From NCBI GenBank assembly GCA_021648485.1, contig JAKISS010000013.1, positions 1 to 56,430 on the forward strand: DNA of 56,430 bases, given 5' to 3'. The first letter of the stretch is position 1, and every line of letters starts with the position of its first letter. The notes under the pieces were generated by a model, which did not search any database, was not told the DNA's origin, and was given only the letters and a program-made list of their open reading frames with translations. This stretch comes from Gammaproteobacteria bacterium (lineage in GTDB: Bacteria > Pseudomonadota > Gammaproteobacteria > SZUA-152). Made by a program: the position numbers and the translations under genes. Of this stretch, positions 1-56,430 are shown piece by piece.

Positions 1-2
1 AG

Positions 3-929
3 CGTATGGGATTATTTGCGGGCAGCGGGGTGGGTAAAAGCGTTTTGCTGGGTATGATGACAAAATACACGGATGCCGATGTGATTGTAGTTGGGCTTAT
101 CGGTGAGCGTGGTCGTGAGGTCAAAGAGTTTATTGATAACATACTGGGCGAAGAGGGTATGGCGCGTGCGGTTGTGGTTGCCTCCCCTGCCGATGACGTA
201 CCGGTAATGCGTTTGCACGGTGCATCATTGGCGACCCGTATTGCTGAATACTTTCGTGATCAGGGATTGAATGTTCTGTTGTTAATGGACTCCCTCACCC
301 GTTATGCCCAGGCGCAACGTGAAGTGGCACTGGCTGTGGGGGAGCCGCCAGCAACAAAAGGTTACCCGCCTTCCGTATTTGCAAAAATACCGCAACTGGT
401 TGAGCGTGCCGGCAATGGTGATACTGGCGGTGGTTCTATTACTGCATTTTATACGGTATTGACCGAAGGTGATGATCAGCAAGACCCTATTGCAGATGCA
501 GCCCGGGCGATCCTCGATGGGCATATTGTATTATCACGCGAATTGGCCGAGGCGGGGCATTATCCGGCGATTGACGTAGAAGCGTCAATTAGTCGCGCAA
601 TGACAGAAATTACCAGTGCGGAACATCAGGCAGCCATTCGCCAGTTCAAGCAATGGTATTCTTTATATCGTCAACACAGAGATCTGATCAGTGTAGGTGC
701 CTATCAGCGAGGAACCGATGCAAAGGTTGACGAAGCAGTGACAATGTATCCACAATTAACAGAGTTTTTACAGCAGAGTATCACACAACCTGTTTCACTT
801 GCAGACAGTATCGATGAATTGGAAGCGCTGCAAGGCACCGATGTCATGTTGCCGGTTCATGATAAAAATTTACAGGCACCGGCAATGCAGCAAGCGCTGC
901 CGACGACCAGTAATCCCTATGAGAAATAG
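3..929 (+). CDS. fliI: Flagellar export ATPase FliI, C-terminal part (5' truncated by window edge)
   Basis: Flagellum-specific ATPase that energises type III export of flagellar subunits at the cytoplasmic face of the basal body. The frame is open from the first bases of the window, so the N-terminal part, roughly 130-150 residues of a usual 440-460, lies outside. Seen: the Walker A loop [11 protein letters not shown] right at the start, the segment [10 protein letters not shown], and the FliI/F1-type block [15 protein letters not shown] followed by [14 protein letters not shown]. The spacing and the wording of these blocks fit FliI better than F1-beta or the virulence ATPases (YscN), though YscN-type relatives are close. 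The C-terminus carries a hydrophilic tail of about 40 residues after the usual end. No fliJ follows, which is unusual because fliJ normally sits directly downstream; an AT-rich gap begins instead. Confidence 0.9.
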
Positions 930-1876
930 TCAGGATATTATCTTTCTGATTTACGCTAGCGTATTTTTATAACCCTCTCCCAATAAATTTTTACCCATCC
1001 TTTTGATGATTAATGTCAGGTGAACTCAGCGTATTCCTGCAAAAAATCACGCAAACAAAGCCTGTTTTTCACTGCTTGTAGATAGTCAGGTCTTGATTAA
1101 GTATTTTTTCGGTTTTGAAAAAATAGAGTGTCAATAATTTTTTATATTTTTTTTGAATATAAAGACCGTTACTTATTAGTGTGGGTTGATCAAATTTCTG
1201 GAATAATTGTTTTACTTCAAGATTTTGTGATTGGAAAAAGGGGCGCAGACAGGATACAAAATCAGAATATTATTTCGAGTGCGTTCTTTCTTTTCAGGAT
1301 GATGCCGTATGAAACGTATTTTGTTAAAAAAAGCAAGAATGGACAAGCATCAGAGATTGTGTATCTCTGAATTATGGATAGCATATGCTGACGGTGGGAG
1401 ATTTTGTGTGAACAGGCTATAGAAAAATATTTTTTATTATTTACCCTGCCTGTAATGCTACTATTTTAGTTTAGCTTGTATGAATTCTGGAATAATTCTA
1501 ACTTATATTGGCAAGCGGTATAATTTGTTTCCTAATTAAGTGTCGATATTTTATTATTCAAGTGTATTTTCTTAAAGTTATGGATTGTCGAATTATTTAA
1601 TAAAACCTTAAGATGTTAAAAATATATTGACTTTTTCTATAAAAATAACACCTGTCAGAATATAATTATGTGATTAATTTCATGAGAAATGTGACATATT
1701 TCCATTATCTGTGATGATGGATATTGTGCTACGATTTAACATCGTAATTGTAGTCTGAAAGAATGGATTGCCGAGTGTTTTACAGGTTAGCGTAACAATA
1801 AATAGGGGTATTTCTGATAATAAACAGGGTTATTAGTGCTTTTGTTTGTTTTTTTAAATAAAGTAGAGGGTTTGTA
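930..1876. other. AT-rich intergenic region without a convincing gene
   Basis: About 950 bases that are visibly richer in A and T than the flanks. The one open frame of any size (about 1128-1370) has a Phe/Ile/Tyr-heavy composition, no ribosome binding site and no recognisable domain, so it is not called. A short palindrome with a T run (ACGCTAGCGT then TTTTT, about 953-967) just after fliI may act as a weak terminator. A TATAAT hexamer near 1519 could be a -10 box for the downstream peroxidase gene, but no good -35 box is spaced with it. No sigma-54 promoter and no TGAAC-N5-GTTCA site was seen here. Confidence 0.5.
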
Positions 1877-3250
1877 ATGAACGTTAAAAAATTCGTCATG
1901 TCATTTGTTTTTCCGATAACTGGCCTGGCCTTGTTAAGTGAAAGCTCAGTTGCCAATAATTATCACTATGATAAGTTGCCGCCTCCATCTATTGATAGCA
2001 ATTTTTATGATAATGGTAACCCGGCAGAAGCCAAAGTTGCATTGGGTAAATTTCTTTTTTTCGATAAAATTCTCAGTGGCAATAAAAATATTTCATGTGC
2101 AACATGCCATCACGGCCTGACTGATACGGGGGATGGTCTGTCATTACCCGTGGGTGAGGGCGCGCGTGGCATCGGTGTGGTTCGTGATACTGGCTCTGGT
2201 CCTGATGCCATCCATGAACGTGTTCCACGTAATGCACCGCCATTATTTACCTTGGGTGCAATTGAAATCGATACACTGTTTCATGATGGGCGTGTCGAGA
2301 TCGATGCCACACAGCTCAGCGGTTTTAGTACCCCTGCGGGTGATGATCTGCCGTTGATTCTGGAAAATGTTCTGGCAGCACAAGCAATGTTTCCTGTGAC
2401 ATCAGCAACTGAAATGGCGGGCCAGATGGGAGAAAATCCGGTTGCTGACGCTGTAGCGGCAGGGAATCTTGCGGGTGTTGGCGGAGTCTGGGCACAACTT
2501 GCTGATCGCTTACGCAACATACCGGAATATGTTTCAATGTTTACTGAGGCATTTGGTATTACAGCTGATCAAATCACGTATGCACATGCCGCCAATGCAA
2601 TATCGGCATTTGAACGAGTGACCTGGCGTGCCGATAATACCCCTTTTGATCGTTTTCTCCGGGGTGATAGAAAAGCCATGAGTAAATCAGCAAGAAAAGG
2701 TATGAGACTGTTTTATGGTAAAGCGGGCTGTTCCGGTTGCCATAGTGGTACATACCTGACTGATATGCAGTTTCACGCCATAGGAATGCCGCAGATTGGC
2801 CAGGGTAAAGGGCATGGGGAATATGGCTACGAAGATATGGGGCGTGCTTCGGTAACAGGTGATGCCGATCAACGCTATCAATTCCGTACACCGCCGTTAA
2901 GAAATGTTGCTTTGACCGGCCCCTGGGGGCATTCCGGTGCTTTTGATACACTGGAAGGCATCGTACGTCATCACCTTGACCCGGAAATGTCGCTGGACAA
3001 TTATGATTGTAGTACAGAGCCCCGGTTACCTTCACGCGCAGATCTCGATGCACATGATTGTTTTGTTATGAATGACCCGGCATTAGTCATGAATATCAAG
3101 GATGCGAATGAACTTGGGAAAAAACATCTCAGTGAAAAGAAAATCACTTACTTGATGGATTTCCTGCATGCGTTGACCGACCCGAATAGTGTCGATATTC
3201 GAAATGATGTGCCAAGAAGAGTGCCAAGCGGCTTATCACTTGTTGATTAA
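1877..3250 (+). CDS. Secreted diheme cytochrome c peroxidase/MauG-family protein
   Basis: Periplasmic diheme c-type protein of the bacterial cytochrome c peroxidase/MauG superfamily. A signal peptide occupies about residues 1-27 (basic start, hydrophobic core, SSVANN). Two heme-attachment motifs are present: CATCH at 74-78, preceded by the family-typical LGKFLFFDK, and CSGCH at 285-289, preceded by GMRLFYGKAG. A conserved late segment (TPPLRNVALTGPWGHSGAF) matches the family. At 457 residues it is longer than a standard peroxidase (about 320-350), with extra sequence between the hemes and at the C-terminus, including two cysteines (about residues 376 and 393). The start is supported by GAGGG seven bases upstream. 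It stands alone with no partner, and no sigma-54 promoter is visible. Whether it reduces peroxide or modifies or oxidises another substrate cannot be told from sequence. Confidence 0.85.
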   Translation: MNVKKFVMSFVFPITGLALLSESSVANNYHYDKLPPPSIDSNFYDNGNPAEAKVALGKFLFFDKILSGNKNISCATCHHGLTDTGDGLSLPVGEGARGIGVVRDTGSGPDAIHERVPRNAPPLFTLGAIEIDTLFHDGRVEIDATQLSGFSTPAGDDLPLILENVLAAQAMFPVTSATEMAGQMGENPVADAVAAGNLAGVGGVWAQLADRLRNIPEYVSMFTEAFGITADQITYAHAANAISAFERVTWRADNTPFDRFLRGDRKAMSKSARKGMRLFYGKAGCSGCHSGTYLTDMQFHAIGMPQIGQGKGHGEYGYEDMGRASVTGDADQRYQFRTPPLRNVALTGPWGHSGAFDTLEGIVRHHLDPEMSLDNYDCSTEPRLPSRADLDAHDCFVMNDPALVMNIKDANELGKKHLSEKKITYLMDFLHALTDPNSVDIRNDVPRRVPSGLSLVD

Positions 3251-3278
3251 AGCCCGTATCGTTCGATAATACTGTTTT

Positions 3279-3323
3279 CCCCTCACTCTTCCTCCTTGAG
3301 GAAAAGGCTGGATGAATGAGGGG
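3279..3323. terminator. Nested inverted repeat after the diheme peroxidase gene
   Basis: CCCCTCA (3279-3285) pairs with TGAGGGG (3317-3323), and an inner TCCTC/GAGGA hairpin lies between them. It sits about 30 bases after the stop of the plus-strand peroxidase gene and before the convergent DUF3592 gene, a position expected of a terminator. There is no strong T run, so it may be a Rho-dependent or RNA-stability structure instead. Confidence 0.4.
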
Positions 3324-3368
3324 ATATACAAAAGTTGATTCTTGAGTTTTTAACCTGGATTCGATGCT

Positions 3369-3794
3369 TCAGACCAGAATCAGGCTCAATACACCACCGA
3401 TAAACAGCGCAATGCCCATGGCAAGTATCATCCAGTCACCTTGCGCGCCCGGTTCAAGGGTCGCTGTTTCGTGTTTTTCCGGGTCATAAAATATATCCAC
3501 TTTTTTACCAACAGGATATTTGTCGTTATAGGCTTTGGCAAATTCCGGCAGGGGATGGGTTCCTTCAGGGAATTCAAATTGTTTTTGGTATTTTTTACCG
3601 TCGAGTTGGTAGCTGAACACAATTTCCGGTAACAGATCATTTTCAGCCGAAGTGGGATTGGAGGTTTCAATAGTGCCAGTGGTGCGAGGCCATTGTTTGA
3701 CTTTGCGTGATTTTTGCAGAATCAGCCAGCCCCAAATGCTGATGCCGATGCCGCCAAGGGCGACGGATGCAAGAATGATAGAATAAAAGTTCAT
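3369..3794 (-). CDS. DUF3592 domain membrane protein
   Basis: Small membrane protein of the DUF3592 family; function unknown. An N-terminal transmembrane helix covers about residues 5-26 and a second one lies at the C-terminus (about 119-141). The loop between them contains the family pattern: W.RTTGTI near the start, a middle strand IVFSYQLDGKKY, then VDIFYDPEKHETATLEPG. Such loops face the periplasm if the first helix inserts as a signal anchor. The gene lies 44 bases downstream of glnD on the same strand and may be co-transcribed with it, but nothing suggests a functional link. Confidence 0.75.
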   Translation of the reverse strand: MNFYSIILASVALGGIGISIWGWLILQKSRKVKQWPRTTGTIETSNPTSAENDLLPEIVFSYQLDGKKYQKQFEFPEGTHPLPEFAKAYNDKYPVGKKVDIFYDPEKHETATLEPGAQGDWMILAMGIALFIGGVLSLILV

Positions 3795-3838
3795 GAAATT
3801 TATTATCTTTTAAAAGTGAATGAAATTGTACGGTTATT

Positions 3839-6508
3839 TTATGTGTCCAGCAATTGGGTGATGGTTTCACACAGACAGTTTTTATCTTTTTCTTGCAGGG
3901 AGGTTTGTTGAGTATTGGTGATTAAAAAAATATCTTCGGCACGTTCACCAAAGGTGGCGATTTTGGCATTTTGCAGTAATACGTTGCAGTGCAGCATGCC
4001 GCTGGCAATACGGGCGAGCAGGCCGGGACGGTCACTGGTAACGACTTCCATCTGTGTGCGCTGGTTTTTTTCATCATCACGAAAGTGGATTTTTGTGATA
4101 ATCGGGAAGTGTTTTTGCTGTCGGGTCAGGCTGATGCTTGTGGGTGATATGTTGTCAGGATGATGCAAATGATTGTTGAGTTGTGTGCATATTTCATTTT
4201 GGCGGTGAATGTCGGTAATTTGCTTCGCATTACGGTCAAGCACTAAAAATGTGTCCAGTGTAAAGCCGTTATTTGAAGTGATGACGCGCGCATCAATAAT
4301 GTTCAGACCGAGTGTTTCAAGCGTGGCGGTAATGGTGGAAAATATATAATTTTTATCCCGTGTGTACACAAAAATTGCACTGCCGCCACGATGGGTTTCA
4401 CCGCGGATGAGAATCAATGGCGCATCGCTGTTGCCATGTTCAATAATAGCTTGTGTGTGCCAGGCGATTTCATCGGCGGAATGACGCAGAAAATAATCTT
4501 GTTCAAGCAGTTGCCATTGCTGGTTGATGTCTGCTTTATTCAATGTGGTTTTTTTCAGTAGAATGAGTGCCTGTGTCTGGGTGTCGTCGGCCAGTCCCTG
4601 GTGATCCACAGGATTGTCCAGGCCGTGTCGGAGTGCGCGTGAGGTGGCGTGGTACAGCTCGGCCAATAATGCGTCTTTCCAGGAATTCCACAAGCTGGGG
4701 CTGGTGGCGCGAATGTCGGCAACGGTGAGCAGGTAAAGGTGATCGAGGCGTTTTTGATTGCCGATGTGTTGTGCAAATTCGGCGATAACGTCAGGATCGC
4801 TGATGTCTTTGCGCTGGGCAGTGACCGACATGAGCAGGTGGTTTTCCACCAGCCATTTAATTATTTGTGTATCGTGTTCATTGATGCTGTGTTTACGGCA
4901 GAAGCTGGCAGCGTCTATTGCACCTAATTTGGAGTGGTCACCTCCACGGCCTTTGCCAATGTCGTGGAAGAAGGCGCTAAGAGTGAGTATTTCCTGTTTA
5001 TCGATACGCTTGATAATACGGGTACTTAATGGAAATTCGTTGGCAAATTCCGGCACGGTCAGGCGGCGTAGGTTTCGCACGACAAACATGGTGTGTTCAT
5101 CAACGGTATAAACATGAAACAGGTCGTGCTGCATTTGTCCGACGATGTTGCCGTAAACGGGCAGGTAGGCGGCCAGTACTCCGTATCGATTCATGCGCCG
5201 CAGTTCATGAGTAAGGCCAACACCCTGGCGAAACAGTTCGATGAACAGGTGATGGCAATGTGGATCGTTGCGGAAATCTTCGTTGATCAAATGGTGGTGT
5301 TGGTGTACCAAGCGAATGGTGCCAGCGCTGACGCCCCGTAATTGTGGGTCGCGAGCCATGAGTACAAACAGCTCCAGCAGTGCGGAAGGTTGTTGGGTGA
5401 ATACGGTATTGTGGGTGACTTCCAATTTGCCATGGTGCGACTGGAAACGCTCGTTGATGCGTATGGGGGAGGTGTTTTTATGCTCACCTTCATCTTCAAA
5501 GCAAATGCTTTCTTCAAACAGGTCAAGCAGCATTTCATTGAGCCGGGAGAGTTTGAGCACGGTGCGATAGTAAGCTTTCATGAACTGTTCGACGGCAAGG
5601 CGATTTTGCTGGTCTTTGTACCCGAATTGTGTGGCCAGGGTGCGCTGGTGATCAAACAGCAGGCGGTCTTCCCGTCGCCGGGTTAATGCGTGCAATGCAA
5701 AGCGAATGCGCCAGAGAAAATTTTGTGCATTGTTGAGGCTGTGAAATTCCTCCTCGGTTAAAAAGCCGTGGGTGACAAGGTCGTGCAGAGTGTTTGCACC
5801 GAAGTGGCGTTTGGCCACCCAGCCGATGACCTGCAAGTCACGCAGGCCACCGGGGTTTTCTTTGATGTTGGGCTCCAGGTTGTAGGCCGTGTCGTGAAAG
5901 CGGTGGTGGCGGGCGATTTGCTCGTCGCGTTTGGCGCGAAAAAATGCCAGTCCGGGCCAGATGTTGTCCGGGCCTGTGGCTTTTTTCATTTGCAGAAATA
6001 AGGTCTCCGGTCCGACCAGCAGTCGTGCTTCCATGAGATTGGTGGCCACGGTAATGTCGGCGGTAGCCTGTTCGATGCAGTCTTGCACGGTGCGAGTGCT
6101 ATGCCCCACTTCCAGGCCGAGATCCCACAGAAATAATAAAAAACGTTCGATATTTTCTGCGTGTTGCCGGGTGGCCTCGTCGCTGGTGATGAGAATCAGT
6201 AGATCAATATCGGAGGCAGGGTGCAGCTCGCCGCGTCCATAGCCACCCACGGCGACGAGGGCTATATTTTCATGTCTGCCGATACATCGTTGCCAGATAC
6301 GCAACAGCAGTTTGTCTATCAATTCTGCCCGCTGTGCCACTAGCTCTTGTACCGGCACGTCGTTTTCAAATCGTGTCTGGAGGGCGGCGTTGGAGGATTT
6401 GAGCTGGGCGCGGAAGACGCTGAGCGGCGTGCTGGTTTGTGCCACGGCGGCATCAAATTCCTGCCAGTCGCAAACATTGGTGCAGGCGGTATTACTGCTT
6501 GAATTCAT
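3839..6508 (-). CDS. glnD: Bifunctional uridylyltransferase/uridylyl-removing enzyme GlnD
   Basis: Cytoplasmic nitrogen sensor that uridylylates PII (GlnB/GlnK) when glutamine is low and de-uridylylates it when glutamine is high. At 889 residues it matches the usual length (about 890). The nucleotidyltransferase motif GGYGRGELHP followed by SDIDL lies at about residues 88-103. The HD hydrolase domain with FFHDIGKGRGGDHS sits in the middle, and two ACT glutamine-binding domains are at the C-terminus (IFVYTRDKNYIFSTITATL and MEVVTSDRPGLLARIA). All the catalytic signatures are intact. It is an ordinary housekeeping gene with no visible operon partner upstream. Confidence 0.97.
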   Translation of the reverse strand: MNSSSNTACTNVCDWQEFDAAVAQTSTPLSVFRAQLKSSNAALQTRFENDVPVQELVAQRAELIDKLLLRIWQRCIGRHENIALVAVGGYGRGELHPASDIDLLILITSDEATRQHAENIERFLLFLWDLGLEVGHSTRTVQDCIEQATADITVATNLMEARLLVGPETLFLQMKKATGPDNIWPGLAFFRAKRDEQIARHHRFHDTAYNLEPNIKENPGGLRDLQVIGWVAKRHFGANTLHDLVTHGFLTEEEFHSLNNAQNFLWRIRFALHALTRRREDRLLFDHQRTLATQFGYKDQQNRLAVEQFMKAYYRTVLKLSRLNEMLLDLFEESICFEDEGEHKNTSPIRINERFQSHHGKLEVTHNTVFTQQPSALLELFVLMARDPQLRGVSAGTIRLVHQHHHLINEDFRNDPHCHHLFIELFRQGVGLTHELRRMNRYGVLAAYLPVYGNIVGQMQHDLFHVYTVDEHTMFVVRNLRRLTVPEFANEFPLSTRIIKRIDKQEILTLSAFFHDIGKGRGGDHSKLGAIDAASFCRKHSINEHDTQIIKWLVENHLLMSVTAQRKDISDPDVIAEFAQHIGNQKRLDHLYLLTVADIRATSPSLWNSWKDALLAELYHATSRALRHGLDNPVDHQGLADDTQTQALILLKKTTLNKADINQQWQLLEQDYFLRHSADEIAWHTQAIIEHGNSDAPLILIRGETHRGGSAIFVYTRDKNYIFSTITATLETLGLNIIDARVITSNNGFTLDTFLVLDRNAKQITDIHRQNEICTQLNNHLHHPDNISPTSISLTRQQKHFPIITKIHFRDDEKNQRTQMEVVTSDRPGLLARIASGMLHCNVLLQNAKIATFGERAEDIFLITNTQQTSLQEKDKNCLCETITQLLDT

Positions 6509-6677
6509 ATTGATTCCGGGTCAGATGGATAGAGCTGGATTATCGGCATATTTCGGGTATTTTTCAGCCGTAATTTTCTAGCGAAATGGGATGTTATGCA
6601 AATGAGATTTTGTGGGGATACTCCAGGCTTTGATCCCTTTGATTTTCAGGTGTCAATCGCCGCTCATATTGTCCATG

Positions 6678-6764
6678 CAGTGAGTTCAACATGCTCTGAG
6701 AAATGCTTTTCGGTTCTGTGTCTTTGGCGTTCGCCGCCAGTCTAACTGATTAATTCAATTTAGG
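6678..6764. repeat. Partial copy of a dispersed palindromic element
   Basis: This stretch in the 325-base gap between glnD and moaA is clearly similar, with small gaps, to 32003-32082: both begin GTGAGTTCAACATG and run to TAACTGATTAATT..TTTAGG. Only one arm is well preserved here. The rest of the gap (6509-6677, 6765-6833) holds no gene. A short hairpin CCACGA/TCGTGG around 6803-6820 lies just before the moaA stop codon and could help end the long minus-strand transcript. Confidence 0.6.
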
Positions 6765-6833
6765 TAAACCACATCGTCTCTGGTGGTAAAGATTCTCCAG
6801 TGCCACGAATAATTGTCGTGGACGATACAGGGT

Positions 6834-7817
6834 TTAACCGCCAATTTTTGACATGAACCGCACTACCTGTTGCGACCTGTCTGTAAAGTTGTGGCGTTCC
6901 GGTTTCAGCGCAAGTGCATTATTCAGCAGTGTTTTTAATTCCATGTCATTCAGATCCTGGCGTAAGGTTTCCCGTAATTCGATCATGTGTTCATGTCCGA
7001 GACACAAAAAGAGTGTGCCAGAGGCTGTCAGGCGTACACGGTTACAGGTCTCACAAAAATGCTGGGATATGGGTGTAATAAATCCAATGCGAAGGTTGCT
7101 GCCTTTCACCTGAACATAACGTGCAGGACCGCCTCCCGGCATAACACCGGGGATGAATTCAAAACTTTTTTGCAGTTGTTTTTCAACATCATGAAGATCA
7201 AGGTAATGTTCACTGCCTTTGCGACCGGCTGCACTGATTGGCATGGTTTCAATAAAACGCAGGGTGAAGTCGTGTTCGAGACAAAAATTCACCATGTCAT
7301 TAAATTCATCATCATTGATGCCTTTCATGGCGACCATGTTAATTTTGAGCGGTGCAAACCCTGCTGCTTTTGCGGCCATTAACCCCTCCAGGGTGTCTGA
7401 CAGTTCACCACCATTGATATTGCGAAATCGTTCAGGTTTCAGTGTGTCCAGGCTGACATTGATACGGGTGATACCGGACTGTTTTAATCCTCTTGCATGT
7501 TGTGCCAACAAGCTGGCATTGGTGCTGAGTGACAGGTCTTCCAGCCCTGGCAGGCGGGAAAGGCGGGTGGATAATTCGATCAGGTCTTTGCGTACCAGCG
7601 GCTCTCCCCCGGTCAGTCGTACCCGGCGAACGCCCATTTCGGTGAATGCACTGACCACTCGCACTATTTCATCCTGCGTGAGCTGTTGGGAGGTGGGATT
7701 GAAATCGTTATAGCCCTTGGGTAAACAATAGAAACAACGCAGGTTGCATTTGTCGGTCACCGATAGACGCAGGTATTCGATTTTTCTGCCAAAGGGGTCA
7801 ATCAGTTGCGGAGTCAT
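6834..7817 (-). CDS. moaA: GTP 3',8-cyclase MoaA (molybdenum cofactor step 1)
   Basis: Radical SAM enzyme that rearranges GTP to 3',8-cyclo-dihydro-GTP at the start of molybdopterin synthesis. The N-terminal [4Fe-4S] motif is C24-x3-C28-x2-C31 in TDKCNLRCFYC. The second cluster motif CETCNRVRLTASG with a later Cys is present, and the protein ends in the double Gly (KIGG) needed by MoaA. I place the start at MTPQL (7817) rather than the upstream ATG at 7862, because the family begins about ten residues before RLSVTDKC and because this start lies one base after the stop of the sigma-54 regulator gene. This tight spacing makes moaA the last gene of the long minus-strand operon. It is a plausible dedicated cofactor supply for the molybdoenzyme at 35.6-38.3 kb. 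Confidence 0.96.
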   Translation of the reverse strand: MTPQLIDPFGRKIEYLRLSVTDKCNLRCFYCLPKGYNDFNPTSQQLTQDEIVRVVSAFTEMGVRRVRLTGGEPLVRKDLIELSTRLSRLPGLEDLSLSTNASLLAQHARGLKQSGITRINVSLDTLKPERFRNINGGELSDTLEGLMAAKAAGFAPLKINMVAMKGINDDEFNDMVNFCLEHDFTLRFIETMPISAAGRKGSEHYLDLHDVEKQLQKSFEFIPGVMPGGGPARYVQVKGSNLRIGFITPISQHFCETCNRVRLTASGTLFLCLGHEHMIELRETLRQDLNDMELKTLLNNALALKPERHNFTDRSQQVVRFMSKIGG

Positions 7818-7818
7818 G

Positions 7819-9291
7819 TTAGTTGGCCTGCTCGGAATGTGTATCGTCTTCCGGGTCATCATCCATGTCGGTGTGTGTTCCGTTCGGGTTGGTTAATGCA
7901 AAGTGTTTAATCATGCGGCGCAGGCGGGGCCGGGATACGCCGAGAATGTCGCATGCATTGCCTTTGTGCCATTGGGTCGCTTCGAGGACACGTTGTACGT
8001 GAGCCTTTTCAATATCTTCCAGACTCCACTCACTCAGTGATTTTTGTTCACTTTGATTATTTGCCGACCCGGCATCACAAATATCACTGATGAGATCCCG
8101 GGTGATCACATTACCCGGACAAAGGGCGACGGCTTTTTCCAGGGTGTTTGCCAGCTCGCGTACATTGCCTGGCCAGTTGTGGTTTTTCAGGCTGGCCATC
8201 ACATCAGAGGCTATCTGGGTGACATTGCGATTCATTTGTTTGTTGATGCGTGCCAGTAATGCCTGTATCAAATCGACAATATCTTCCCGGCGCTCCCGCA
8301 ATGGCGGCAGATGGATGGTCACTACACGTAACCGGTAGTAGAGGTCTTCGCGGAACAGGCCTTCGCGTACACGGTCTTCGAGGTTGACATTGGTGGCAGC
8401 AATGACTCGTGCGTTGCTTTGTTGTGGCGCTTTGGCTCCAACTGGGGTGAATTCTTTTTCCTGCAAAACCCGTAACAGCTTGGCTTGCATGGTGGGGGAG
8501 AGTTCACCTATTTCATCCAGAAAAATAGTGCCGTTATTGGCCAGGGAAAATTTGCCGGGCTGTCGGCTCACCGCTCCGGTAAAAGCTCCCTTTTCATGAC
8601 CGAACATATCGGATTCCAGTAATGTTTCTACCAATGCTGCACAGTTAATGGCGACAAAGGGGCCGTTGGCATTTTTGCCTGCCCGGTGGGTGGCGTTGGC
8701 CACCAGTTCTTTACCGGTACCGCTTTCTCCGGTGATTAATACAGTAACCGGGCTATCGGCTACCAGACCGATAATTTTGAAGACCTCTTTCATGGCGCGA
8801 CTTCGGGCCACCATGGTATTGGCCAGGGGGGCCAGATCCACCTGATGCGTATCAACGGTGGTCTGGTCGCCGGGGTTTAGTACGCGTGCGGCTGCCTTGT
8901 CGAGTTCTTCGATGTCGATGGGTTTATGAATATAGTCTTCGGCACCGTGTTTCATGGCTTCGATGGTGCTGTCCATGTCATGGAATGCGGTAATCATAAT
9001 GACGTGGGTATCGGGAAAAGCCTGTTTAAATTCAGGCAGACCTTCCAGTCCGGATTTTCCCGGCATACGAATATCGAGAATGACCAGATCAGGGTGTTGT
9101 CCGTAAGCGGCCGCCATACCCTGGTCAACACTGTGCGCAATGCTGACATCATAACCCTGGCTGCTCAGGTGCAGCTGCAATGTTCTGCAACTGGCGATAT
9201 CGTCATCGACAATCAGTATGCGTTTTTTGCGGATTGGCGAAACAGTTTCCAGGGTAGGTGATTCGCTGAATTTTTTGATGGCAGTATTCAT
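7819..9291 (-). CDS. NtrC-family sigma-54-dependent response regulator
   Basis: Transcription activator that opens sigma-54 promoters after phosphorylation. An N-terminal receiver domain (about 24-140) has the acidic pair in ILIVDDD and phospho-acceptor D73 in LVILDIRMPG. The central AAA+ domain has Walker A GESGTGKE at 188-195 and the sigma-54 contact loop GAFTGA at 235-240. A Fis-type helix-turn-helix lies at the C-terminus (NACDILGVSRPRLRRMIKHF). All hallmark motifs are intact. The ATG overlaps the end of the sensor kinase gene by four bases, so the two form a two-component pair. It is the only sigma-54 activator in the window and four sigma-54 promoters with a shared palindrome occur here, so it is the natural candidate for binding TGAAC-N5-GTTCA. 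It would also control its own operon. The binding assignment is inference. Confidence 0.95.
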   Translation of the reverse strand: MNTAIKKFSESPTLETVSPIRKKRILIVDDDIASCRTLQLHLSSQGYDVSIAHSVDQGMAAAYGQHPDLVILDIRMPGKSGLEGLPEFKQAFPDTHVIMITAFHDMDSTIEAMKHGAEDYIHKPIDIEELDKAAARVLNPGDQTTVDTHQVDLAPLANTMVARSRAMKEVFKIIGLVADSPVTVLITGESGTGKELVANATHRAGKNANGPFVAINCAALVETLLESDMFGHEKGAFTGAVSRQPGKFSLANNGTIFLDEIGELSPTMQAKLLRVLQEKEFTPVGAKAPQQSNARVIAATNVNLEDRVREGLFREDLYYRLRVVTIHLPPLRERREDIVDLIQALLARINKQMNRNVTQIASDVMASLKNHNWPGNVRELANTLEKAVALCPGNVITRDLISDICDAGSANNQSEQKSLSEWSLEDIEKAHVQRVLEATQWHKGNACDILGVSRPRLRRMIKHFALTNPNGTHTDMDDDPEDDTHSEQAN

Positions 9292-11882
9292 AACTCTACA
9301 GGTCCTATGGGTAAAATAACACGGGCACAGGCACCATTGTTTTCATCGGTGTCCAGGCTGATCCGGCCATGGTGTTGATCCAGTATGCGCTTGACGATGG
9401 GTAGGCCCAGGCCGGTACCTTTGGCATGTGTGGTGAAAAAAGGCTCGAACAATTTGTCTTTTTGTGCAGGGTCAATGCCGCCGCCATTGTCATGGATATC
9501 AATACGAATCGATGGGGTGGAATTATCCATTTCTACACAGGCACTAATAAGAATGTTGGGAATGTGATTGACGTTATCCGCAGATTCCAGCGCGTTCATA
9601 ATCAGGTTGCTGAATACCTGACGCAGCTTGGTGGCATCACCATGAATAGTCGGCAATTGTGGTTGGTAGTCAGTGATTATTTTGGCATTGTATTGCTGTA
9701 TGGTTTTTTGTGTGGTGTTAATGGCTGAGTCCAGCAGTTTGTTAATGTTCAGCCATTCCGGGGTCAATGCATCGGGGCGCGAGAAGGCCAACAGGTCGGC
9801 GAGGATATTCTCCATGTATCGCACCTGGTCCAGCGAAATCTGTTTCATTTCTTTGGCTTCTTCTCCCCAGGATTCTTCGGCGCGCCTGCCCCAGATTTGC
9901 AAGGTCATTTTGATGGAGGAAAGCGGGTTGCGCAGGTCGTGGGCAATCATCGTGGCCATGCGTCCCATGGCTGTCAGGGTTTGAGTGCGGGCAAGTTCCT
10001 GATTGCGTTCTTCGACTTCCTGTTTGAGAAGTATATGCTCCGTAATATCTTCTTTGATGGCGAGGAAATGTGAGATTTCACCTTGCTCATTACGAATAGG
10101 GGATATCATGGTATCTTCCCAGTAAAGTTTCCCGTTTTTTTTACGGTTATGAAAAACGCCGCGCCACTCGTTGCCCTGTTTTATTATTTCCCAAAGCTGA
10201 TGGTAGTCGATATCACTGGTCTCTCCTGATTTCAGAACACGCGGTGTCTGACCCAGTATTTCTTTTGTACTATATCCCGTTAGCTCGGTAAAACGGGGAT
10301 TAATGTATTCAATAATACCCTGTGCATCGGTAATCATGACTGAGTTATAACTTTGCTCAACGGCACGGGACAGTTTGCGCAATTGTTCTTCTGACTCGCG
10401 TTGCTGGGTAATGTCCTGACCGATGCTGGTCAGCGTAGTGACGTCACCAAAGCGGCCACAGGAAAGCGTGTTGGTCCAGGCGAACAAATGTGGTTCGCCG
10501 GTTTTTGCCATAATGTGGCTTTCGACCGTATGCGGTGGTGCATCACCGGCAATGATTTCTGTATAGGCATGGCGTGTGCGCTGTCTGTCTTTTGGAATGA
10601 CGCAGCTGTCAAACCAGTCCTGGCCAATAATTTCTTTTTGCTGCCAGCCGGTCAGGCTGAGCAGGTAATCATTGCAGAAGGTGATGCGGCCATCGGCATT
10701 GAGAGTCACTGCTGCCAGTTGCATGTTTTCCAGTGTGTCATGGTAACGGCGCTCAAAGTTTTTTTGTGCCTGTTCCTGTTGTCGGCGAGTGGCTGTTTGC
10801 GCAACGATTAATGATCCTGCTAATAAAAACAGCCCGCCTAACATGTAGGACAATAGGTGTTGGCGGAAAAATGCCTGGGATGTGGCGTTAAGTGCTTGGG
10901 GTGAAACGTGAGAGATAACTTTCCAAAAACGGGGCTTGGCATTCTGCTGTCCTTCGGAGACAGAGGATATCTCCGCCATGCCAGCTTCGGCATAAAACTC
11001 CAGTACCGATACCATGGGATAGACAATGGCAAAAGTGAACAATCCTTTTTTACTGACAAAACTGCCGGTGTCTTGTGCTAGAATTTTTTGCCAGGCATCC
11101 GGGAAAGTCTGGGCAAAAGAGTGCTCATGCTCCAGCAGGAAGGCCCATTCATTTTCCGGGCGCGGACCACTTAACCAGTAGCCTTCATTATTAATGAGAT
11201 TAAGATGGTCGGCGATGCTGACTGCTGCCTGACGAAAACCCTGAATCAGTTTTTCACCCCGGAAGTTGAACATCAATACGCCTTTTTTTTCTCCCCGGCT
11301 GTTGAACAGGGGAGTGGCAAAACGGATGGCGGGGCGCAGAGGATATTCAATTTCCCCTTCTTCAACATTCAGATCAAAAGGCGACATGTAGATGCCACCG
11401 ATATCCTGAGCTAATGCTTCCTGAAAATAATAACGGTCACTTTTATTTTGTAATTCACTTTGTGCCAGGATGTGCGGGTTACCTTCGTCATAATCAATAC
11501 GAATGATTTCCATACCGTTATCGGATAAAAACCGGATCTGGTCATAGATACCTTTTTTTTCACTGAAATAAAGGAATTCCTGGGCCAGGTTTAAACGTGC
11601 ATCTTCGTCTGCGGGGTCGTCCAGCAAATCCCAAAGCTCATTGAGTTTGGCGAGAAAGGTGAGGTCGGAAATGACGGCGCGCATTTCGCTGATCAGCCCT
11701 TTTTGTGCCAGGATAACATTTTTATGTTCGCTGCTTTCCAGGCTGATGCGTGCCAGTTTCATCGCGGTGTAATAATGGCTTATGCCAATGGCAACCAGCA
11801 GCAGGCACAGCGGCATAAACACCCGTAAAAAACGCCTGAGCAGCGGTGGAGGACGATCCGTATTCTGGTTTTCCGGGGTCAT
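9288..11882 (-). CDS. Cache/PAS sensor histidine kinase, partner of the NtrC-type regulator
   Basis: Membrane sensor kinase. Transmembrane helices lie near residues 14-35 and 345-365 and enclose a periplasmic domain of about 310 residues with Cache-like features. Two PAS domains follow (about 385-495 and 510-620; the second contains GIIEYINPRFTELTGYS and ends in a PAC segment). The dimerisation domain has the phospho-acceptor H648 in AHDLRNPLSSIK, and the ATPase domain has NLIMNALE, DNGGGI and GTGLGLPIV. It belongs to the NtrB-like, sigma-54-linked class. The large periplasmic domain implies an extracytoplasmic ligand, possibly the oxyanion or a redox product used by the respiratory genes of this window. 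The ligand itself is unknown. It overlaps both neighbours by four bases. Confidence 0.93.
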   Translation of the reverse strand: MTPENQNTDRPPPLLRRFLRVFMPLCLLLVAIGISHYYTAMKLARISLESSEHKNVILAQKGLISEMRAVISDLTFLAKLNELWDLLDDPADEDARLNLAQEFLYFSEKKGIYDQIRFLSDNGMEIIRIDYDEGNPHILAQSELQNKSDRYYFQEALAQDIGGIYMSPFDLNVEEGEIEYPLRPAIRFATPLFNSRGEKKGVLMFNFRGEKLIQGFRQAAVSIADHLNLINNEGYWLSGPRPENEWAFLLEHEHSFAQTFPDAWQKILAQDTGSFVSKKGLFTFAIVYPMVSVLEFYAEAGMAEISSVSEGQQNAKPRFWKVISHVSPQALNATSQAFFRQHLLSYMLGGLFLLAGSLIVAQTATRRQQEQAQKNFERRYHDTLENMQLAAVTLNADGRITFCNDYLLSLTGWQQKEIIGQDWFDSCVIPKDRQRTRHAYTEIIAGDAPPHTVESHIMAKTGEPHLFAWTNTLSCGRFGDVTTLTSIGQDITQQRESEEQLRKLSRAVEQSYNSVMITDAQGIIEYINPRFTELTGYSTKEILGQTPRVLKSGETSDIDYHQLWEIIKQGNEWRGVFHNRKKNGKLYWEDTMISPIRNEQGEISHFLAIKEDITEHILLKQEVEERNQELARTQTLTAMGRMATMIAHDLRNPLSSIKMTLQIWGRRAEESWGEEAKEMKQISLDQVRYMENILADLLAFSRPDALTPEWLNINKLLDSAINTTQKTIQQYNAKIITDYQPQLPTIHGDATKLRQVFSNLIMNALESADNVNHIPNILISACVEMDNSTPSIRIDIHDNGGGIDPAQKDKLFEPFFTTHAKGTGLGLPIVKRILDQHHGRISLDTDENNGACARVILPIGPVEL

Positions 11883-12205
11883 CGACAGGTATCCTCGATG
11901 TGTTTCCGGACTCGCGAGAGGTAGGCCGGTTCAGTTTCTTCCGGTTCGCGTGGTAACAGGAAGAGCAGTTTTGCGGCAATAATATAGGGACGGCGCGAGT
12001 CATCACCGGCAGGTCGCGGGGCGCGTATCACCTGTTCAAGGTGCGTCAGGGTGCTTTGCGGATTATCACAATAGCGAGGAAGCGAGACGTGTTCGCTATA
12101 GGAACGGGCCCATGCCGAAATTAACAACATAACCAACAGTACCACTCCTGTAATGCGCAGGAAAAGCAGGTTATCGGGTTGTCTGGCCTGTTCTGGCGTG
12201 ACCAT
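11879..12205 (-). CDS. Small single-pass membrane protein, unknown function
   Basis: A 108-residue protein that I do not recognise. One transmembrane helix is visible at about residues 16-32 (FLRITGVVLLVMLLISAW), followed by a basic/acidic segment of about 75 residues with two cysteines (CDNPQ and the C-terminal DTCR). Such cysteines could form a disulfide if this part faces the periplasm. Its stop overlaps the sensor kinase start by four bases and it begins 16 bases after hemY, so it is translationally coupled to the kinase. An accessory role in signal perception is possible but is only inferred from position. Confidence 0.75.
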   Translation of the reverse strand: MVTPEQARQPDNLLFLRITGVVLLVMLLISAWARSYSEHVSLPRYCDNPQSTLTHLEQVIRAPRPAGDDSRRPYIIAAKLLFLLPREPEETEPAYLSRVRKHIEDTCR

Positions 12206-12221
12206 GGTTTACTTTCTCCAT

Positions 12222-13622
12222 TTAGAGCCCCGGGGAGAGTGACAAACCGGGTAATTTCTCCGTTGCTGGTATTAATTGTGACGTGATTTTTTGTGCCAGT
12301 TGCTGGCCCCGGGCAATGCGGTCACGGACCGAGACGCCGCCTCTGTAGTTGGCCTCAACATGCAACCCGGGCAAGTGTTGTAACTGCCGATCAATGGCGT
12401 GATCTCTGGCCAGATGGGCTCCGTGATACAACGGCAGTGCCTGGGTATGACGGTCAATACGCACCATTTCCGGCTCTGCCTTTATATGTAACAAAGGCGT
12501 GAGGGCGCGAAGGGCTTCATCCACCAGACGGGTATTATTCCAGTTTGCTGCTTTGGGATGCCGCGCGCCGCCAAAATAGGTGGTAAGCAGCACCTTGTTT
12601 GCCAGTGTACGATCTGCGAACAGGCTGCTCATCCATAAATTACCGGTGAAGGGTTGCTGTTCCTGCCGAGGGGTGAGAAATCCGGTGCCGTCCAGGGCGT
12701 GTTTTACGTGCTCACGATCCAGCCCCATGTGCAGTACCGCTAACGATGCATACTGGATATCAGCCAACAGTGCTGCCAGTTCATCGTCAACAGAAGCAAC
12801 AAGCCGCGCTGCCGCCGGGGCCGGTGTTGCCACGACGACGTGGGCTGCCTTGAGACTGCGTTCGCCGTCAGAAGTCATTGCCGTTACCGACCAACCTTTT
12901 CGGTCTGGTATTATTTCCTGTACTTGTCGATTGGAGAAAACCTGCACACCTGCGGTGCGGGCCAGGGTATTCACCAGTGTGCTCATGCCACCCCGGAAAG
13001 AAAAACTGTCAACAGTGCAGGCGGTACGACGACGCAGTATTTTATGGGTCAGCACACCGGCGGTGATGGAGCCAAAGCGACGCTCCAGTGCGGTTAATCG
13101 GGGCAGGGTGGCTCCTGCTGAAGCCAGATCCGGATCTGCCGCCAGGGTGCCGGCGATAAAAGGCTCCATGGCTTTTTCCAGCATTTCATTGCCCAGACGG
13201 CGGCGAATAAACTGACTGACCGTTTCGTCTTCACTGCCACCGGCGGGAATGAAAGGTTCCAGCAACAGTCGCAATTTGCCACGCAGGCTCCACAACGGTG
13301 AAGTCAGCATGCCAGTAATATGCATGGGCAATGCCTGCAATTCACCCTGGTGCAGGAGATAACGCCGAGCCTGAGGCAGGCGCTGGGTTTTCAGTGTATC
13401 CAGCCCGGTCTCACTCACCAGCTGTGCAACTTCGGGGCGGAAATTCATCAGCAATGAAGCTGCCGGTTCAGTGAGATAACCCGCTTGCTGCTGACTTTTT
13501 ATTTTACCACCGGGGCGGTTTTCAGCCTCCCATACCTGTACGGATACCCCTGCCCGGGCCAGCCACCAGGCTGTGGCGAGCCCCGAGATACCGCCACCAA
13601 TAATGATGACATCTGTGTTCAT
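12222..13622 (-). CDS. hemY: Protoporphyrinogen oxidase (HemY/PPOX type)
   Basis: FAD-dependent oxidase of the HemY type that converts (copro)protoporphyrinogen to the porphyrin in heme synthesis. The N-terminal dinucleotide-binding motif is IIIGGGISGLATAWWLARAG, followed by EAENRPGGKI. The C-terminus has the family end motif VSVRDRIARGQQLA (preceded by NYRGG) for FAD binding. Length, 466 residues, is normal. I start at MNTDVIII, an ATG with AGGGTGG eight bases upstream, rather than the GTG four codons earlier. It sits between a radical SAM/SPASM protein and the sensor kinase in the sigma-54-controlled operon. Its presence next to a radical SAM protein suggests that the operon brings its own porphyrin-modifying step, perhaps to supply heme to the many cytochromes of the neighbouring operons. 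Confidence 0.9.
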   Translation of the reverse strand: MNTDVIIIGGGISGLATAWWLARAGVSVQVWEAENRPGGKIKSQQQAGYLTEPAASLLMNFRPEVAQLVSETGLDTLKTQRLPQARRYLLHQGELQALPMHITGMLTSPLWSLRGKLRLLLEPFIPAGGSEDETVSQFIRRRLGNEMLEKAMEPFIAGTLAADPDLASAGATLPRLTALERRFGSITAGVLTHKILRRRTACTVDSFSFRGGMSTLVNTLARTAGVQVFSNRQVQEIIPDRKGWSVTAMTSDGERSLKAAHVVVATPAPAAARLVASVDDELAALLADIQYASLAVLHMGLDREHVKHALDGTGFLTPRQEQQPFTGNLWMSSLFADRTLANKVLLTTYFGGARHPKAANWNNTRLVDEALRALTPLLHIKAEPEMVRIDRHTQALPLYHGAHLARDHAIDRQLQHLPGLHVEANYRGGVSVRDRIARGQQLAQKITSQLIPATEKLPGLSLSPGL

Positions 13623-13653
13623 CGTTTTGGCCACCCTGCATGTTCATTCGTGT

Positions 13654-15672
13654 TCATTGTTTAACATTGCCTTTCAGTTTCTCCTTCATCTGTCCTAACA
13701 ATTCCTGACCCAGCAGATCACCGGGATGCTCGCGTGCATCCACAAATTCACGAATGGTGTTGAAACGTTTTACCGCTTCCGGGTTTTCTTTCAGTCTGGG
13801 GACTTTGTTTTTGGCGATATCAAAGGCATCAAAACTGAGTTCGGTCATACCAAAGCCTTTCATGCGTTGCACCGCGCGCATCATGGCGCGGTTGCGAAAC
13901 CGGGTGAGGTCGCCAGAGCCGATAACCTCAAGTCCCTCGCGCCGGGCGTTAAACTCGGCAGCCTTTTTGATACCGGCACGCACAAAATCAGGTGCGCTGG
14001 CAACACGTTTGGCGGCTTCCCGCGACCATTCCACACCACCGGTGAAAACCTTCATGGCCTGCAATACATCCTGAGCTGTCACCTGACGGGCACGACGTTT
14101 TCTGGTGACTTTTTCGGCTTCGGCCTCCAGTGCTGGCGTCACGAATAAAAGGACTTCACGGGCCTTGCCTGCCAGACATTCCTCCACTCTTGCTTCGGCT
14201 TCGGCTGACCAGTCAAATTTGCGCTCCAGTTGATCTTCACTTTCCAGCCGGTCGAGCAATTTGATGTTGACTTCCAGTCGTCCTTCGGCCCGTGCGACAT
14301 CTTCAGCCACTGCCTGTACACCTGCGGCCAGAAAAGCGGGCATGGTGGCCAGGTGCTCACGCGCCTCCTGACTCCAGGCCAGGTTTTTACTGGCTTCATC
14401 GAAAGGTGAATTTTCATGTCCGGGCATGCCCGGTGGTCCTGCATCGCCAAAACGTTTGGCGGCAAGAGCGGCCATGTGTTCGATGGTTACCTCCTGCTCG
14501 CCCAGTGCCTGCACATGGGCTTCGGCACGATTTTTTACCATCTTGCGCAGGAAAGAAGGCACACGTTGCAGGCGTTGTTCGGCCTCTGCGGTCCAGCTGA
14601 TCAGGGAAGGGGTCTCTACTAATGGTTGGATCACATCGGCCCCTTGAGGCTGGTAACTGCACCAGGGGTCGGTATCCATGAGACTGCCGCCCATGGCCAG
14701 TGGCCGGGCGCGACAGCCACCACACAATTGCTGGTATTCACACTGGCCACATTTACCTTCAAGCTGAGGGCTTCGCAGAAGCCCAAAGGTTTTGGATTGT
14801 TCCCAGATATCCCAAAAAGCAGTTTGGCGAATGTTACCTTCACTGTCAGGAATATAAGGGCAGGCGGTAACATCGCCCTCCGGGGTGATGCGGCAATAAT
14901 GAATGCCTGCCAGACAGCCCCCGCCTTCATAACCTTCTGCCCGGGTAAGCATCGAACGGGTATCGTGCTCATAGGCAATACGCTTGAAATGCGGTGCGCA
15001 ACGGGCGCGGATTAACAGTTCCTGGTGCTGGCTTTGCGCTTCCACCAATTGATTCAATACCCGTTCGTAAGTGACAGGGCTGATATCCGACATGGACTCA
15101 CCCCGTCCGGTGCAAATCAAAAAGAAGATGTTAAGCACTTTCGCACCACTGGCGTGAGCGAAATCAATCATGGCGGGTATTTCAGCAGCATTATTTTCAG
15201 TCACCGAAAAGTGAATTTGAAAAGGTAATTCAAAACAACGACAGGCCTCGATGCCTGCCAGGGTTTTTTCCCAGGCACCGGTGCGGCCACGGAAACGGTC
15301 ATGTTGCTCAGGGTCCAGTGAGTCCACACTGATGCCCATGCCCAATGCACCGGCAAGCTTGAGAGATTGCACCCGTTTTTCCGTGAGCATCATGCCGTTG
15401 GTACCCACCACCATGGACAGGCCACGGCGGGTGCCGTGGTTAATCAGACTTTCCAGATCGGGGCGTAACAATGGTTCGCCCCCCGTAAGCACCACCATGA
15501 CCTCGGTGGTTTGTTCGACAATTTGATCCAGTAATTGGCAAACCTCTTCACGGGTCAACTCGTCGGCGCTGCCGTTTTGCAAGGTATGGGCATCAAGATA
15601 GCAGTGCGAGCAGGCCAGATTGCAGCGCCGGGTAAGGTTAACGGCCAGCAGGAAGAGGTCATTGTCTGGCAT
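13654..15672 (-). CDS. Radical SAM/SPASM protein with C-terminal PCP-reductase-like repeats
   Basis: Radical SAM enzyme with the cluster motif C17-x3-C21-x2-C24 (RRCNLACSHC), the GGEPLL motif at 64-69, and a SPASM-type auxiliary cluster region whose cysteines lie at about 253, 260, 271, 308, 311, 317, 320 and 338. This arrangement resembles the heme-processing enzymes NirJ and AhbD. From W360 to the end (about 310 residues) there are about four degenerate copies of a helical unit beginning W-(T/S)-x-E-A and containing VPSFLRKMVKN or similar, the pattern of the proto-chlorophyllide reductase C-terminal domain (PCP_red). The adjacent Usp gene has the same repeats, beginning at its residue 360 as well. 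Adjacent hemY supports a tetrapyrrole role. The exact reaction is unknown. Confidence 0.85.
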   Translation of the reverse strand: MPDNDLFLLAVNLTRRCNLACSHCYLDAHTLQNGSADELTREEVCQLLDQIVEQTTEVMVVLTGGEPLLRPDLESLINHGTRRGLSMVVGTNGMMLTEKRVQSLKLAGALGMGISVDSLDPEQHDRFRGRTGAWEKTLAGIEACRCFELPFQIHFSVTENNAAEIPAMIDFAHASGAKVLNIFFLICTGRGESMSDISPVTYERVLNQLVEAQSQHQELLIRARCAPHFKRIAYEHDTRSMLTRAEGYEGGGCLAGIHYCRITPEGDVTACPYIPDSEGNIRQTAFWDIWEQSKTFGLLRSPQLEGKCGQCEYQQLCGGCRARPLAMGGSLMDTDPWCSYQPQGADVIQPLVETPSLISWTAEAEQRLQRVPSFLRKMVKNRAEAHVQALGEQEVTIEHMAALAAKRFGDAGPPGMPGHENSPFDEASKNLAWSQEAREHLATMPAFLAAGVQAVAEDVARAEGRLEVNIKLLDRLESEDQLERKFDWSAEAEARVEECLAGKAREVLLFVTPALEAEAEKVTRKRRARQVTAQDVLQAMKVFTGGVEWSREAAKRVASAPDFVRAGIKKAAEFNARREGLEVIGSGDLTRFRNRAMMRAVQRMKGFGMTELSFDAFDIAKNKVPRLKENPEAVKRFNTIREFVDAREHPGDLLGQELLGQMKEKLKGNVKQ

Positions 15673-15677
15673 TGTGC

Positions 15678-17780
15678 TCAGTCCTTGTAGAGATCAGGAT
15701 TGGCCTCGGAATGAAACGCACCCATGCCCTCCCAGCTGCTCATGGCCTGGCCGAGAATTTCCGGGGTAACGGTATCGCTTCCCTGTTCATGGGCACAGCG
15801 CTCAACTTCCTTGATCACCATGCCACGCACAAAATCCGGAATACGCTCGATACGTTGCAAGGCTGTATCGTTCCAGGTCAGCAGGCGTTGTTGTTTTTCA
15901 GAGCCTTCGCTCCATTCATGGTATTTTTCGTCAATCAGTTCTGGTGTGATTTCCATTGCCCCTTTACGTTGGGCGAAGGTTTCGATGCGTTGCCGGGTGA
16001 GGTCGCGCATAAAACCCGCAGGTACTTTTTGCATGCGGGTTTGGGCGGCATCGGTCCAGTGAAGTGTTGTCTCTGTCGCCGGTTTTTTTGCCGGGCTGTG
16101 TCCCATAGGACAAGTACCGGAGGTCATCATGGCTTCACGAGCCTGTTGTAAACCGGCTTCGGCCACCTTTAGGGAGACATCACTCGTGTGTAGTGTACGG
16201 GCGTATTCCTCAATGTGTTGCTGGCTGGTATCCCGCATAAAACCTTCCGGTACGCAGGCCAGGCGGGCCAGGGCAGCGGCCTGCCAATGGAACGGCGCTG
16301 CCTCGTTATCTGACTCCGGGGAGTCGATGAAAGGGGCAATATGTACCCTTTCCACCGTGGCACTGTTTTCCTGACGCGCTTTCTTTTCAGCCCGCATGCT
16401 GAGGTTGCCGCGTAACGATAAATCATCCACTGTCAGCAGCAGTGTTGTGGCCCCATGCGACCAACGCATAAGCAACTCTTCAATGGGTTTTTTTTCATGT
16501 TCCCCGGCATCATGAGCGGCGACGATTTCCGCCATAGCCTGTTTGGCATGGCCGGGGCATAACTGTGCCGTGGCATCTTCCACGATGCGCTCTGTAATCA
16601 CAGTGTGCCCCTTCTCCTGCGCATAACGTAAAATAGCCATACGTGCCATGCCGCGCACAAACTCAGGTACATTTTTCATGTGTTCTTCGGCCTGAGTGGT
16701 CCACGAGGTGGTGGTCTCGGCCAGCAGATCGATGCGCGGTTGAAACTCGCGCTGGCTGAAGAGCAGGGCGCAGTCAGTATTGTAGAGCAGGTTTTCAGCG
16801 GTACCGCCGATATCCAGCTCTGTATCGGCATGAATGCCGAGTTTGCCGATCACCAGCAACGAGGGATTGACTTCTTTCAGATATTTTTCGATAGCATCAT
16901 GCGGCTTGCCATCCAGTAATCGGGTTTCAATGTCCATCGCATGTTCATCCGCAATACTTTGCGCGACATCCAGATGGCCCTGATAAATTTTGGCCAGTCC
17001 CGAATCAATAATCTCTTCGTGAAGTTTTTCCTGTTCCTGAAAACGAAACACCTTACCGGCTTCTTCAGATAACACATCGGCAATGCGGTTAAAGGCCACA
17101 TAATGAAAATAGGGATCAAAAGCTGCCACAACCTTTACCGGAACTTGCCATTCCCGGGACAGACTGAAAGCGGTTAACAGACCACCATAGGCTTTTTGGG
17201 AACCATCGATGGCCACCACAATGGGACCGTCTGCGATAGCACGTTCAGGTTGTTTGATCACCAGTGTATCAATATCACTGCGCCGTACCACACGCTGGCA
17301 TACCGTGCCTACACGGCTGCCTTGTATCGCACCCAATCCCAACGCACCCATCACCAGTAAATCGTGGCGGCCACTATTGGTCTCGCGTGCCAGTTCCCGG
17401 TAATTTTTTCCTTCCAGGCTGCAACGTGTAAATACCAGACTGGCTTCCTGACATTGACGTTCGGAATGGTCCAGATAGGAATCGGTAATAATCGACAGGC
17501 CACGCGTAATCAGATCATCATGGACATCACGTTGTCTTTCCAGTTCATCTTCTTCACGGAACTGTTCGGGTAACCCGCCCTCCATTTGCCGAAAACGCAG
17601 ATCATGCAATTTGGCGGCGTAAACATGTGTACCGGTAATGTCAGCAGCCCAGAGGCTGGCCAGTGCCATGGCGTCCAGCAGGCTGCGATTGGAATGGTCC
17701 GATGAATCCACTGCCAGTAATACATGCTTGTATTCCGGTAACGTGGATTGAATTTTCCCGGGTTGCAATTGTGCATTCAT
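15678..17780 (-). CDS. Tandem universal stress protein with PCP-reductase-like repeat tail
   Basis: A 700-residue protein with two UspA domains (about 18-177 and 185-342) and a long tail. Usp-type nucleotide-binding glycine motifs are visible in the first domain (MGALGLGAIQGSRVG) and, less well kept, in the second (IGKLGIHADTELDIGGTAEN). From W360 the tail has about five units of the PCP_red type, for example NVPEFVRGMARM, VPEGFMRDTSQQ, VPAGFMRDLTRQ and IPDFVRGMVIKE, each followed by a short acidic helix; the second unit is degenerate. No signal peptide or transmembrane helix is visible, so it is probably cytoplasmic. I recall Usp-PCP_red fusions from nitrite-oxidising and related chemolithotrophic bacteria, but their function is not established. 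The five-base gap to the radical SAM gene and the shared tail argue that the two proteins act together. Confidence 0.82.
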   Translation of the reverse strand: MNAQLQPGKIQSTLPEYKHVLLAVDSSDHSNRSLLDAMALASLWAADITGTHVYAAKLHDLRFRQMEGGLPEQFREEDELERQRDVHDDLITRGLSIITDSYLDHSERQCQEASLVFTRCSLEGKNYRELARETNSGRHDLLVMGALGLGAIQGSRVGTVCQRVVRRSDIDTLVIKQPERAIADGPIVVAIDGSQKAYGGLLTAFSLSREWQVPVKVVAAFDPYFHYVAFNRIADVLSEEAGKVFRFQEQEKLHEEIIDSGLAKIYQGHLDVAQSIADEHAMDIETRLLDGKPHDAIEKYLKEVNPSLLVIGKLGIHADTELDIGGTAENLLYNTDCALLFSQREFQPRIDLLAETTTSWTTQAEEHMKNVPEFVRGMARMAILRYAQEKGHTVITERIVEDATAQLCPGHAKQAMAEIVAAHDAGEHEKKPIEELLMRWSHGATTLLLTVDDLSLRGNLSMRAEKKARQENSATVERVHIAPFIDSPESDNEAAPFHWQAAALARLACVPEGFMRDTSQQHIEEYARTLHTSDVSLKVAEAGLQQAREAMMTSGTCPMGHSPAKKPATETTLHWTDAAQTRMQKVPAGFMRDLTRQRIETFAQRKGAMEITPELIDEKYHEWSEGSEKQQRLLTWNDTALQRIERIPDFVRGMVIKEVERCAHEQGSDTVTPEILGQAMSSWEGMGAFHSEANPDLYKD

Positions 17781-17804
17781 TAATACCGCTCCATAAATAA
17801 TGGC

Positions 17805-17924
17805 CTAACTTGATAGCCAGTGAACAACAATAAACAGAATGACCGCCATGTTGATGGCGAAGCCGATCATTGCCAGATAATCGAAAGCGGTGAGCGAACG
17901 ATGGCCGATGAATGGAACCCGCAT
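17805..17924 (-). CDS. 39-residue single-pass membrane peptide
   Basis: A very short gene. Translation from the ATG at 17924 gives MRVPFIGHRS, then a hydrophobic helix (about residues 17-36, rich in Ile, Ala, Val and Phe) and the end VHWLSS. The start lies three bases after the stop of the cupredoxin-like gene and has AAGGA about nine bases upstream, so translation is likely. It resembles the tiny membrane subunits found with respiratory complexes. Two similarly tiny membrane genes precede the bd-like gene at 26.0 kb. The family is not recognised. Confidence 0.65.
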   Translation of the reverse strand: MRVPFIGHRSLTAFDYLAMIGFAINMAVILFIVVHWLSS

Positions 17925-17927
17925 TAC

Positions 17928-18674
17928 CTATTTTCCTTTAAAGGTAAAATCAATATTGGCCGTGTCACCCGCAGCTACTGTCACTTTTCCTTTTTGTTCA
18001 CCGAGGAGACCGTGCCAGGCAATAATGTTGTATTTCCCGGGAGGAACATTGTCAATAGTGAAACTGCCATCATCTTTTACCACGGAGAAATAGGGATTTT
18101 TTGCCACAAAGACATAGCCGTGCATAAAGTCATGTGCATCACACTCCAGCTTCATGACAGTGCCGCGCTTGAGTTTGACGGTTTTGTTGATGGTGGCGAC
18201 TTCCGGGGGCTGACTGATATTAAATACCGTTTTTTTGGCTCTTCCAATCAGTTCGTAAGTGTGAATGTTGTGCAATACCGGATCTGAATTTCGTATCAGT
18301 AACTTGTCCTTGTTTTTCATTACCGATAAAAAAGGAATGAAATCACATTTATTTTGATCAATTTCGAGATTATCAAAATCGGTGGGAAAGGCTTTTCCTG
18401 ATTTTATTTTTTTAAGATAAACCACAACATCGTTAAGCGCGCCATTGGTGACGCGGACAAAATCGATTTTTCGCTCACCGGTACCGCAGGTATCGTTGTC
18501 TTTGGTAATAGTGAATATTTTGGGATTCGGGTCTGTGCCGGTAAATTTTACCTTGCCGATGATGCTGCCGCCGTTAGCAATATCAACCACTTTATAAGTC
18601 GCTGCATTTGCTACCAGAGGAAGCCCAACGATGGCCATCAGTATCAATGTAAATGCGGTTAGTGACTTGTTCAT
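17928..18674 (-). CDS. Secreted cupredoxin-like protein with carboxypeptidase-regulatory-like domain
   Basis: Exported 248-residue protein with a signal peptide (about 1-24, ending VANAA). The central part carries a type 1 copper-like ligand set: His135/His138 in VLHNIHTY and the cluster C178-x2-H181-x2-M184 in ECDAHDFM. The C-terminal 55 residues form a carboxypeptidase-regulatory-like beta domain (DGSFTIDNVPPGKYNIIAWH). Two further cysteines (C63 and C110) could form a disulfide. It is probably a periplasmic electron carrier or copper-handling protein. It follows the HEAT-repeat gene by 45 bases with a strong GGAG site, within the sigma-54-controlled operon, and could carry electrons for the cytochrome and molybdoenzyme operons. 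Copper binding is predicted, not shown. Confidence 0.82.
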   Translation of the reverse strand: MNKSLTAFTLILMAIVGLPLVANAATYKVVDIANGGSIIGKVKFTGTDPNPKIFTITKDNDTCGTGERKIDFVRVTNGALNDVVVYLKKIKSGKAFPTDFDNLEIDQNKCDFIPFLSVMKNKDKLLIRNSDPVLHNIHTYELIGRAKKTVFNISQPPEVATINKTVKLKRGTVMKLECDAHDFMHGYVFVAKNPYFSVVKDDGSFTIDNVPPGKYNIIAWHGLLGEQKGKVTVAAGDTANIDFTFKGK

Positions 18675-18719
18675 GGGTTACTCCTTTTTTCATGTATTGA
18701 GTATGTTAATTTTTTAATG

Positions 18720-21164
18720 CTATTGAAATATTTCTTCCAGCATTTCCATGGCAATGCGTCGTTCGGCACTGGAAGGCAGGTTGTCCAGAATCGATACAAG
18801 GCGTTTACCCGCTGTATTGGGGTCAAGCAGGCGTAGTGTTTTGGCCATGTCTTTCGCCTGTTGTCCTTCACAGTAAAAACTGCTTTTGATGAGACGCTCA
18901 ACAATTTCCCTGTGCAGTTCGTCAGACAATATTTCAGTAGGCAACAAGGTGCCGAGTTCTGTGATAGTCAGTGCGGTCGTTTTGCGTACGCCAACATCGG
19001 AATCATCCAGGCAATCAACCAGACTGCGCAATGCATACTCCACATCAGCGATTTCTTCTTGTGCCTGTTTACGGGCAACTGCCAGTGGTTTATCCGTATT
19101 CAATGAACGGGTGACATATGCCTTAATTCTTTGTGCAACAGACACTACTGCCTGATTGCGAACCAGCCGGCTTTCATCATCCAGACAGTTCAGCAGGCCG
19201 GGCAGGCTGCCCAGGTTTCCCAATGCACCCAATGCCGTTGCGCTGACGATGCGTAAATCCGTGTTGCCAAGATGTAAAAAACTGGTAAGGGGGCCGAGGG
19301 TTTCGGTGATTCCCGGAGTGTCCGGGTTTATGTGTGCCAGGGCAGCAATGGCCTCATGCTGGACTTCCGGGTTTTCATCATAAAGGGTTTGCGTCAGGGC
19401 TTTTACGACATCAGGCTGAGAACAGCCTCCCAGTATGCGTGCGCTTAGACGGCGCACTTCAATGGCAATGTTAACTGTTTTGTTGCGGGTGAATTTTTTC
19501 CGACTGGATTTTTGTTGTTGCAGAATATCGTAGTACGGCTGGAATGTTTCCATTTCCTCCGGTGGGAGTTCTGGCGCTTCGTCGGCGTTTCGTATTTTTT
19601 TTGTATCCAGCTGTCGTGCCAGCTCTGCATTGCCCAGCGCAATGGAATCCAAGGTTGAAACGGGTTCAATAGTGTCAGGGGGTTCGGGGTCATTTATTGT
19701 GTCAGTGGTTGTTGCTGTTTCGGCTGAAACTTCCTTGCCCTGTGCATCAGCGTCTGCGATTTTGTCGCTGACAAGGGGCACAATAACGTCACCCTGTAAA
19801 GCGGCGAGAATAATCTCCAGCGGTGCAGACTGTGTGTTTTTATTATCAGGGCAAGCACTATCACCCTGCATATGCAAGGTCAGCAGTGCTTGCAATGCCG
19901 TGAAAAGCACAACGGAATCCTCGGTATTGAGTATTTCAGTCAGGCACATCAGGATGTCTTCAGAGGTGTCGCCATACTGACCCAGGGCGGTAATAGCCTG
20001 TTGCCGTACAGCAGAGTCACCTTGCAGATTCATGGCAAGCGATAACAGGGTTTTCCGGGTTTTCGGGCTATTAAACATAACGGAAAGTGGGCATGCTGCG
20101 GCGCTGACGGCAGGATGAGGGTCTTTGAGCAATGCATGTATCCGGGCTTGTATATATTTTTCCGCTTCTTTGTCGATTCGATGATGAGGCAATTGAAGGT
20201 ATAGCATTTTAAGTGCTGCTGCACGGACCTGAGGGCTGTTGTCATCCAGTAAAGGCAAGAGTTTTTCCCATTCAATATTTTGTATAATCGATATATTTCC
20301 CGCTGAGCCTGTTAATGTGTTCACCGCCCTTAATACGGTTTCACGTACTTCCGCTTCCGGGTCGCGAAGCAAAATCAGCAATGCGCTTAAATAGCGCCTG
20401 TGTTTCCCACTGGCAAGCGCATCGGCGGCAGCAGTACGCACTTCCGCTTCCGGGTCCTGCAAGGCTCTGCCCAACGCACGAGCCCCCATAGCGGTGCAGT
20501 TTATGCCCAGTGCGTAAGCAGCACGCCGACGTTCACGGGGTATATCCTCATTGAGTTTTTGCACCAACACCTGCTCCCCGGTGCCACCGATGTGTGCCAG
20601 TGCATTAAACAGGCTGCTCCTGTCCACCTGGCATTCATTGTCGGCCAATAAATCGCAGAAGGGGAGGACGGCTGCACTGACCCGCAGCTGTGCCAGAGCC
20701 TGCACGGCTGCAATCTGGATATCCCAGTTTGAATCCCAGGACTCCTCATCGTCCCATTCGTCATCTTCTGGTGGCGAAATGGCTAATTCCAGTAAACGTG
20801 AAACTGCCTGCTCACCACCCAGCTTTCCTAATGCACCCACTACCATGGTTTTTACATCACCGTCAGGATCATGATTCAGCGACTCCAGCAGGGCTGTTAC
20901 TGCGCGATTGTCTCCAATGTCGCCCAATGCTTCAGCGGCATCAATGCACACATCGATGTCGTCATCCCGAAGGTGTTTTATTAATACGGCCACTGAATCC
21001 CGGTCACCCAATGAACCCAGGCTGCGGCAGGCACAACAGCGATCCAGCTCATCGCCTTTTTTAAGCCATTGACTGATTGTATGAACAGTTTTTTTTCTGA
21101 TAAAAAGAAAAGATTCTTCACTGGTTTTGTTTGAAGTGAGGTTTACGGTCATCACTGTTTTCAT
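18720..21164 (-). CDS. HEAT-repeat (PBS-lyase-type) scaffold protein, first gene of the sigma-54 operon
   Basis: An 814-residue protein made mostly of short HEAT/PBS-lyase repeats. Units such as CCACRSLGSLGDRDSVAVLIKH, AAEALGDIGDNRAVTALLES and SATALGALGNLGSLPGLLNC recur throughout, interrupted by a low-complexity acidic/Thr/Pro stretch around residues 480-560. Such proteins act as protein-binding scaffolds or assist cofactor attachment; no catalytic motif is seen. The longest frame starts at 21230, but a sigma-54 promoter at 21214-21229 puts the transcript start near 21203, so translation must begin later. MKTVM at 21164 (or the ATG at 21152) is therefore chosen. There is no signal peptide with that start. 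It heads an operon of about 14 kb running to moaA. Confidence 0.82.
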   Translation of the reverse strand: MKTVMTVNLTSNKTSEESFLFIRKKTVHTISQWLKKGDELDRCCACRSLGSLGDRDSVAVLIKHLRDDDIDVCIDAAEALGDIGDNRAVTALLESLNHDPDGDVKTMVVGALGKLGGEQAVSRLLELAISPPEDDEWDDEESWDSNWDIQIAAVQALAQLRVSAAVLPFCDLLADNECQVDRSSLFNALAHIGGTGEQVLVQKLNEDIPRERRRAAYALGINCTAMGARALGRALQDPEAEVRTAAADALASGKHRRYLSALLILLRDPEAEVRETVLRAVNTLTGSAGNISIIQNIEWEKLLPLLDDNSPQVRAAALKMLYLQLPHHRIDKEAEKYIQARIHALLKDPHPAVSAAACPLSVMFNSPKTRKTLLSLAMNLQGDSAVRQQAITALGQYGDTSEDILMCLTEILNTEDSVVLFTALQALLTLHMQGDSACPDNKNTQSAPLEIILAALQGDVIVPLVSDKIADADAQGKEVSAETATTTDTINDPEPPDTIEPVSTLDSIALGNAELARQLDTKKIRNADEAPELPPEEMETFQPYYDILQQQKSSRKKFTRNKTVNIAIEVRRLSARILGGCSQPDVVKALTQTLYDENPEVQHEAIAALAHINPDTPGITETLGPLTSFLHLGNTDLRIVSATALGALGNLGSLPGLLNCLDDESRLVRNQAVVSVAQRIKAYVTRSLNTDKPLAVARKQAQEEIADVEYALRSLVDCLDDSDVGVRKTTALTITELGTLLPTEILSDELHREIVERLIKSSFYCEGQQAKDMAKTLRLLDPNTAGKRLVSILDNLPSSAERRIAMEMLEEIFQ

Positions 21165-21213
21165 ATTCACCGGATTCCATGAATTAACCTGCAACAGGGT
21201 TATACAAACAGTT

Positions 21214-21229
21214 AGCAGAAGCCGTACCA
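21214..21229 (-). promoter_or_regulatory. Sigma-54 promoter of the HEAT/Usp/rSAM/kinase operon
   Basis: Read on the minus strand the sequence is TGGTACGGCTTCTGCT, against the consensus TGGCAC-N5-TTGC(A/T). GG and GC are separated by exactly 10 bases. Expected transcript start is near 21203. Three TGAAC-N5-GTTCA palindromes lie about 130, 171 and 236 bases upstream of that point. Confidence 0.72.
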
Positions 21230-21325
21230 ACTTCTCGGCGCAGTATGAAAAGACAGGATTTCCCGCTATTAAAAGATATCAGGCAGATATCGTTAAATAC
21301 GGCTGTGTAACGAAACACGCAATAG

Positions 21326-21446
21326 TGAACGAAGTGTTCAATAAGGTCAGTGATGTAAGGTGAAGATGAACAATTCGTTCATGTTTCCCGGCTGGTTTTC
21401 AGGCATGGTATTTTTTGCCATACCCGTTATATGAACGGTGTGTTCA
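21326..21446. promoter_or_regulatory. Three upstream activator sites TGAAC-N5-GTTCA (array A)
   Basis: Perfect 15-bp palindromes at 21326-21340 (spacer GAAGT), 21367-21381 (spacer AATTC) and 21432-21446 (spacer GGTGT). Centre-to-centre distances are 41 and 65 bases. They sit at enhancer distance from the minus-strand sigma-54 promoter at 21214-21229 and closely parallel the array at 25713-25838. The inferred protein is the NtrC-type regulator at 7819-9291. Confidence 0.75.
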
Positions 21447-22186
21447 GGTTTTTCACTATCGTCCATCCTGTCATTCGGGAAAACCCTATGGAATGTCATG
21501 TTCCCCAAAGAAGGGCTACGTTATGGAATATTTGAGATGGCGGTTATCAGGGAAGCTGTGAATAAAAGGTATGTTTACATGTTGACTCTGCTGCTGCCTG
21601 GCGGTAAGTCTTTTAATTATATTTCCTGGTAAAGAAGCGTTATCGGGAATGGCATTTATGGGCAAGCGGTTTTTTGTTATGAGCAGCGCCTGCTATTCTT
21701 TGCGGCTTGAACTGTTGTTCGGAATATTGAAACCGGGTTCTTCTTTTTGTACTATTTCTTTATAGCGATTTTTATAAGGCTGTGATAGGTCTTGCGGTAT
21801 CAACAGATGACAATGGGCAGTATTTTTTACCCACAGGGTGGGAAAGGTTTCATGGGTAGATTGAATTAATTCCAATAAATTCATGTAGTTAAAGTTTTCC
21901 ATTTAAGCCTGATGGCTTCGGTTTCCTTGTCGCCCATCTGGAATACCTCGATTCGGATGTGGCGGATTACAGGCGTTAAAACCTCAGGGTATCGACGTTT
22001 ATGCGTATGATGGTAATACTTCACCAAGCTGGTGTGCGGGGTCGTTTATTTATTGCAGTCCAGTATAATGCCAGGGAACTTCTTACTGAAATTAAACAGA
22101 AACTGAATAAACGCAATGGCGATTTCGGCGGCCATATACGGGAATATTCAATTAACTGAATAATAAAAAATAACTTCTGAACATCT
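21447..22186. other. Intergenic region with decayed coding traces
   Basis: About 740 bases with no gene I can support firmly. A minus-strand frame at 21693-21902 (69 codons) and a plus-strand frame at 22001-22159 (52 codons) are both short, lack family motifs and have poor start signals. Between 21905 and 22100 short stretches of protein-like sequence jump between frames (for example PDGFGFLVAHLEYLD, then KPQGIDVYAYDGNT). This looks like an old disrupted gene, but I could not name the parent. Confidence 0.35.
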
Positions 22187-22795
22187 ATGCATCCAATCTA
22201 TATTGTTTGTCGGCAATCGTTGGTGCGCCGCGCATTTTCCACCATCATTGATGAATTTGATAAGGGATATCTGGCTGGTGAATGTGATAATTGTAGCGAG
22301 CTTTTGTACGGTGATGTGTCATTGCGAATTTCAATCATATTGATTGATCTGGATGAAGAAAGTCCTTCTTCTTTAAAACGATTGTATGACCGGCACCCTA
22401 AGTCAAAACTCATTCTGTATTCTGCTTTCGATAAAAACTGCTTTCAAAAACATCAATTACTGGCCAATATTCGTGGCTATCTCTCGAAGTACACCGCATT
22501 CGATACGGCTCGCTTGTGTATTGAGTCCGTTACCGCAGGGCATATTTTCATTGATCCTGCCATTTCCGAACATATGCTTGCCAATTTGAAAGAGCGTCCT
22601 GGCTCAATATTGAGTGAACGTGAAATGAGCGTCATTCAACTGATGTCAAAGGGAATGCGCAACAAGGAAATTGCTGATTTATTATTTATTACAGAGCGCA
22701 CAGTCAAATTCCATGTCAGCCAAATTTTTAAAAAACTGAATGTGAAAAACAGAACAGAAGCAGTGCGTCTGGCCATGGCAGATGGAATCGTTTAA
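22187..22795 (+). CDS. LuxR/NarL-type regulator with an atypical receiver domain
   Basis: A 202-residue transcription factor. The C-terminal LuxR helix-turn-helix is clear (LSEREMSVIQLMSKGMRNKEIADLL, then TERTVKFHVSQIFKKLNVKNRTEAVRLA, about 140-197). The N-terminal half has the fold and length of a receiver, and an aspartate stands at the phosphorylation position (ILIDLDEE). The acidic pair that normally follows the first strand is replaced by Cys-Arg (IYIVCRQSLVRRAF), so Mg-dependent phosphorylation is doubtful. It lies between two regulated units and upstream of the large diheme gene, and may regulate that gene. No kinase gene is adjacent. Confidence 0.87.
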   Translation: MHPIYIVCRQSLVRRAFSTIIDEFDKGYLAGECDNCSELLYGDVSLRISIILIDLDEESPSSLKRLYDRHPKSKLILYSAFDKNCFQKHQLLANIRGYLSKYTAFDTARLCIESVTAGHIFIDPAISEHMLANLKERPGSILSEREMSVIQLMSKGMRNKEIADLLFITERTVKFHVSQIFKKLNVKNRTEAVRLAMADGIV

Positions 22796-22815
22796 TTTGA
22801 AGCCCCCCCTTACCT

Positions 22816-22835
22816 TACTGTACTGAAGTACAGCT
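22816..22835. promoter_or_regulatory. LexA-like palindrome CTGT-N8-ACAG
   Basis: The sequence TTACTGT, eight bases, ACAGCT is the pattern of a gammaproteobacterial LexA box (TACTGT-N8-ACAGTA) with little deviation. It lies 20 bases after the LuxR-type gene and about 117 bases before the large diheme gene. It could equally be a plain hairpin (CTGTACT/AGTACAG), since no T run follows. Regulation by LexA is only a suggestion. Confidence 0.35.
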
Positions 22836-22951
22836 ACAAACTGTACCCCCCGCCAATTACATTTCATTCTCCTTTCGGGCAGGATGCGTTGCATCACAGC
22901 TTTAATACCGAAAATATAAAGAATACTCACAAATCAGGGAGGTGATTTGTA

Positions 22952-25252
22952 ATGAAACCAGTAAATCAGACTTTTATTTGTATTTCGTTCGCAGCATTTT
23001 TTTTACTGCCATTTACCAGTACTGCATGGGCTGAGAGTGTTGTTAAAACCCCCAGTGACGCACGTTCTCATGGACTTGAGGATCTGCGCACGGCGATTAA
23101 ATCTGATGGGGGCGTGCCTTTGCCTGATTTGTCCGATGTGCTTAAACCAGGAAAAAAAGCGAAAGAAGCTTTTCAGCAATTGGGAAAACTGCTTTTCTGG
23201 GATCAATCCGTGGGTAGCAATGGCCAGGCATGCGCAAGTTGTCACTTTCATGCCGGCACAGACAACCGTTCAAAAAACCAGCTTAACCCTGATCTTTTGC
23301 GTGTACGCAACGACAGGGAAGGTGATATTCTGGGTTTCCACAATGCGGAATCAGTACCGGATACAACGTTTCAAACCCGGCAGCCCAACCAAAGGTTGAG
23401 GCCTGGCGATTTCCCATTTATCAAAACGATTCAGGAGGTCACCTATGGACCGAATGGCATCGTTGAAGCCTATCCTGGCAACAGTAACGATGTTGCCTCC
23501 AGCCAGGGTGTCTTGCGAAAAAAGTTTATCAAAGTGCGAAAAGGGTTACCCAAGGACAAGTGCAAGTCATTTGCTGATCCGGTATTTCAGACTGTTCATG
23601 GGCGAAAGGTGCGCCGGGTTGCGCCTCGCAACACCCCAACGACTTACAATGCGGTACTCAATGCGTTCAATTTCTGGGACGGGCGCGCCAATCATTTTTT
23701 TAATGGCCGAAATGTATTTGGCGTTCAGGACCCCAGCGCACGTATCTTTGTATTTGAGGATCAACAGATCAAGGAAAAGCGGGTTGCATTTGCCAATTCC
23801 TCATTGGCATCACAAGCCGTGGGGCCACCGTTAAATGATTTTGAAATGAGCTGTGGCGTACCCATGATCAACAACGCACGTACTTTTCCTGAAATCGGCA
23901 AGAAACTGCTGCGGAAACGCAATGGCCAGGCAATCACGCCACTGAAAAATCAGTTTATTCACCCGAAGGACAGCCTCATTGGCAGTCTCTCCAATGCACC
24001 CAAAAAAGGTGCGAATGTGAAATATCGTCAGCTTATAGAAACGGCATTTAAAGAAAAGTATTGGCGCTCCCCTGAGTTTCGTGTGGTTTTTGACGGTATC
24101 AAACCGATTATTCGTCCACCGGGGGAGGGGTTGGCTGATCCAGCTGGTGCGCGGGTTTTGCCAATGACCACGATGGAAAGCCTGAATGATATACAAACAC
24201 CGAATAATCCCATGCTGGATGAGCCAATTGACACAGATTCAATTTCTGCGCAACCGGCACACCTGCCCCGGTTTACATTAATGGAAGCCAATTTTTCACT
24301 CTTCTGGGGGCTGTCCATTCAAGCCTATCAGGCATTACTGCTTTCTGATGACTCCTCCTTTGACCGGTGGATGAGAAATGGAAAACCCAATAAAAAATTT
24401 GGTAAAGCGGAAATTGCAGGCCTGAATGTGTTTATTGGCAAGGGCAAATGCCTCAATTGCCACGGTGGACCGGAGCTGACAAATGCATCCGTACGTAATT
24501 TTCAACGGGGTCACAATTTAATTGAACCGATGCGAATGGGGGATGACAGGTTTGCCATCTATGATAATGGTTTTTATAACATTGGTGTTACGCCTACCGT
24601 TGAAGATATTGGGCGAGGTGGTCAGGGACCGGCGGGTGCGCCACTTGCCTCATCAAGACAACGTTTATTCAAAGAAGTGCTCAATATTAATCTACCATTT
24701 AAGATTATCGGCGGGAATAAAGTGTCCGCCATAATTGACAGTGAAGGAAAGCCTGTTTGTCGTGATGTTAATGGTGATGGCTTCTGTAGTGAAAAAGAAC
24801 CTTTGTTTGATGATTTTCAGCGCGTTGCCGTTGATGGTGCTATGAAAACACCCGGACTTCGCAACATTTTGCTGCAAGGCCCTTATTTTCATAATGGCAG
24901 TACAGCAAGTTTGCGTCAGGTGGTGGAATTCTATGATAATGGGGGAAATTTCTGCAGGATCAACAAAGCGGACCTGAGTTCTGATATTCTGCCGCTTGGC
25001 TTGACTGAGAAAGAAAAAACGCATCTGGTGAAGTTCCTCGTTTCGCTGACAGATCGGCGTGTACAATTTCAAAAAGCGCCATTTGACCATCCGTCACTGG
25101 TTATTCCACTGGATGGCCGAAACGGTAAATCCACACTCAAGATTCCGGCAGTGGGTAGAAACGGTGCAAGGAAACCACTGGGCACATTCTTGGGGCTGAA
25201 GCCACAGTTTATCGGCAAGGCACCAACCGATGTGGTGTGCAGTATATACTGA
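22952..25252 (+). CDS. Large secreted diheme peroxidase-family protein (766 residues)
   Basis: Exported c-type cytochrome of the cytochrome c peroxidase/MauG superfamily at about twice the usual length. The signal peptide covers about 1-27 (ending STAWA). Heme motif one is C94-x2-C97-H98 (ACASCHFHAG), preceded by LGKLLFWDQSVGSNG. Heme motif two is CLNCHGGPE, near residue 495. The late family motif is TPGLRNILLQGPYFHNGS. The insert between the hemes (about 400 residues) includes RNTPTTYNAVLN.FNFWDGRA, typical of the long subfamily. A Cys-rich, calcium-loop-like patch (DVNGDGFCSEKE) lies near residue 605. GGGAGGTGA seven bases upstream sets the start. A strong terminator follows, so it is probably monocistronic. 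Function is unknown; peroxide removal or oxidation of a small compound are options. Confidence 0.85.
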   Translation: MKPVNQTFICISFAAFFLLPFTSTAWAESVVKTPSDARSHGLEDLRTAIKSDGGVPLPDLSDVLKPGKKAKEAFQQLGKLLFWDQSVGSNGQACASCHFHAGTDNRSKNQLNPDLLRVRNDREGDILGFHNAESVPDTTFQTRQPNQRLRPGDFPFIKTIQEVTYGPNGIVEAYPGNSNDVASSQGVLRKKFIKVRKGLPKDKCKSFADPVFQTVHGRKVRRVAPRNTPTTYNAVLNAFNFWDGRANHFFNGRNVFGVQDPSARIFVFEDQQIKEKRVAFANSSLASQAVGPPLNDFEMSCGVPMINNARTFPEIGKKLLRKRNGQAITPLKNQFIHPKDSLIGSLSNAPKKGANVKYRQLIETAFKEKYWRSPEFRVVFDGIKPIIRPPGEGLADPAGARVLPMTTMESLNDIQTPNNPMLDEPIDTDSISAQPAHLPRFTLMEANFSLFWGLSIQAYQALLLSDDSSFDRWMRNGKPNKKFGKAEIAGLNVFIGKGKCLNCHGGPELTNASVRNFQRGHNLIEPMRMGDDRFAIYDNGFYNIGVTPTVEDIGRGGQGPAGAPLASSRQRLFKEVLNINLPFKIIGGNKVSAIIDSEGKPVCRDVNGDGFCSEKEPLFDDFQRVAVDGAMKTPGLRNILLQGPYFHNGSTASLRQVVEFYDNGGNFCRINKADLSSDILPLGLTEKEKTHLVKFLVSLTDRRVQFQKAPFDHPSLVIPLDGRNGKSTLKIPAVGRNGARKPLGTFLGLKPQFIGKAPTDVVCSIY

Positions 25253-25289
25253 TTCAACATATTCCAGTTTGCTGTTTTGCAGAATACCT

Positions 25290-25321
25290 ACGGGATACCG
25301 GTTTCGGTATCCCGTATTTTT
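25290..25321 (+). terminator. Intrinsic terminator after the large diheme gene
   Basis: ACGGGATACCG (25290-25300), loop GTTT, CGGTATCCCGT (25305-25315), then ATTTTT. This is a perfect 11-bp stem 37 bases after the stop codon. The rest of the gap to 25712 carries no gene that I can support. Confidence 0.85.
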
Positions 25322-25712
25322 AATACATTCACCCTTCAGCAGTGTCATGCTTACAGTCTTTTCTGGCCGGATTGATAGAGGGGTTTTATCTTTATGGGTA
25401 ATGCAAGCGATCTATCTCTTATCGTATCGAAAATATAAAACAGCCTGTTTACCATCCGGTTCCCCCAGCGCCTTCATGGGCACGGTTTTACATCTCAGTT
25501 AAAATCATCATCCGCGAACATCAATAGAATGGAAGTTGTAATTTTCCACTGCCATATGCTATCCCCATGAAACTTCTTTATTTGTAGGGTTCGCACAACG
25601 CATCCTGCCTGTTATAACCGCCAAATGTTGATAAAAAGTGAACCCGCTGAGCCAAGTGAAAAGGCATGTGGTTTAACGATATTTCATATCCTCGTATCAC
25701 GATAATTAACGT

Positions 25713-25838
25713 TGAACAAAGTATTCAATAAGGCTGATGAAATGAGGTAGAAGTGAACAATACGTTCACATATTTTTCAGACTTTTCCGGTGTGTCATTT
25801 TGTTCCTTTGTACTGTCTGCTTATGAACGTTGTATTCA
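25713..25838. promoter_or_regulatory. Three upstream activator sites TGAAC-N5-GTTCA (array B)
   Basis: Sites at 25713-25727 (TGAAC AAAGT ATTCA), 25754-25768 (TGAAC AATAC GTTCA, perfect) and 25824-25838 (TGAAC GTTGT ATTCA). The first two centres are 41 bases apart, exactly as in array A, and the sequence around them is also alike (TTCAATAAGG after the first site in both). They lie about 243, 202 and 132 bases before the transcript start expected from the sigma-54 promoter at 25937. Confidence 0.73.
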
Positions 25839-25936
25839 TTTTTTCTTGTTACTACCCAGGCTGTTATTCTCTGTAAAGCTATTTTGATAGTCCCGGATCG
25901 TTGAAATAAAAGTGTTTGCCAGGAATTCAGGATGGC

Positions 25937-25952
25937 TGGCCTGGTTGTTGCT
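25937..25952 (+). promoter_or_regulatory. Sigma-54 promoter of the bd-like/cytochrome operon
   Basis: TGGCCTGGTTGTTGCT matches the -24/-12 consensus: GG and GC are exactly 10 bases apart and the -12 element TTGCT is perfect. Expected transcript start is near 25963, about 55 bases before the first small gene. Confidence 0.75.
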
Positions 25953-26016
25953 TGGTGTTAACCGGAGAGGTTGATTATTTAATATTGGTGGTGATGATTA
26001 TCATCGGGGATGAGGA

Positions 26017-26181
26017 ATGATGGATACAGAAGAACATAAAACCCCCACTCAAAATCCTGAATATCGTGATAGCGAGAAGCGTTGGGGGCCTAAGCTTTTT
26101 TGGGTGATGCTGTTAGTGATATTGGTGTTTTTCTGGTGGTTATTGATTTACTCCCATGGCATTGAGACCAAACATGGGTGA
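26017..26181 (+). CDS. 54-residue single-pass membrane protein
   Basis: First gene after the sigma-54 promoter. It encodes a hydrophilic N-terminus (about 28 residues, charged, containing EYRDSEKRWGPK) and one transmembrane helix (about 29-46, WVMLLVILVFFWWLLIY), ending in HGIETKHG. Two adjacent ATG codons open the frame; GAGGA suits the second (26020) a little better. It has the size and layout of a small assembly or anchoring subunit of a respiratory complex. It is followed by another tiny membrane gene and the bd-like gene. Family not recognised. Confidence 0.65.
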   Translation: MMDTEEHKTPTQNPEYRDSEKRWGPKLFWVMLLVILVFFWWLLIYSHGIETKHG

Positions 26182-26226
26182 GTGTTGATCATTTATTTTT
26201 ACCAACAAACATAAAGAGAAAAACAA

Positions 26227-26355
26227 ATGACAACAAACCTGCAAATATGGTTAGCCGCTTTTACGATAGCGTTTTTATATTTCTACGGACTTGATCATTT
26301 TATTATGAGCATGCAGGGTTTACCGATCAATATGGATTTTACGCCTGCACAATGA
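26227..26355 (+). CDS. 42-residue single-pass membrane protein
   Basis: A short gene starting MTTNLQIWLAAFTIAFLYFYG with one membrane helix at about residues 6-22 and a short polar end (LPINMDFTPAQ). An AGAG sequence precedes the ATG and it lies 45 bases after the first small gene and about 40-55 bases before the bd-like gene. The position suggests a small subunit of that membrane complex. Family not recognised. Confidence 0.6.
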   Translation: MTTNLQIWLAAFTIAFLYFYGLDHFIMSMQGLPINMDFTPAQ

Positions 26356-26392
26356 CTATCCTGAACGTCTCTTTTTTGTGGCAGAGAAGTTT

Positions 26393-28288
26393 ATGGTGGA
26401 GAATCCTGTTATGAAGGAAAGTCGTTATTACTCGCGCTTGATATGGTCGATGTTATTGCTGATAACGGCAGCAGGATTTTTTTGGTCGGGCACAATCAGT
26501 ATAACGGGTGAATGGTTTTCCGGGGCGGTTGCTTCTGTGGAGAAGGTATCAACCGATACAGTGGTAACTGAAGAAGATGCTGAATTAAAACTGGTTCCTG
26601 CTCCCAGACCTACGCGTGCAGACTATCCTGATATTGGTGTCAGCAGTCGTTCCATTGTCTGGGTGGTGGCACAGATGCACCTGTTTTTCGGTGCTCTGGT
26701 ACTGGCTGTTCCACTCTTTGTGCTGGTGATTGAATTGCTGGGTGTGTATACCGGTGACTCGCGTTATGATGATATGGCGCATGAATTCATGAAAATCAGT
26801 ATCACCGCATATTCTATTACCGCTTTATTTGGCGGCACTCTGGCGCTGGCGCTGTTTCTGCTTTATCCCGATTTAATGACCTATCTTATGCGTGTGTTCG
26901 GTGCGCAGATGATGGTGTACGCCATACTGTTTTTTCTCGAAAGTATGGTGTTGTATATTTATTATTATGGCTGGGATGCGCTGCGGTACGGCAACGCCAA
27001 GTGGGTACATTTATCGTTAGGTTTATTACTCAATGCTGTGGGGGCTACCCTGATGGTCACGGCCAATTCCTGGGCCACGTTCATGATGGCACCCTCAGGC
27101 GTTAACGAAGTCGGTGCTGTGATCGGCAATATCTGGGAGGTTATGAAAGGGCCGCTGTGGAATCCCATTAACCTGCACCGGTTTATTGCCAATATTGCCT
27201 TTGGCGGTGCGGTGGTGGGAGCCTATGCTGCTTATAAATGTCTGGCCGCCAGAACCGCCGAGGCCCGTGCCCACTATGACTGGATGGGATACACCTCTAA
27301 CTTCATTGCTATTCTTGCTTTTCTGCCGTTGCCTTTCGCTGGTTATTGGCTGATGGCAGAAATTTACGCCTATTCGCAACAAATGGGAATTACCGCCATG
27401 GGTGGTATTCTGGCCTGGTTGTTTATCATTCAGGCCGTATTGATCGGTACCATTCTGTTGGCGGGTAATTATTATTTGTGGTCCGGCATGTCTCGCACCG
27501 AAGGTTCCAAACGTTACCAGGGATTTATCAAGTATATTGCGATGGTGCTGGTGATTTGTTTTTTGATCTGGGTGACACCGAATACCCTGATTCTTACCTC
27601 TGGTGAAATAGCCGCACTGGGTGGCAGCAAGCATCCTCTGCTTGGCGCATTGGGTATTATGCCGGCAAAAAATATCGCGGTAAATCTGATGCTTATTTTC
27701 ACCTTCATGTCTTTCCAGATATACCGACGCTCAGACAAAGTGGCCACTGTTTCATGGGAGAAGGCAGGCAATGCCTTAATGGTGGCAATTTATGTGGTTG
27801 CTATTGTCAATATCATTTTTGCCGGTGTGTATTACGGTTATTTCACCAACACGGTATACAAGGTGGGCTCCAGTGTGATGCAGGTGGTGTCTACCCTGAC
27901 TGTCATTATCAGTGGTGTGGTGCTTGATGCCTTTTTATATCGTGGCGCGAAGACTCTGCCTTCTCATTGGGGGCAGGTGAGCAATCGCGCTCAGTATGCT
28001 TTGTTCGCTTTGCCTATCGCCTTTACCTGGTTGATGGCGCTCATGGGTTATGTGCGCTCATCGGTACGCACCCATTGGCATGTGTATACGGTGATGAAAG
28101 ATACTTCTCCCGATAATTTTATTCCTACTATTGGTTATGCTGGAAACATGATGACCATTGTTACGGTGATGTTTGTCTTGTTTGTGTTGTTTATTTTCTG
28201 GATCGCTAACCTCAGTGGCAGTAAGCAATTACCACCTTATGCTATCAATAAAGTGCCTGCCACTGAACGGGTGGGAGGCGCAGCGTGA
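26393..28288 (+). CDS. Cytochrome bd-like (CydA-related) membrane protein
   Basis: Polytopic protein of about 630 residues with some 14 hydrophobic segments. Two histidine-bearing helices resemble the CydA heme ligands: AQMHLFFGALVLAVPLF (compare MYHFLFVPLTLG) and NLHRFIANIAFGGAVVGAY (compare the heme b558 His helix). The CydA quinol loop and the C-terminal GRQPW motif are not present; at the latter position the sequence is VRSSVRTHWHVY. No CydB follows; two c-type cytochrome genes take its place. This matches the divergent bd-like oxidases known from Nitrospira-type nitrite oxidisers, which are thought to take electrons from cytochrome c. Whether it reduces oxygen is unknown. The start is uncertain: ATG at 26393 or 26411, or GTG at 26378. 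It overlaps the next gene by four bases. Confidence 0.78.
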   Translation: MVENPVMKESRYYSRLIWSMLLLITAAGFFWSGTISITGEWFSGAVASVEKVSTDTVVTEEDAELKLVPAPRPTRADYPDIGVSSRSIVWVVAQMHLFFGALVLAVPLFVLVIELLGVYTGDSRYDDMAHEFMKISITAYSITALFGGTLALALFLLYPDLMTYLMRVFGAQMMVYAILFFLESMVLYIYYYGWDALRYGNAKWVHLSLGLLLNAVGATLMVTANSWATFMMAPSGVNEVGAVIGNIWEVMKGPLWNPINLHRFIANIAFGGAVVGAYAAYKCLAARTAEARAHYDWMGYTSNFIAILAFLPLPFAGYWLMAEIYAYSQQMGITAMGGILAWLFIIQAVLIGTILLAGNYYLWSGMSRTEGSKRYQGFIKYIAMVLVICFLIWVTPNTLILTSGEIAALGGSKHPLLGALGIMPAKNIAVNLMLIFTFMSFQIYRRSDKVATVSWEKAGNALMVAIYVVAIVNIIFAGVYYGYFTNTVYKVGSSVMQVVSTLTVIISGVVLDAFLYRGAKTLPSHWGQVSNRAQYALFALPIAFTWLMALMGYVRSSVRTHWHVYTVMKDTSPDNFIPTIGYAGNMMTIVTVMFVLFVLFIFWIANLSGSKQLPPYAINKVPATERVGGAA

Positions 28289-29445
28289 AGGCCAAACAGA
28301 CAAACGATGTTAAATCGGGTGGTAATGTGCTGGCAAAAAGTATGATATTTAGCCTGGGTCTGGTGTTATTGTTCACTCTGACGACCAACCTGTTGCCACA
28401 AATGGAAGGTGAAGCGCCGGTAGAACAGGAAGTAGACCTGGGGTCATTAACGATTGAATCCTTCGTTGCTTTGGGTGAGTCCCTTTTTACCGGTAAAGGT
28501 ACTTGTTCTCTGTGTCATAACGACCTGGGGCGTGCCCCGGATATTTTGGGATTTAATATGGTAGAGATTGCCATTGAGCATTTGAACGATGAACGTTACA
28601 AAGGTAATGCTACCGATGCTGAGTCTTATTTGCATGAGTCTCTGGTAGATCCGGGTATCTATGTGGTGAAGGGTTTTGGCAAGAAGGGGAGTAACGATAC
28701 GATTTCACCCATGCCAGCTATTCACAAGCCACCTGTCGAGCTTTCGGACATTGAGATCAATGCAGTGATTGCCTATTTACAGGCAAAAGATGGCAATGAC
28801 GTTACTGTGTCGTTACCTGCTAAGGTATCTGCGACAGCAGTGCCGTCAGTGGAGCCCACCACACCGGCGGGTACGGTTGAAGAAATCATCACCCGGTATG
28901 GCTGCCGGGCCTGTCACAAAATAGCGGGGAGTGGCGGTGAGCTTGGTCCTGGTCTTGAACAGGTTGATACACGCCTGAGCCCCGGGAAAATTCGCCAGAG
29001 CATTATCGACCCTGACGTGGAAATTACCGAAGGTTTTTCTGCTGGAATTATGCCTGGGAATTTCGCAGAGCAAATGAGGGTGAAAGAACTGGAAATGTTG
29101 GTGACCTTCCTGGCCGGTACTGAAGTAGCGGGTAGTGAAAAACCGGTTAAAACATCTTCGACAAATGCACGCGTAACGGGTAATGAGGCTGAGAAGGCTA
29201 TTGCGCAGTTTGGTTGTCAGGCTTGCCACATAATATCGGGTAGTGGCGGTAAGCTGGGACCGTCTCTTGAAAATGTAGGTGCCCGTCTGGATGTTGATCA
29301 AATCCGCCAAAGTATTATTGAGCCCAATGTGGTTATCACCGAAGGTTTTCCTTCGGGAGTGATGCCGCCAAATTTTGCAGAGCAAATGAGTGATGCACAA
29401 CTTGATGCACTGGTGAATTTTCTGGCAGAACAAAAGGGTGGTTAG
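28285..29445 (+). CDS. Membrane-anchored triheme cytochrome c
   Basis: A 386-residue protein with an N-terminal anchor (about 19-38) and three c-type heme motifs: C74-x2-C-H78 (CSLCH), C207-H211 (CRACH) and C311-H315 (CQACH). The last two domains (about 200-282 and 303-386) are close copies of each other, sharing SGSGG.LGP, IRQSII and GFxxGxMPxNFAEQM, which points to a recent internal duplication. The GTG start overlaps the stop of the bd-like gene (GTGA), and the next gene follows after three bases. It most likely transfers electrons between periplasmic donors and the membrane protein. Met ligands in the MP.NF segments are plausible sixth ligands. Confidence 0.87.
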   Translation: MKAKQTNDVKSGGNVLAKSMIFSLGLVLLFTLTTNLLPQMEGEAPVEQEVDLGSLTIESFVALGESLFTGKGTCSLCHNDLGRAPDILGFNMVEIAIEHLNDERYKGNATDAESYLHESLVDPGIYVVKGFGKKGSNDTISPMPAIHKPPVELSDIEINAVIAYLQAKDGNDVTVSLPAKVSATAVPSVEPTTPAGTVEEIITRYGCRACHKIAGSGGELGPGLEQVDTRLSPGKIRQSIIDPDVEITEGFSAGIMPGNFAEQMRVKELEMLVTFLAGTEVAGSEKPVKTSSTNARVTGNEAEKAIAQFGCQACHIISGSGGKLGPSLENVGARLDVDQIRQSIIEPNVVITEGFPSGVMPPNFAEQMSDAQLDALVNFLAEQKGG

Positions 29446-29448
29446 ATA

Positions 29449-31851
29449 ATGAAACGTTTCAGGATATCGGCATTCTGGCAGGCAATATTGGTTATTGTTA
29501 TTGCCTGGCTGATTTTTGACAATGCATTTCCGCCGTTGCTGCCCGCCTCCTTGATGGTGCAGTACATGATTATTACCATTGTTGGTGTGCTGCTGTATTT
29601 TTCTTTCGACGAAGTGCGCTGGAACGAATTCAAATCCCCCATTCTGGCTGTACTGCGGAAACCGGAACGGGTTGTGGTGCGCTGGGCTTTGTTGATCATT
29701 ATTCCCGGAATAATCGGTTACACTACTTACGGTTTTATCAAACCGTCCATGGATGCACCGGTGGAACTGCGTCAGATACACCCGGCACCACCAGGTTCAT
29801 TGCGTGTATTTGGCAAAAAATACAACCTGTCCACACTGGAAAACCCTCTGCGCACACAGGTGCTGGAAATCATGGCCGAAGATAAAGACAAGGGCTGGCA
29901 GGTGTATAACGACGTTGTTGAATCAGGTCGTGGAATTTATTACAAAAACTGTTTTTATTGTCATGGTGACTTGTTGAATGGCAAGGGTCCTTACGCGCGC
30001 GGATTCAACCCCCAGCCAGCCAATTTTCAGGATGTGGGTACCATTGCTCAACTACAGGAGGCCTATTTGTTCTGGCGTATTTCCACTGGCGGACCTGCTT
30101 TGCCCACAGAAGGCACACCGTGGAATTCTGCCATGCCAGTGTGGCATGAGATGCTGGATGAAAAACAAATATGGCAGGTTATCACCTTCCTCTTTGATTA
30201 TGTGGGGCAGGTACCACGTATATGGGATGCTGATATTTCCAAAGTTGTCACTGGTATGAAAGACGAGATAAAAACACGTCGCGCCAAACAAATGGGCAAA
30301 GAACTTTATGCGCATCGTTGTCAGGCATGTCATGGTACACAAGGGGCGGGGGATGGCCTCGCTGCTGAATATATGTATCCTAAACCGAGAGATTTTACGC
30401 TGGCCTTGTTTAAATACAAAACTTCGCCAGGTACTGAGTTACCGCTGGATGATGATCTGTTCAATGCCATTAAAAATGGTTTGACCGGTACCAGTATGCC
30501 AGGTTGGGCCAATCTGTTGAGTGACAAACAGATACGCAGTCTGCTTCCGGTGATAAAAAGTTTTGATATCACTGCTGCCTGGGCACCGGAAGATGCTGAT
30601 GAAGATGTCTTTGATGATGACGGTCGTTATTTGAAAACCGATTTTATAAAAATTACGCAACAAGAGCCCCTGACGGGGCAAGTGCCTTTTACTGCTGAGT
30701 CTGTTGCCAAAGGAAAACCTGTTTTTGAAAAGATCTGTGGAAAATGTCATGGTATTGAAGGACGGGGCAATATTACCTCCGGTAAAAAACTGGAAGACGA
30801 TTGGGGTAATCGCCTGTGGCCACGCGATCTCACCAAACCCTGGGTGTGGCGTGCCAGTAATGTCGCCGGAAATAAACTGATATCTCGCGAGCAGACCATA
30901 AAAAACATCTATTCACGGTTATCTACGGGGCTTCCGGGTACACCCATGCCCGCACACAGAGCGACGGAGGAAGGCAATAAAGATCCCGTTTCGGCTGATG
31001 ATCGTTGGCATATCGCCAACTACGTTTATACCTTGCGTGAAAAAACTCACGCCCCCAGTGATGAACCTGTCGTGCGTGCCATGAAGATAGAAGGTGCATT
31101 GCCCGATGATATCAATGCTGAAATCTGGGATGCTGTACCGGCAGTAACCTTGATTCTGGTTCCCAATATCATCAAGGAAGAACGTCTGTTTACACCACTT
31201 AACGATGCGGTGACAGTACGTGTGCTTTACAATAACGATGAAATTTCCTTCTTGCTTGAAGTGAATGACCGTACTGACAGCCGACCCGGTGAAAAAGACT
31301 CCATGCAAATTCATGATGCAAGTCTCACCTTGCATTCAGATGCCGTTGCCATCCAGTTTCCCCAACAGAAATCTTTCGAGACCCGGCCAGTGGTGGTGAA
31401 GCCTTTATACCGGCACGGTAACAGCAGTCATCCTGTTACGATATGGTATTGGAATGCGGGTAGTATCGAACCTGAAATTGCACCACGCAGCGTGTTGCTG
31501 GATGCCTTTGGGCCAGATCAGAAAATGGTGCCACGCGCTGCTGACAATACTTTTAGTGCTAACGGAAAATGGGAACATGGGCGCTGGCGTATTCTTATGA
31601 AGCGTCCGCGTCAGGGTGGTGATAGTGGTGATGTAAGTTTCAATGAAGGTTCATTTATTCCGGTCTCCTTCGCCAACTGGGATGGTAATAATGGTGAGGC
31701 AGGCTCCAGGCATACGTTAACTACCTGGTACTGGCTGATATTGCCACCACACCCTGACCCTGTCCGGGTATATGGTTTACCGCTTGGCGTTGCTGGTGGT
31801 GTGTTCCTGTTGGGTATTGTATTAGTACGCAGCCATCGCAAGGCAGGGTAA
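29449..31851 (+). CDS. Triheme cytochrome c fused to an ethylbenzene-dehydrogenase-type heme b domain
   Basis: An 800-residue membrane protein. Three N-terminal helices (about 9-25, 36-52, 78-97) are followed by three cytochrome c domains with CFYCH (168-172), CQACH (292-296) and CGKCH (431-435). After about residue 540 comes a region resembling the EB_dh family, the heme b gamma subunit of type II DMSO-reductase-family enzymes (starts AMKIEGALPDDINAEIWDAVP, later IWYWNAGS and TTWYWLILPP). A last helix (about 775-794) anchors the C-terminus. This fusion of c hemes and a gamma-type domain resembles proteins near nitrite oxidoreductase in nitrite oxidisers. No type II molybdoenzyme occurs in the window, so its partner is open; the AioA-like enzyme in the next operon is one candidate. 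Confidence 0.85.
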   Translation: MKRFRISAFWQAILVIVIAWLIFDNAFPPLLPASLMVQYMIITIVGVLLYFSFDEVRWNEFKSPILAVLRKPERVVVRWALLIIIPGIIGYTTYGFIKPSMDAPVELRQIHPAPPGSLRVFGKKYNLSTLENPLRTQVLEIMAEDKDKGWQVYNDVVESGRGIYYKNCFYCHGDLLNGKGPYARGFNPQPANFQDVGTIAQLQEAYLFWRISTGGPALPTEGTPWNSAMPVWHEMLDEKQIWQVITFLFDYVGQVPRIWDADISKVVTGMKDEIKTRRAKQMGKELYAHRCQACHGTQGAGDGLAAEYMYPKPRDFTLALFKYKTSPGTELPLDDDLFNAIKNGLTGTSMPGWANLLSDKQIRSLLPVIKSFDITAAWAPEDADEDVFDDDGRYLKTDFIKITQQEPLTGQVPFTAESVAKGKPVFEKICGKCHGIEGRGNITSGKKLEDDWGNRLWPRDLTKPWVWRASNVAGNKLISREQTIKNIYSRLSTGLPGTPMPAHRATEEGNKDPVSADDRWHIANYVYTLREKTHAPSDEPVVRAMKIEGALPDDINAEIWDAVPAVTLILVPNIIKEERLFTPLNDAVTVRVLYNNDEISFLLEVNDRTDSRPGEKDSMQIHDASLTLHSDAVAIQFPQQKSFETRPVVVKPLYRHGNSSHPVTIWYWNAGSIEPEIAPRSVLLDAFGPDQKMVPRAADNTFSANGKWEHGRWRILMKRPRQGGDSGDVSFNEGSFIPVSFANWDGNNGEAGSRHTLTTWYWLILPPHPDPVRVYGLPLGVAGGVFLLGIVLVRSHRKAG

Positions 31852-31907
31852 AAGCACGTTAAAGGAATAACAAATAGCCTCTGTGTCCTTTGCATCTTTG
31901 CGTTTAT

Positions 31908-32082
31908 CCTAAATTAATCAGTTAAACCGTAGCGAGAGCGACTAAGGTGCGGAAGATAAAGCGTTTTTCAGGCTATTTTGGACGAAAGCGTATCACCCAT
32001 ACGGTGAGTTCAACATGTTCTGAAAAATGCTTTAGATTCTGTGCATTAGGCGCTCGCAGTAGATTTAACTGATTAATTTAGG
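31908..32082. repeat. Palindromic MITE-like element
   Basis: Left arm 31908-31971 and right arm 32020-32082 are imperfect inverted copies. Both outer ends read CCTAAATTAATCAGTTAAA on their own strand and both inner ends read TTTTTCAG. About 48 bases separate the arms. A related single arm lies at 6678-6764. No coding capacity. The 640-base gap 31852-32491 also holds a short stretch similar to the CGCAAAGG repeat (31880-31903), an activator site (32285) and a sigma-54 promoter (32377). Confidence 0.7.
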
Positions 32083-32284
32083 TTTATAGCGTATCACTTG
32101 TTAGTGCCACGACAACATAACCTCCCACTGTATTGTTACTTTATCCCGACCCAGGGTAAGCCTCTGAACCCTGACTAAAAACTATAGTGGGCGCAGCTTG
32201 CAGTGGGTGTGCATTGCCGCCTTTGTTGATTGGTTGTTCCGGGTGATATCAAGGTGAACAAAATGCACCTCCGGTTTTCAGTAT

Positions 32285-32299
32285 AGAACAAACTGTTCA
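32285..32299. promoter_or_regulatory. Activator site AGAAC-N5-GTTCA upstream of the idr-like operon
   Basis: AGAAC AAACT GTTCA, one mismatch from the 15-bp palindrome found in arrays A and B. Its centre is about 111 bases before the transcript start predicted from the sigma-54 promoter at 32377. A half-site (TGAAC) lies about 30 bases further upstream. Confidence 0.62.
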
Positions 32300-32376
32300 C
32301 TCCTCTTGGTTTTTTCAAGCTCTTTCCCTTTGTGTAATCAATTGTTTTTAATCGTATTCTCCTTGTCTTTATGGTC

Positions 32377-32392
32377 TGGCCTGTAATGTGCA
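32377..32392 (+). promoter_or_regulatory. Sigma-54 promoter of the idr-like operon
   Basis: TGGCCTGTAATGTGCA: GG and GC are exactly 10 bases apart, TGGC and TGCA elements are intact. Expected start of transcription is near 32403, leaving a leader of about 90 bases before the first peroxidase gene. Confidence 0.68.
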
Positions 32393-32491
32393 GTTGATAC
32401 ATCAGGTGGATAAAAATGACACTTTCTTGTGCGGTCCACAGGCTGAGATGCGGCGGGCGCAGGCGGTAATCGATAACAGGAGGGATTGAAA

Positions 32492-33604
32492 ATGGTCGCA
32501 ATCGTTACAACACGACAATGCTTTCTTGCCGTGACTCTGGGAGTCGGCCTGGCGATTGCGGGCCAGGTGGTGGCAGCCCCTGAGATTGGTCCGTTACCGG
32601 TGCTCAAGGTTAATGAGGCGAGAGCGGAGCTGGGTAAACGTTTATTTTTTGATAAACGGGTGTCGGGTGATGTGGGTGTTTCCTGTGCCACCTGCCATGA
32701 ACCGGAGAATGGTTATGCCAACAAAGATGCCTTGTCCAAGGGGTATCCCGGCAATAAACATTTCCGTAATGCTCCCGGACTGATCAACACAGCACATAAA
32801 AAAGTGTGGATGCACGATGGACGCATCGGTACGAATCTCAATGATGTGACGCGCGAAATGATTACCGAAGATTACATTATGAATATGGATATGCGCATCA
32901 TGCAGGAGCGCTTCAAGCAGGATCCGCTTTATGTGGAGATGTTTGAAGCGGCGGGTTTGGGTGAACCTTCCAATGGGGGGGTACGCAAGGCTATTCCTGA
33001 ATACCTGAAAACGCTTACTTCGCGTGGCTCACCTTTTGACAAGGGCACAATGTCGGCTTCGGCCAAACGAGGTATGAAACTTTTCAAGGGAAAAGCGGGT
33101 TGTGTGGCTTGTCATAATGGCCCGGTATTTACCGATGGAAAGGCGCACAACACGGGTGTGAAAGAAAATTTTGATGTCTGGCTGGACCCCCAGCGCCATC
33201 AAGCGTTTATCGCCTATGCCGCATTTATGGGTATAAAAAACTATATGAATCTCAAGAGAGATCCTGGTGCCCATTTGCAGAAACATGCCGCTGATGGTTC
33301 TGATATGGGCAGGTTTATTACACCGAGTCTGCGTGAGCTTAAATACACTGCGCCTTATATGCATAACGGTATGAGTAAGACGTTGGCGGATGTGGTGGGT
33401 TTTTACAATCGTGGCGGTGATAACGACCGTAACAAGGATGCAAGAATTAAACCCCTGAAGTTAGGCAAGACAGAACAGAAGGATTTGGTGGCCTTTTTGC
33501 TGGCTTTGTCGGGTGAACCACTGACAAGCAGTAAGCATGTGTGGCAGGAAGCATACCCCGTAGAGTATCCGGTTATCGCCAACTGGCTGAATGTGCCTAA
33601 CTAA
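32492..33604 (+). CDS. idrP1: Periplasmic diheme peroxidase, IdrP-like (first)
   Basis: Exported diheme c-type peroxidase (370 residues). Signal peptide about 1-29 (ending VVAAP), heme motifs CATCH at 65-69 and CVACH at 204-208, with LGKRLFFDKRVSGD before the first and GMKLFKGKAG before the second. The late motif is TPSLRELKYTAPYMHNG. In iodate-respiring bacteria two such peroxidases (IdrP1, IdrP2) are encoded with IdrA/IdrB and are proposed to detoxify hydrogen peroxide formed during iodate reduction; the same set stands here. I start at the ATG with AGGAGG seven bases upstream, not at the TTG two codons earlier. It is the first gene of the idr-like operon. Assignment as P1 rather than P2 is arbitrary. 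Confidence 0.78.
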   Translation: MVAIVTTRQCFLAVTLGVGLAIAGQVVAAPEIGPLPVLKVNEARAELGKRLFFDKRVSGDVGVSCATCHEPENGYANKDALSKGYPGNKHFRNAPGLINTAHKKVWMHDGRIGTNLNDVTREMITEDYIMNMDMRIMQERFKQDPLYVEMFEAAGLGEPSNGGVRKAIPEYLKTLTSRGSPFDKGTMSASAKRGMKLFKGKAGCVACHNGPVFTDGKAHNTGVKENFDVWLDPQRHQAFIAYAAFMGIKNYMNLKRDPGAHLQKHAADGSDMGRFITPSLRELKYTAPYMHNGMSKTLADVVGFYNRGGDNDRNKDARIKPLKLGKTEQKDLVAFLLALSGEPLTSSKHVWQEAYPVEYPVIANWLNVPN

Positions 33605-33621
33605 TCAATGAGGAGATTGTC

Positions 33622-34923
33622 ATGGGTTTGTTTAATAAAGCAGAACAGAAAGTGCCGATTTTGTTGCTGATAATAACCGTGGTGGTAATAGCAATGGCGA
33701 CAATGGCGGCGGTGACTTTCGCCATGGGTGATAAACCTCCGGCCACGGCAAGCAAGGTCAGCCTCTCACCAGTGCCGGTCGCAGAACCAACGCAACCTCA
33801 GGTCGAAACTTTTGTAAAGATGGCAGATCCTGAAATCCCGCCTTTGGCACCGTTGGGACCGCCACCCATACCCGCAGACAATCCCATGTCGGATGCCAAA
33901 GTGGCACTGGGTAAATTACTGTATTTCGATCCACGTCTGGGGGGAGATGCTTCCATCTCCTGTGCTACTTGTCATGAGCCCGAGCAGGGATGGTCTTTTG
34001 CTGAGGGTATTTCCCGAGGTTATCCCGGTACTGTCCATTGGCGAGGCAGTCAGCCAGTGCTTAATGCTGCCTACTATAATAAGTTGTTCGCGGCAGGCTC
34101 GACGCCTTCACTGGAATCCCAGGCACCCAGTGCGGCGCGTGGTGGTGTAGCGGGTAATGGTGAAAATGACATCATGGAAGCGCGACTTCGATTGATCCCG
34201 GATTATGTCAATCGGTTTAATGATGTTTTCGGTGAGCCTTGGCCGACCATTAATAATGCCTGGAAAGCCATTGCGGCTTTTGAGCGTACTTTGGTGCAAC
34301 GCGACACACCTTTGGACAAGTATTTACTGGGTGATAAAACAGCGCTGGATGATCAGCAGCTTCGTGGCAAGGTACTGTACGAAGGCAAGGCCCGTTGTAT
34401 TTTATGCCACAACGGTGCATTCACCACTAATGAAAAATATTACAACATTGGTGTGCCACGCGCGATGCGCTGGGAGGAGGATGGGCTTGCACAGGTTACT
34501 TTCCGCTTTGAACAGTATGCCAAGGGGACTACCGAGGAAATGTACCGCACTATAAAAGATGATGCCGGTTTGTATTATCGCAATAAAAACAAGTGGAGTA
34601 TGGGTAAGTTTCGCGTTCCCACTTTACGTTATACAAAATACACGGCACCTTTTATGCGCCAGGGTCAGTTTTATACACTGGAGGAAGTGATTGATTTCTA
34701 TGATCGGGGTGGTTTTGATGAGGAGGGAAGAACCACTTCTTTCCCTGAGACCAAGACACCGCTGATTCAGAAACTTGGTCTTTCTGATGAAGAAAAAGAT
34801 GATTTGTTGACCTTCATTGAAGCGTTGTCAGGTGACGAAATTTTGATGGATAAACCCAAACTGCCTCCTTACAAACCGCTATTTACCCGGGCAGAGTTAC
34901 AGACAGCGCAGGTTGAAAAATGA
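33622..34923 (+). CDS. idrP2: Membrane-anchored diheme peroxidase, IdrP-like (second)
   Basis: A 433-residue diheme peroxidase with an uncleaved-looking N-terminal helix (about 11-35) and a Pro-rich linker (about 40-90). Heme motifs are CATCH at 114-118 and CILCH at 259-263. Family segments LGKLLYFDPRLGGD, FERTLVQRDTPLDKYLLGD and FRVPTLRYTKYTAPFMRQG are all present. It begins 17 bases after the first peroxidase with a GAGGAG site and is followed by the Rieske gene. The pair of diheme peroxidases next to a Rieske/molybdoenzyme pair is the specific signature of iodate reductase loci and is not usual for arsenite oxidase loci. Confidence 0.78.
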   Translation: MGLFNKAEQKVPILLLIITVVVIAMATMAAVTFAMGDKPPATASKVSLSPVPVAEPTQPQVETFVKMADPEIPPLAPLGPPPIPADNPMSDAKVALGKLLYFDPRLGGDASISCATCHEPEQGWSFAEGISRGYPGTVHWRGSQPVLNAAYYNKLFAAGSTPSLESQAPSAARGGVAGNGENDIMEARLRLIPDYVNRFNDVFGEPWPTINNAWKAIAAFERTLVQRDTPLDKYLLGDKTALDDQQLRGKVLYEGKARCILCHNGAFTTNEKYYNIGVPRAMRWEEDGLAQVTFRFEQYAKGTTEEMYRTIKDDAGLYYRNKNKWSMGKFRVPTLRYTKYTAPFMRQGQFYTLEEVIDFYDRGGFDEEGRTTSFPETKTPLIQKLGLSDEEKDDLLTFIEALSGDEILMDKPKLPPYKPLFTRAELQTAQVEK

Positions 34924-34953
34924 ACATCAGTCGCAAAAACAGGAGATATCGAT

Positions 34954-35559
34954 ATGAGCACTGATAGGGGCATTGATGATACAACTCGCCGCAAGCGCAA
35001 GGCAGGTTCCAGAGCTGCTCATGGCAAGTGCATGCTCACGCGACGTCAGTTCCTGTTATACAGCGGTGGTACCGCAATGACGGCAAGCACGGTTTCACTG
35101 GGTTTGTTTCCGGGCAGTGCAACGGCGACCACTGCGAAGGTGGTGGGGTATCCACGCAAGCTGATTGCAAAACTCAGCGAGCTGAAAGACAACGTGCCGG
35201 TGGATTTTAATTACCCGGATGACTTGGGTAACTCAGCCGCAATGATTGTAAAAATGGGTGGGGTGCAGGCGGGGGGTGGTATTGGGTCACAACGGGATGT
35301 GGTGGCTTATAACTACCTTTGTACTCATCAAGGCGGGCCACTGCAAGGCAGTTATGTTGCCGAGGGGCCACACCGGATTCTGGGTCAATGCCCTTTGCAT
35401 CTTTCGACCTATGATTTGACCCGGCATGGCATTGTTATTTCCGGTCAGGCCTACGAAAGCCTGCCTCAAGTGTTACTGGAACTGGATGGTGATGATATTT
35501 ACGCCGTGGGCATGATGGGGCTGATTTTTGGACGACATAAAAATTTGCTGGAATCCTGA
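34954..35559 (+). CDS. idrB: Tat-exported Rieske subunit, IdrB/AioB-like
   Basis: Small iron-sulfur subunit of an AioBA/IdrBA-type enzyme (201 residues). A twin-arginine signal is visible (LTRRQFLLYSGG, arginines 30-31, hydrophobic stretch to about 57). The Rieske ligands are C123-x-H125 in CTHQGG and C146-x2-H149 in CPLHLS. The two extra cysteines that make the disulfide in bc1-type Rieske proteins are missing (Gly and Leu at those places). The protein would fold with its [2Fe-2S] cluster and travel with the catalytic subunit through Tat, since the large subunit has no signal of its own. It lies between the second peroxidase and the molybdoenzyme with short gaps, in one operon. Confidence 0.88.
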   Translation: MSTDRGIDDTTRRKRKAGSRAAHGKCMLTRRQFLLYSGGTAMTASTVSLGLFPGSATATTAKVVGYPRKLIAKLSELKDNVPVDFNYPDDLGNSAAMIVKMGGVQAGGGIGSQRDVVAYNYLCTHQGGPLQGSYVAEGPHRILGQCPLHLSTYDLTRHGIVISGQAYESLPQVLLELDGDDIYAVGMMGLIFGRHKNLLES

Positions 35560-35583
35560 CAGGTATTAGAGGAGGGTGAGGAC

Positions 35584-38295
35584 ATGACAACTGAATATTA
35601 TATCCCCGAAGACAGTGCGCCGCTGCCGCCGAAAAATTGCGACGTACTGACCACTGCCTGTGATTATTGCATTGTCGCTTGCGGTTACAAAGTCTATCGT
35701 TGGCCTATGAGCACACCGGATGGTGGACCGAAGGCTCATGAAAATGCTTATGGTATCGATTTCCCGTCATTTACACTCCAGGACTGGGTGGCACCCACGC
35801 AACACAATGTGGTGATGCACAATGGGCGTCCTCACAAGATTGTGATTACACCGGATAAGGATACCCGGCATGTCAACCTGCAAGGTGATTCCAGTATTCG
35901 TGGCGGATGTATCGCACAAAAAGTGTATAACCCGGACAAGCCTACCTGGGACCGGCTCAAGAATCCGTTGGTACGTATTAACGGTATTCTGCAACCAGTG
36001 ACCTGGGACTTTGCGTTAGACATCGCGGCGGAAGTCGCCAAACATGTCATCAAGGAACATGGAGCCAATGCCTATTCTGTGAAGACCTATGGTTACCAGT
36101 TTATGGAGAATATGTACGCCATTACCAAGTTCTCTTTCCGTGATGTGAATACGGCCTCATGGACCTGGCACGACACACCCTCCAAGGCTACTTCAACACC
36201 GGGTTATCGTGATGCCGGTTTTGATAATTTTGCACCTTCCTATGAGGACTGGGGGGCTGCCGATACGTTATTGATCAGTGGTACTGATCCTTACGAAACC
36301 AAGACCATTATTTTTACCTCATGGATAAAACCCGGCATTGATCGTGGCATGAAAGTGATCTCACTGAATCCGCGTGAGACGGGCGGTGTCACTTATGCCA
36401 AAAAAATGGGTAATGGTTTGCTGCTTGATTTGTATCCCGGTACTGACAGTATCGTGCTGGGTGCTATGACCCGTATTATTCTTGAGAATGGCTGGGAAGA
36501 TACAGACTGGATCAAAAAATGGGTCAACAATAAATTTGAAACCGACTCCGGTTTTGGCCAGGGCACTCGTAACACGCCGTGGCAATGGCGAACCACCTGG
36601 GGAAAATTTCAGACGGGTGGTTTTGACGGTTATAAAAAATGGTTGATGGAACAGGATGAGTACAAGCTGGAAAACGCCGCACAAATCAGTGGCGTTGACG
36701 TTGCCAAAATTCGTCAGGCCGCTGACTGGATGGCTAAACCCAAGGCCGATGGCAGTCGCATCAAGGCTTCGCTTGGTCTGGAAAAGGGCAACTACTGGTC
36801 AGCAGGCACATCCAGTACCAATGCGCTGGCATCATTGGCCACCCTGGTGGGTGCCGGTGGCCGACCGGGTCAGGTCATAGGGCGCTTTGGCGGCCATCAG
36901 CGTGGCGGTCAGAATGGTGGCAAATACCCACGTAATAAATCACCCATGAAAGTGCCAGGACGTCGGCGTCGTCCACTGGATACTGATCGCTGGCTGAAAT
37001 CCGGCCATACCCGCTTTGCCCATGTTATCGGTACTACCTGGATGCAGGCCATGGCGGGAACGGTGGGTTTGCAACAGAGTTTCGAGCAACTGGTGACGTT
37101 AAACCCGCATCAGATACGGTCACATGATAAACAGGAAATCATTGATACTCTGAAAAAACGTGCGGACTCTGGTGGCATGGTAGTGATTAATCAGGAGATT
37201 TATCTGCGAGACCCGATTGGCAGTCGCTTTGCGGACATTGTGTTTCCCGCAGCCACCTGGGGAGAAGTGGATTTCATGCGCGCCAATGGTGAACGCCGTT
37301 TGCGTTTGTACTCGAAATTTTATGACGCTCCCGGCGATGCACAACCAGACTGGTGGATCATCGCTCAGCTGGCCAAGCGCATGGGCTTTGAAGGCTACGA
37401 CTGGAAAAACTCCAATGATGTGGCCGAAGAAATGTCACGTTACTCACGCAAGAGTCGCAAGTCCTATCACATGATCAAGGTCGCAGCACACCGCGAGGGA
37501 ACAACGCTGCATGAAAAATTACGTTCACTGGGCACTGACGGCATTCAGGGGCCAGTGTTTTACAACTATGATACAGGTGAACTTCATGGTACCAAGCGCT
37601 TGCATGATACCACGCTGACACGGGAAGATATGGACAAAAAATGGGGGGCAGATGGCCCTGCGGGTGCCAATATGCACTCCAAAAAATACACCCATTTCAA
37701 TAGCCAGACCGGCAAGATCAATTTGCAAAAACATCCCTGGGACATTATTTCAACCTACTGGAACTGGTTGAAGCCCAGAGGTGATGAGTTATGGCATACC
37801 AATGGCCGTATCAACGAAATCTGGCAATCCGGTTTTGACGATACCGAACGCCGTGCCTATATTGCCCAGCGTTTCCCTGCCGATGCCCAATTCGTCGAAA
37901 TTCATCCTGATGATGCGGCGGCTCGTGGTATTGAATCCGGTGATCTGGTGATGATGTATAACGAACGCGTACCCAACTTCAAAGATGTCATTCTAGGGGT
38001 TTTCTCAAATGATCTTCAATTTGATGAAGCGCTGAAAAATGGACATATCGAATTAGGTAAGGCAGCAGTAACCGCCGTAGCGCTGGTAACTCCGGCCATC
38101 AAGAAGGGTGTAACCTTCAGTAATTTTCTTAATACGGTGCAGCCTACCAATGTGTTGCAAGGTGCAATAACAGATACCATTACCGGAAATTACAATTTCA
38201 AGTTAGGTATTGCAAAAATAAAAAAACTGGGAGAGTCAAAATACAAACATACCTTTAACAGTATGACCTTTGTGCCACGAACGCTGACGGCTTGA
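35584..38295 (+). CDS. idrA: Molybdopterin oxidoreductase of the AioA/IdrA family, probable iodate reductase
   Basis: Catalytic subunit (903 residues) with bis-MGD molybdenum and a [3Fe-4S] cluster. The cluster motif is C26-x2-C29-x3-C33 (ACDYCIVACGYKVYRWP), as in arsenite oxidase AioA, and Ser103/104 precede IRGG. Compared from memory with Alcaligenes AioA: His195 corresponds to H196 (WTWHDTPS), and Arg419 and His423 correspond to R434 and H438 (RFGGHQRGG). The arsenite-pocket Glu203 is replaced by a small residue (S204). With two diheme peroxidases upstream, this points to the iodate reductase clade (IdrA) instead of arsenite oxidation. The protein probably acts in the periplasm, co-exported with the Rieske subunit. 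A phylogeny is needed to settle substrate; other oxyanions remain possible. Confidence 0.8.
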   Translation: MTTEYYIPEDSAPLPPKNCDVLTTACDYCIVACGYKVYRWPMSTPDGGPKAHENAYGIDFPSFTLQDWVAPTQHNVVMHNGRPHKIVITPDKDTRHVNLQGDSSIRGGCIAQKVYNPDKPTWDRLKNPLVRINGILQPVTWDFALDIAAEVAKHVIKEHGANAYSVKTYGYQFMENMYAITKFSFRDVNTASWTWHDTPSKATSTPGYRDAGFDNFAPSYEDWGAADTLLISGTDPYETKTIIFTSWIKPGIDRGMKVISLNPRETGGVTYAKKMGNGLLLDLYPGTDSIVLGAMTRIILENGWEDTDWIKKWVNNKFETDSGFGQGTRNTPWQWRTTWGKFQTGGFDGYKKWLMEQDEYKLENAAQISGVDVAKIRQAADWMAKPKADGSRIKASLGLEKGNYWSAGTSSTNALASLATLVGAGGRPGQVIGRFGGHQRGGQNGGKYPRNKSPMKVPGRRRRPLDTDRWLKSGHTRFAHVIGTTWMQAMAGTVGLQQSFEQLVTLNPHQIRSHDKQEIIDTLKKRADSGGMVVINQEIYLRDPIGSRFADIVFPAATWGEVDFMRANGERRLRLYSKFYDAPGDAQPDWWIIAQLAKRMGFEGYDWKNSNDVAEEMSRYSRKSRKSYHMIKVAAHREGTTLHEKLRSLGTDGIQGPVFYNYDTGELHGTKRLHDTTLTREDMDKKWGADGPAGANMHSKKYTHFNSQTGKINLQKHPWDIISTYWNWLKPRGDELWHTNGRINEIWQSGFDDTERRAYIAQRFPADAQFVEIHPDDAAARGIESGDLVMMYNERVPNFKDVILGVFSNDLQFDEALKNGHIELGKAAVTAVALVTPAIKKGVTFSNFLNTVQPTNVLQGAITDTITGNYNFKLGIAKIKKLGESKYKHTFNSMTFVPRTLTA

Positions 38296-38322
38296 AGGAT
38301 ATGTGTTGCGAAGAAAAACCCC

Positions 38323-38342
38323 CGCTCAGGGACGAGCTTTTT
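38323..38342 (+). terminator. Weak terminator-like hairpin after the molybdoenzyme gene
   Basis: GCTC, six-base loop, GAGC, then six T, about 28 bases after the stop codon and preceded by an A run. The stem is only four pairs, so some read-through into mogA is possible. Confidence 0.4.
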
Positions 38343-38559
38343 TGAGGGAAGTGACCGATTAAGGTTTAAGGGTTTAAATATTTAAAGGATGGTGAGTTTT
38401 TATGGGGTTATACCAATACCGCCACATGCGCTTTTGGAGAAGTCTGGCTATCAAACACTGTTCAACCGAGGCAGTTTGTCAGTGACTCCGGCATGTCCCC
38501 TCCCGGCGGGGTATAACTCCATTTTTTCTAAAAATGCTGATAAAGAGTTTGTATTTGTC

Positions 38560-39096
38560 ATGACTGATTTTTCAGAAGTGCGTATCGGTATCGTCACTGT
38601 TTCAGATCGTGCCAGCCGTGGAGAATATGCAGATATCAGCGGGCCCGCGATAGAGACGGAACTGCACAGGATACTCGCAATGGACTGGAGGGTAATTACT
38701 CGTCTGGTGTCGGACGAACATCACGAAATAAAAGCCGTGTTGCGTGAGCTGTGCGATGAACAAAACACATGTCTGGTGGTGACGACAGGTGGTACCGGGC
38801 CTGCACTGCGTGATGTTACACCTGAGGCAACAGAAGCAGTTTGCACAAAAGTTCTCGATGGTTTCGGTGAGCAAATGCGTGCTGTATCCCTCAAGTTCGT
38901 ACCTACGGCTATTCTTTCGCGGCAGATTGCCGGCATACGTGGTTGCAGTCTGATTATCAACTTACCGGGGAAACCTGCTGCTATCGCACAATGCCTTCAG
39001 GCGGTATTTCCAGCCATACCATATTGTATTGATCTCATTGGTGGGCCATATTTGGTGACCGACCCGGATGTGGTAAAGGCCTTTCGTCCAGAGTGA
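38560..39096 (+). CDS. mog: Molybdopterin adenylyltransferase MogA
   Basis: Adenylates molybdopterin before metal insertion, a late step of molybdenum cofactor synthesis. The 178-residue length is normal and the motifs are intact: VRIGIVTVSDRASRGEY near the N-terminus, VVTTGGTGPALRDVTPEAT in the middle and INLPGKPAAIAQCL late. The open frame extends further upstream, but the family begins just before EVRIGIVTVSD, so the ATG at 38560 is chosen; its ribosome binding site is weak. Its place right after the molybdoenzyme, together with moaA in the other regulated operon, suggests that cofactor supply is coupled to this respiratory system. Confidence 0.92.
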   Translation: MTDFSEVRIGIVTVSDRASRGEYADISGPAIETELHRILAMDWRVITRLVSDEHHEIKAVLRELCDEQNTCLVVTTGGTGPALRDVTPEATEAVCTKVLDGFGEQMRAVSLKFVPTAILSRQIAGIRGCSLIINLPGKPAAIAQCLQAVFPAIPYCIDLIGGPYLVTDPDVVKAFRPE

Positions 39097-39150
39097 GTTA
39101 TACACCATCAATCATGGTTCATTGTTTAATCTGTGGCGGGTGATGATATT

Positions 39151-39546
39151 GTGCGCGTAACCCTGTTTACTGAATACTCATTCAAAGTGCTTTTATATTT
39201 AGCAGGTAGAAATGCGACATTGGTGACAGTGGATGAAGTTGCTCGTGAGTGTCACATGTCAAAAAATCATTTAGTTAAAGTCTTCCAAAACCTGGTTCAT
39301 TCAGATTTTGTCAACTCTGTGCGTGGAAAACATGGCGGCATTCGTCTGGCACGAGTGCCGGAGTTGATCAATCTGGGTGATGTGGCGCGCCAGACGGGTA
39401 TGAATCTGGACGAGGTGGATTGCTGTGATACCTCTGGGCATGATTGCCCCTTTGTGAATGATTGCAAACTGAAATATGTCATTCGCAATGCCCGTCGTAG
39501 CTACATGGCGACAATGGACGGGTATACATTGGATGCTATTTTGTAG
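39151..39546 (+). CDS. Rrf2-family regulator, NsrR-like
   Basis: Winged-helix repressor of the Rrf2 family (131 residues). The start is set at a GTG giving MRVTLFTEYSFKVLLYLA, which matches the NsrR N-terminus, with GGGTGAT upstream; the frame opens six codons earlier at another GTG. The DNA-binding helix is HMSKNHLVKVFQNLV. Four cysteines lie in the cluster loop: C91, C92, C99 and C105, a spacing compatible with the [4Fe-4S] site of nitric-oxide-sensing NsrR. It may sense NO or redox state. Its targets in this window are not evident. The 54-base gap to mogA leaves co-transcription possible. Confidence 0.88.
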   Translation: MRVTLFTEYSFKVLLYLAGRNATLVTVDEVARECHMSKNHLVKVFQNLVHSDFVNSVRGKHGGIRLARVPELINLGDVARQTGMNLDEVDCCDTSGHDCPFVNDCKLKYVIRNARRSYMATMDGYTLDAIL

Positions 39547-39574
39547 AATCAGGCCACGCTGGTTACCAGTATAA

Positions 39575-39760
39575 AATCCAACGCAAAGGCGCGAAGGCGC
39601 AGAGAACGCAGAGAGGTATCCACAACATTTGAGATTCAGATATTTACGGAACCTGTCTGTCATAAAACCAAAATTTCAATTGCTATGGGTATATATCTTT
39701 TGCTTATTATCCTCTAAACCCTTTGCGCTCTCTGCCTCTTTGCGCCTTTGCGTTGGATTT
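39575..39760. repeat. Inverted pair of CGCAAAGGCGC-type intergenic repeats
   Basis: Left copy 39575-39616 begins AATCCAACGCAAAGGCGC. Right copy about 39718-39760 is its inverse, ending GCGCCTTTGCGTTGGATT. About 100 bases lie between. The same sequence family occurs at 55888-55959 and, weakly, at 31880-31903. The pair sits between the convergent Rrf2 and porin genes. No coding capacity. Together with the site at 39785 it accounts for most of the gap 39547-39904. Confidence 0.75.
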
Positions 39761-39784
39761 GATGGTTTTGTGATTCGAGGGTAA

Positions 39785-39799
39785 GGAACAGTCTGTTCC
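39785..39799. promoter_or_regulatory. Orphan GGAAC-N5-GTTCC palindrome
   Basis: GGAAC AGTCT GTTCC has the same GAAC-N5-GTTC core as the activator sites but lies between the 3' ends of two convergent genes, with no sigma-54 promoter found nearby. It may be a chance match, a remote enhancer or the site of an unseen small RNA gene. Confidence 0.35.
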
Positions 39800-39904
39800 G
39801 CCGAATGTAAACTAATGACTTTATTCGATTGAATATTTTAAACGCTTAATTCATATCCAAGAATATGGGGCATGAATACCATGCCCACATCCCGGATGTG
39901 ATGA

Positions 39905-40966
39905 TCAGAACTTCACATTGAAATTAATCTGTGCGCGGGAACGATCATCCTGTGTATCCACACCCTTGGTGATGAGCTTTGCATCATAATAACGAACATC
40001 CATGGTGCTGTTATTGCCCAGTTTGTAATCCAGTTGCAGGCGGGGGCCTTTGAAATTATCTGCCGAGGGCTCATTGGAACCGAAGTTATCCTGCGTAAAG
40101 ACACCATCGCCCGGGGTGGCGAAGGTTTCCACATAATAATAATAAGCGCGTAGACCTACGGTTTTATTGATTTTAAAACGTATCTGGGCAACGTAAGCCG
40201 TGTCTTCCGTATCGGCATTGCTTTGTAAATAATCGACACCGAATCGCCAAGAGCCGGTGCGCAACTGGCCGCTGATGATCCAGTGACGGTCAGCATGCAA
40301 GCCATCGGCAAGACCATCATCCGTTGCATCCATGTCAGTGGGGGCATCCAGCGTGGCACCGCCAGCGGCGAGAGTATACTTCATACCTCCACTGCCTCCA
40401 TGATAGACAGCCTGATAAGTAAAGGCCGTCACATCATCATTCCAGCCTCCATCGGTAACAATGATATAGGCTCCGTTGAGGGTTAGAGAGCCAGCCTTGT
40501 ATATCAGGGCAAAAGCATCGGGATTAATATCATTATCCCAGAACACCTCGGTCTGCTGCCAGAAATTAAACCCCGTTTTTCCGCCGATGACCGTGAGATT
40601 TTTTATACCGGTGAATGCGATATAGGCCTGATCAAAACCCAGGTTACTGCCGGAAGGAGGGGAGTCTGCGGTAGAGAAAGTATTATGAGGTGAATTCATG
40701 CCATTACCGGTTGCCAGACGTAACCTGCCGGACCATTCACCATTAACTTTAAAGGCGACACCAAAGCGTGCGCGATAACGCCAGCGGTCACGATTATTGG
40801 TTGTACTATCCTGTTTTTTTCTGTCGTCAGCCTCAATGCGTAAACGCACATCGCCAAATAATTCTACTTTGTCATCCTTATCCAGCGGAATAGATGCGGT
40901 AGCCATGGAGGGTAAGATCAATGCGACAGTGATAATACCGGCAGCGACAATAGTCTGGGTATTCAT
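39905..40966 (-). CDS. Outer-membrane porin-like beta-barrel protein
   Basis: A 353-residue exported protein with signal peptide (about 1-24, ending MATAS). It then has alternating beta-strand segments rich in aromatic and Gly residues, opening VELFGDVRLRIEADDR and ending with a C-terminal Phe (FNVKF), as in outer-membrane barrels. The composition suggests a putative porin or alginate-export-like barrel family. The start is the ATG at 40966 with GGGGAG upstream; the frame runs further but without a signal. A sigma-54 promoter (41058-41073) and a TGAAC-N5-GTTCA site (41250-41264) precede it, so it seems to belong to the same regulon as the respiratory operons. It probably admits the oxyanion or a related small solute. 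Confidence 0.8.
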   Translation of the reverse strand: MNTQTIVAAGIITVALILPSMATASIPLDKDDKVELFGDVRLRIEADDRKKQDSTTNNRDRWRYRARFGVAFKVNGEWSGRLRLATGNGMNSPHNTFSTADSPPSGSNLGFDQAYIAFTGIKNLTVIGGKTGFNFWQQTEVFWDNDINPDAFALIYKAGSLTLNGAYIIVTDGGWNDDVTAFTYQAVYHGGSGGMKYTLAAGGATLDAPTDMDATDDGLADGLHADRHWIISGQLRTGSWRFGVDYLQSNADTEDTAYVAQIRFKINKTVGLRAYYYYVETFATPGDGVFTQDNFGSNEPSADNFKGPRLQLDYKLGNNSTMDVRYYDAKLITKGVDTQDDRSRAQINFNVKF

Positions 40967-41057
40967 TATTTTCTCCCCTGATGAATCAATTGAATATAAT
41001 GGGGCACTTTTATAGCCCTTCAGTTTTCCTTTGTTATTTTTCCTCTTAGTCAAGGGC

Positions 41058-41073
41058 AGCACTTACTGTGCCA
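41058..41073 (-). promoter_or_regulatory. Sigma-54 promoter of the porin gene
   Basis: On the minus strand TGGCACAGTAAGTGCT. The -24 element is perfect and GG-N10-GC spacing is exact, making it the best match of the four. Predicted transcript start is near 41048, about 80 bases before the porin ATG. Confidence 0.8.
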
Positions 41074-41249
41074 AATGCACAGGGTTTTATTGCGCAAGTG
41101 CTGTGGAGAAACAGAATGAAGATTCTATCTTTTTTGTGAAAAAACAGCGGCTTGCCGGTGTAAAGTGGCGCTACCGGGAAATGCGGGGACAGGTGAATAA
41201 TTCAACGGATGAATGTTTGATTCAAATCGTTAAATTGCAGGAGTTTGCT

Positions 41250-41264
41250 TGAACAGATTGTTCA
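41250..41264. promoter_or_regulatory. Activator site TGAAC-N5-GTTCA upstream of the porin
   Basis: Perfect palindrome TGAAC AGATT GTTCA centred about 209 bases before the predicted porin transcript start. Two further GTTCA half-sites follow at about 41285 and 41296. The region 40967-41356 otherwise holds no gene. Confidence 0.72.
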
Positions 41265-41356
41265 GTTTGCGTTTGTTTAGTGTCGTTCAGCTTGCGTTCA
41301 TTTAAAGCAATGTACTTTGATGGTTCTGTTGGTGCATTCAGTGTGCGACAGTGGCT

Positions 41357-41878
41357 TTATTTACGTACTAGGCGTATCGCCCATTCGTATTCCTTATTGC
41401 CTATGTAGCGACTGCCATTGCGAAAATAAACAAGCCAGGCTCCCTGTCGAGCATATTTACCGAGTGTGCTGGTCCAGAAGCCGGTATGTGGAGTGTTTGG
41501 GAAGATTTCGCTGTTAATCGCAGGGTCGTAGCATTTGGATTCGACCAAAGAGCCAAGTTCTTCGAGAGTAGGTAATCGCCAATTGCTAGACCCGATGTAG
41601 CCTCCTTGCTGATTATTAAGTCGGGTAATGGTGGAGTGCGCGTCATTCCAGTCCATACGGTCAGGCACATTCTGACAACTTTTTTTATCCCACTGCATGC
41701 CCAATGGGCAACGAGTCCAGGTAAGGCCGGTTTTGGTATCAAGAACAACGCCAGAATCGTTGTTCTTGAAGCGTTTGCTGGGTGTATCTGCATCTGCGGA
41801 ACGATAACATTCCTCACCTAAGGCATAACTGCTGAATGTGTACAGAATAATAAAAAGACCGGCTATTTTGTAATGCAT
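41357..41878 (-). CDS. Exported DUF1566 (Lcl-type) domain protein
   Basis: A 173-residue secreted protein with signal peptide (about 1-20, GLFIILYTFSSYALG). The DUF1566 pattern is plain: VVLDTKTGLTWTRCPLG, WNDAHSTITRLNN, SNWRLPTLEELGSLV and the end GFWTSTLG...AIRLVRK. The family is found in secreted and surface proteins, often in multi-gene clusters, and has no settled function. The start chosen is the ATG giving the signal peptide; the frame opens 21 codons earlier. It stands alone on the minus strand beside a transposase remnant. Confidence 0.85.
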   Translation of the reverse strand: MHYKIAGLFIILYTFSSYALGEECYRSADADTPSKRFKNNDSGVVLDTKTGLTWTRCPLGMQWDKKSCQNVPDRMDWNDAHSTITRLNNQQGGYIGSSNWRLPTLEELGSLVESKCYDPAINSEIFPNTPHTGFWTSTLGKYARQGAWLVYFRNGSRYIGNKEYEWAIRLVRK

Positions 41879-42246
41879 AAAATTCAACTCGTTATTGTTT
41901 GTGCGTAATATTACAGGCGTATCCTGAAAACACAAATCCACAGGCGAGCATTATACTTAACAGTTGCGAATTATGCATGCACAGCATGGATAATTTTTTG
42001 ATTTTCGACCATTTGTGTGGAATATGATTTTAACGCATCATAATCTAGAGCGTGATCAAAATCCTTCGAATAAGGATGATGGAAACATGATTCTCGAATA
42101 GCTATATATTTATATAAGCCTGAATGTGCATTTGTAAAGTCTAAAATTAATATCATGGTTTTGGGGATGGCAGTATCTTCCAATGGCCCAGTCAATGCAC
42201 TGCTGATGGATATTCAGGTTAGCCATTTACAAAAAAAGTTAAAAGT

Positions 42247-42533
42247 GGGTCTTCAGAAGAATCTGTGGGTGAAATATTGAGTATTTAGCGAAGCTTGTGT
42301 CGCATTGAGTTTCACATCATGATGTTAGTTACCAGACCGATATCAAGAAACAGAGAAACCCAATGCGAATAAGAACCCTGCTGAATCAATGCCAAAAATA
42401 CAAGTCATTTTCATTTGTCAAAGAATACATTGAAGAAATCAAAGGGGAATCGGCACTGATCGTTGAAATTTAGAGCGAAAAAATGGCAAGCCGATCTGTC
42501 ACTGTTGTGGAACGTTATGTTAAATGTCTCTTT
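42247..42533 (+). pseudogene. Remnant of an ISL3-family insertion sequence
   Basis: GGGTCTTCAGAAGAATCTG at 42247 resembles the terminal inverted repeat of proteobacterial ISL3 elements. From ATG 42363 a frame reads MRIRTLLNQCQKYKSFSFVK and stops after 36 residues; after a frame change it continues ERKNGKPICHCCGTLC (about 42475-42530) and stops again. These are the N-terminus and zinc-finger start of an ISL3 transposase, broken by a frameshift and cut off before the catalytic domain. The right end is missing and the remnant abuts the apbE stop codon (42559). The rest of the gap (41879-42246) shows no supported gene. Confidence 0.7.
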
Positions 42534-42558
42534 GGCGTTTTTTATAAATCGTCCGGCA

Positions 42559-43500
42559 TCACGGATACGGGGTTCTTTCGACAATTTCCCGGTTATGCCA
42601 TTGGCACCAATAAGGCACACTCTGTTCGCGCAAAAAATCTTCGGCAGCCGGGCCGTGTAATAATGCCATGGTACTGAGCATGCCGGCATCCGTGCAACTG
42701 GCAGCAATCACTGTGACTGCGGCGGGAGCCCCTTCGACGGGCCAGCCTGTACGTGGATCCAGCACATGACCGTAGCGCACACCGTCTTTTTCCAGATAGC
42801 GGTTAGCATCGCCGCTGGTGGCAACTCCGCCTTGTTTGAGTGAGAAGTCAACAGCCGGTAATGATAGTGTTGATGTGCCTGAGGTGACTCCAATCTGCCA
42901 GCCATGGCCATTTTTGCGGGGGCCAGTGACGGCCAGGTCACCACCGAGATTAACCAATGCTGCGGTATTTTGTGCATGGGTGTCTGATTGCCCGGCAATA
43001 AATGTGCTGATATTCAGTGCTGCGCGATCTGCGGCATATTCCTTGCCGATGCCACCGAAATCAATTTCCATTCCCTTTGCCAGCTGAATGTGCGGATGGT
43101 GCCATTGTATTTTCCCCCAGCCGATTAACGGTAGCAGGGTATCAATCCGGGCCGTCGTGGGAATTTTATCGCTGCCATCAAAATGCCAGGCTTGACGCAA
43201 CACACCGGAAGTGACATCAAATTGCCCTTCGCTTAATTGATAAAGCTGTTGTGCGTAATCCAGCAGGCGGGCGGTTTCTTCATCAACCCGGGTGATCGCA
43301 CCCTGGTTAATCTGGTGTAGAACATTGTCGTCGCGATAGCGACTGTATTTTTGTTCAATGCGACAGACTTCGGCAGCGGCAAGGCGGGTGATTTCCTGTG
43401 CCAGGTTTTCATCCTCGGTATCGATCAGCACTTCGCAGTTGCTGGCCATGGCGTCGAAATGGCCAACAAAATAATCCGCCTTGCGTTCGAGGCCTGGCAT
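42559..43500 (-). CDS. apbE: FAD:protein FMN transferase ApbE
   Basis: Attaches FMN covalently to Thr/Ser of target proteins using FAD. Motifs are present along its 313 residues: AMASNCEVLI near the start, YSRYRDDNVLHQIN, GMEIDFGGIGKEYAADRA, ALVNLGGDLAVTG, VATSGDANRY and HVLDPRTGWPV. No signal peptide or lipobox is visible, so it may act in the cytoplasm or be membrane-associated by other means. It is the last gene of a tlpA-DUF4266-DUF3570-apbE unit with gaps or overlaps of ten bases or less. This set is conserved across proteobacteria and linked to flavinylation, although the flavinylated partner here is not identified. Confidence 0.93.
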   Translation of the reverse strand: MPGLERKADYFVGHFDAMASNCEVLIDTEDENLAQEITRLAAAEVCRIEQKYSRYRDDNVLHQINQGAITRVDEETARLLDYAQQLYQLSEGQFDVTSGVLRQAWHFDGSDKIPTTARIDTLLPLIGWGKIQWHHPHIQLAKGMEIDFGGIGKEYAADRAALNISTFIAGQSDTHAQNTAALVNLGGDLAVTGPRKNGHGWQIGVTSGTSTLSLPAVDFSLKQGGVATSGDANRYLEKDGVRYGHVLDPRTGWPVEGAPAAVTVIAASCTDAGMLSTMALLHGPAAEDFLREQSVPYWCQWHNREIVERTPYP

Positions 43501-43504
43501 GGTT

Positions 43505-44845
43505 TTATTTTTTGAAAAAACCCATGATGTACTTAATCACCATGTCGGAATCCAGTGACAGCCCCCCTTGTAAAAGATAAGCCTCGTTATCCGGGAACAG
43601 TTGCTGGTTTTGCAATATACCCACAGCATCTGCACTGCGGTCTTTACCTTTCTGGGTGATCATTTCTGCGCGGAAATTGATTTCAGCACCGTTTTTGAAT
43701 TCAAAGCCATATTTCAGGCCGATAGTTTGCGTCACAAATTCTCCCAGCCGGTAATCGGCGCTGGCATACGACAATGTGTTTTCTTCACCATCGGTAAGTG
43801 TTTGCCGGTAAAAGTCAGCAGCACCCTGTTGGTAATAACGCAAGTGTGGTTGCAGATAATGGCCGCCGTCGAAATCAAAACGGTAACGCAGATCTACCGT
43901 GTGCGACTGAATTCCCCAGTCATCCCAGAAATACCGATAAGACACATTGAGCACATTTTCATTGTGGAACTGATGTACACCTTTCCAGTACAGGCTTTGA
44001 TGCGTGCGCTGGTCAGGCCGGTTTTCGTAAACATAAGGGTTGGTGCCGCGCAAATTTCCGCTGCCATCATTTTCCAGTACGCTGAGTATTTTATACGGAT
44101 CAGTGAGGTAGCCATCGCTTTGACCCCGGCTGTAATTGAGCTGCATTAATGTTTGGCGGTTGATGATCTGTGTAACACCAAACAGTATGTCTTTAACGGT
44201 TTTATCGGTTTTGGCCCCGTCGATGGCTTTTTTGGCAGGGAAAGCAGGCATAGCGGTAAAACCAACGGGCACACCACCGACCGGGTCCCAGGTGTCTTTG
44301 TTTAGGGAAATGCCCAGAGTAAGCGTGGTATTGCGCTGGTTGATATCCTGCGCGAGGGAGACGGAGATTCCGGTAGATAAATAATCGTACTCCCGGGATA
44401 TGTTGCCGCCGAGGGTGCCGCGCAGGCTTCTGCTGAAAGGCGTATCCCATTCTACGCTCAGTGCATTGCGGAGATCTTTGAAGGTGTGGTTTAACGGCGT
44501 GGTGTTTGCCGCTTCAGTATAGCTTGAGTTACCCGAAGGATTGGTAAAGGTTTGTGCGGTATTGGAAGGCACTGCACCGTTCGGGGAGGAGCCGGTTAAA
44601 ACATCCGTCACTATGCGTGCATTGATAAATTCGTCGTCATCAATTTCCTTGCGGATGTTCAGCACACCTTCTGCCAGTGATACGCGGTCTTTTTCGGCAT
44701 AAATCAACAATGCAGAATCAATTTTCCAGTTATCACCAGAAGCAATCAAACTGCCTGCGTGAGTGGTTCCGGCGAGTAGCGTACAGGTGGCCGCTGCCAG
44801 TTGGCGGCGGATATTGCGTGGACGTTGTGTTTTTTTCAGTTGCAT
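43505..44845 (-). CDS. DUF3570 outer-membrane-type protein
   Basis: A 446-residue exported protein of the DUF3570 family. The N-terminal signal peptide runs to about residue 30 (TCTLLAGTTHAG), then come beta-rich, aromatic-ending segments suggestive of an outer-membrane barrel (for example LNVSYRYFWDDWGIQSHTVDLRY). The typical DUF3570 stretch IYAEKDRVSLAEGVLNIRKEIDDDEFI lies near residue 50. It overlaps the DUF4266 lipoprotein gene by ten bases and lies four bases before apbE. The family's function is unknown, but its stable pairing with DUF4266 and ApbE suggests a shared envelope redox or metal task. Confidence 0.87.
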   Translation of the reverse strand: MQLKKTQRPRNIRRQLAAATCTLLAGTTHAGSLIASGDNWKIDSALLIYAEKDRVSLAEGVLNIRKEIDDDEFINARIVTDVLTGSSPNGAVPSNTAQTFTNPSGNSSYTEAANTTPLNHTFKDLRNALSVEWDTPFSRSLRGTLGGNISREYDYLSTGISVSLAQDINQRNTTLTLGISLNKDTWDPVGGVPVGFTAMPAFPAKKAIDGAKTDKTVKDILFGVTQIINRQTLMQLNYSRGQSDGYLTDPYKILSVLENDGSGNLRGTNPYVYENRPDQRTHQSLYWKGVHQFHNENVLNVSYRYFWDDWGIQSHTVDLRYRFDFDGGHYLQPHLRYYQQGAADFYRQTLTDGEENTLSYASADYRLGEFVTQTIGLKYGFEFKNGAEINFRAEMITQKGKDRSADAVGILQNQQLFPDNEAYLLQGGLSLDSDMVIKYIMGFFKK

Positions 44846-45054
44846 CCGCAGCCTCCGCCACCCACGCTCTGGCCTCCGCTGGAGGCTTCTTTGCTAAAGT
44901 AGGTATGTTCATCAAGGTAGATTTCCAGCGGGTCAGCGACCAGCTGCATTTTTTGCTGGGCCAGTAAATCCCGGTCCCAGGGTTGCACCGGTTCCAGGCT
45001 GCATGCACTTAGTGCCAGGGCAATACAGGTTGAAAACAGAAGGGTTTTTAGCAT
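44836..45054 (-). CDS. DUF4266 small lipoprotein
   Basis: A 72-residue lipoprotein. The signal peptide ends in a lipobox (LALSAC, Cys18). The mature part contains WDRDLLAQQKMQL and ends in a Gly/Cys-rich tail (GGQSVGGGGCGCN). The tail with two cysteines is the family signature and may bind a metal or be modified. It sits two bases after the thioredoxin-like gene and overlaps DUF3570. Its short length and tight coupling make it a structural or targeting partner of the DUF3570 protein. Confidence 0.87.
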   Translation of the reverse strand: MLKTLLFSTCIALALSACSLEPVQPWDRDLLAQQKMQLVADPLEIYLDEHTYFSKEASSGGQSVGGGGCGCN

Positions 45055-45056
45055 GT

Positions 45057-45545
45057 TTATTTTTCCAGCAGAGATTGAATAGTCGCTTCCAATTTGTCTT
45101 TGTCTGAGGAACGAAACCCCATGTGCGTCATTACCACCTGGCCATCTCTGTCTATCAGGTATGTGGTGGGCATGGCGCGTAATTCATAGGCTATGGCGAC
45201 CTTGCCGGAGGGGTCGTGGGCAATAATAAATGCGGGCTCTGTTTTTTTAATGAATTGTTCAATCAGCTCGCGCTTTTTATCCACACTAATTGCAATGATC
45301 GTTAATCCTTCATCTTTGTAACGTTCGTGCATTTCATCCATCCATGGGAAGGATTTTCGGCAGGGCGGGCACCAGGTCGCCCAGAAATCCAGGTACACCA
45401 CACGGCCTCTGAAATCCTTCAGGCTGATTTCACGGTCATCAGGAAAGGTGGGCAGGGTGAAGTCGGGGGCAGGCTCTACAGCGAAGGCTGGCACGGCGAA
45501 GACAAAGAGCAGAGTGACTGAAAGTGCAGATAAACGGGAAAACAT
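45057..45545 (-). CDS. TlpA/ResA-like thiol-disulfide protein
   Basis: Periplasmic thioredoxin-fold protein (162 residues) with signal peptide (about 1-22, ending AFA). The active site is C59-P-P-C62 in FWATWCPPC. The cis-Pro loop MPTTYLIDRDG and the middle segment IIAISVDKKRE match the TlpA/ResA group of reductants. It is the first gene of the unit that continues with DUF4266, DUF3570 and apbE, and probably keeps the Cys-rich tail of the DUF4266 lipoprotein reduced. The start lies downstream of GAGGT. Confidence 0.9.
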   Translation of the reverse strand: MFSRLSALSVTLLFVFAVPAFAVEPAPDFTLPTFPDDREISLKDFRGRVVYLDFWATWCPPCRKSFPWMDEMHERYKDEGLTIIAISVDKKRELIEQFIKKTEPAFIIAHDPSGKVAIAYELRAMPTTYLIDRDGQVVMTHMGFRSSDKDKLEATIQSLLEK

Positions 45546-46057
45546 GTCAGGTTAACCTCAAAAATGTAGTGGGCATGGAACGTCTTGATGTGCGAAGAAT
45601 GGGTGCGTGAATATACGCTTGTACTGTGACAGTACCGTGACAAATTTGGTGCATAATCATTGGATGTTTCACTGTTTTACAGGGGTCACCGGGTTTGGTT
45701 GTAAAGGCCAGGTACGCCACTGAATTGTTAGTCAATGAGTTACAGGCATCAGGAATATCATGCCATCTACAGTCTGGCATGATTTTATTACTCCTGGCTT
45801 AATTTTTTCGTGGCGTATGCATTTCGATATAGTGTCTTGGTTGAATTCAGGCATTGTCATCAGCGATATCATTGTAACTGATTGATTATTAGTTAATTTT
45901 TATTAACTTCGCCTGAGTCCGACTACTGGCTGGATAATAAGTTCATAGAGGCTGTAGAGGAAAGGGTGGTGATAAGGGTGTATTATCTTTGGCGCATTTT
46001 GGCCGATGGGTAAGTCTGAAGCCTGAATTCTGCCATGGAAGCAAATGAGGAATGACA
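45546..46057. other. Divergent intergenic region with a perfect palindrome
   Basis: The 512 bases between tlpA (minus) and msrP (plus) contain no supported gene. GTACTGT-G-ACAGTAC (45621-45635) is a perfect 15-bp palindrome about 80 bases upstream of tlpA, in a place fitting an operator for that unit. It does not match the TGAAC-N5-GTTCA motif. No sigma-54 promoter was seen. Confidence 0.45.
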
Positions 46058-47020
46058 ATGTTGATTAAACGTTCTGACGATATCAAACCATCTGAAATTA
46101 CGGATGAAAAAATCTATCATCAACGACGCGCCTTTTTGCAGGCTGGCTCCCGCGCTGCCGTGGCAGTTGCTGCGAGTGCAGTATTGCCGGGGTTGATGTT
46201 TCCTGGTGAAGCAGCGGCACAGCTTGCTGCTCTGCAATTCAAAAAGAATGCCCGGTTTTCCACCGACGAAGAAGTCAATTCACTGAAAGATATCACTCGT
46301 TACAATAATTTTTATGAATTTGGCACCGACAAAAAAGACCCGGCAAAATATGCACACACGCTGAAGACGGACCCCTGGAATGTGCGTGTGGAAGGCGAGG
46401 TGGAAAAGCCTGCTGATTATCAGTTGGAGGATTTGATTAAAGAAAGTCAGCTGGAAGAGCGTATTTACCGGATGCGCTGCGTGGAGGCCTGGTCCATGGT
46501 GATTCCCTGGGTGGGTATTCCGTTGAGCGCATTGATCAAGCGCTTCAAGCCCACATCGAAGGCTCGGTATGTGGAATTCACCACTCTGTATGACCCTGCG
46601 CAAATGCCGGGGCAAAAACGTGGCGTGCTGAGCTGGCCCTATGTGGAAGGTCTGCGTATGGATGAGGCCATGCATCCTCTGACATTGTTGGCTGTTGGTT
46701 TGTACGGAAAAGTATTGCCCAATCAAAATGGCGCACCGATTCGATTGGTGGTGCCATGGAAATACGGTTTCAAAAACATCAAGTCTATTGTCAAAATTCG
46801 TTTTACCGAAACCATGCCCGATACCACTTGGCATCTGTCCGGGCCGCAGGAATATGGTTTTTACGCCAACGTCAATCCTGATGTGGATCATCCGCGCTGG
46901 AGCCAGAGTCGTGAACGGCGCATTGGTGAATTTTTCAAACGTAAAACAAAAATGTTCAATGGTTACGAAGAGCAGGTAGCGAGCTTGTATTCGGGTATGG
47001 ATTTACGCCGTAATTATTGA
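46058..47020 (+). CDS. msrP: Methionine sulfoxide reductase catalytic subunit MsrP
   Basis: Periplasmic molybdopterin enzyme that repairs oxidised methionines in envelope proteins (320 residues). It has a Tat signal ([13 protein letters not shown]). The molybdenum-binding cysteine lies in [10 protein letters not shown], and the family end block includes [23 protein letters not shown] and [14 protein letters not shown]. The start is the second ATG, with GAGGA about six bases upstream. It is followed by msrQ and forms the usual msrPQ pair. It is a second molybdenum enzyme in the window, but uses the simpler molybdopterin form. Protection of methionines from hypohalous acids such as HOCl is a known MsrPQ role. 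Confidence 0.95.
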
Positions 47021-47073
47021 TGTTGATAATCGATACCAACAACGATGACGGATAAATATAGGTGATGTTTCGC

Positions 47074-47682
47074 ATGAAACCCGTATTAATAAAGCCACTG
47101 GTTTTTATCGCCTGCCTGCTTCCTTTGGTTTTTGGCATTTGGGCCGGGTTCACTGATCAGCTGGGTGCCAATCCCATTGAAGAAATCACCCATCGCACAG
47201 GTGACTGGGCATTGCGTCTGTTGTTAATTACCCTGGCGATAACACCGGCACGACGGTTGTTTGGCTGGAATTGGCCACTGCGTGTGCGACGTATGCTGGG
47301 CCTGTTCACCTTTTTTTATGCCTGCCTTCACTTGTTGACCTATTTTGTGCTGGATCAGTTTTTTGACTGGGATGAAATTCTCAAAGACATTATCAAACGC
47401 CCCTATATCACCATCGGTTTCAGTGCCTTTGTGCTATTGATACCGTTAGCTATTACATCCACCAATGCCATGATGCGCCGTCTTGGTAAACGCTGGGGGC
47501 AACTGCATCAGCTGGTGTACGTGGTTGCTGTTTTTGGCATTCTGCACTATCTCTGGTTAGTGAAAGCAGACTATCTGCTGCCGCTGATTCACGCGGCCAT
47601 TCTACTGGCTTTGTTGCTGGTGCGTGTCTGGTATCAGCGTCAATCATTGTCAACCCGGCGGCCTGCCCCACAAACCTCCTGA
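47074..47682 (+). CDS. msrQ: Heme-binding membrane subunit MsrQ
   Basis: Six-helix b-type cytochrome of the ferric-reductase-like family that passes electrons from the quinone pool to MsrP. Family motifs: THRTGDWALRLLLITLAITP, RRMLGLFTFFYACLHLLTY with the heme His, and WGQLHQLVYVVAVFGILHYLW with further His ligands. About 200 residues is the normal length. AGGTGA eight bases before the ATG at 47074 makes this start more likely than the GTG at 47062. It lies 53 bases after msrP. Confidence 0.94.
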   Translation: MKPVLIKPLVFIACLLPLVFGIWAGFTDQLGANPIEEITHRTGDWALRLLLITLAITPARRLFGWNWPLRVRRMLGLFTFFYACLHLLTYFVLDQFFDWDEILKDIIKRPYITIGFSAFVLLIPLAITSTNAMMRRLGKRWGQLHQLVYVVAVFGILHYLWLVKADYLLPLIHAAILLALLLVRVWYQRQSLSTRRPAPQTS

Positions 47683-47771
47683 TTCCCTGCCTCGTCCCAT
47701 AGCGCACCTCCAGCCTTTTTTCGCTATGATAGGACTTTGGTATCCGTACAGTAATTGGAAGGGTAGCGTGA

Positions 47772-48887
47772 ATGAATATTGATTTTTTACAAAGTGACTT
47801 TTGGCAAAGCGACAGCGTGTGGATCACACAGATATTTGCTGTGGTATTTATTGCTTTGCTGGCCGATTTTGTGCAGCGGCGTGTTCTGCGCAGTCTGGCG
47901 AAGCGCTTTGAAAAAACCCAAAACCTTTGGGATGACGCGCTACTGGAAGCCATACGCCGACCGTTGAGCCTGCTGATCTGGGTAGTAGGTATCAGTCTGG
48001 CGGCACAGATTGCCGCAACACAGACGGAAGCAGAAATTTTCGCCATCGTTGAACCGGTACGGGATGTGCTGGTGATTATCGCGCTCACCTGGTTTCTCGT
48101 GCGTTTTATCCGCCAGGCCGAAGGCAACATCATTGCTGTCCGCGAAGCCAGGGGCGATCCAATGGATCGCACCACGCTGGATGCTGTCGTCAAATTGCTA
48201 CGCCTCTCCGTGATGATCACTGCCGGACTGGTGATGTTGCAGACCCTTGGTTTCAGTATCTCCGGAGTACTGGCCTTTGGTGGCGTGGGGGGGATTGCTG
48301 TCGGTTTTGCTGCCCGCGACCTGCTCGCCAATTTTTTTGGCGGGCTGATGCTGTATCTTGATCGGCCTTTTTCTGTGGGCGACTGGATACGTTCCCCGGA
48401 TCGTGAAATCGAGGGCACCGTAGAACACATCGGCTGGCGGCTGACGATGATTCGGACTTTCGATAAACGCCCTCTGTATGTCCCTAACTCCGTGTTTGCC
48501 AACATTGCCGTGGAAAACCCCTCGCGCATGACCAACCGGCGTATTTATGAAACCTTTGGTATTCGTTATGACGATATCGGTAAAATGTCCGCTATCACTG
48601 CCGATGTGGAAGCCATGTTGAAAAAACACCCGGCCATTGATACTGCCCAAACCTTGATGGTGAATTTTGTTTCCTGTGCGCCATCGTCAGTGGACTTTTT
48701 TGTTTATACTTTTACCAAGACCACCGTGTGGGTTGAGTTTCACACTATTAAACAGGACATACTGTTGAAAATTGCCGAGATCATTGAACAGCAGGGTGCA
48801 GAAATGGCTTTCCCCACCTCTACGGTACATGTGCCGAATGGTGTTGTATTGGCCAATGCACCGATAATGGCTATTGAACCGGGTTAA
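47772..48887 (+). CDS. Mechanosensitive channel of the MscS family
   Basis: A 371-residue inner-membrane channel that opens under membrane tension. Hydrophobic helices occupy about residues 15-35, 60-80, 93-110 and 140-180; the pore helix contains GVGGIAVGFAARDLLANFFGGLMLY, followed by the beta domain start DRPFSVGDWIRSPDREIEGTVEHIGWRLT. These are the MscS signatures. It is nearer to the YnaI/YbdG-type larger channels than to the 286-residue MscS. It precedes the DsrE gene by 25 bases. Confidence 0.92.
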   Translation: MNIDFLQSDFWQSDSVWITQIFAVVFIALLADFVQRRVLRSLAKRFEKTQNLWDDALLEAIRRPLSLLIWVVGISLAAQIAATQTEAEIFAIVEPVRDVLVIIALTWFLVRFIRQAEGNIIAVREARGDPMDRTTLDAVVKLLRLSVMITAGLVMLQTLGFSISGVLAFGGVGGIAVGFAARDLLANFFGGLMLYLDRPFSVGDWIRSPDREIEGTVEHIGWRLTMIRTFDKRPLYVPNSVFANIAVENPSRMTNRRIYETFGIRYDDIGKMSAITADVEAMLKKHPAIDTAQTLMVNFVSCAPSSVDFFVYTFTKTTVWVEFHTIKQDILLKIAEIIEQQGAEMAFPTSTVHVPNGVVLANAPIMAIEPG

Positions 48888-48912
48888 CACTTGAAACGAG
48901 AATGAGAAAATC

Positions 48913-49284
48913 ATGGCAGACAAACTGTTAATTGTACTAATGAACACCGACCCGACCAATCCTTCGGAGCTGGGTTCCCCTTTTATGCAGGCCAGCGTGG
49001 CCGCTGCCATGGAATACGATGTGGAAATCATACTCACCGGGCGCGCAGGTGAACTGGCCAGTATAGGGGTAGCCGAAAACCTGCATTTTCCCACCAGCAG
49101 TAAAAAAACAGTATATGACTTGATGCGCGATGCCGTGGAAGCCGGCGCGAAATTGAAAATATGTGCCTCGACTCTGGAATTGTGGGGTGAAGAAAACCTG
49201 ATTCCAGAAATTGATGAAACGGTAGGCGCTGCGTACATCATCAGCGAAGCCATGGATGATGACACGGTGACGTTTACTTATTAA
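48913..49284 (+). CDS. DsrE-family protein
   Basis: A 123-residue soluble protein with the DsrE/DsrF-like fold: KLLIVLMNTDPTNPSELGSPF at the start, AMEYDVEIILTGRAGELA in the middle and VEAGAKLKICASTLELWG. One cysteine (C103-C105 region, KICAST) lies where sulfur-carrier members keep theirs, so sulfur transfer is possible. No dsr or sox genes accompany it. It probably forms an operon with the MscS gene, and a terminator follows at 49344. Confidence 0.82.
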   Translation: MADKLLIVLMNTDPTNPSELGSPFMQASVAAAMEYDVEIILTGRAGELASIGVAENLHFPTSSKKTVYDLMRDAVEAGAKLKICASTLELWGEENLIPEIDETVGAAYIISEAMDDDTVTFTY

Positions 49285-49343
49285 CTTAATAAAAGGCAGT
49301 GTGCCGTAGATTGGTGCGTAAGCGTTTGAACTGGCAGTTTAAT

Positions 49344-49365
49344 ACCCCGCTGCGGGGTTGTTTAT
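49344..49365 (+). terminator. Intrinsic terminator after the DsrE gene
   Basis: ACCCCGC-T-GCGGGGT (49344-49358) followed by TGTTTATTT, about 60 bases after the DsrE stop and 25 bases before hpt. Confidence 0.7.
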
Positions 49366-49386
49366 TTCACCTTAAAAAAAGATACG

Positions 49387-49938
49387 ATGACGGTTACACA
49401 AAAACACATCCTGCAAGTACGTGCTGAAGCTGATTGTCTGTTTAATGCAGAGCAGGTTACAGCCGTATTGAATAGTATGGCGGAAAAGATTTCCGCCAGA
49501 CACCGCGATAATAATCCACTGGTGCTGTGCGTGATGAACGGCGGCCTGATCGTTACTGGTGAGCTGTTGCTGAGACTCGATTTCCCGTTAGAGCAGGATT
49601 ATTTGCACGCCACCCGTTACAGAGGAAAAATACAAGGCGGTGAACTAAAATGGCTGGCTGAACCGGGAAGCTCACTCAAAGACCGTCATGTGTTAGTGAT
49701 TGATGACATCCTTGATGAAGGTTACACGTTGGCGGCCATTGTTGCGTATTGTCAGCAGGCCGGAGCACGCAGCGTGGAAACAGTGGTGCTGGTCGAAAAG
49801 CGCCACGACCGGAAACATGGCATTAAGGCTGATTATGTTGGCCTGGACGTAGAAGACCGGTATTTGTTCGGTTATGGCATGGATTATAAAGGTTACCTGC
49901 GGAATGCGGCGGGAATTTTTGCTGTGAAAGGAATGTGA
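49387..49938 (+). CDS. hpt: Hypoxanthine-guanine phosphoribosyltransferase
   Basis: Purine salvage enzyme that joins hypoxanthine or guanine to PRPP (183 residues). The PRPP-binding motif is VLVIDDILDEGYTLAA and the N-terminal block NPLVLCVMNGGLIVTGELL is typical of the Hpt subfamily of gammaproteobacteria. It is followed after seven bases by a nucleoside phosphorylase gene that yields hypoxanthine from methylthioinosine, so the two genes form a coherent salvage pair. Confidence 0.9.
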   Translation: MTVTQKHILQVRAEADCLFNAEQVTAVLNSMAEKISARHRDNNPLVLCVMNGGLIVTGELLLRLDFPLEQDYLHATRYRGKIQGGELKWLAEPGSSLKDRHVLVIDDILDEGYTLAAIVAYCQQAGARSVETVVLVEKRHDRKHGIKADYVGLDVEDRYLFGYGMDYKGYLRNAAGIFAVKGM

Positions 49939-49945
49939 TAAAACA

Positions 49946-50698
49946 ATGGGTACATTAGCTATTATTGGCGGTACCGGACTTGATACGCTCGGCATCCTGC
50001 ACGTCGATAAGCGCGAGCTTATCAATACACCGTTTGGTGAACCTTCCGGGCCGATTACCCGTGGCAGTTTGTTTGGACAGGAAGTCCTGTTTTTGCCGCG
50101 CCATGGTTACAATCACAATTTTCCACCTCATCAGGTAAATTACCGAGCCAATCTTTGGGCGTTACGTGAGGCCGGTGCTGACAAGGTGCTGGCGGTGGCG
50201 GCGGTGGGCGGCATTCGTGCTGACATGGGGCCGGGGCAGCTGATTATCCCGGATCAAATTATTGATTACACCTGGGGTCGGCCCGGTACTTTTTTTGAAC
50301 GTGGCTCTGGGAGTAGAAGTGAGCCAGTGACACATATCGATTTCACCGAGCCTTATTGTGACGAGCTGCGCCAGCAGCTGCTCAAGGCTGCTTTTGCGGG
50401 CAATATCACCGTGGTGGATGGTGGCACCTATGCTGCCACGCAAGGTCCACGACTGGAAACCGCCGCAGAAATTGAACGTCTGGAACGTGATGGCTGTCAT
50501 CTGGTGGGCATGACTGGAATGCCGGAGGCAGCCCTCGCCCGTGAGTTAGCGCTGTGTTACGCCTGTTGCGCGGTGGTGGCCAATTGGGCGGCAGGGAAAA
50601 GTGGTGACACCATCACCATGGCAGGCATCGAAAAAAACCTGGAGGAGGGTATGCAGCAGGTGAGTGCTTTGCTGGAATCACTGCTGTCGTGCAATTAA
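49946..50698 (+). CDS. S-methyl-5'-thioinosine phosphorylase (MTAP/PNP family)
   Basis: Phosphorolytic enzyme of the MTAP/PNP family (250 residues). Motifs: LAIIGGTGLD for phosphate binding, LPRHGYNHNFPPHQVNYRANLWAL, VAAVGGIRADMGPGQLIIPDQIIDYT and GTYAATQGPRLETAAEI. The HNFPPH segment in place of the usual H.IPPH.I of adenosine-specific enzymes and the coupling to hpt argue for methylthioinosine as substrate, as in Pseudomonas. Methylthioadenosine or guanosine specificity cannot be excluded by reading alone. Confidence 0.87.
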   Translation: MGTLAIIGGTGLDTLGILHVDKRELINTPFGEPSGPITRGSLFGQEVLFLPRHGYNHNFPPHQVNYRANLWALREAGADKVLAVAAVGGIRADMGPGQLIIPDQIIDYTWGRPGTFFERGSGSRSEPVTHIDFTEPYCDELRQQLLKAAFAGNITVVDGGTYAATQGPRLETAAEIERLERDGCHLVGMTGMPEAALARELALCYACCAVVANWAAGKSGDTITMAGIEKNLEEGMQQVSALLESLLSCN

Positions 50699-50829
50699 GC
50701 TCCCCGCCACAGACATTTTAACCTGATGGCAGTGATGATCCTCCGTGGAACCCATGTCAACCTGCTAACTCCGCACCTTTGTGTTGGGCTTTAATACCCC
50801 GGATTCCCTAAATATCCCGTCTTTGTACC

Positions 50830-51717
50830 TTACCGCACCCCGGGCATGGACAGAATATTTTGCGGACGGGTCGGCTGAATTTCCTCTGCGGCTTCCGGTA
50901 ATTCCACTGGCGTAATGACCACCACCAGCCCCATGAACGGGTGATCCAGGTAATGGATCTTTTTGGAGCGCATGCGGCGTGACTCCTTGAGCTGGAAGCC
51001 GCGCATGGCCTGCCAGGATTTCAGTTGATACGCTGGACCCTGGGGCTCTTTCAGCGTGGGATAAGGGCGGTCATACCAAAGATCCAGGTCGGAAATGGGA
51101 ATGGCCGAATGTTGGGTGACGGGCTGTCGATAAAACAGGTCTGCTGCCAAATGCAGGTAACGTTCGACGCTCAAGGTTATTGTGCCGACGAAGAGGGGGT
51201 TGGGCGGGCCGATGTTATCGCCAGTTCCCTGTGTGTCTTTCCCTCGGGCTTCAACAGACAGAGGTTTGTCCATGCCTTCTATGAAAAAGATCGGCTGTGC
51301 TTGTTGTCTGTTGTAGGTCGGCTGTTGCCAGGCAATGTGCAGCAGGGGGGTGAAACGGGACGAACGCTGGAGCTTTTTGACTGTGTCAGTAAGTTGTAAG
51401 GCATCGTCGCCGAGAATCTGGTAGGCGGGCGGCAGCTTGATTGCGTTTTCAGAAGAGTGGGAGGTTACGTCAGTAGAAACCCGATTTTCAACAGTACGAG
51501 CATCCTGTGGAAAATGCAGCTCCAGCAGGGTATCGGGCAGGGTTGGGCCTGCGATGTCCGGCCATTGCTCAGCATCCAGTGGCTCGCCATTTTTCTGGGC
51601 GAAAAGGATCAGTTCCACCTGAAACCAGCGAGCATCTTCCAGTGACGGGGAGGTGGAAGATGCCCCGGCAGCGGCCAGCATCGGCAATAACATGGCCAGC
51701 AAAAAAAGCACCTGCAT
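50830..51717 (-). CDS. CsiV-like envelope protein
   Basis: Exported protein of the CsiV family, often annotated as peptidoglycan-binding. The mature N-terminus has the family opening [25 protein letters not shown], and a late block reads [14 protein letters not shown]-like sequence followed by [23 protein letters not shown]. The start at 51717 gives a normal signal peptide ([19 protein letters not shown]) but has no ribosome binding site. A GTG at 51789 with AGGGTGA upstream gives 24 more residues and is the alternative. The gene is divergent from def. Confidence 0.82.
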
Positions 51718-51828
51718 GAGAGAAAATGCACGGGCATGATACGCCGGTCGGTAGAAGTTCTTGTTATGATAGCTGTTTATCAACGTCACTCAAATCACCC
51801 TGTAAAGAGTAGCAGTAAGGACAGCATT

Positions 51829-54407
<2,579 letters not shown>

Positions 54408-54519
54408 TGTGTGACAAATAAAGGAACGTTATAAAGTGACAAATTAACAATGACCGTATATTTTTATCGGACATGCCGTTTTGTCAGAATGAGCGAACAA
54501 CAAATGGGGGAATAACAGC

Positions 54520-55017
54520 ATGAGCCAAAAAGACAAAGGCCAACAACTGGAATGCGAAGCAATCGTTGATTCTTCGTTAGGGCAGGAACTGGAAAAGGAT
54601 GAATGCCAGGTACTGACAAGCGTGATGAAAGCACACACACTGACCGATGGTGAAGTGTTGGTGAAAGAAGGGGAGGATGACAACCGGCTGTTTATTCTGA
54701 CGAAAGGAAAACTTATTGTCAGTAGTGAGATTGATGGAAAGAATGTCCCTGTTTACACCATGAAAGTAGGGGAGTGCGCAGGCACCCGCGCTTTTGTAGA
54801 CCTGGCACCTCGTCGGGCAACCCTGACAGCGGAAGGCGATACTATGGTTTATACCTTGGACCCCGCTGATTTTGAACGTCTGCTGGAGTTACATCCACGT
54901 ATCGTTTACAAAGTCATGCGTGGTTTGTTTCGTTTAACGCATATGAATTTGATGCGCATGAATGTGGAAACACAGGAGTTATCCAATTACATCCATAAGT
55001 CGGGCGGGCGGTATTAG
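54520..55017 (+). CDS. Cyclic nucleotide-binding domain protein
   Basis: A 165-residue protein consisting mainly of one cNMP-binding beta-barrel: LTDGEVLVKEGEDDNRLFILTKGKLIV, then YTMKVGECAGTRAFVDLAPRRATLTAEGDTMVYTLDPADFERLL. The phosphate-binding cassette is degenerate (GECAGTRAF...PRRATL), so nucleotide binding is uncertain. No DNA-binding helix-turn-helix follows, so it is not a CRP-type regulator; it may be a stand-alone regulatory module. It starts 112 bases after ligA and is followed by about 200 bases without a gene. Confidence 0.85.
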   Translation: MSQKDKGQQLECEAIVDSSLGQELEKDECQVLTSVMKAHTLTDGEVLVKEGEDDNRLFILTKGKLIVSSEIDGKNVPVYTMKVGECAGTRAFVDLAPRRATLTAEGDTMVYTLDPADFERLLELHPRIVYKVMRGLFRLTHMNLMRMNVETQELSNYIHKSGGRY

Positions 55018-55229
55018 CCTCCTTAAAAGTCTTTTGACGGGGGTTTACGTTTTACGCCTTTTCGGATTACTGGAATGGGCGGGCCGTAGATGCCCCGCCG
55101 GCTGGGCCGGAACTGGATGAAGAGACAGTGTGTAGGCAAGTGTGTATAGTAAAAAGTATACGTTTCTCGCCCTGCATTTCCGGGGAATGGGTTTAACCTG
55201 ATGGGTGCCTTTATTTTTTTAACTTGATT

Positions 55230-55862
55230 ATGAAGCTGAATGAAAAAAATATATTTTTGCAAAGTAAATATAATGTAACCGCATTTTTTTACGATATTCT
55301 GGATTATCCCTGGGAAAGGCGATATCGAAAATGGCGACCGGCTCTGGTGGATGATTTGCGGGGAAAAGTGCTGGAAGCGGGCGTTGGTACGGGAAGGAAT
55401 CTGGCATTTTACCATCAGGATGTTGAGCTGTTGGGTATCGAGCTTAATGCGCATATGTTGCGCAAGGCGGAAAAACGTAAGGTGAAGGCCCGGTGTGATG
55501 TCACCTTGATCAATGAAGATGCTACCGTTATGTCATCGGTACCTTCTGGTCAATTTGATTGGGTTTTTTCCACGTTTATGTGCTGCGTGATGCCGGATGA
55601 TGTACAGGCTCTGGCTATTGAACAGTTTGCCAGGGTGTTGAAGCCGGGAGGACGATTCCGGCTGTTGGAGATGGTGTATTCAAAGAATGAGAGAATGCGA
55701 AAAAAACAGGCAGCTTTTGCGCCTTTTGTGGAAAAGGTTTATGGCGCGAGATTTGACCGGAATACGCTTCGGTATCTTGAGCAATCAGCAACGTTAACAG
55801 TGAGCAGCACGTCTTTTTTAAAAGATGATACTTATTTGTTGATTGAAGGTGTCCGTGATTAA
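55230..55862 (+). CDS. Class I SAM-dependent methyltransferase
   Basis: A 210-residue methyltransferase. The SAM-binding glycine motif is VLEAGVGTGRNLAFY, followed by the acidic strand end GIELNAHML and the later motifs INEDATVMSS and FDWVFSTFMCCVMP, then LKPGGRFRLLEMVY. It resembles the UbiE/PMT-like group acting on lipids or small molecules, but substrate cannot be read. The ATG at 55230 is preferred to the TTG two codons upstream. No operon partner is seen. Confidence 0.88.
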   Translation: MKLNEKNIFLQSKYNVTAFFYDILDYPWERRYRKWRPALVDDLRGKVLEAGVGTGRNLAFYHQDVELLGIELNAHMLRKAEKRKVKARCDVTLINEDATVMSSVPSGQFDWVFSTFMCCVMPDDVQALAIEQFARVLKPGGRFRLLEMVYSKNERMRKKQAAFAPFVEKVYGARFDRNTLRYLEQSATLTVSSTSFLKDDTYLLIEGVRD

Positions 55863-55887
55863 GCAGGTTGTCGGGCTATAAAAATCC

Positions 55888-55959
55888 AACGCAAAGGCGC
55901 GAAGACGCAGAGAGCGCAATAAAAACGCTGTGTTTTCTGCGTCTTCGCGCCTCTGCGTT
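55888..55959. repeat. Long hairpin of the CGCAAAGGCGC repeat family
   Basis: The arms AACGCAAAGGCGCGAAGACG.. and its near-perfect inverse (one mismatch in about 24 bases) flank about 24 bases. The same repeat is found at 39575-39760. It lies between convergent genes (methyltransferase and transaldolase) and could serve as a bidirectional terminator. Confidence 0.8.
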
Positions 55960-55999
55960 AAATACTCATTGGTTGCGCACCTTGTTGTCGGTGATTTCT

Positions 56000-56430
56000 T
56001 CAGGCTGCCTGCTGTCGTGCGATGTCCTGCACCAGTTGTTCCAGTTTCAAGGTGTCAGTGGTGAAACCGCGAATGCCTTCGGCCAGTTTTTCAGTGGCCA
56101 TGGCATCTTCGTTCATCATCCAGCGGAAGCGGTTTTCATTGAGTTCGATGCGTTCAATGGATGTCTTACTGGCCATTTCCGGTGACAGTTTGCGTGGTAG
56201 TTCACCTTCGCTGTTTTGTAATTCTTCCATCAGCGCAGGCGCAATAGTGAGCAGGTCACAGCCCGCCAGTTCGGTGATTTCACTGCTGTTGCGGAAGCTG
56301 GCACCCATCACTACGGTGGAGTAACCGAATTTTTTGAAATACTGATAAATCGTACTGACGGATTTCACGCCAGGATCGTCAGCTGCTGCATAGCCCTCTA
56401 CGCCTTCGGCTTTTTTGTACCAGTCCATGA
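56000..56430 (-). CDS. tal: Transaldolase, C-terminal part (5' truncated by window edge)
   Basis: C-terminal 142 residues of a TalB-type transaldolase of the pentose phosphate pathway. Seen: [53 protein letters not shown] and the C-terminal helix ending [21 protein letters not shown]. The Schiff-base lysine lies further upstream, outside the window. The frame runs to the window end, so the first Met in view is internal, not the start. Confidence 0.93.

Follow-up and report, generated by a model that had tools for sequence, protein, structure and literature searches.

An NtrC-family response regulator and its adjoining sensor kinase very probably control a dedicated two-component regulon in an uncultured SZUA-152 gammaproteobacterium, as judged from the conservation of sequence motifs and gene order. 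The predicted regulon comprises a HEAT-repeat operon, a bd-like/cytochrome operon, an operon resembling the iodate reductase (idr) cluster, and a porin gene. All lie in a stretch of 56,430 nucleotides (here called the window), which makes up 1.8% of the 3.13-Mb genome (GCA_021648485.1). In dozens of relatives, palindromes again lie upstream of sigma-54-like promoters and the regulator gene is again present, and the four operons are therefore very probably one switchable gene set.

Organization of the four units and their proposed regulator

A first-pass annotation had quoted TGAAC-N5-GTTCA palindromes and sigma-54-like promoters for the four units, and we found all of these in the sequence (Table 1). 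The weaker porin palindrome at 41210 was absent from its list. For the HEAT gene, ATG 21164 is the most likely start, in place of TTG 21230. In the bd operon, the second c-type cytochrome carries a heme-b (EB_dh) domain, and the alignment of the bd-like protein with solved cytochrome bd subunits covers only part of the first half. Inclusion of the MoCF-type and Rrf2-type genes in the idr-like operon is an assumption. The LuxR-type and peroxidase-like genes were considered as a fifth unit and rejected, since the stretch from the first palindrome cluster to the LuxR gene contains no plus-strand sigma-54-like site with a score of at least 9.

Table 1. Predicted features of the regulon within the window
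Feature	Position	Strand	Remarks
moaA-like gene (molybdenum cofactor)	6834..7862	-	PF06463 and PF04055; last in HEAT operon; 44-base overlap with regulator gene
NtrC-family response regulator	7819..9291	-	PF00072, PF00158, PF02954; proposed palindrome binder
Sensor histidine kinase	9288..11882	-	sensor domain PF21623 and PAS domains; proposed regulator partner
Remaining HEAT operon genes	11879..21164	-	orf108, FAD oxidoreductase, radical SAM/PCP_red, Usp/PCP_red, fn3-like, HEAT-repeat protein
Sigma-54-like promoter, HEAT operon	21214..21229	-	TGGTACGGCTTCTGCT; same or similar HEAT-facing site in relatives
Control region copy 1	21326..21446	.	palindromes 21326, 21367 and 21432, all perfect; matches shared region of related locus L028
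LuxR-type gene (22187) and peroxidase-like gene	22187-25252		between HEAT and bd units
Control region copy 2	25713..25838	.	palindrome 25754 perfect; 25713 and 25824 with one change each
Sigma-54-like promoter, bd operon	25937..25952	+	TGGCCTGGTTGTTGCT; identical in L028
bd operon	26017..31851	+	small proteins of 54 and 42 aa, CydA-like protein, two c-type cytochromes
idr operon palindrome	32285..32299	.	one change; kept upstream of idrP1 in relatives
Sigma-54-like promoter, idr operon	32376..32391	+	TGGCCTGTAATGTGCA
idr-like operon	32486..39546	+	two MauG/peroxidase-like genes, Rieske subunit, molybdopterin subunit, MoCF-type and Rrf2-type genes
Rrf2-type gene	39133		within assumed idr-like operon
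Porin	39905..40966	-	PF16930
Sigma-54-like promoter, porin	41058..41073	-	TGGCACAGTAAGTGCT
Porin palindromes	41210..41264	.	41250 perfect; 41210 weaker, two changes

The receiver (PF00072), sigma-54 AAA+ (PF00158), and Fis-type helix-turn-helix (PF02954) domains of the regulator were detected with E values of 1e-8 or better. It is one of nine proteins in the genome with strong PF00158 matches and, as first proposed, the sole sigma-54 activator in the window. There is one copy of rpoN in the genome (PF04552, E 1.2e-68).

The large and Rieske subunits of the idr-like operon scored above the cut-offs of TIGR02693 and TIGR02694, two models whose names refer to arsenite oxidase. The IdrA-like protein is 64% identical to an IdrA-like protein of a Roseovarius MAG (L107), and two di-heme peroxidase-like genes (PF03150; 32486-33604 and 33622-34923) stand beside the subunit genes. 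As described in PMC8692401, two such genes mark idrABP1P2, and arsenite oxidase clusters are without them. These features give an operon resembling the iodate reductase cluster, with a putative role in iodate reduction.

Genome-wide specificity of the palindrome

Perfect palindromes occurred at 10 places in the genome, compared with none for a reversed-pattern control. These represent nine distinct places, because two (C45 and C87) are one place within a 127-bp overlap of contig ends. Five of the nine lie in the window (binomial, 2.3e-7), and all five are upstream of sigma-54-like promoters. Each of the four outside the window overlaps an ORF, although the coding status of the one on C38 is uncertain because it is overlapped only by short ORFs. 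The sole sigma-54-like site near these four (score of at least 9, within 500 bp) lies at -231 from the C45 palindrome and is itself within an ORF; the four were therefore rejected as regulon members. The first-pass annotation had named a palindrome equally frequent away from promoters as evidence against its reading; genome-wide, for perfect matches only, this is not what was found.

A composite pattern, in which WGAAC-N5-RTTCA and TGGY-N8-TGC are separated by 75 to 105 bp, matched the genome three times, at the HEAT, bd, and idr promoters, and gave no match in the reversed control; the palindrome-promoter gaps of the porin fall outside that range. Looser matching tells against specificity. 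With one mismatch allowed, the palindrome alone matched 121 places versus 49 for the control, and these matches, the first 50 of the 121 being those listed, were not counted as evidence. Within the window, matches with up to two mismatches were mildly enriched (41 versus a shuffle mean of 28.7).

We also scored the window with a matrix that had been trained on neither the window nor L028. The eight sites listed in the first-pass annotation were among its nine best window matches, and the best match on the reversed window scored 13.0. Matrix scores alone are insufficient, because two intragenic matches, a perfect palindrome within an ORF of C91 (17.5) and a match at 45247 inside a thioredoxin-like gene (18.4), each outscore two of the proposed sites. 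The match at 45247 was left out of the regulon on account of its location in that gene. A further match at 42509 was not added to the regulon sites. The training set consisted of 30 of the 31 HEAT/bd regions described below and most loci of the regulator/site co-occurrence test; the tests independent of it are those on the window, the idrP1 upstream regions, and loci L191 and L192.

Conservation of the control regions in relatives

Relatives have the HEAT operon, which ends in the kinase and regulator genes, and the bd operon in divergent orientation, both running from one common control region. In counts that, like all comparative counts here, ignore relatedness among genomes, a palindrome and promoter faced bd in 29 of 31 such regions (control, 2/310) and HEAT in 27 of 31 (control, 0/310). 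Loci L051 and L052 had no acceptable palindrome-promoter pair. Among 13,312 symmetric patterns (1024 x 13), TGAAC-N5 ranked first in these regions, being present in 19 of the 31, whereas the best of any pattern over 30 shuffles reached 3. The loci from L028 to L070 are mostly labeled Gammaproteobacteria (L067 is labeled Parvularculaceae, and L053, L057, L060, and L070 only Proteobacteria), and one of the related loci belongs to a named strain, Sedimenticola hydrogenitrophicus SN1189 (L054).

The same arrangement was observed at the other targets. A palindrome and promoter lay upstream of idrP1 in 15 of 17 loci (control, 0/316), not all of them independent because L038 and L076 are near copies, and the gap was usually 85 to 87 bp. 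In another family, one genome likewise had a palindrome and promoter upstream of a related porin. In L191 and L192, the kinase and regulator genes are back to back with idr genes, with one palindrome of 25 to 26 bits between them; the -12 element there is GG and not GC.

Co-occurrence of the regulator and the palindrome

Searches for the regulator and idrA covered 50 of the 80 related loci. Regulator orthologs with 56 to 94% identity were found in 34 of the 50 genomes. The ortholog is located at the end of the same HEAT operon, in which gene order is the same; the kinase adjoins it on the same strand in 20 of 20 fetched relatives, and a moaA-like gene follows it in 5 of the 20. When two truncated loci (L035 and L046) were left out, a site was present in 32 of 33 genomes with the regulator and in 2 of 15 without it; in L056 the regulator was present with no matrix match above 12 in the stretch tested. 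The recognition helix SRPRLRR was identical in 31 of 31 aligned orthologs and occurred in none of the eight other strong activators of the genome. Taken together, the position of the ortholog, its co-occurrence with the palindrome, and its conserved, distinctive helix, along with the conservation of palindromes and promoters at HEAT/bd, at idrP1, and at the related porin of one genome, uphold the initial proposal of one regulon under this activator.

Proposed mechanism and alternative explanations

We propose that the kinase phosphorylates the regulator, dimers of which would bind TTGAAC-N5-GTTCAA palindromes located about 50 to 200 bp ahead of -24/-12 promoters and, through looping, activate the sigma-54 RNA polymerase at these promoters. 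The targets would be the HEAT operon, the bd-like/cytochrome operon, the idr-like operon, and the porin. We infer these steps of binding, phosphorylation, and looping, as well as transcription starts at the predicted -24/-12 sites and the respiratory character of the program. Since the HEAT operon ends in the kinase, regulator, and moaA genes, the circuit would feed itself. In most relatives one common region would serve both operons, HEAT and bd, in opposite directions. Here, this region was duplicated and split, so that each copy has its three sites but only one promoter of the original pair.

The partial copying in the window, where the HEAT and bd sites share a 56-nucleotide block that is 75% identical and so are not independent, would fit a motif that arose by chance or by shared ancestry of repeated DNA and has no regulatory role. 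This explanation is scarcely credible, because the motif is kept at matching positions in 31 HEAT/bd regions (6 of 310 in control segments) and upstream of idrP1 in 16 of 17 loci (controls, 1 of 316); chance clustering was rejected on the genome-wide counts and these comparative controls. It is also very unlikely that the palindromes are bound by a different regulator, such as the LuxR-type (22187) or Rrf2-type (39133) protein or another sigma-54 activator. Such proteins exist in the genome, two of them in the window, and sites with no detected regulator occur in relatives L039 and L066 and in G114, a genome rated 100% complete. However, the presence of the NtrC-family regulator follows that of the site, its helix is unlike those of the eight other strong activators, and in L191 and L192 only the kinase-regulator pair stands at the site. 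Furthermore, no LuxR or Rrf2 match over half the query was found in 44 loci, many of them short, that mostly keep the palindrome.

A more serious alternative, to which we give somewhat less than even weight, is that the regulon is real but not about iodate: its core would be the HEAT/bd module, serving for example in oxygen limitation or redox stress, with idr as a passenger in some genomes. We detected idrA in 30 of the 34 relatives with the regulator, leaving four without it, and in 9 of 11 regulator genomes in a 369-genome class sample that includes some of the relatives already used (G268 and G037, for instance, share coordinates). Some absences may be false because MAGs are incomplete. 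Sites, the regulator, and a variant bd/Usp/FAD cluster occur in G170, which gave no idrA match. In G102, neither that cluster nor an idrA match accompanies the regulator, and a site and a sigma-54-like site face the kinase-regulator genes. In L191 and L192, by contrast, idr genes adjoin the pair, and the 19 kb fetched contain no bd operon. The induction of idr genes by iodate and static growth described in PMC11445184 is accompanied there by a rise in expression upon oxygen limitation in Roseovarius azorensis, which suits the passenger explanation. Two limits bear on the one-regulon reading, namely, the four relatives without detected idrA and the presence of idrA in 10 of the 16 genomes that were searched and had no detected regulator.

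For the regulon proposed here, iodate and/or oxygen limitation is a plausible signal, and for many Gammaproteobacteria the two-component pair is a strong contender as the switch that controls idr genes. A fuller scheme, which we consider rather unlikely as a whole, has iodate or a related oxyanion as the signal sensed by the kinase and the regulon as a dedicated respiratory machine. In it, idr would be the terminal reductase, the bd-like/cytochrome complex a quinol-to-cytochrome branch feeding idr, moaA a source of cofactor, and the porin the point of entry, while the HEAT operon (NirJ/AhbD-like radical SAM, FAD oxidoreductase, PCP_red, and HEAT proteins) would be a tetrapyrrole-modifying pathway making a special heme for the bd-like complex. 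Because poorly understood bd-like, HEAT, and radical-SAM genes are tied to the idr switch, their role becomes testable. The kinase-regulator pair, the palindrome, and the predicted target operons recur across many Gammaproteobacteria, and relatives of sulfur oxidizers and of animal symbionts are among them.

Comparison with known systems

NtrC-type regulators, including NtrC and HupR, have a Fis-type helix-turn-helix and recognize dyads with half-sites 5 bases apart. The system described here shares the Fis-type domain, the N5 dyad, and distant sites upstream of -24/-12 promoters; it differs in its TTGAAC half-site and SRPRLRR helix. To our knowledge, no NtrC-type equivalent with this half-site and helix has been described. 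In open-licence PMC papers we found neither such an equivalent nor a description of the palindrome or of the binding site of any idr regulator. The system is thus of a known kind, and the regulon itself appears to be undescribed.

In Agrobacterium and Rhizobium NT-26, the sigma-54 response regulator and kinase of AioXSR switch on the arsenite oxidase genes aioBA from an RpoN promoter, as described in PMC6011840 and PMC7533571. The likeness lies in a sigma-54 regulator and kinase predicted to act through an RpoN promoter on a molybdopterin oxidase of IdrA's family, and in a gene set that includes cytochrome and molybdenum-cofactor genes. According to the same accounts, periplasmic AioX senses arsenite and the NT-26 aioXSR operon uses RpoD and RpoE2 promoters. 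In contrast, the regulatory genes here sit in a sigma-54 target operon, and the predicted targets include the bd-like, HEAT/radical-SAM, and idr operons. No AioX-like domain was found among the genes of the HEAT operon, in which orf108, the neighbor of the kinase gene, matched no Pfam family.

In Azoarcus sp. DN11, atoS/atoC, a sigma-54 regulator and kinase, lie upstream of idrABP1P2, so that both systems have such genes near idr. The likeness is one of gene position; the cluster description in PMC10149662 gives gene positions and no binding site or regulon. For the control of idr, a specific kinase-regulator pair, an operator, and a list of target operons are now proposed.

Promoter and palindrome specificity in the window's genome

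The first-pass annotation had claimed that GG-N10-GC promoters and TGAAC-N5-GTTCA palindromes are common to four operons of the window, and a motif scan confirmed this. To judge whether the palindrome is equally frequent away from promoters, we counted perfect matches across the genome (G000; 3,127,017 bases, 102 contigs, 86% complete). Ten were found, against none for the reversed pattern; those on contigs C45 and C87 are one place, because both lie inside a 127-bp overlap of contig ends. Five of the nine distinct places fall within the 56-kb window (binomial 2.3e-7). The other four each overlap an open reading frame (ORF), at C38 only short overlapping ones, and within 500 bp of them the only sigma-54-like site (a -24/-12 match) scoring at least 9 was at C45 (-231), itself in an ORF. 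Allowing one mismatch made the palindrome alone unspecific (121 places versus 49 in the control). A composite of near-perfect palindrome, 75 to 105 bp and TGGY-N8-TGC occurred at three places, the HEAT, bd and idr promoters, and never in the control; the porin gap lies beyond this range. The genome carries a single rpoN and 12 PF00158 matches (nine strong, three weak), one strong match being in the window.

Features of the window (strand given where noted)
Feature	Position	Strand	Remarks
Di-heme peroxidase-like gene	1877-3250		flanks the cluster
Regulator	7819-9291	-	NtrC-family sigma-54 activator
Kinase	9288-11882	-	sensor kinase
Radical SAM, FAD oxidoreductase, PCP_red	12222-17780		possibly a tetrapyrrole-modifying pathway
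HEAT operon	leftward from about 21164	-	HEAT-repeat, fn3-like, Usp with PCP_red, radical SAM with PCP_red, FAD oxidoreductase, orf108, kinase, regulator, MoaA
Duplicated control region between HEAT and bd operons	21165-26016		split by a LuxR-type gene and a 766-aa peroxidase-like (MauG-like) gene
HEAT palindromes	21326, 21367, 21432
bd palindromes	25713, 25754, 25824
idr palindrome	32285		76 bp from promoter
idr promoter	32376
Porin palindrome	41250		porin is PF16930
Remaining match of the matrix's top nine	45247-45261		score 18.4; in thioredoxin-like gene; probably chance
Oxidored_molyb and Ferric_reduct gene pair	46052-47682		MsrPQ-like; flanks the cluster

The radical SAM protein of the HEAT operon matched NirJ2 and AhbD best among NCBIfam models, neither reaching the cut-off. 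Besides two small proteins, the bd operon encodes a protein resembling CydA and a pair of c-type cytochromes, one of which contains a heme b domain like that of ethylbenzene dehydrogenase. The idr-like operon comprises two MauG/peroxidase-like genes and Rieske and molybdopterin subunits that exceed the cut-offs of TIGR02694 and TIGR02693.

Conservation of the control regions in relatives

Scanning with the CydA-like protein gathered at least 80 loci. In loci L028-L070 the HEAT and bd operons mostly adjoin directly and divergently, with palindromes in the centre of the intergenic region and sigma-54-like sites facing both operons. TGAAC-N5 ranked top among 1024 x 13 symmetric patterns (19 of 31 non-redundant regions); in 30 shuffles of these regions the best count for any symmetric pattern was 3. 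A weight matrix trained on 30 regions, with the window and L028 left out, had the consensus ATTGAAC-N5-GTTCAAT. Its top nine matches in the window include all eight annotated sites, and the reversed window reached 13.0 bits at most. Perfect palindromes within ORFs elsewhere in the genome scored 10.7 to 17.5, and 716,034 reversed bases gave seven matches of at least 12 and none of at least 16. Scores above 12 occurred in 31/31 HEAT/bd regions, a partly circular count, versus 6/310 control segments. A match plus promoter was present toward bd in 29/31 regions (controls, 2/310) and toward HEAT in 27/31 (controls, 0/310); L051 and L052 failed on both sides and L054 and L056 on the HEAT side. Separately, a Hyphomicrobiales contig (L072:1835) has a 20.7-bit match about 2.3 kb upstream of a bd-like gene.

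In the window the HEAT/bd control region, single and shared in relatives, is present on both flanks of an insertion, the LuxR-type and 766-aa genes, that keeps the two operons apart. One copy keeps the HEAT promoter and three sites; the other keeps the bd promoter and three sites, its HEAT promoter is decayed, and farther upstream lies a stretch resembling the start of the L028 HEAT gene. This arrangement suggests that a control region serving both directions was duplicated and that each copy then lost one promoter. Queries with the LuxR-type and 766-aa genes against 44 related loci gave no match reaching half length.

Upstream of idrP1, matrix matches were found at 16 of 17 loci (controls, 1/316), and at 15 (controls, 0/316) with a sigma-54-like site scoring at least 8 located 50 to 200 bp past the palindrome. 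L040 has a palindrome without the promoter; L055 lacks both, and no regulator was detected in its genome. The gap is 85 to 87 bp in 10 loci and 77 bp in 2, a difference of about one helical turn. A related porin in a genome of another family (L208, G253) is preceded by two sites and a score-9 sigma-54-like site, and an unnamed 519-residue frame (L213) by two sites and a score-11 one.

Association of the regulator with the sites

Regulator orthologs (56 to 94% identity) were found in 34 of 50 genomes searched, all within the 43 genomes of L028-L070 and in 0/7 others tried; further matches had 44 to 48% identity. The kinase adjoins the regulator on the same strand in 20/20 regions examined, orf108 and the FAD gene precede the two in 17 (the remaining three are truncated at contig ends), and MoaA follows in five. 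Omitting the truncated loci L035 and L046, the bd gene had an upstream match in 32/33 genomes with the regulator versus 2/15 without (Fisher 7e-9, kinship ignored), and within L028-L070 in 32/33 versus 2/8 (4e-5, kinship ignored). The recognition helix SRPRLRR is identical across 31 orthologs aligned with the window's regulator and unlike those of the genome's eight other strong activators. Alphaproteobacterial loci L075 and L080 encode a 54% homolog with altered helices (SRPKLDRR, SRPRLDRR), and have weak palindromes, right half altered, each 95 bp ahead of a sigma-54-like site; these two cases hint at covariation.

Among 369 genomes of the class, IdrA was matched strongly in 15 and the regulator was found in 11, with both present in 9 (Fisher 8e-13, uncorrected). 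In G278 (L191) and G377 (L192) the kinase and regulator genes adjoin the idr genes in back-to-back orientation, with a 25-26-bit palindrome between the two groups and TGGCATGCTTCTTGGA or TGGCACGCTTCTTGGA 88 to 89 bp past it, near the usual gap and with GG instead of GC; no bd operon lay within the 19 kb examined. G170 combines the regulator and sites with a variant bd/Usp/FAD cluster. In G102 only the kinase-regulator pair is present; a site of 19.6 bits and a sigma-54-like site scoring 9 point toward it, which is consistent with self-control. By eye, the gene back to back with this pair resembles a trypsin/PDZ-type protease (L206:11972-13423).

idrA was present in 30 of 34 relatives with the regulator and in 10 of 16 without it, so other regulators must serve idr in the latter. 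G114 belongs to the window's family and is rated complete; a 14.7-bit palindrome and sigma-54-like sites lie between its HEAT and idr genes, and the regulator found no match in it. G247, of the window's genus, matched neither idrA nor the regulator. At a more distant idr cluster in G175 (L193:8700-9120, turned), two score-11 sigma-54-like sites point in both directions and the TGAAC-N5-GTTCA palindrome is absent, and thus perhaps another activator acts there.

Proposed mechanism and known systems

Judged from sequence, a four-operon sigma-54 regulon is strongly supported. The activator that the first-pass annotation put forward as binding the palindromes is likewise a well-supported candidate for their binding partner. 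By analogy with established NtrC-family regulators, the window's regulator, once phosphorylated, would form oligomers on paired sites and, through DNA looping, remodel the sigma-54 polymerase. Its gene and that of the kinase belong to one of the target operons, so the circuit should be self-amplifying.

Both iodate and static growth are reported to induce the idr genes of Roseovarius azorensis (PMC11445184). Azoarcus DN11 is reported to carry a sigma-54 regulator and kinase adjoining idr (PMC10149662). AioXSR is the closest parallel to a kinase-regulator regulon of this kind (PMC7533571, PMC6011840).
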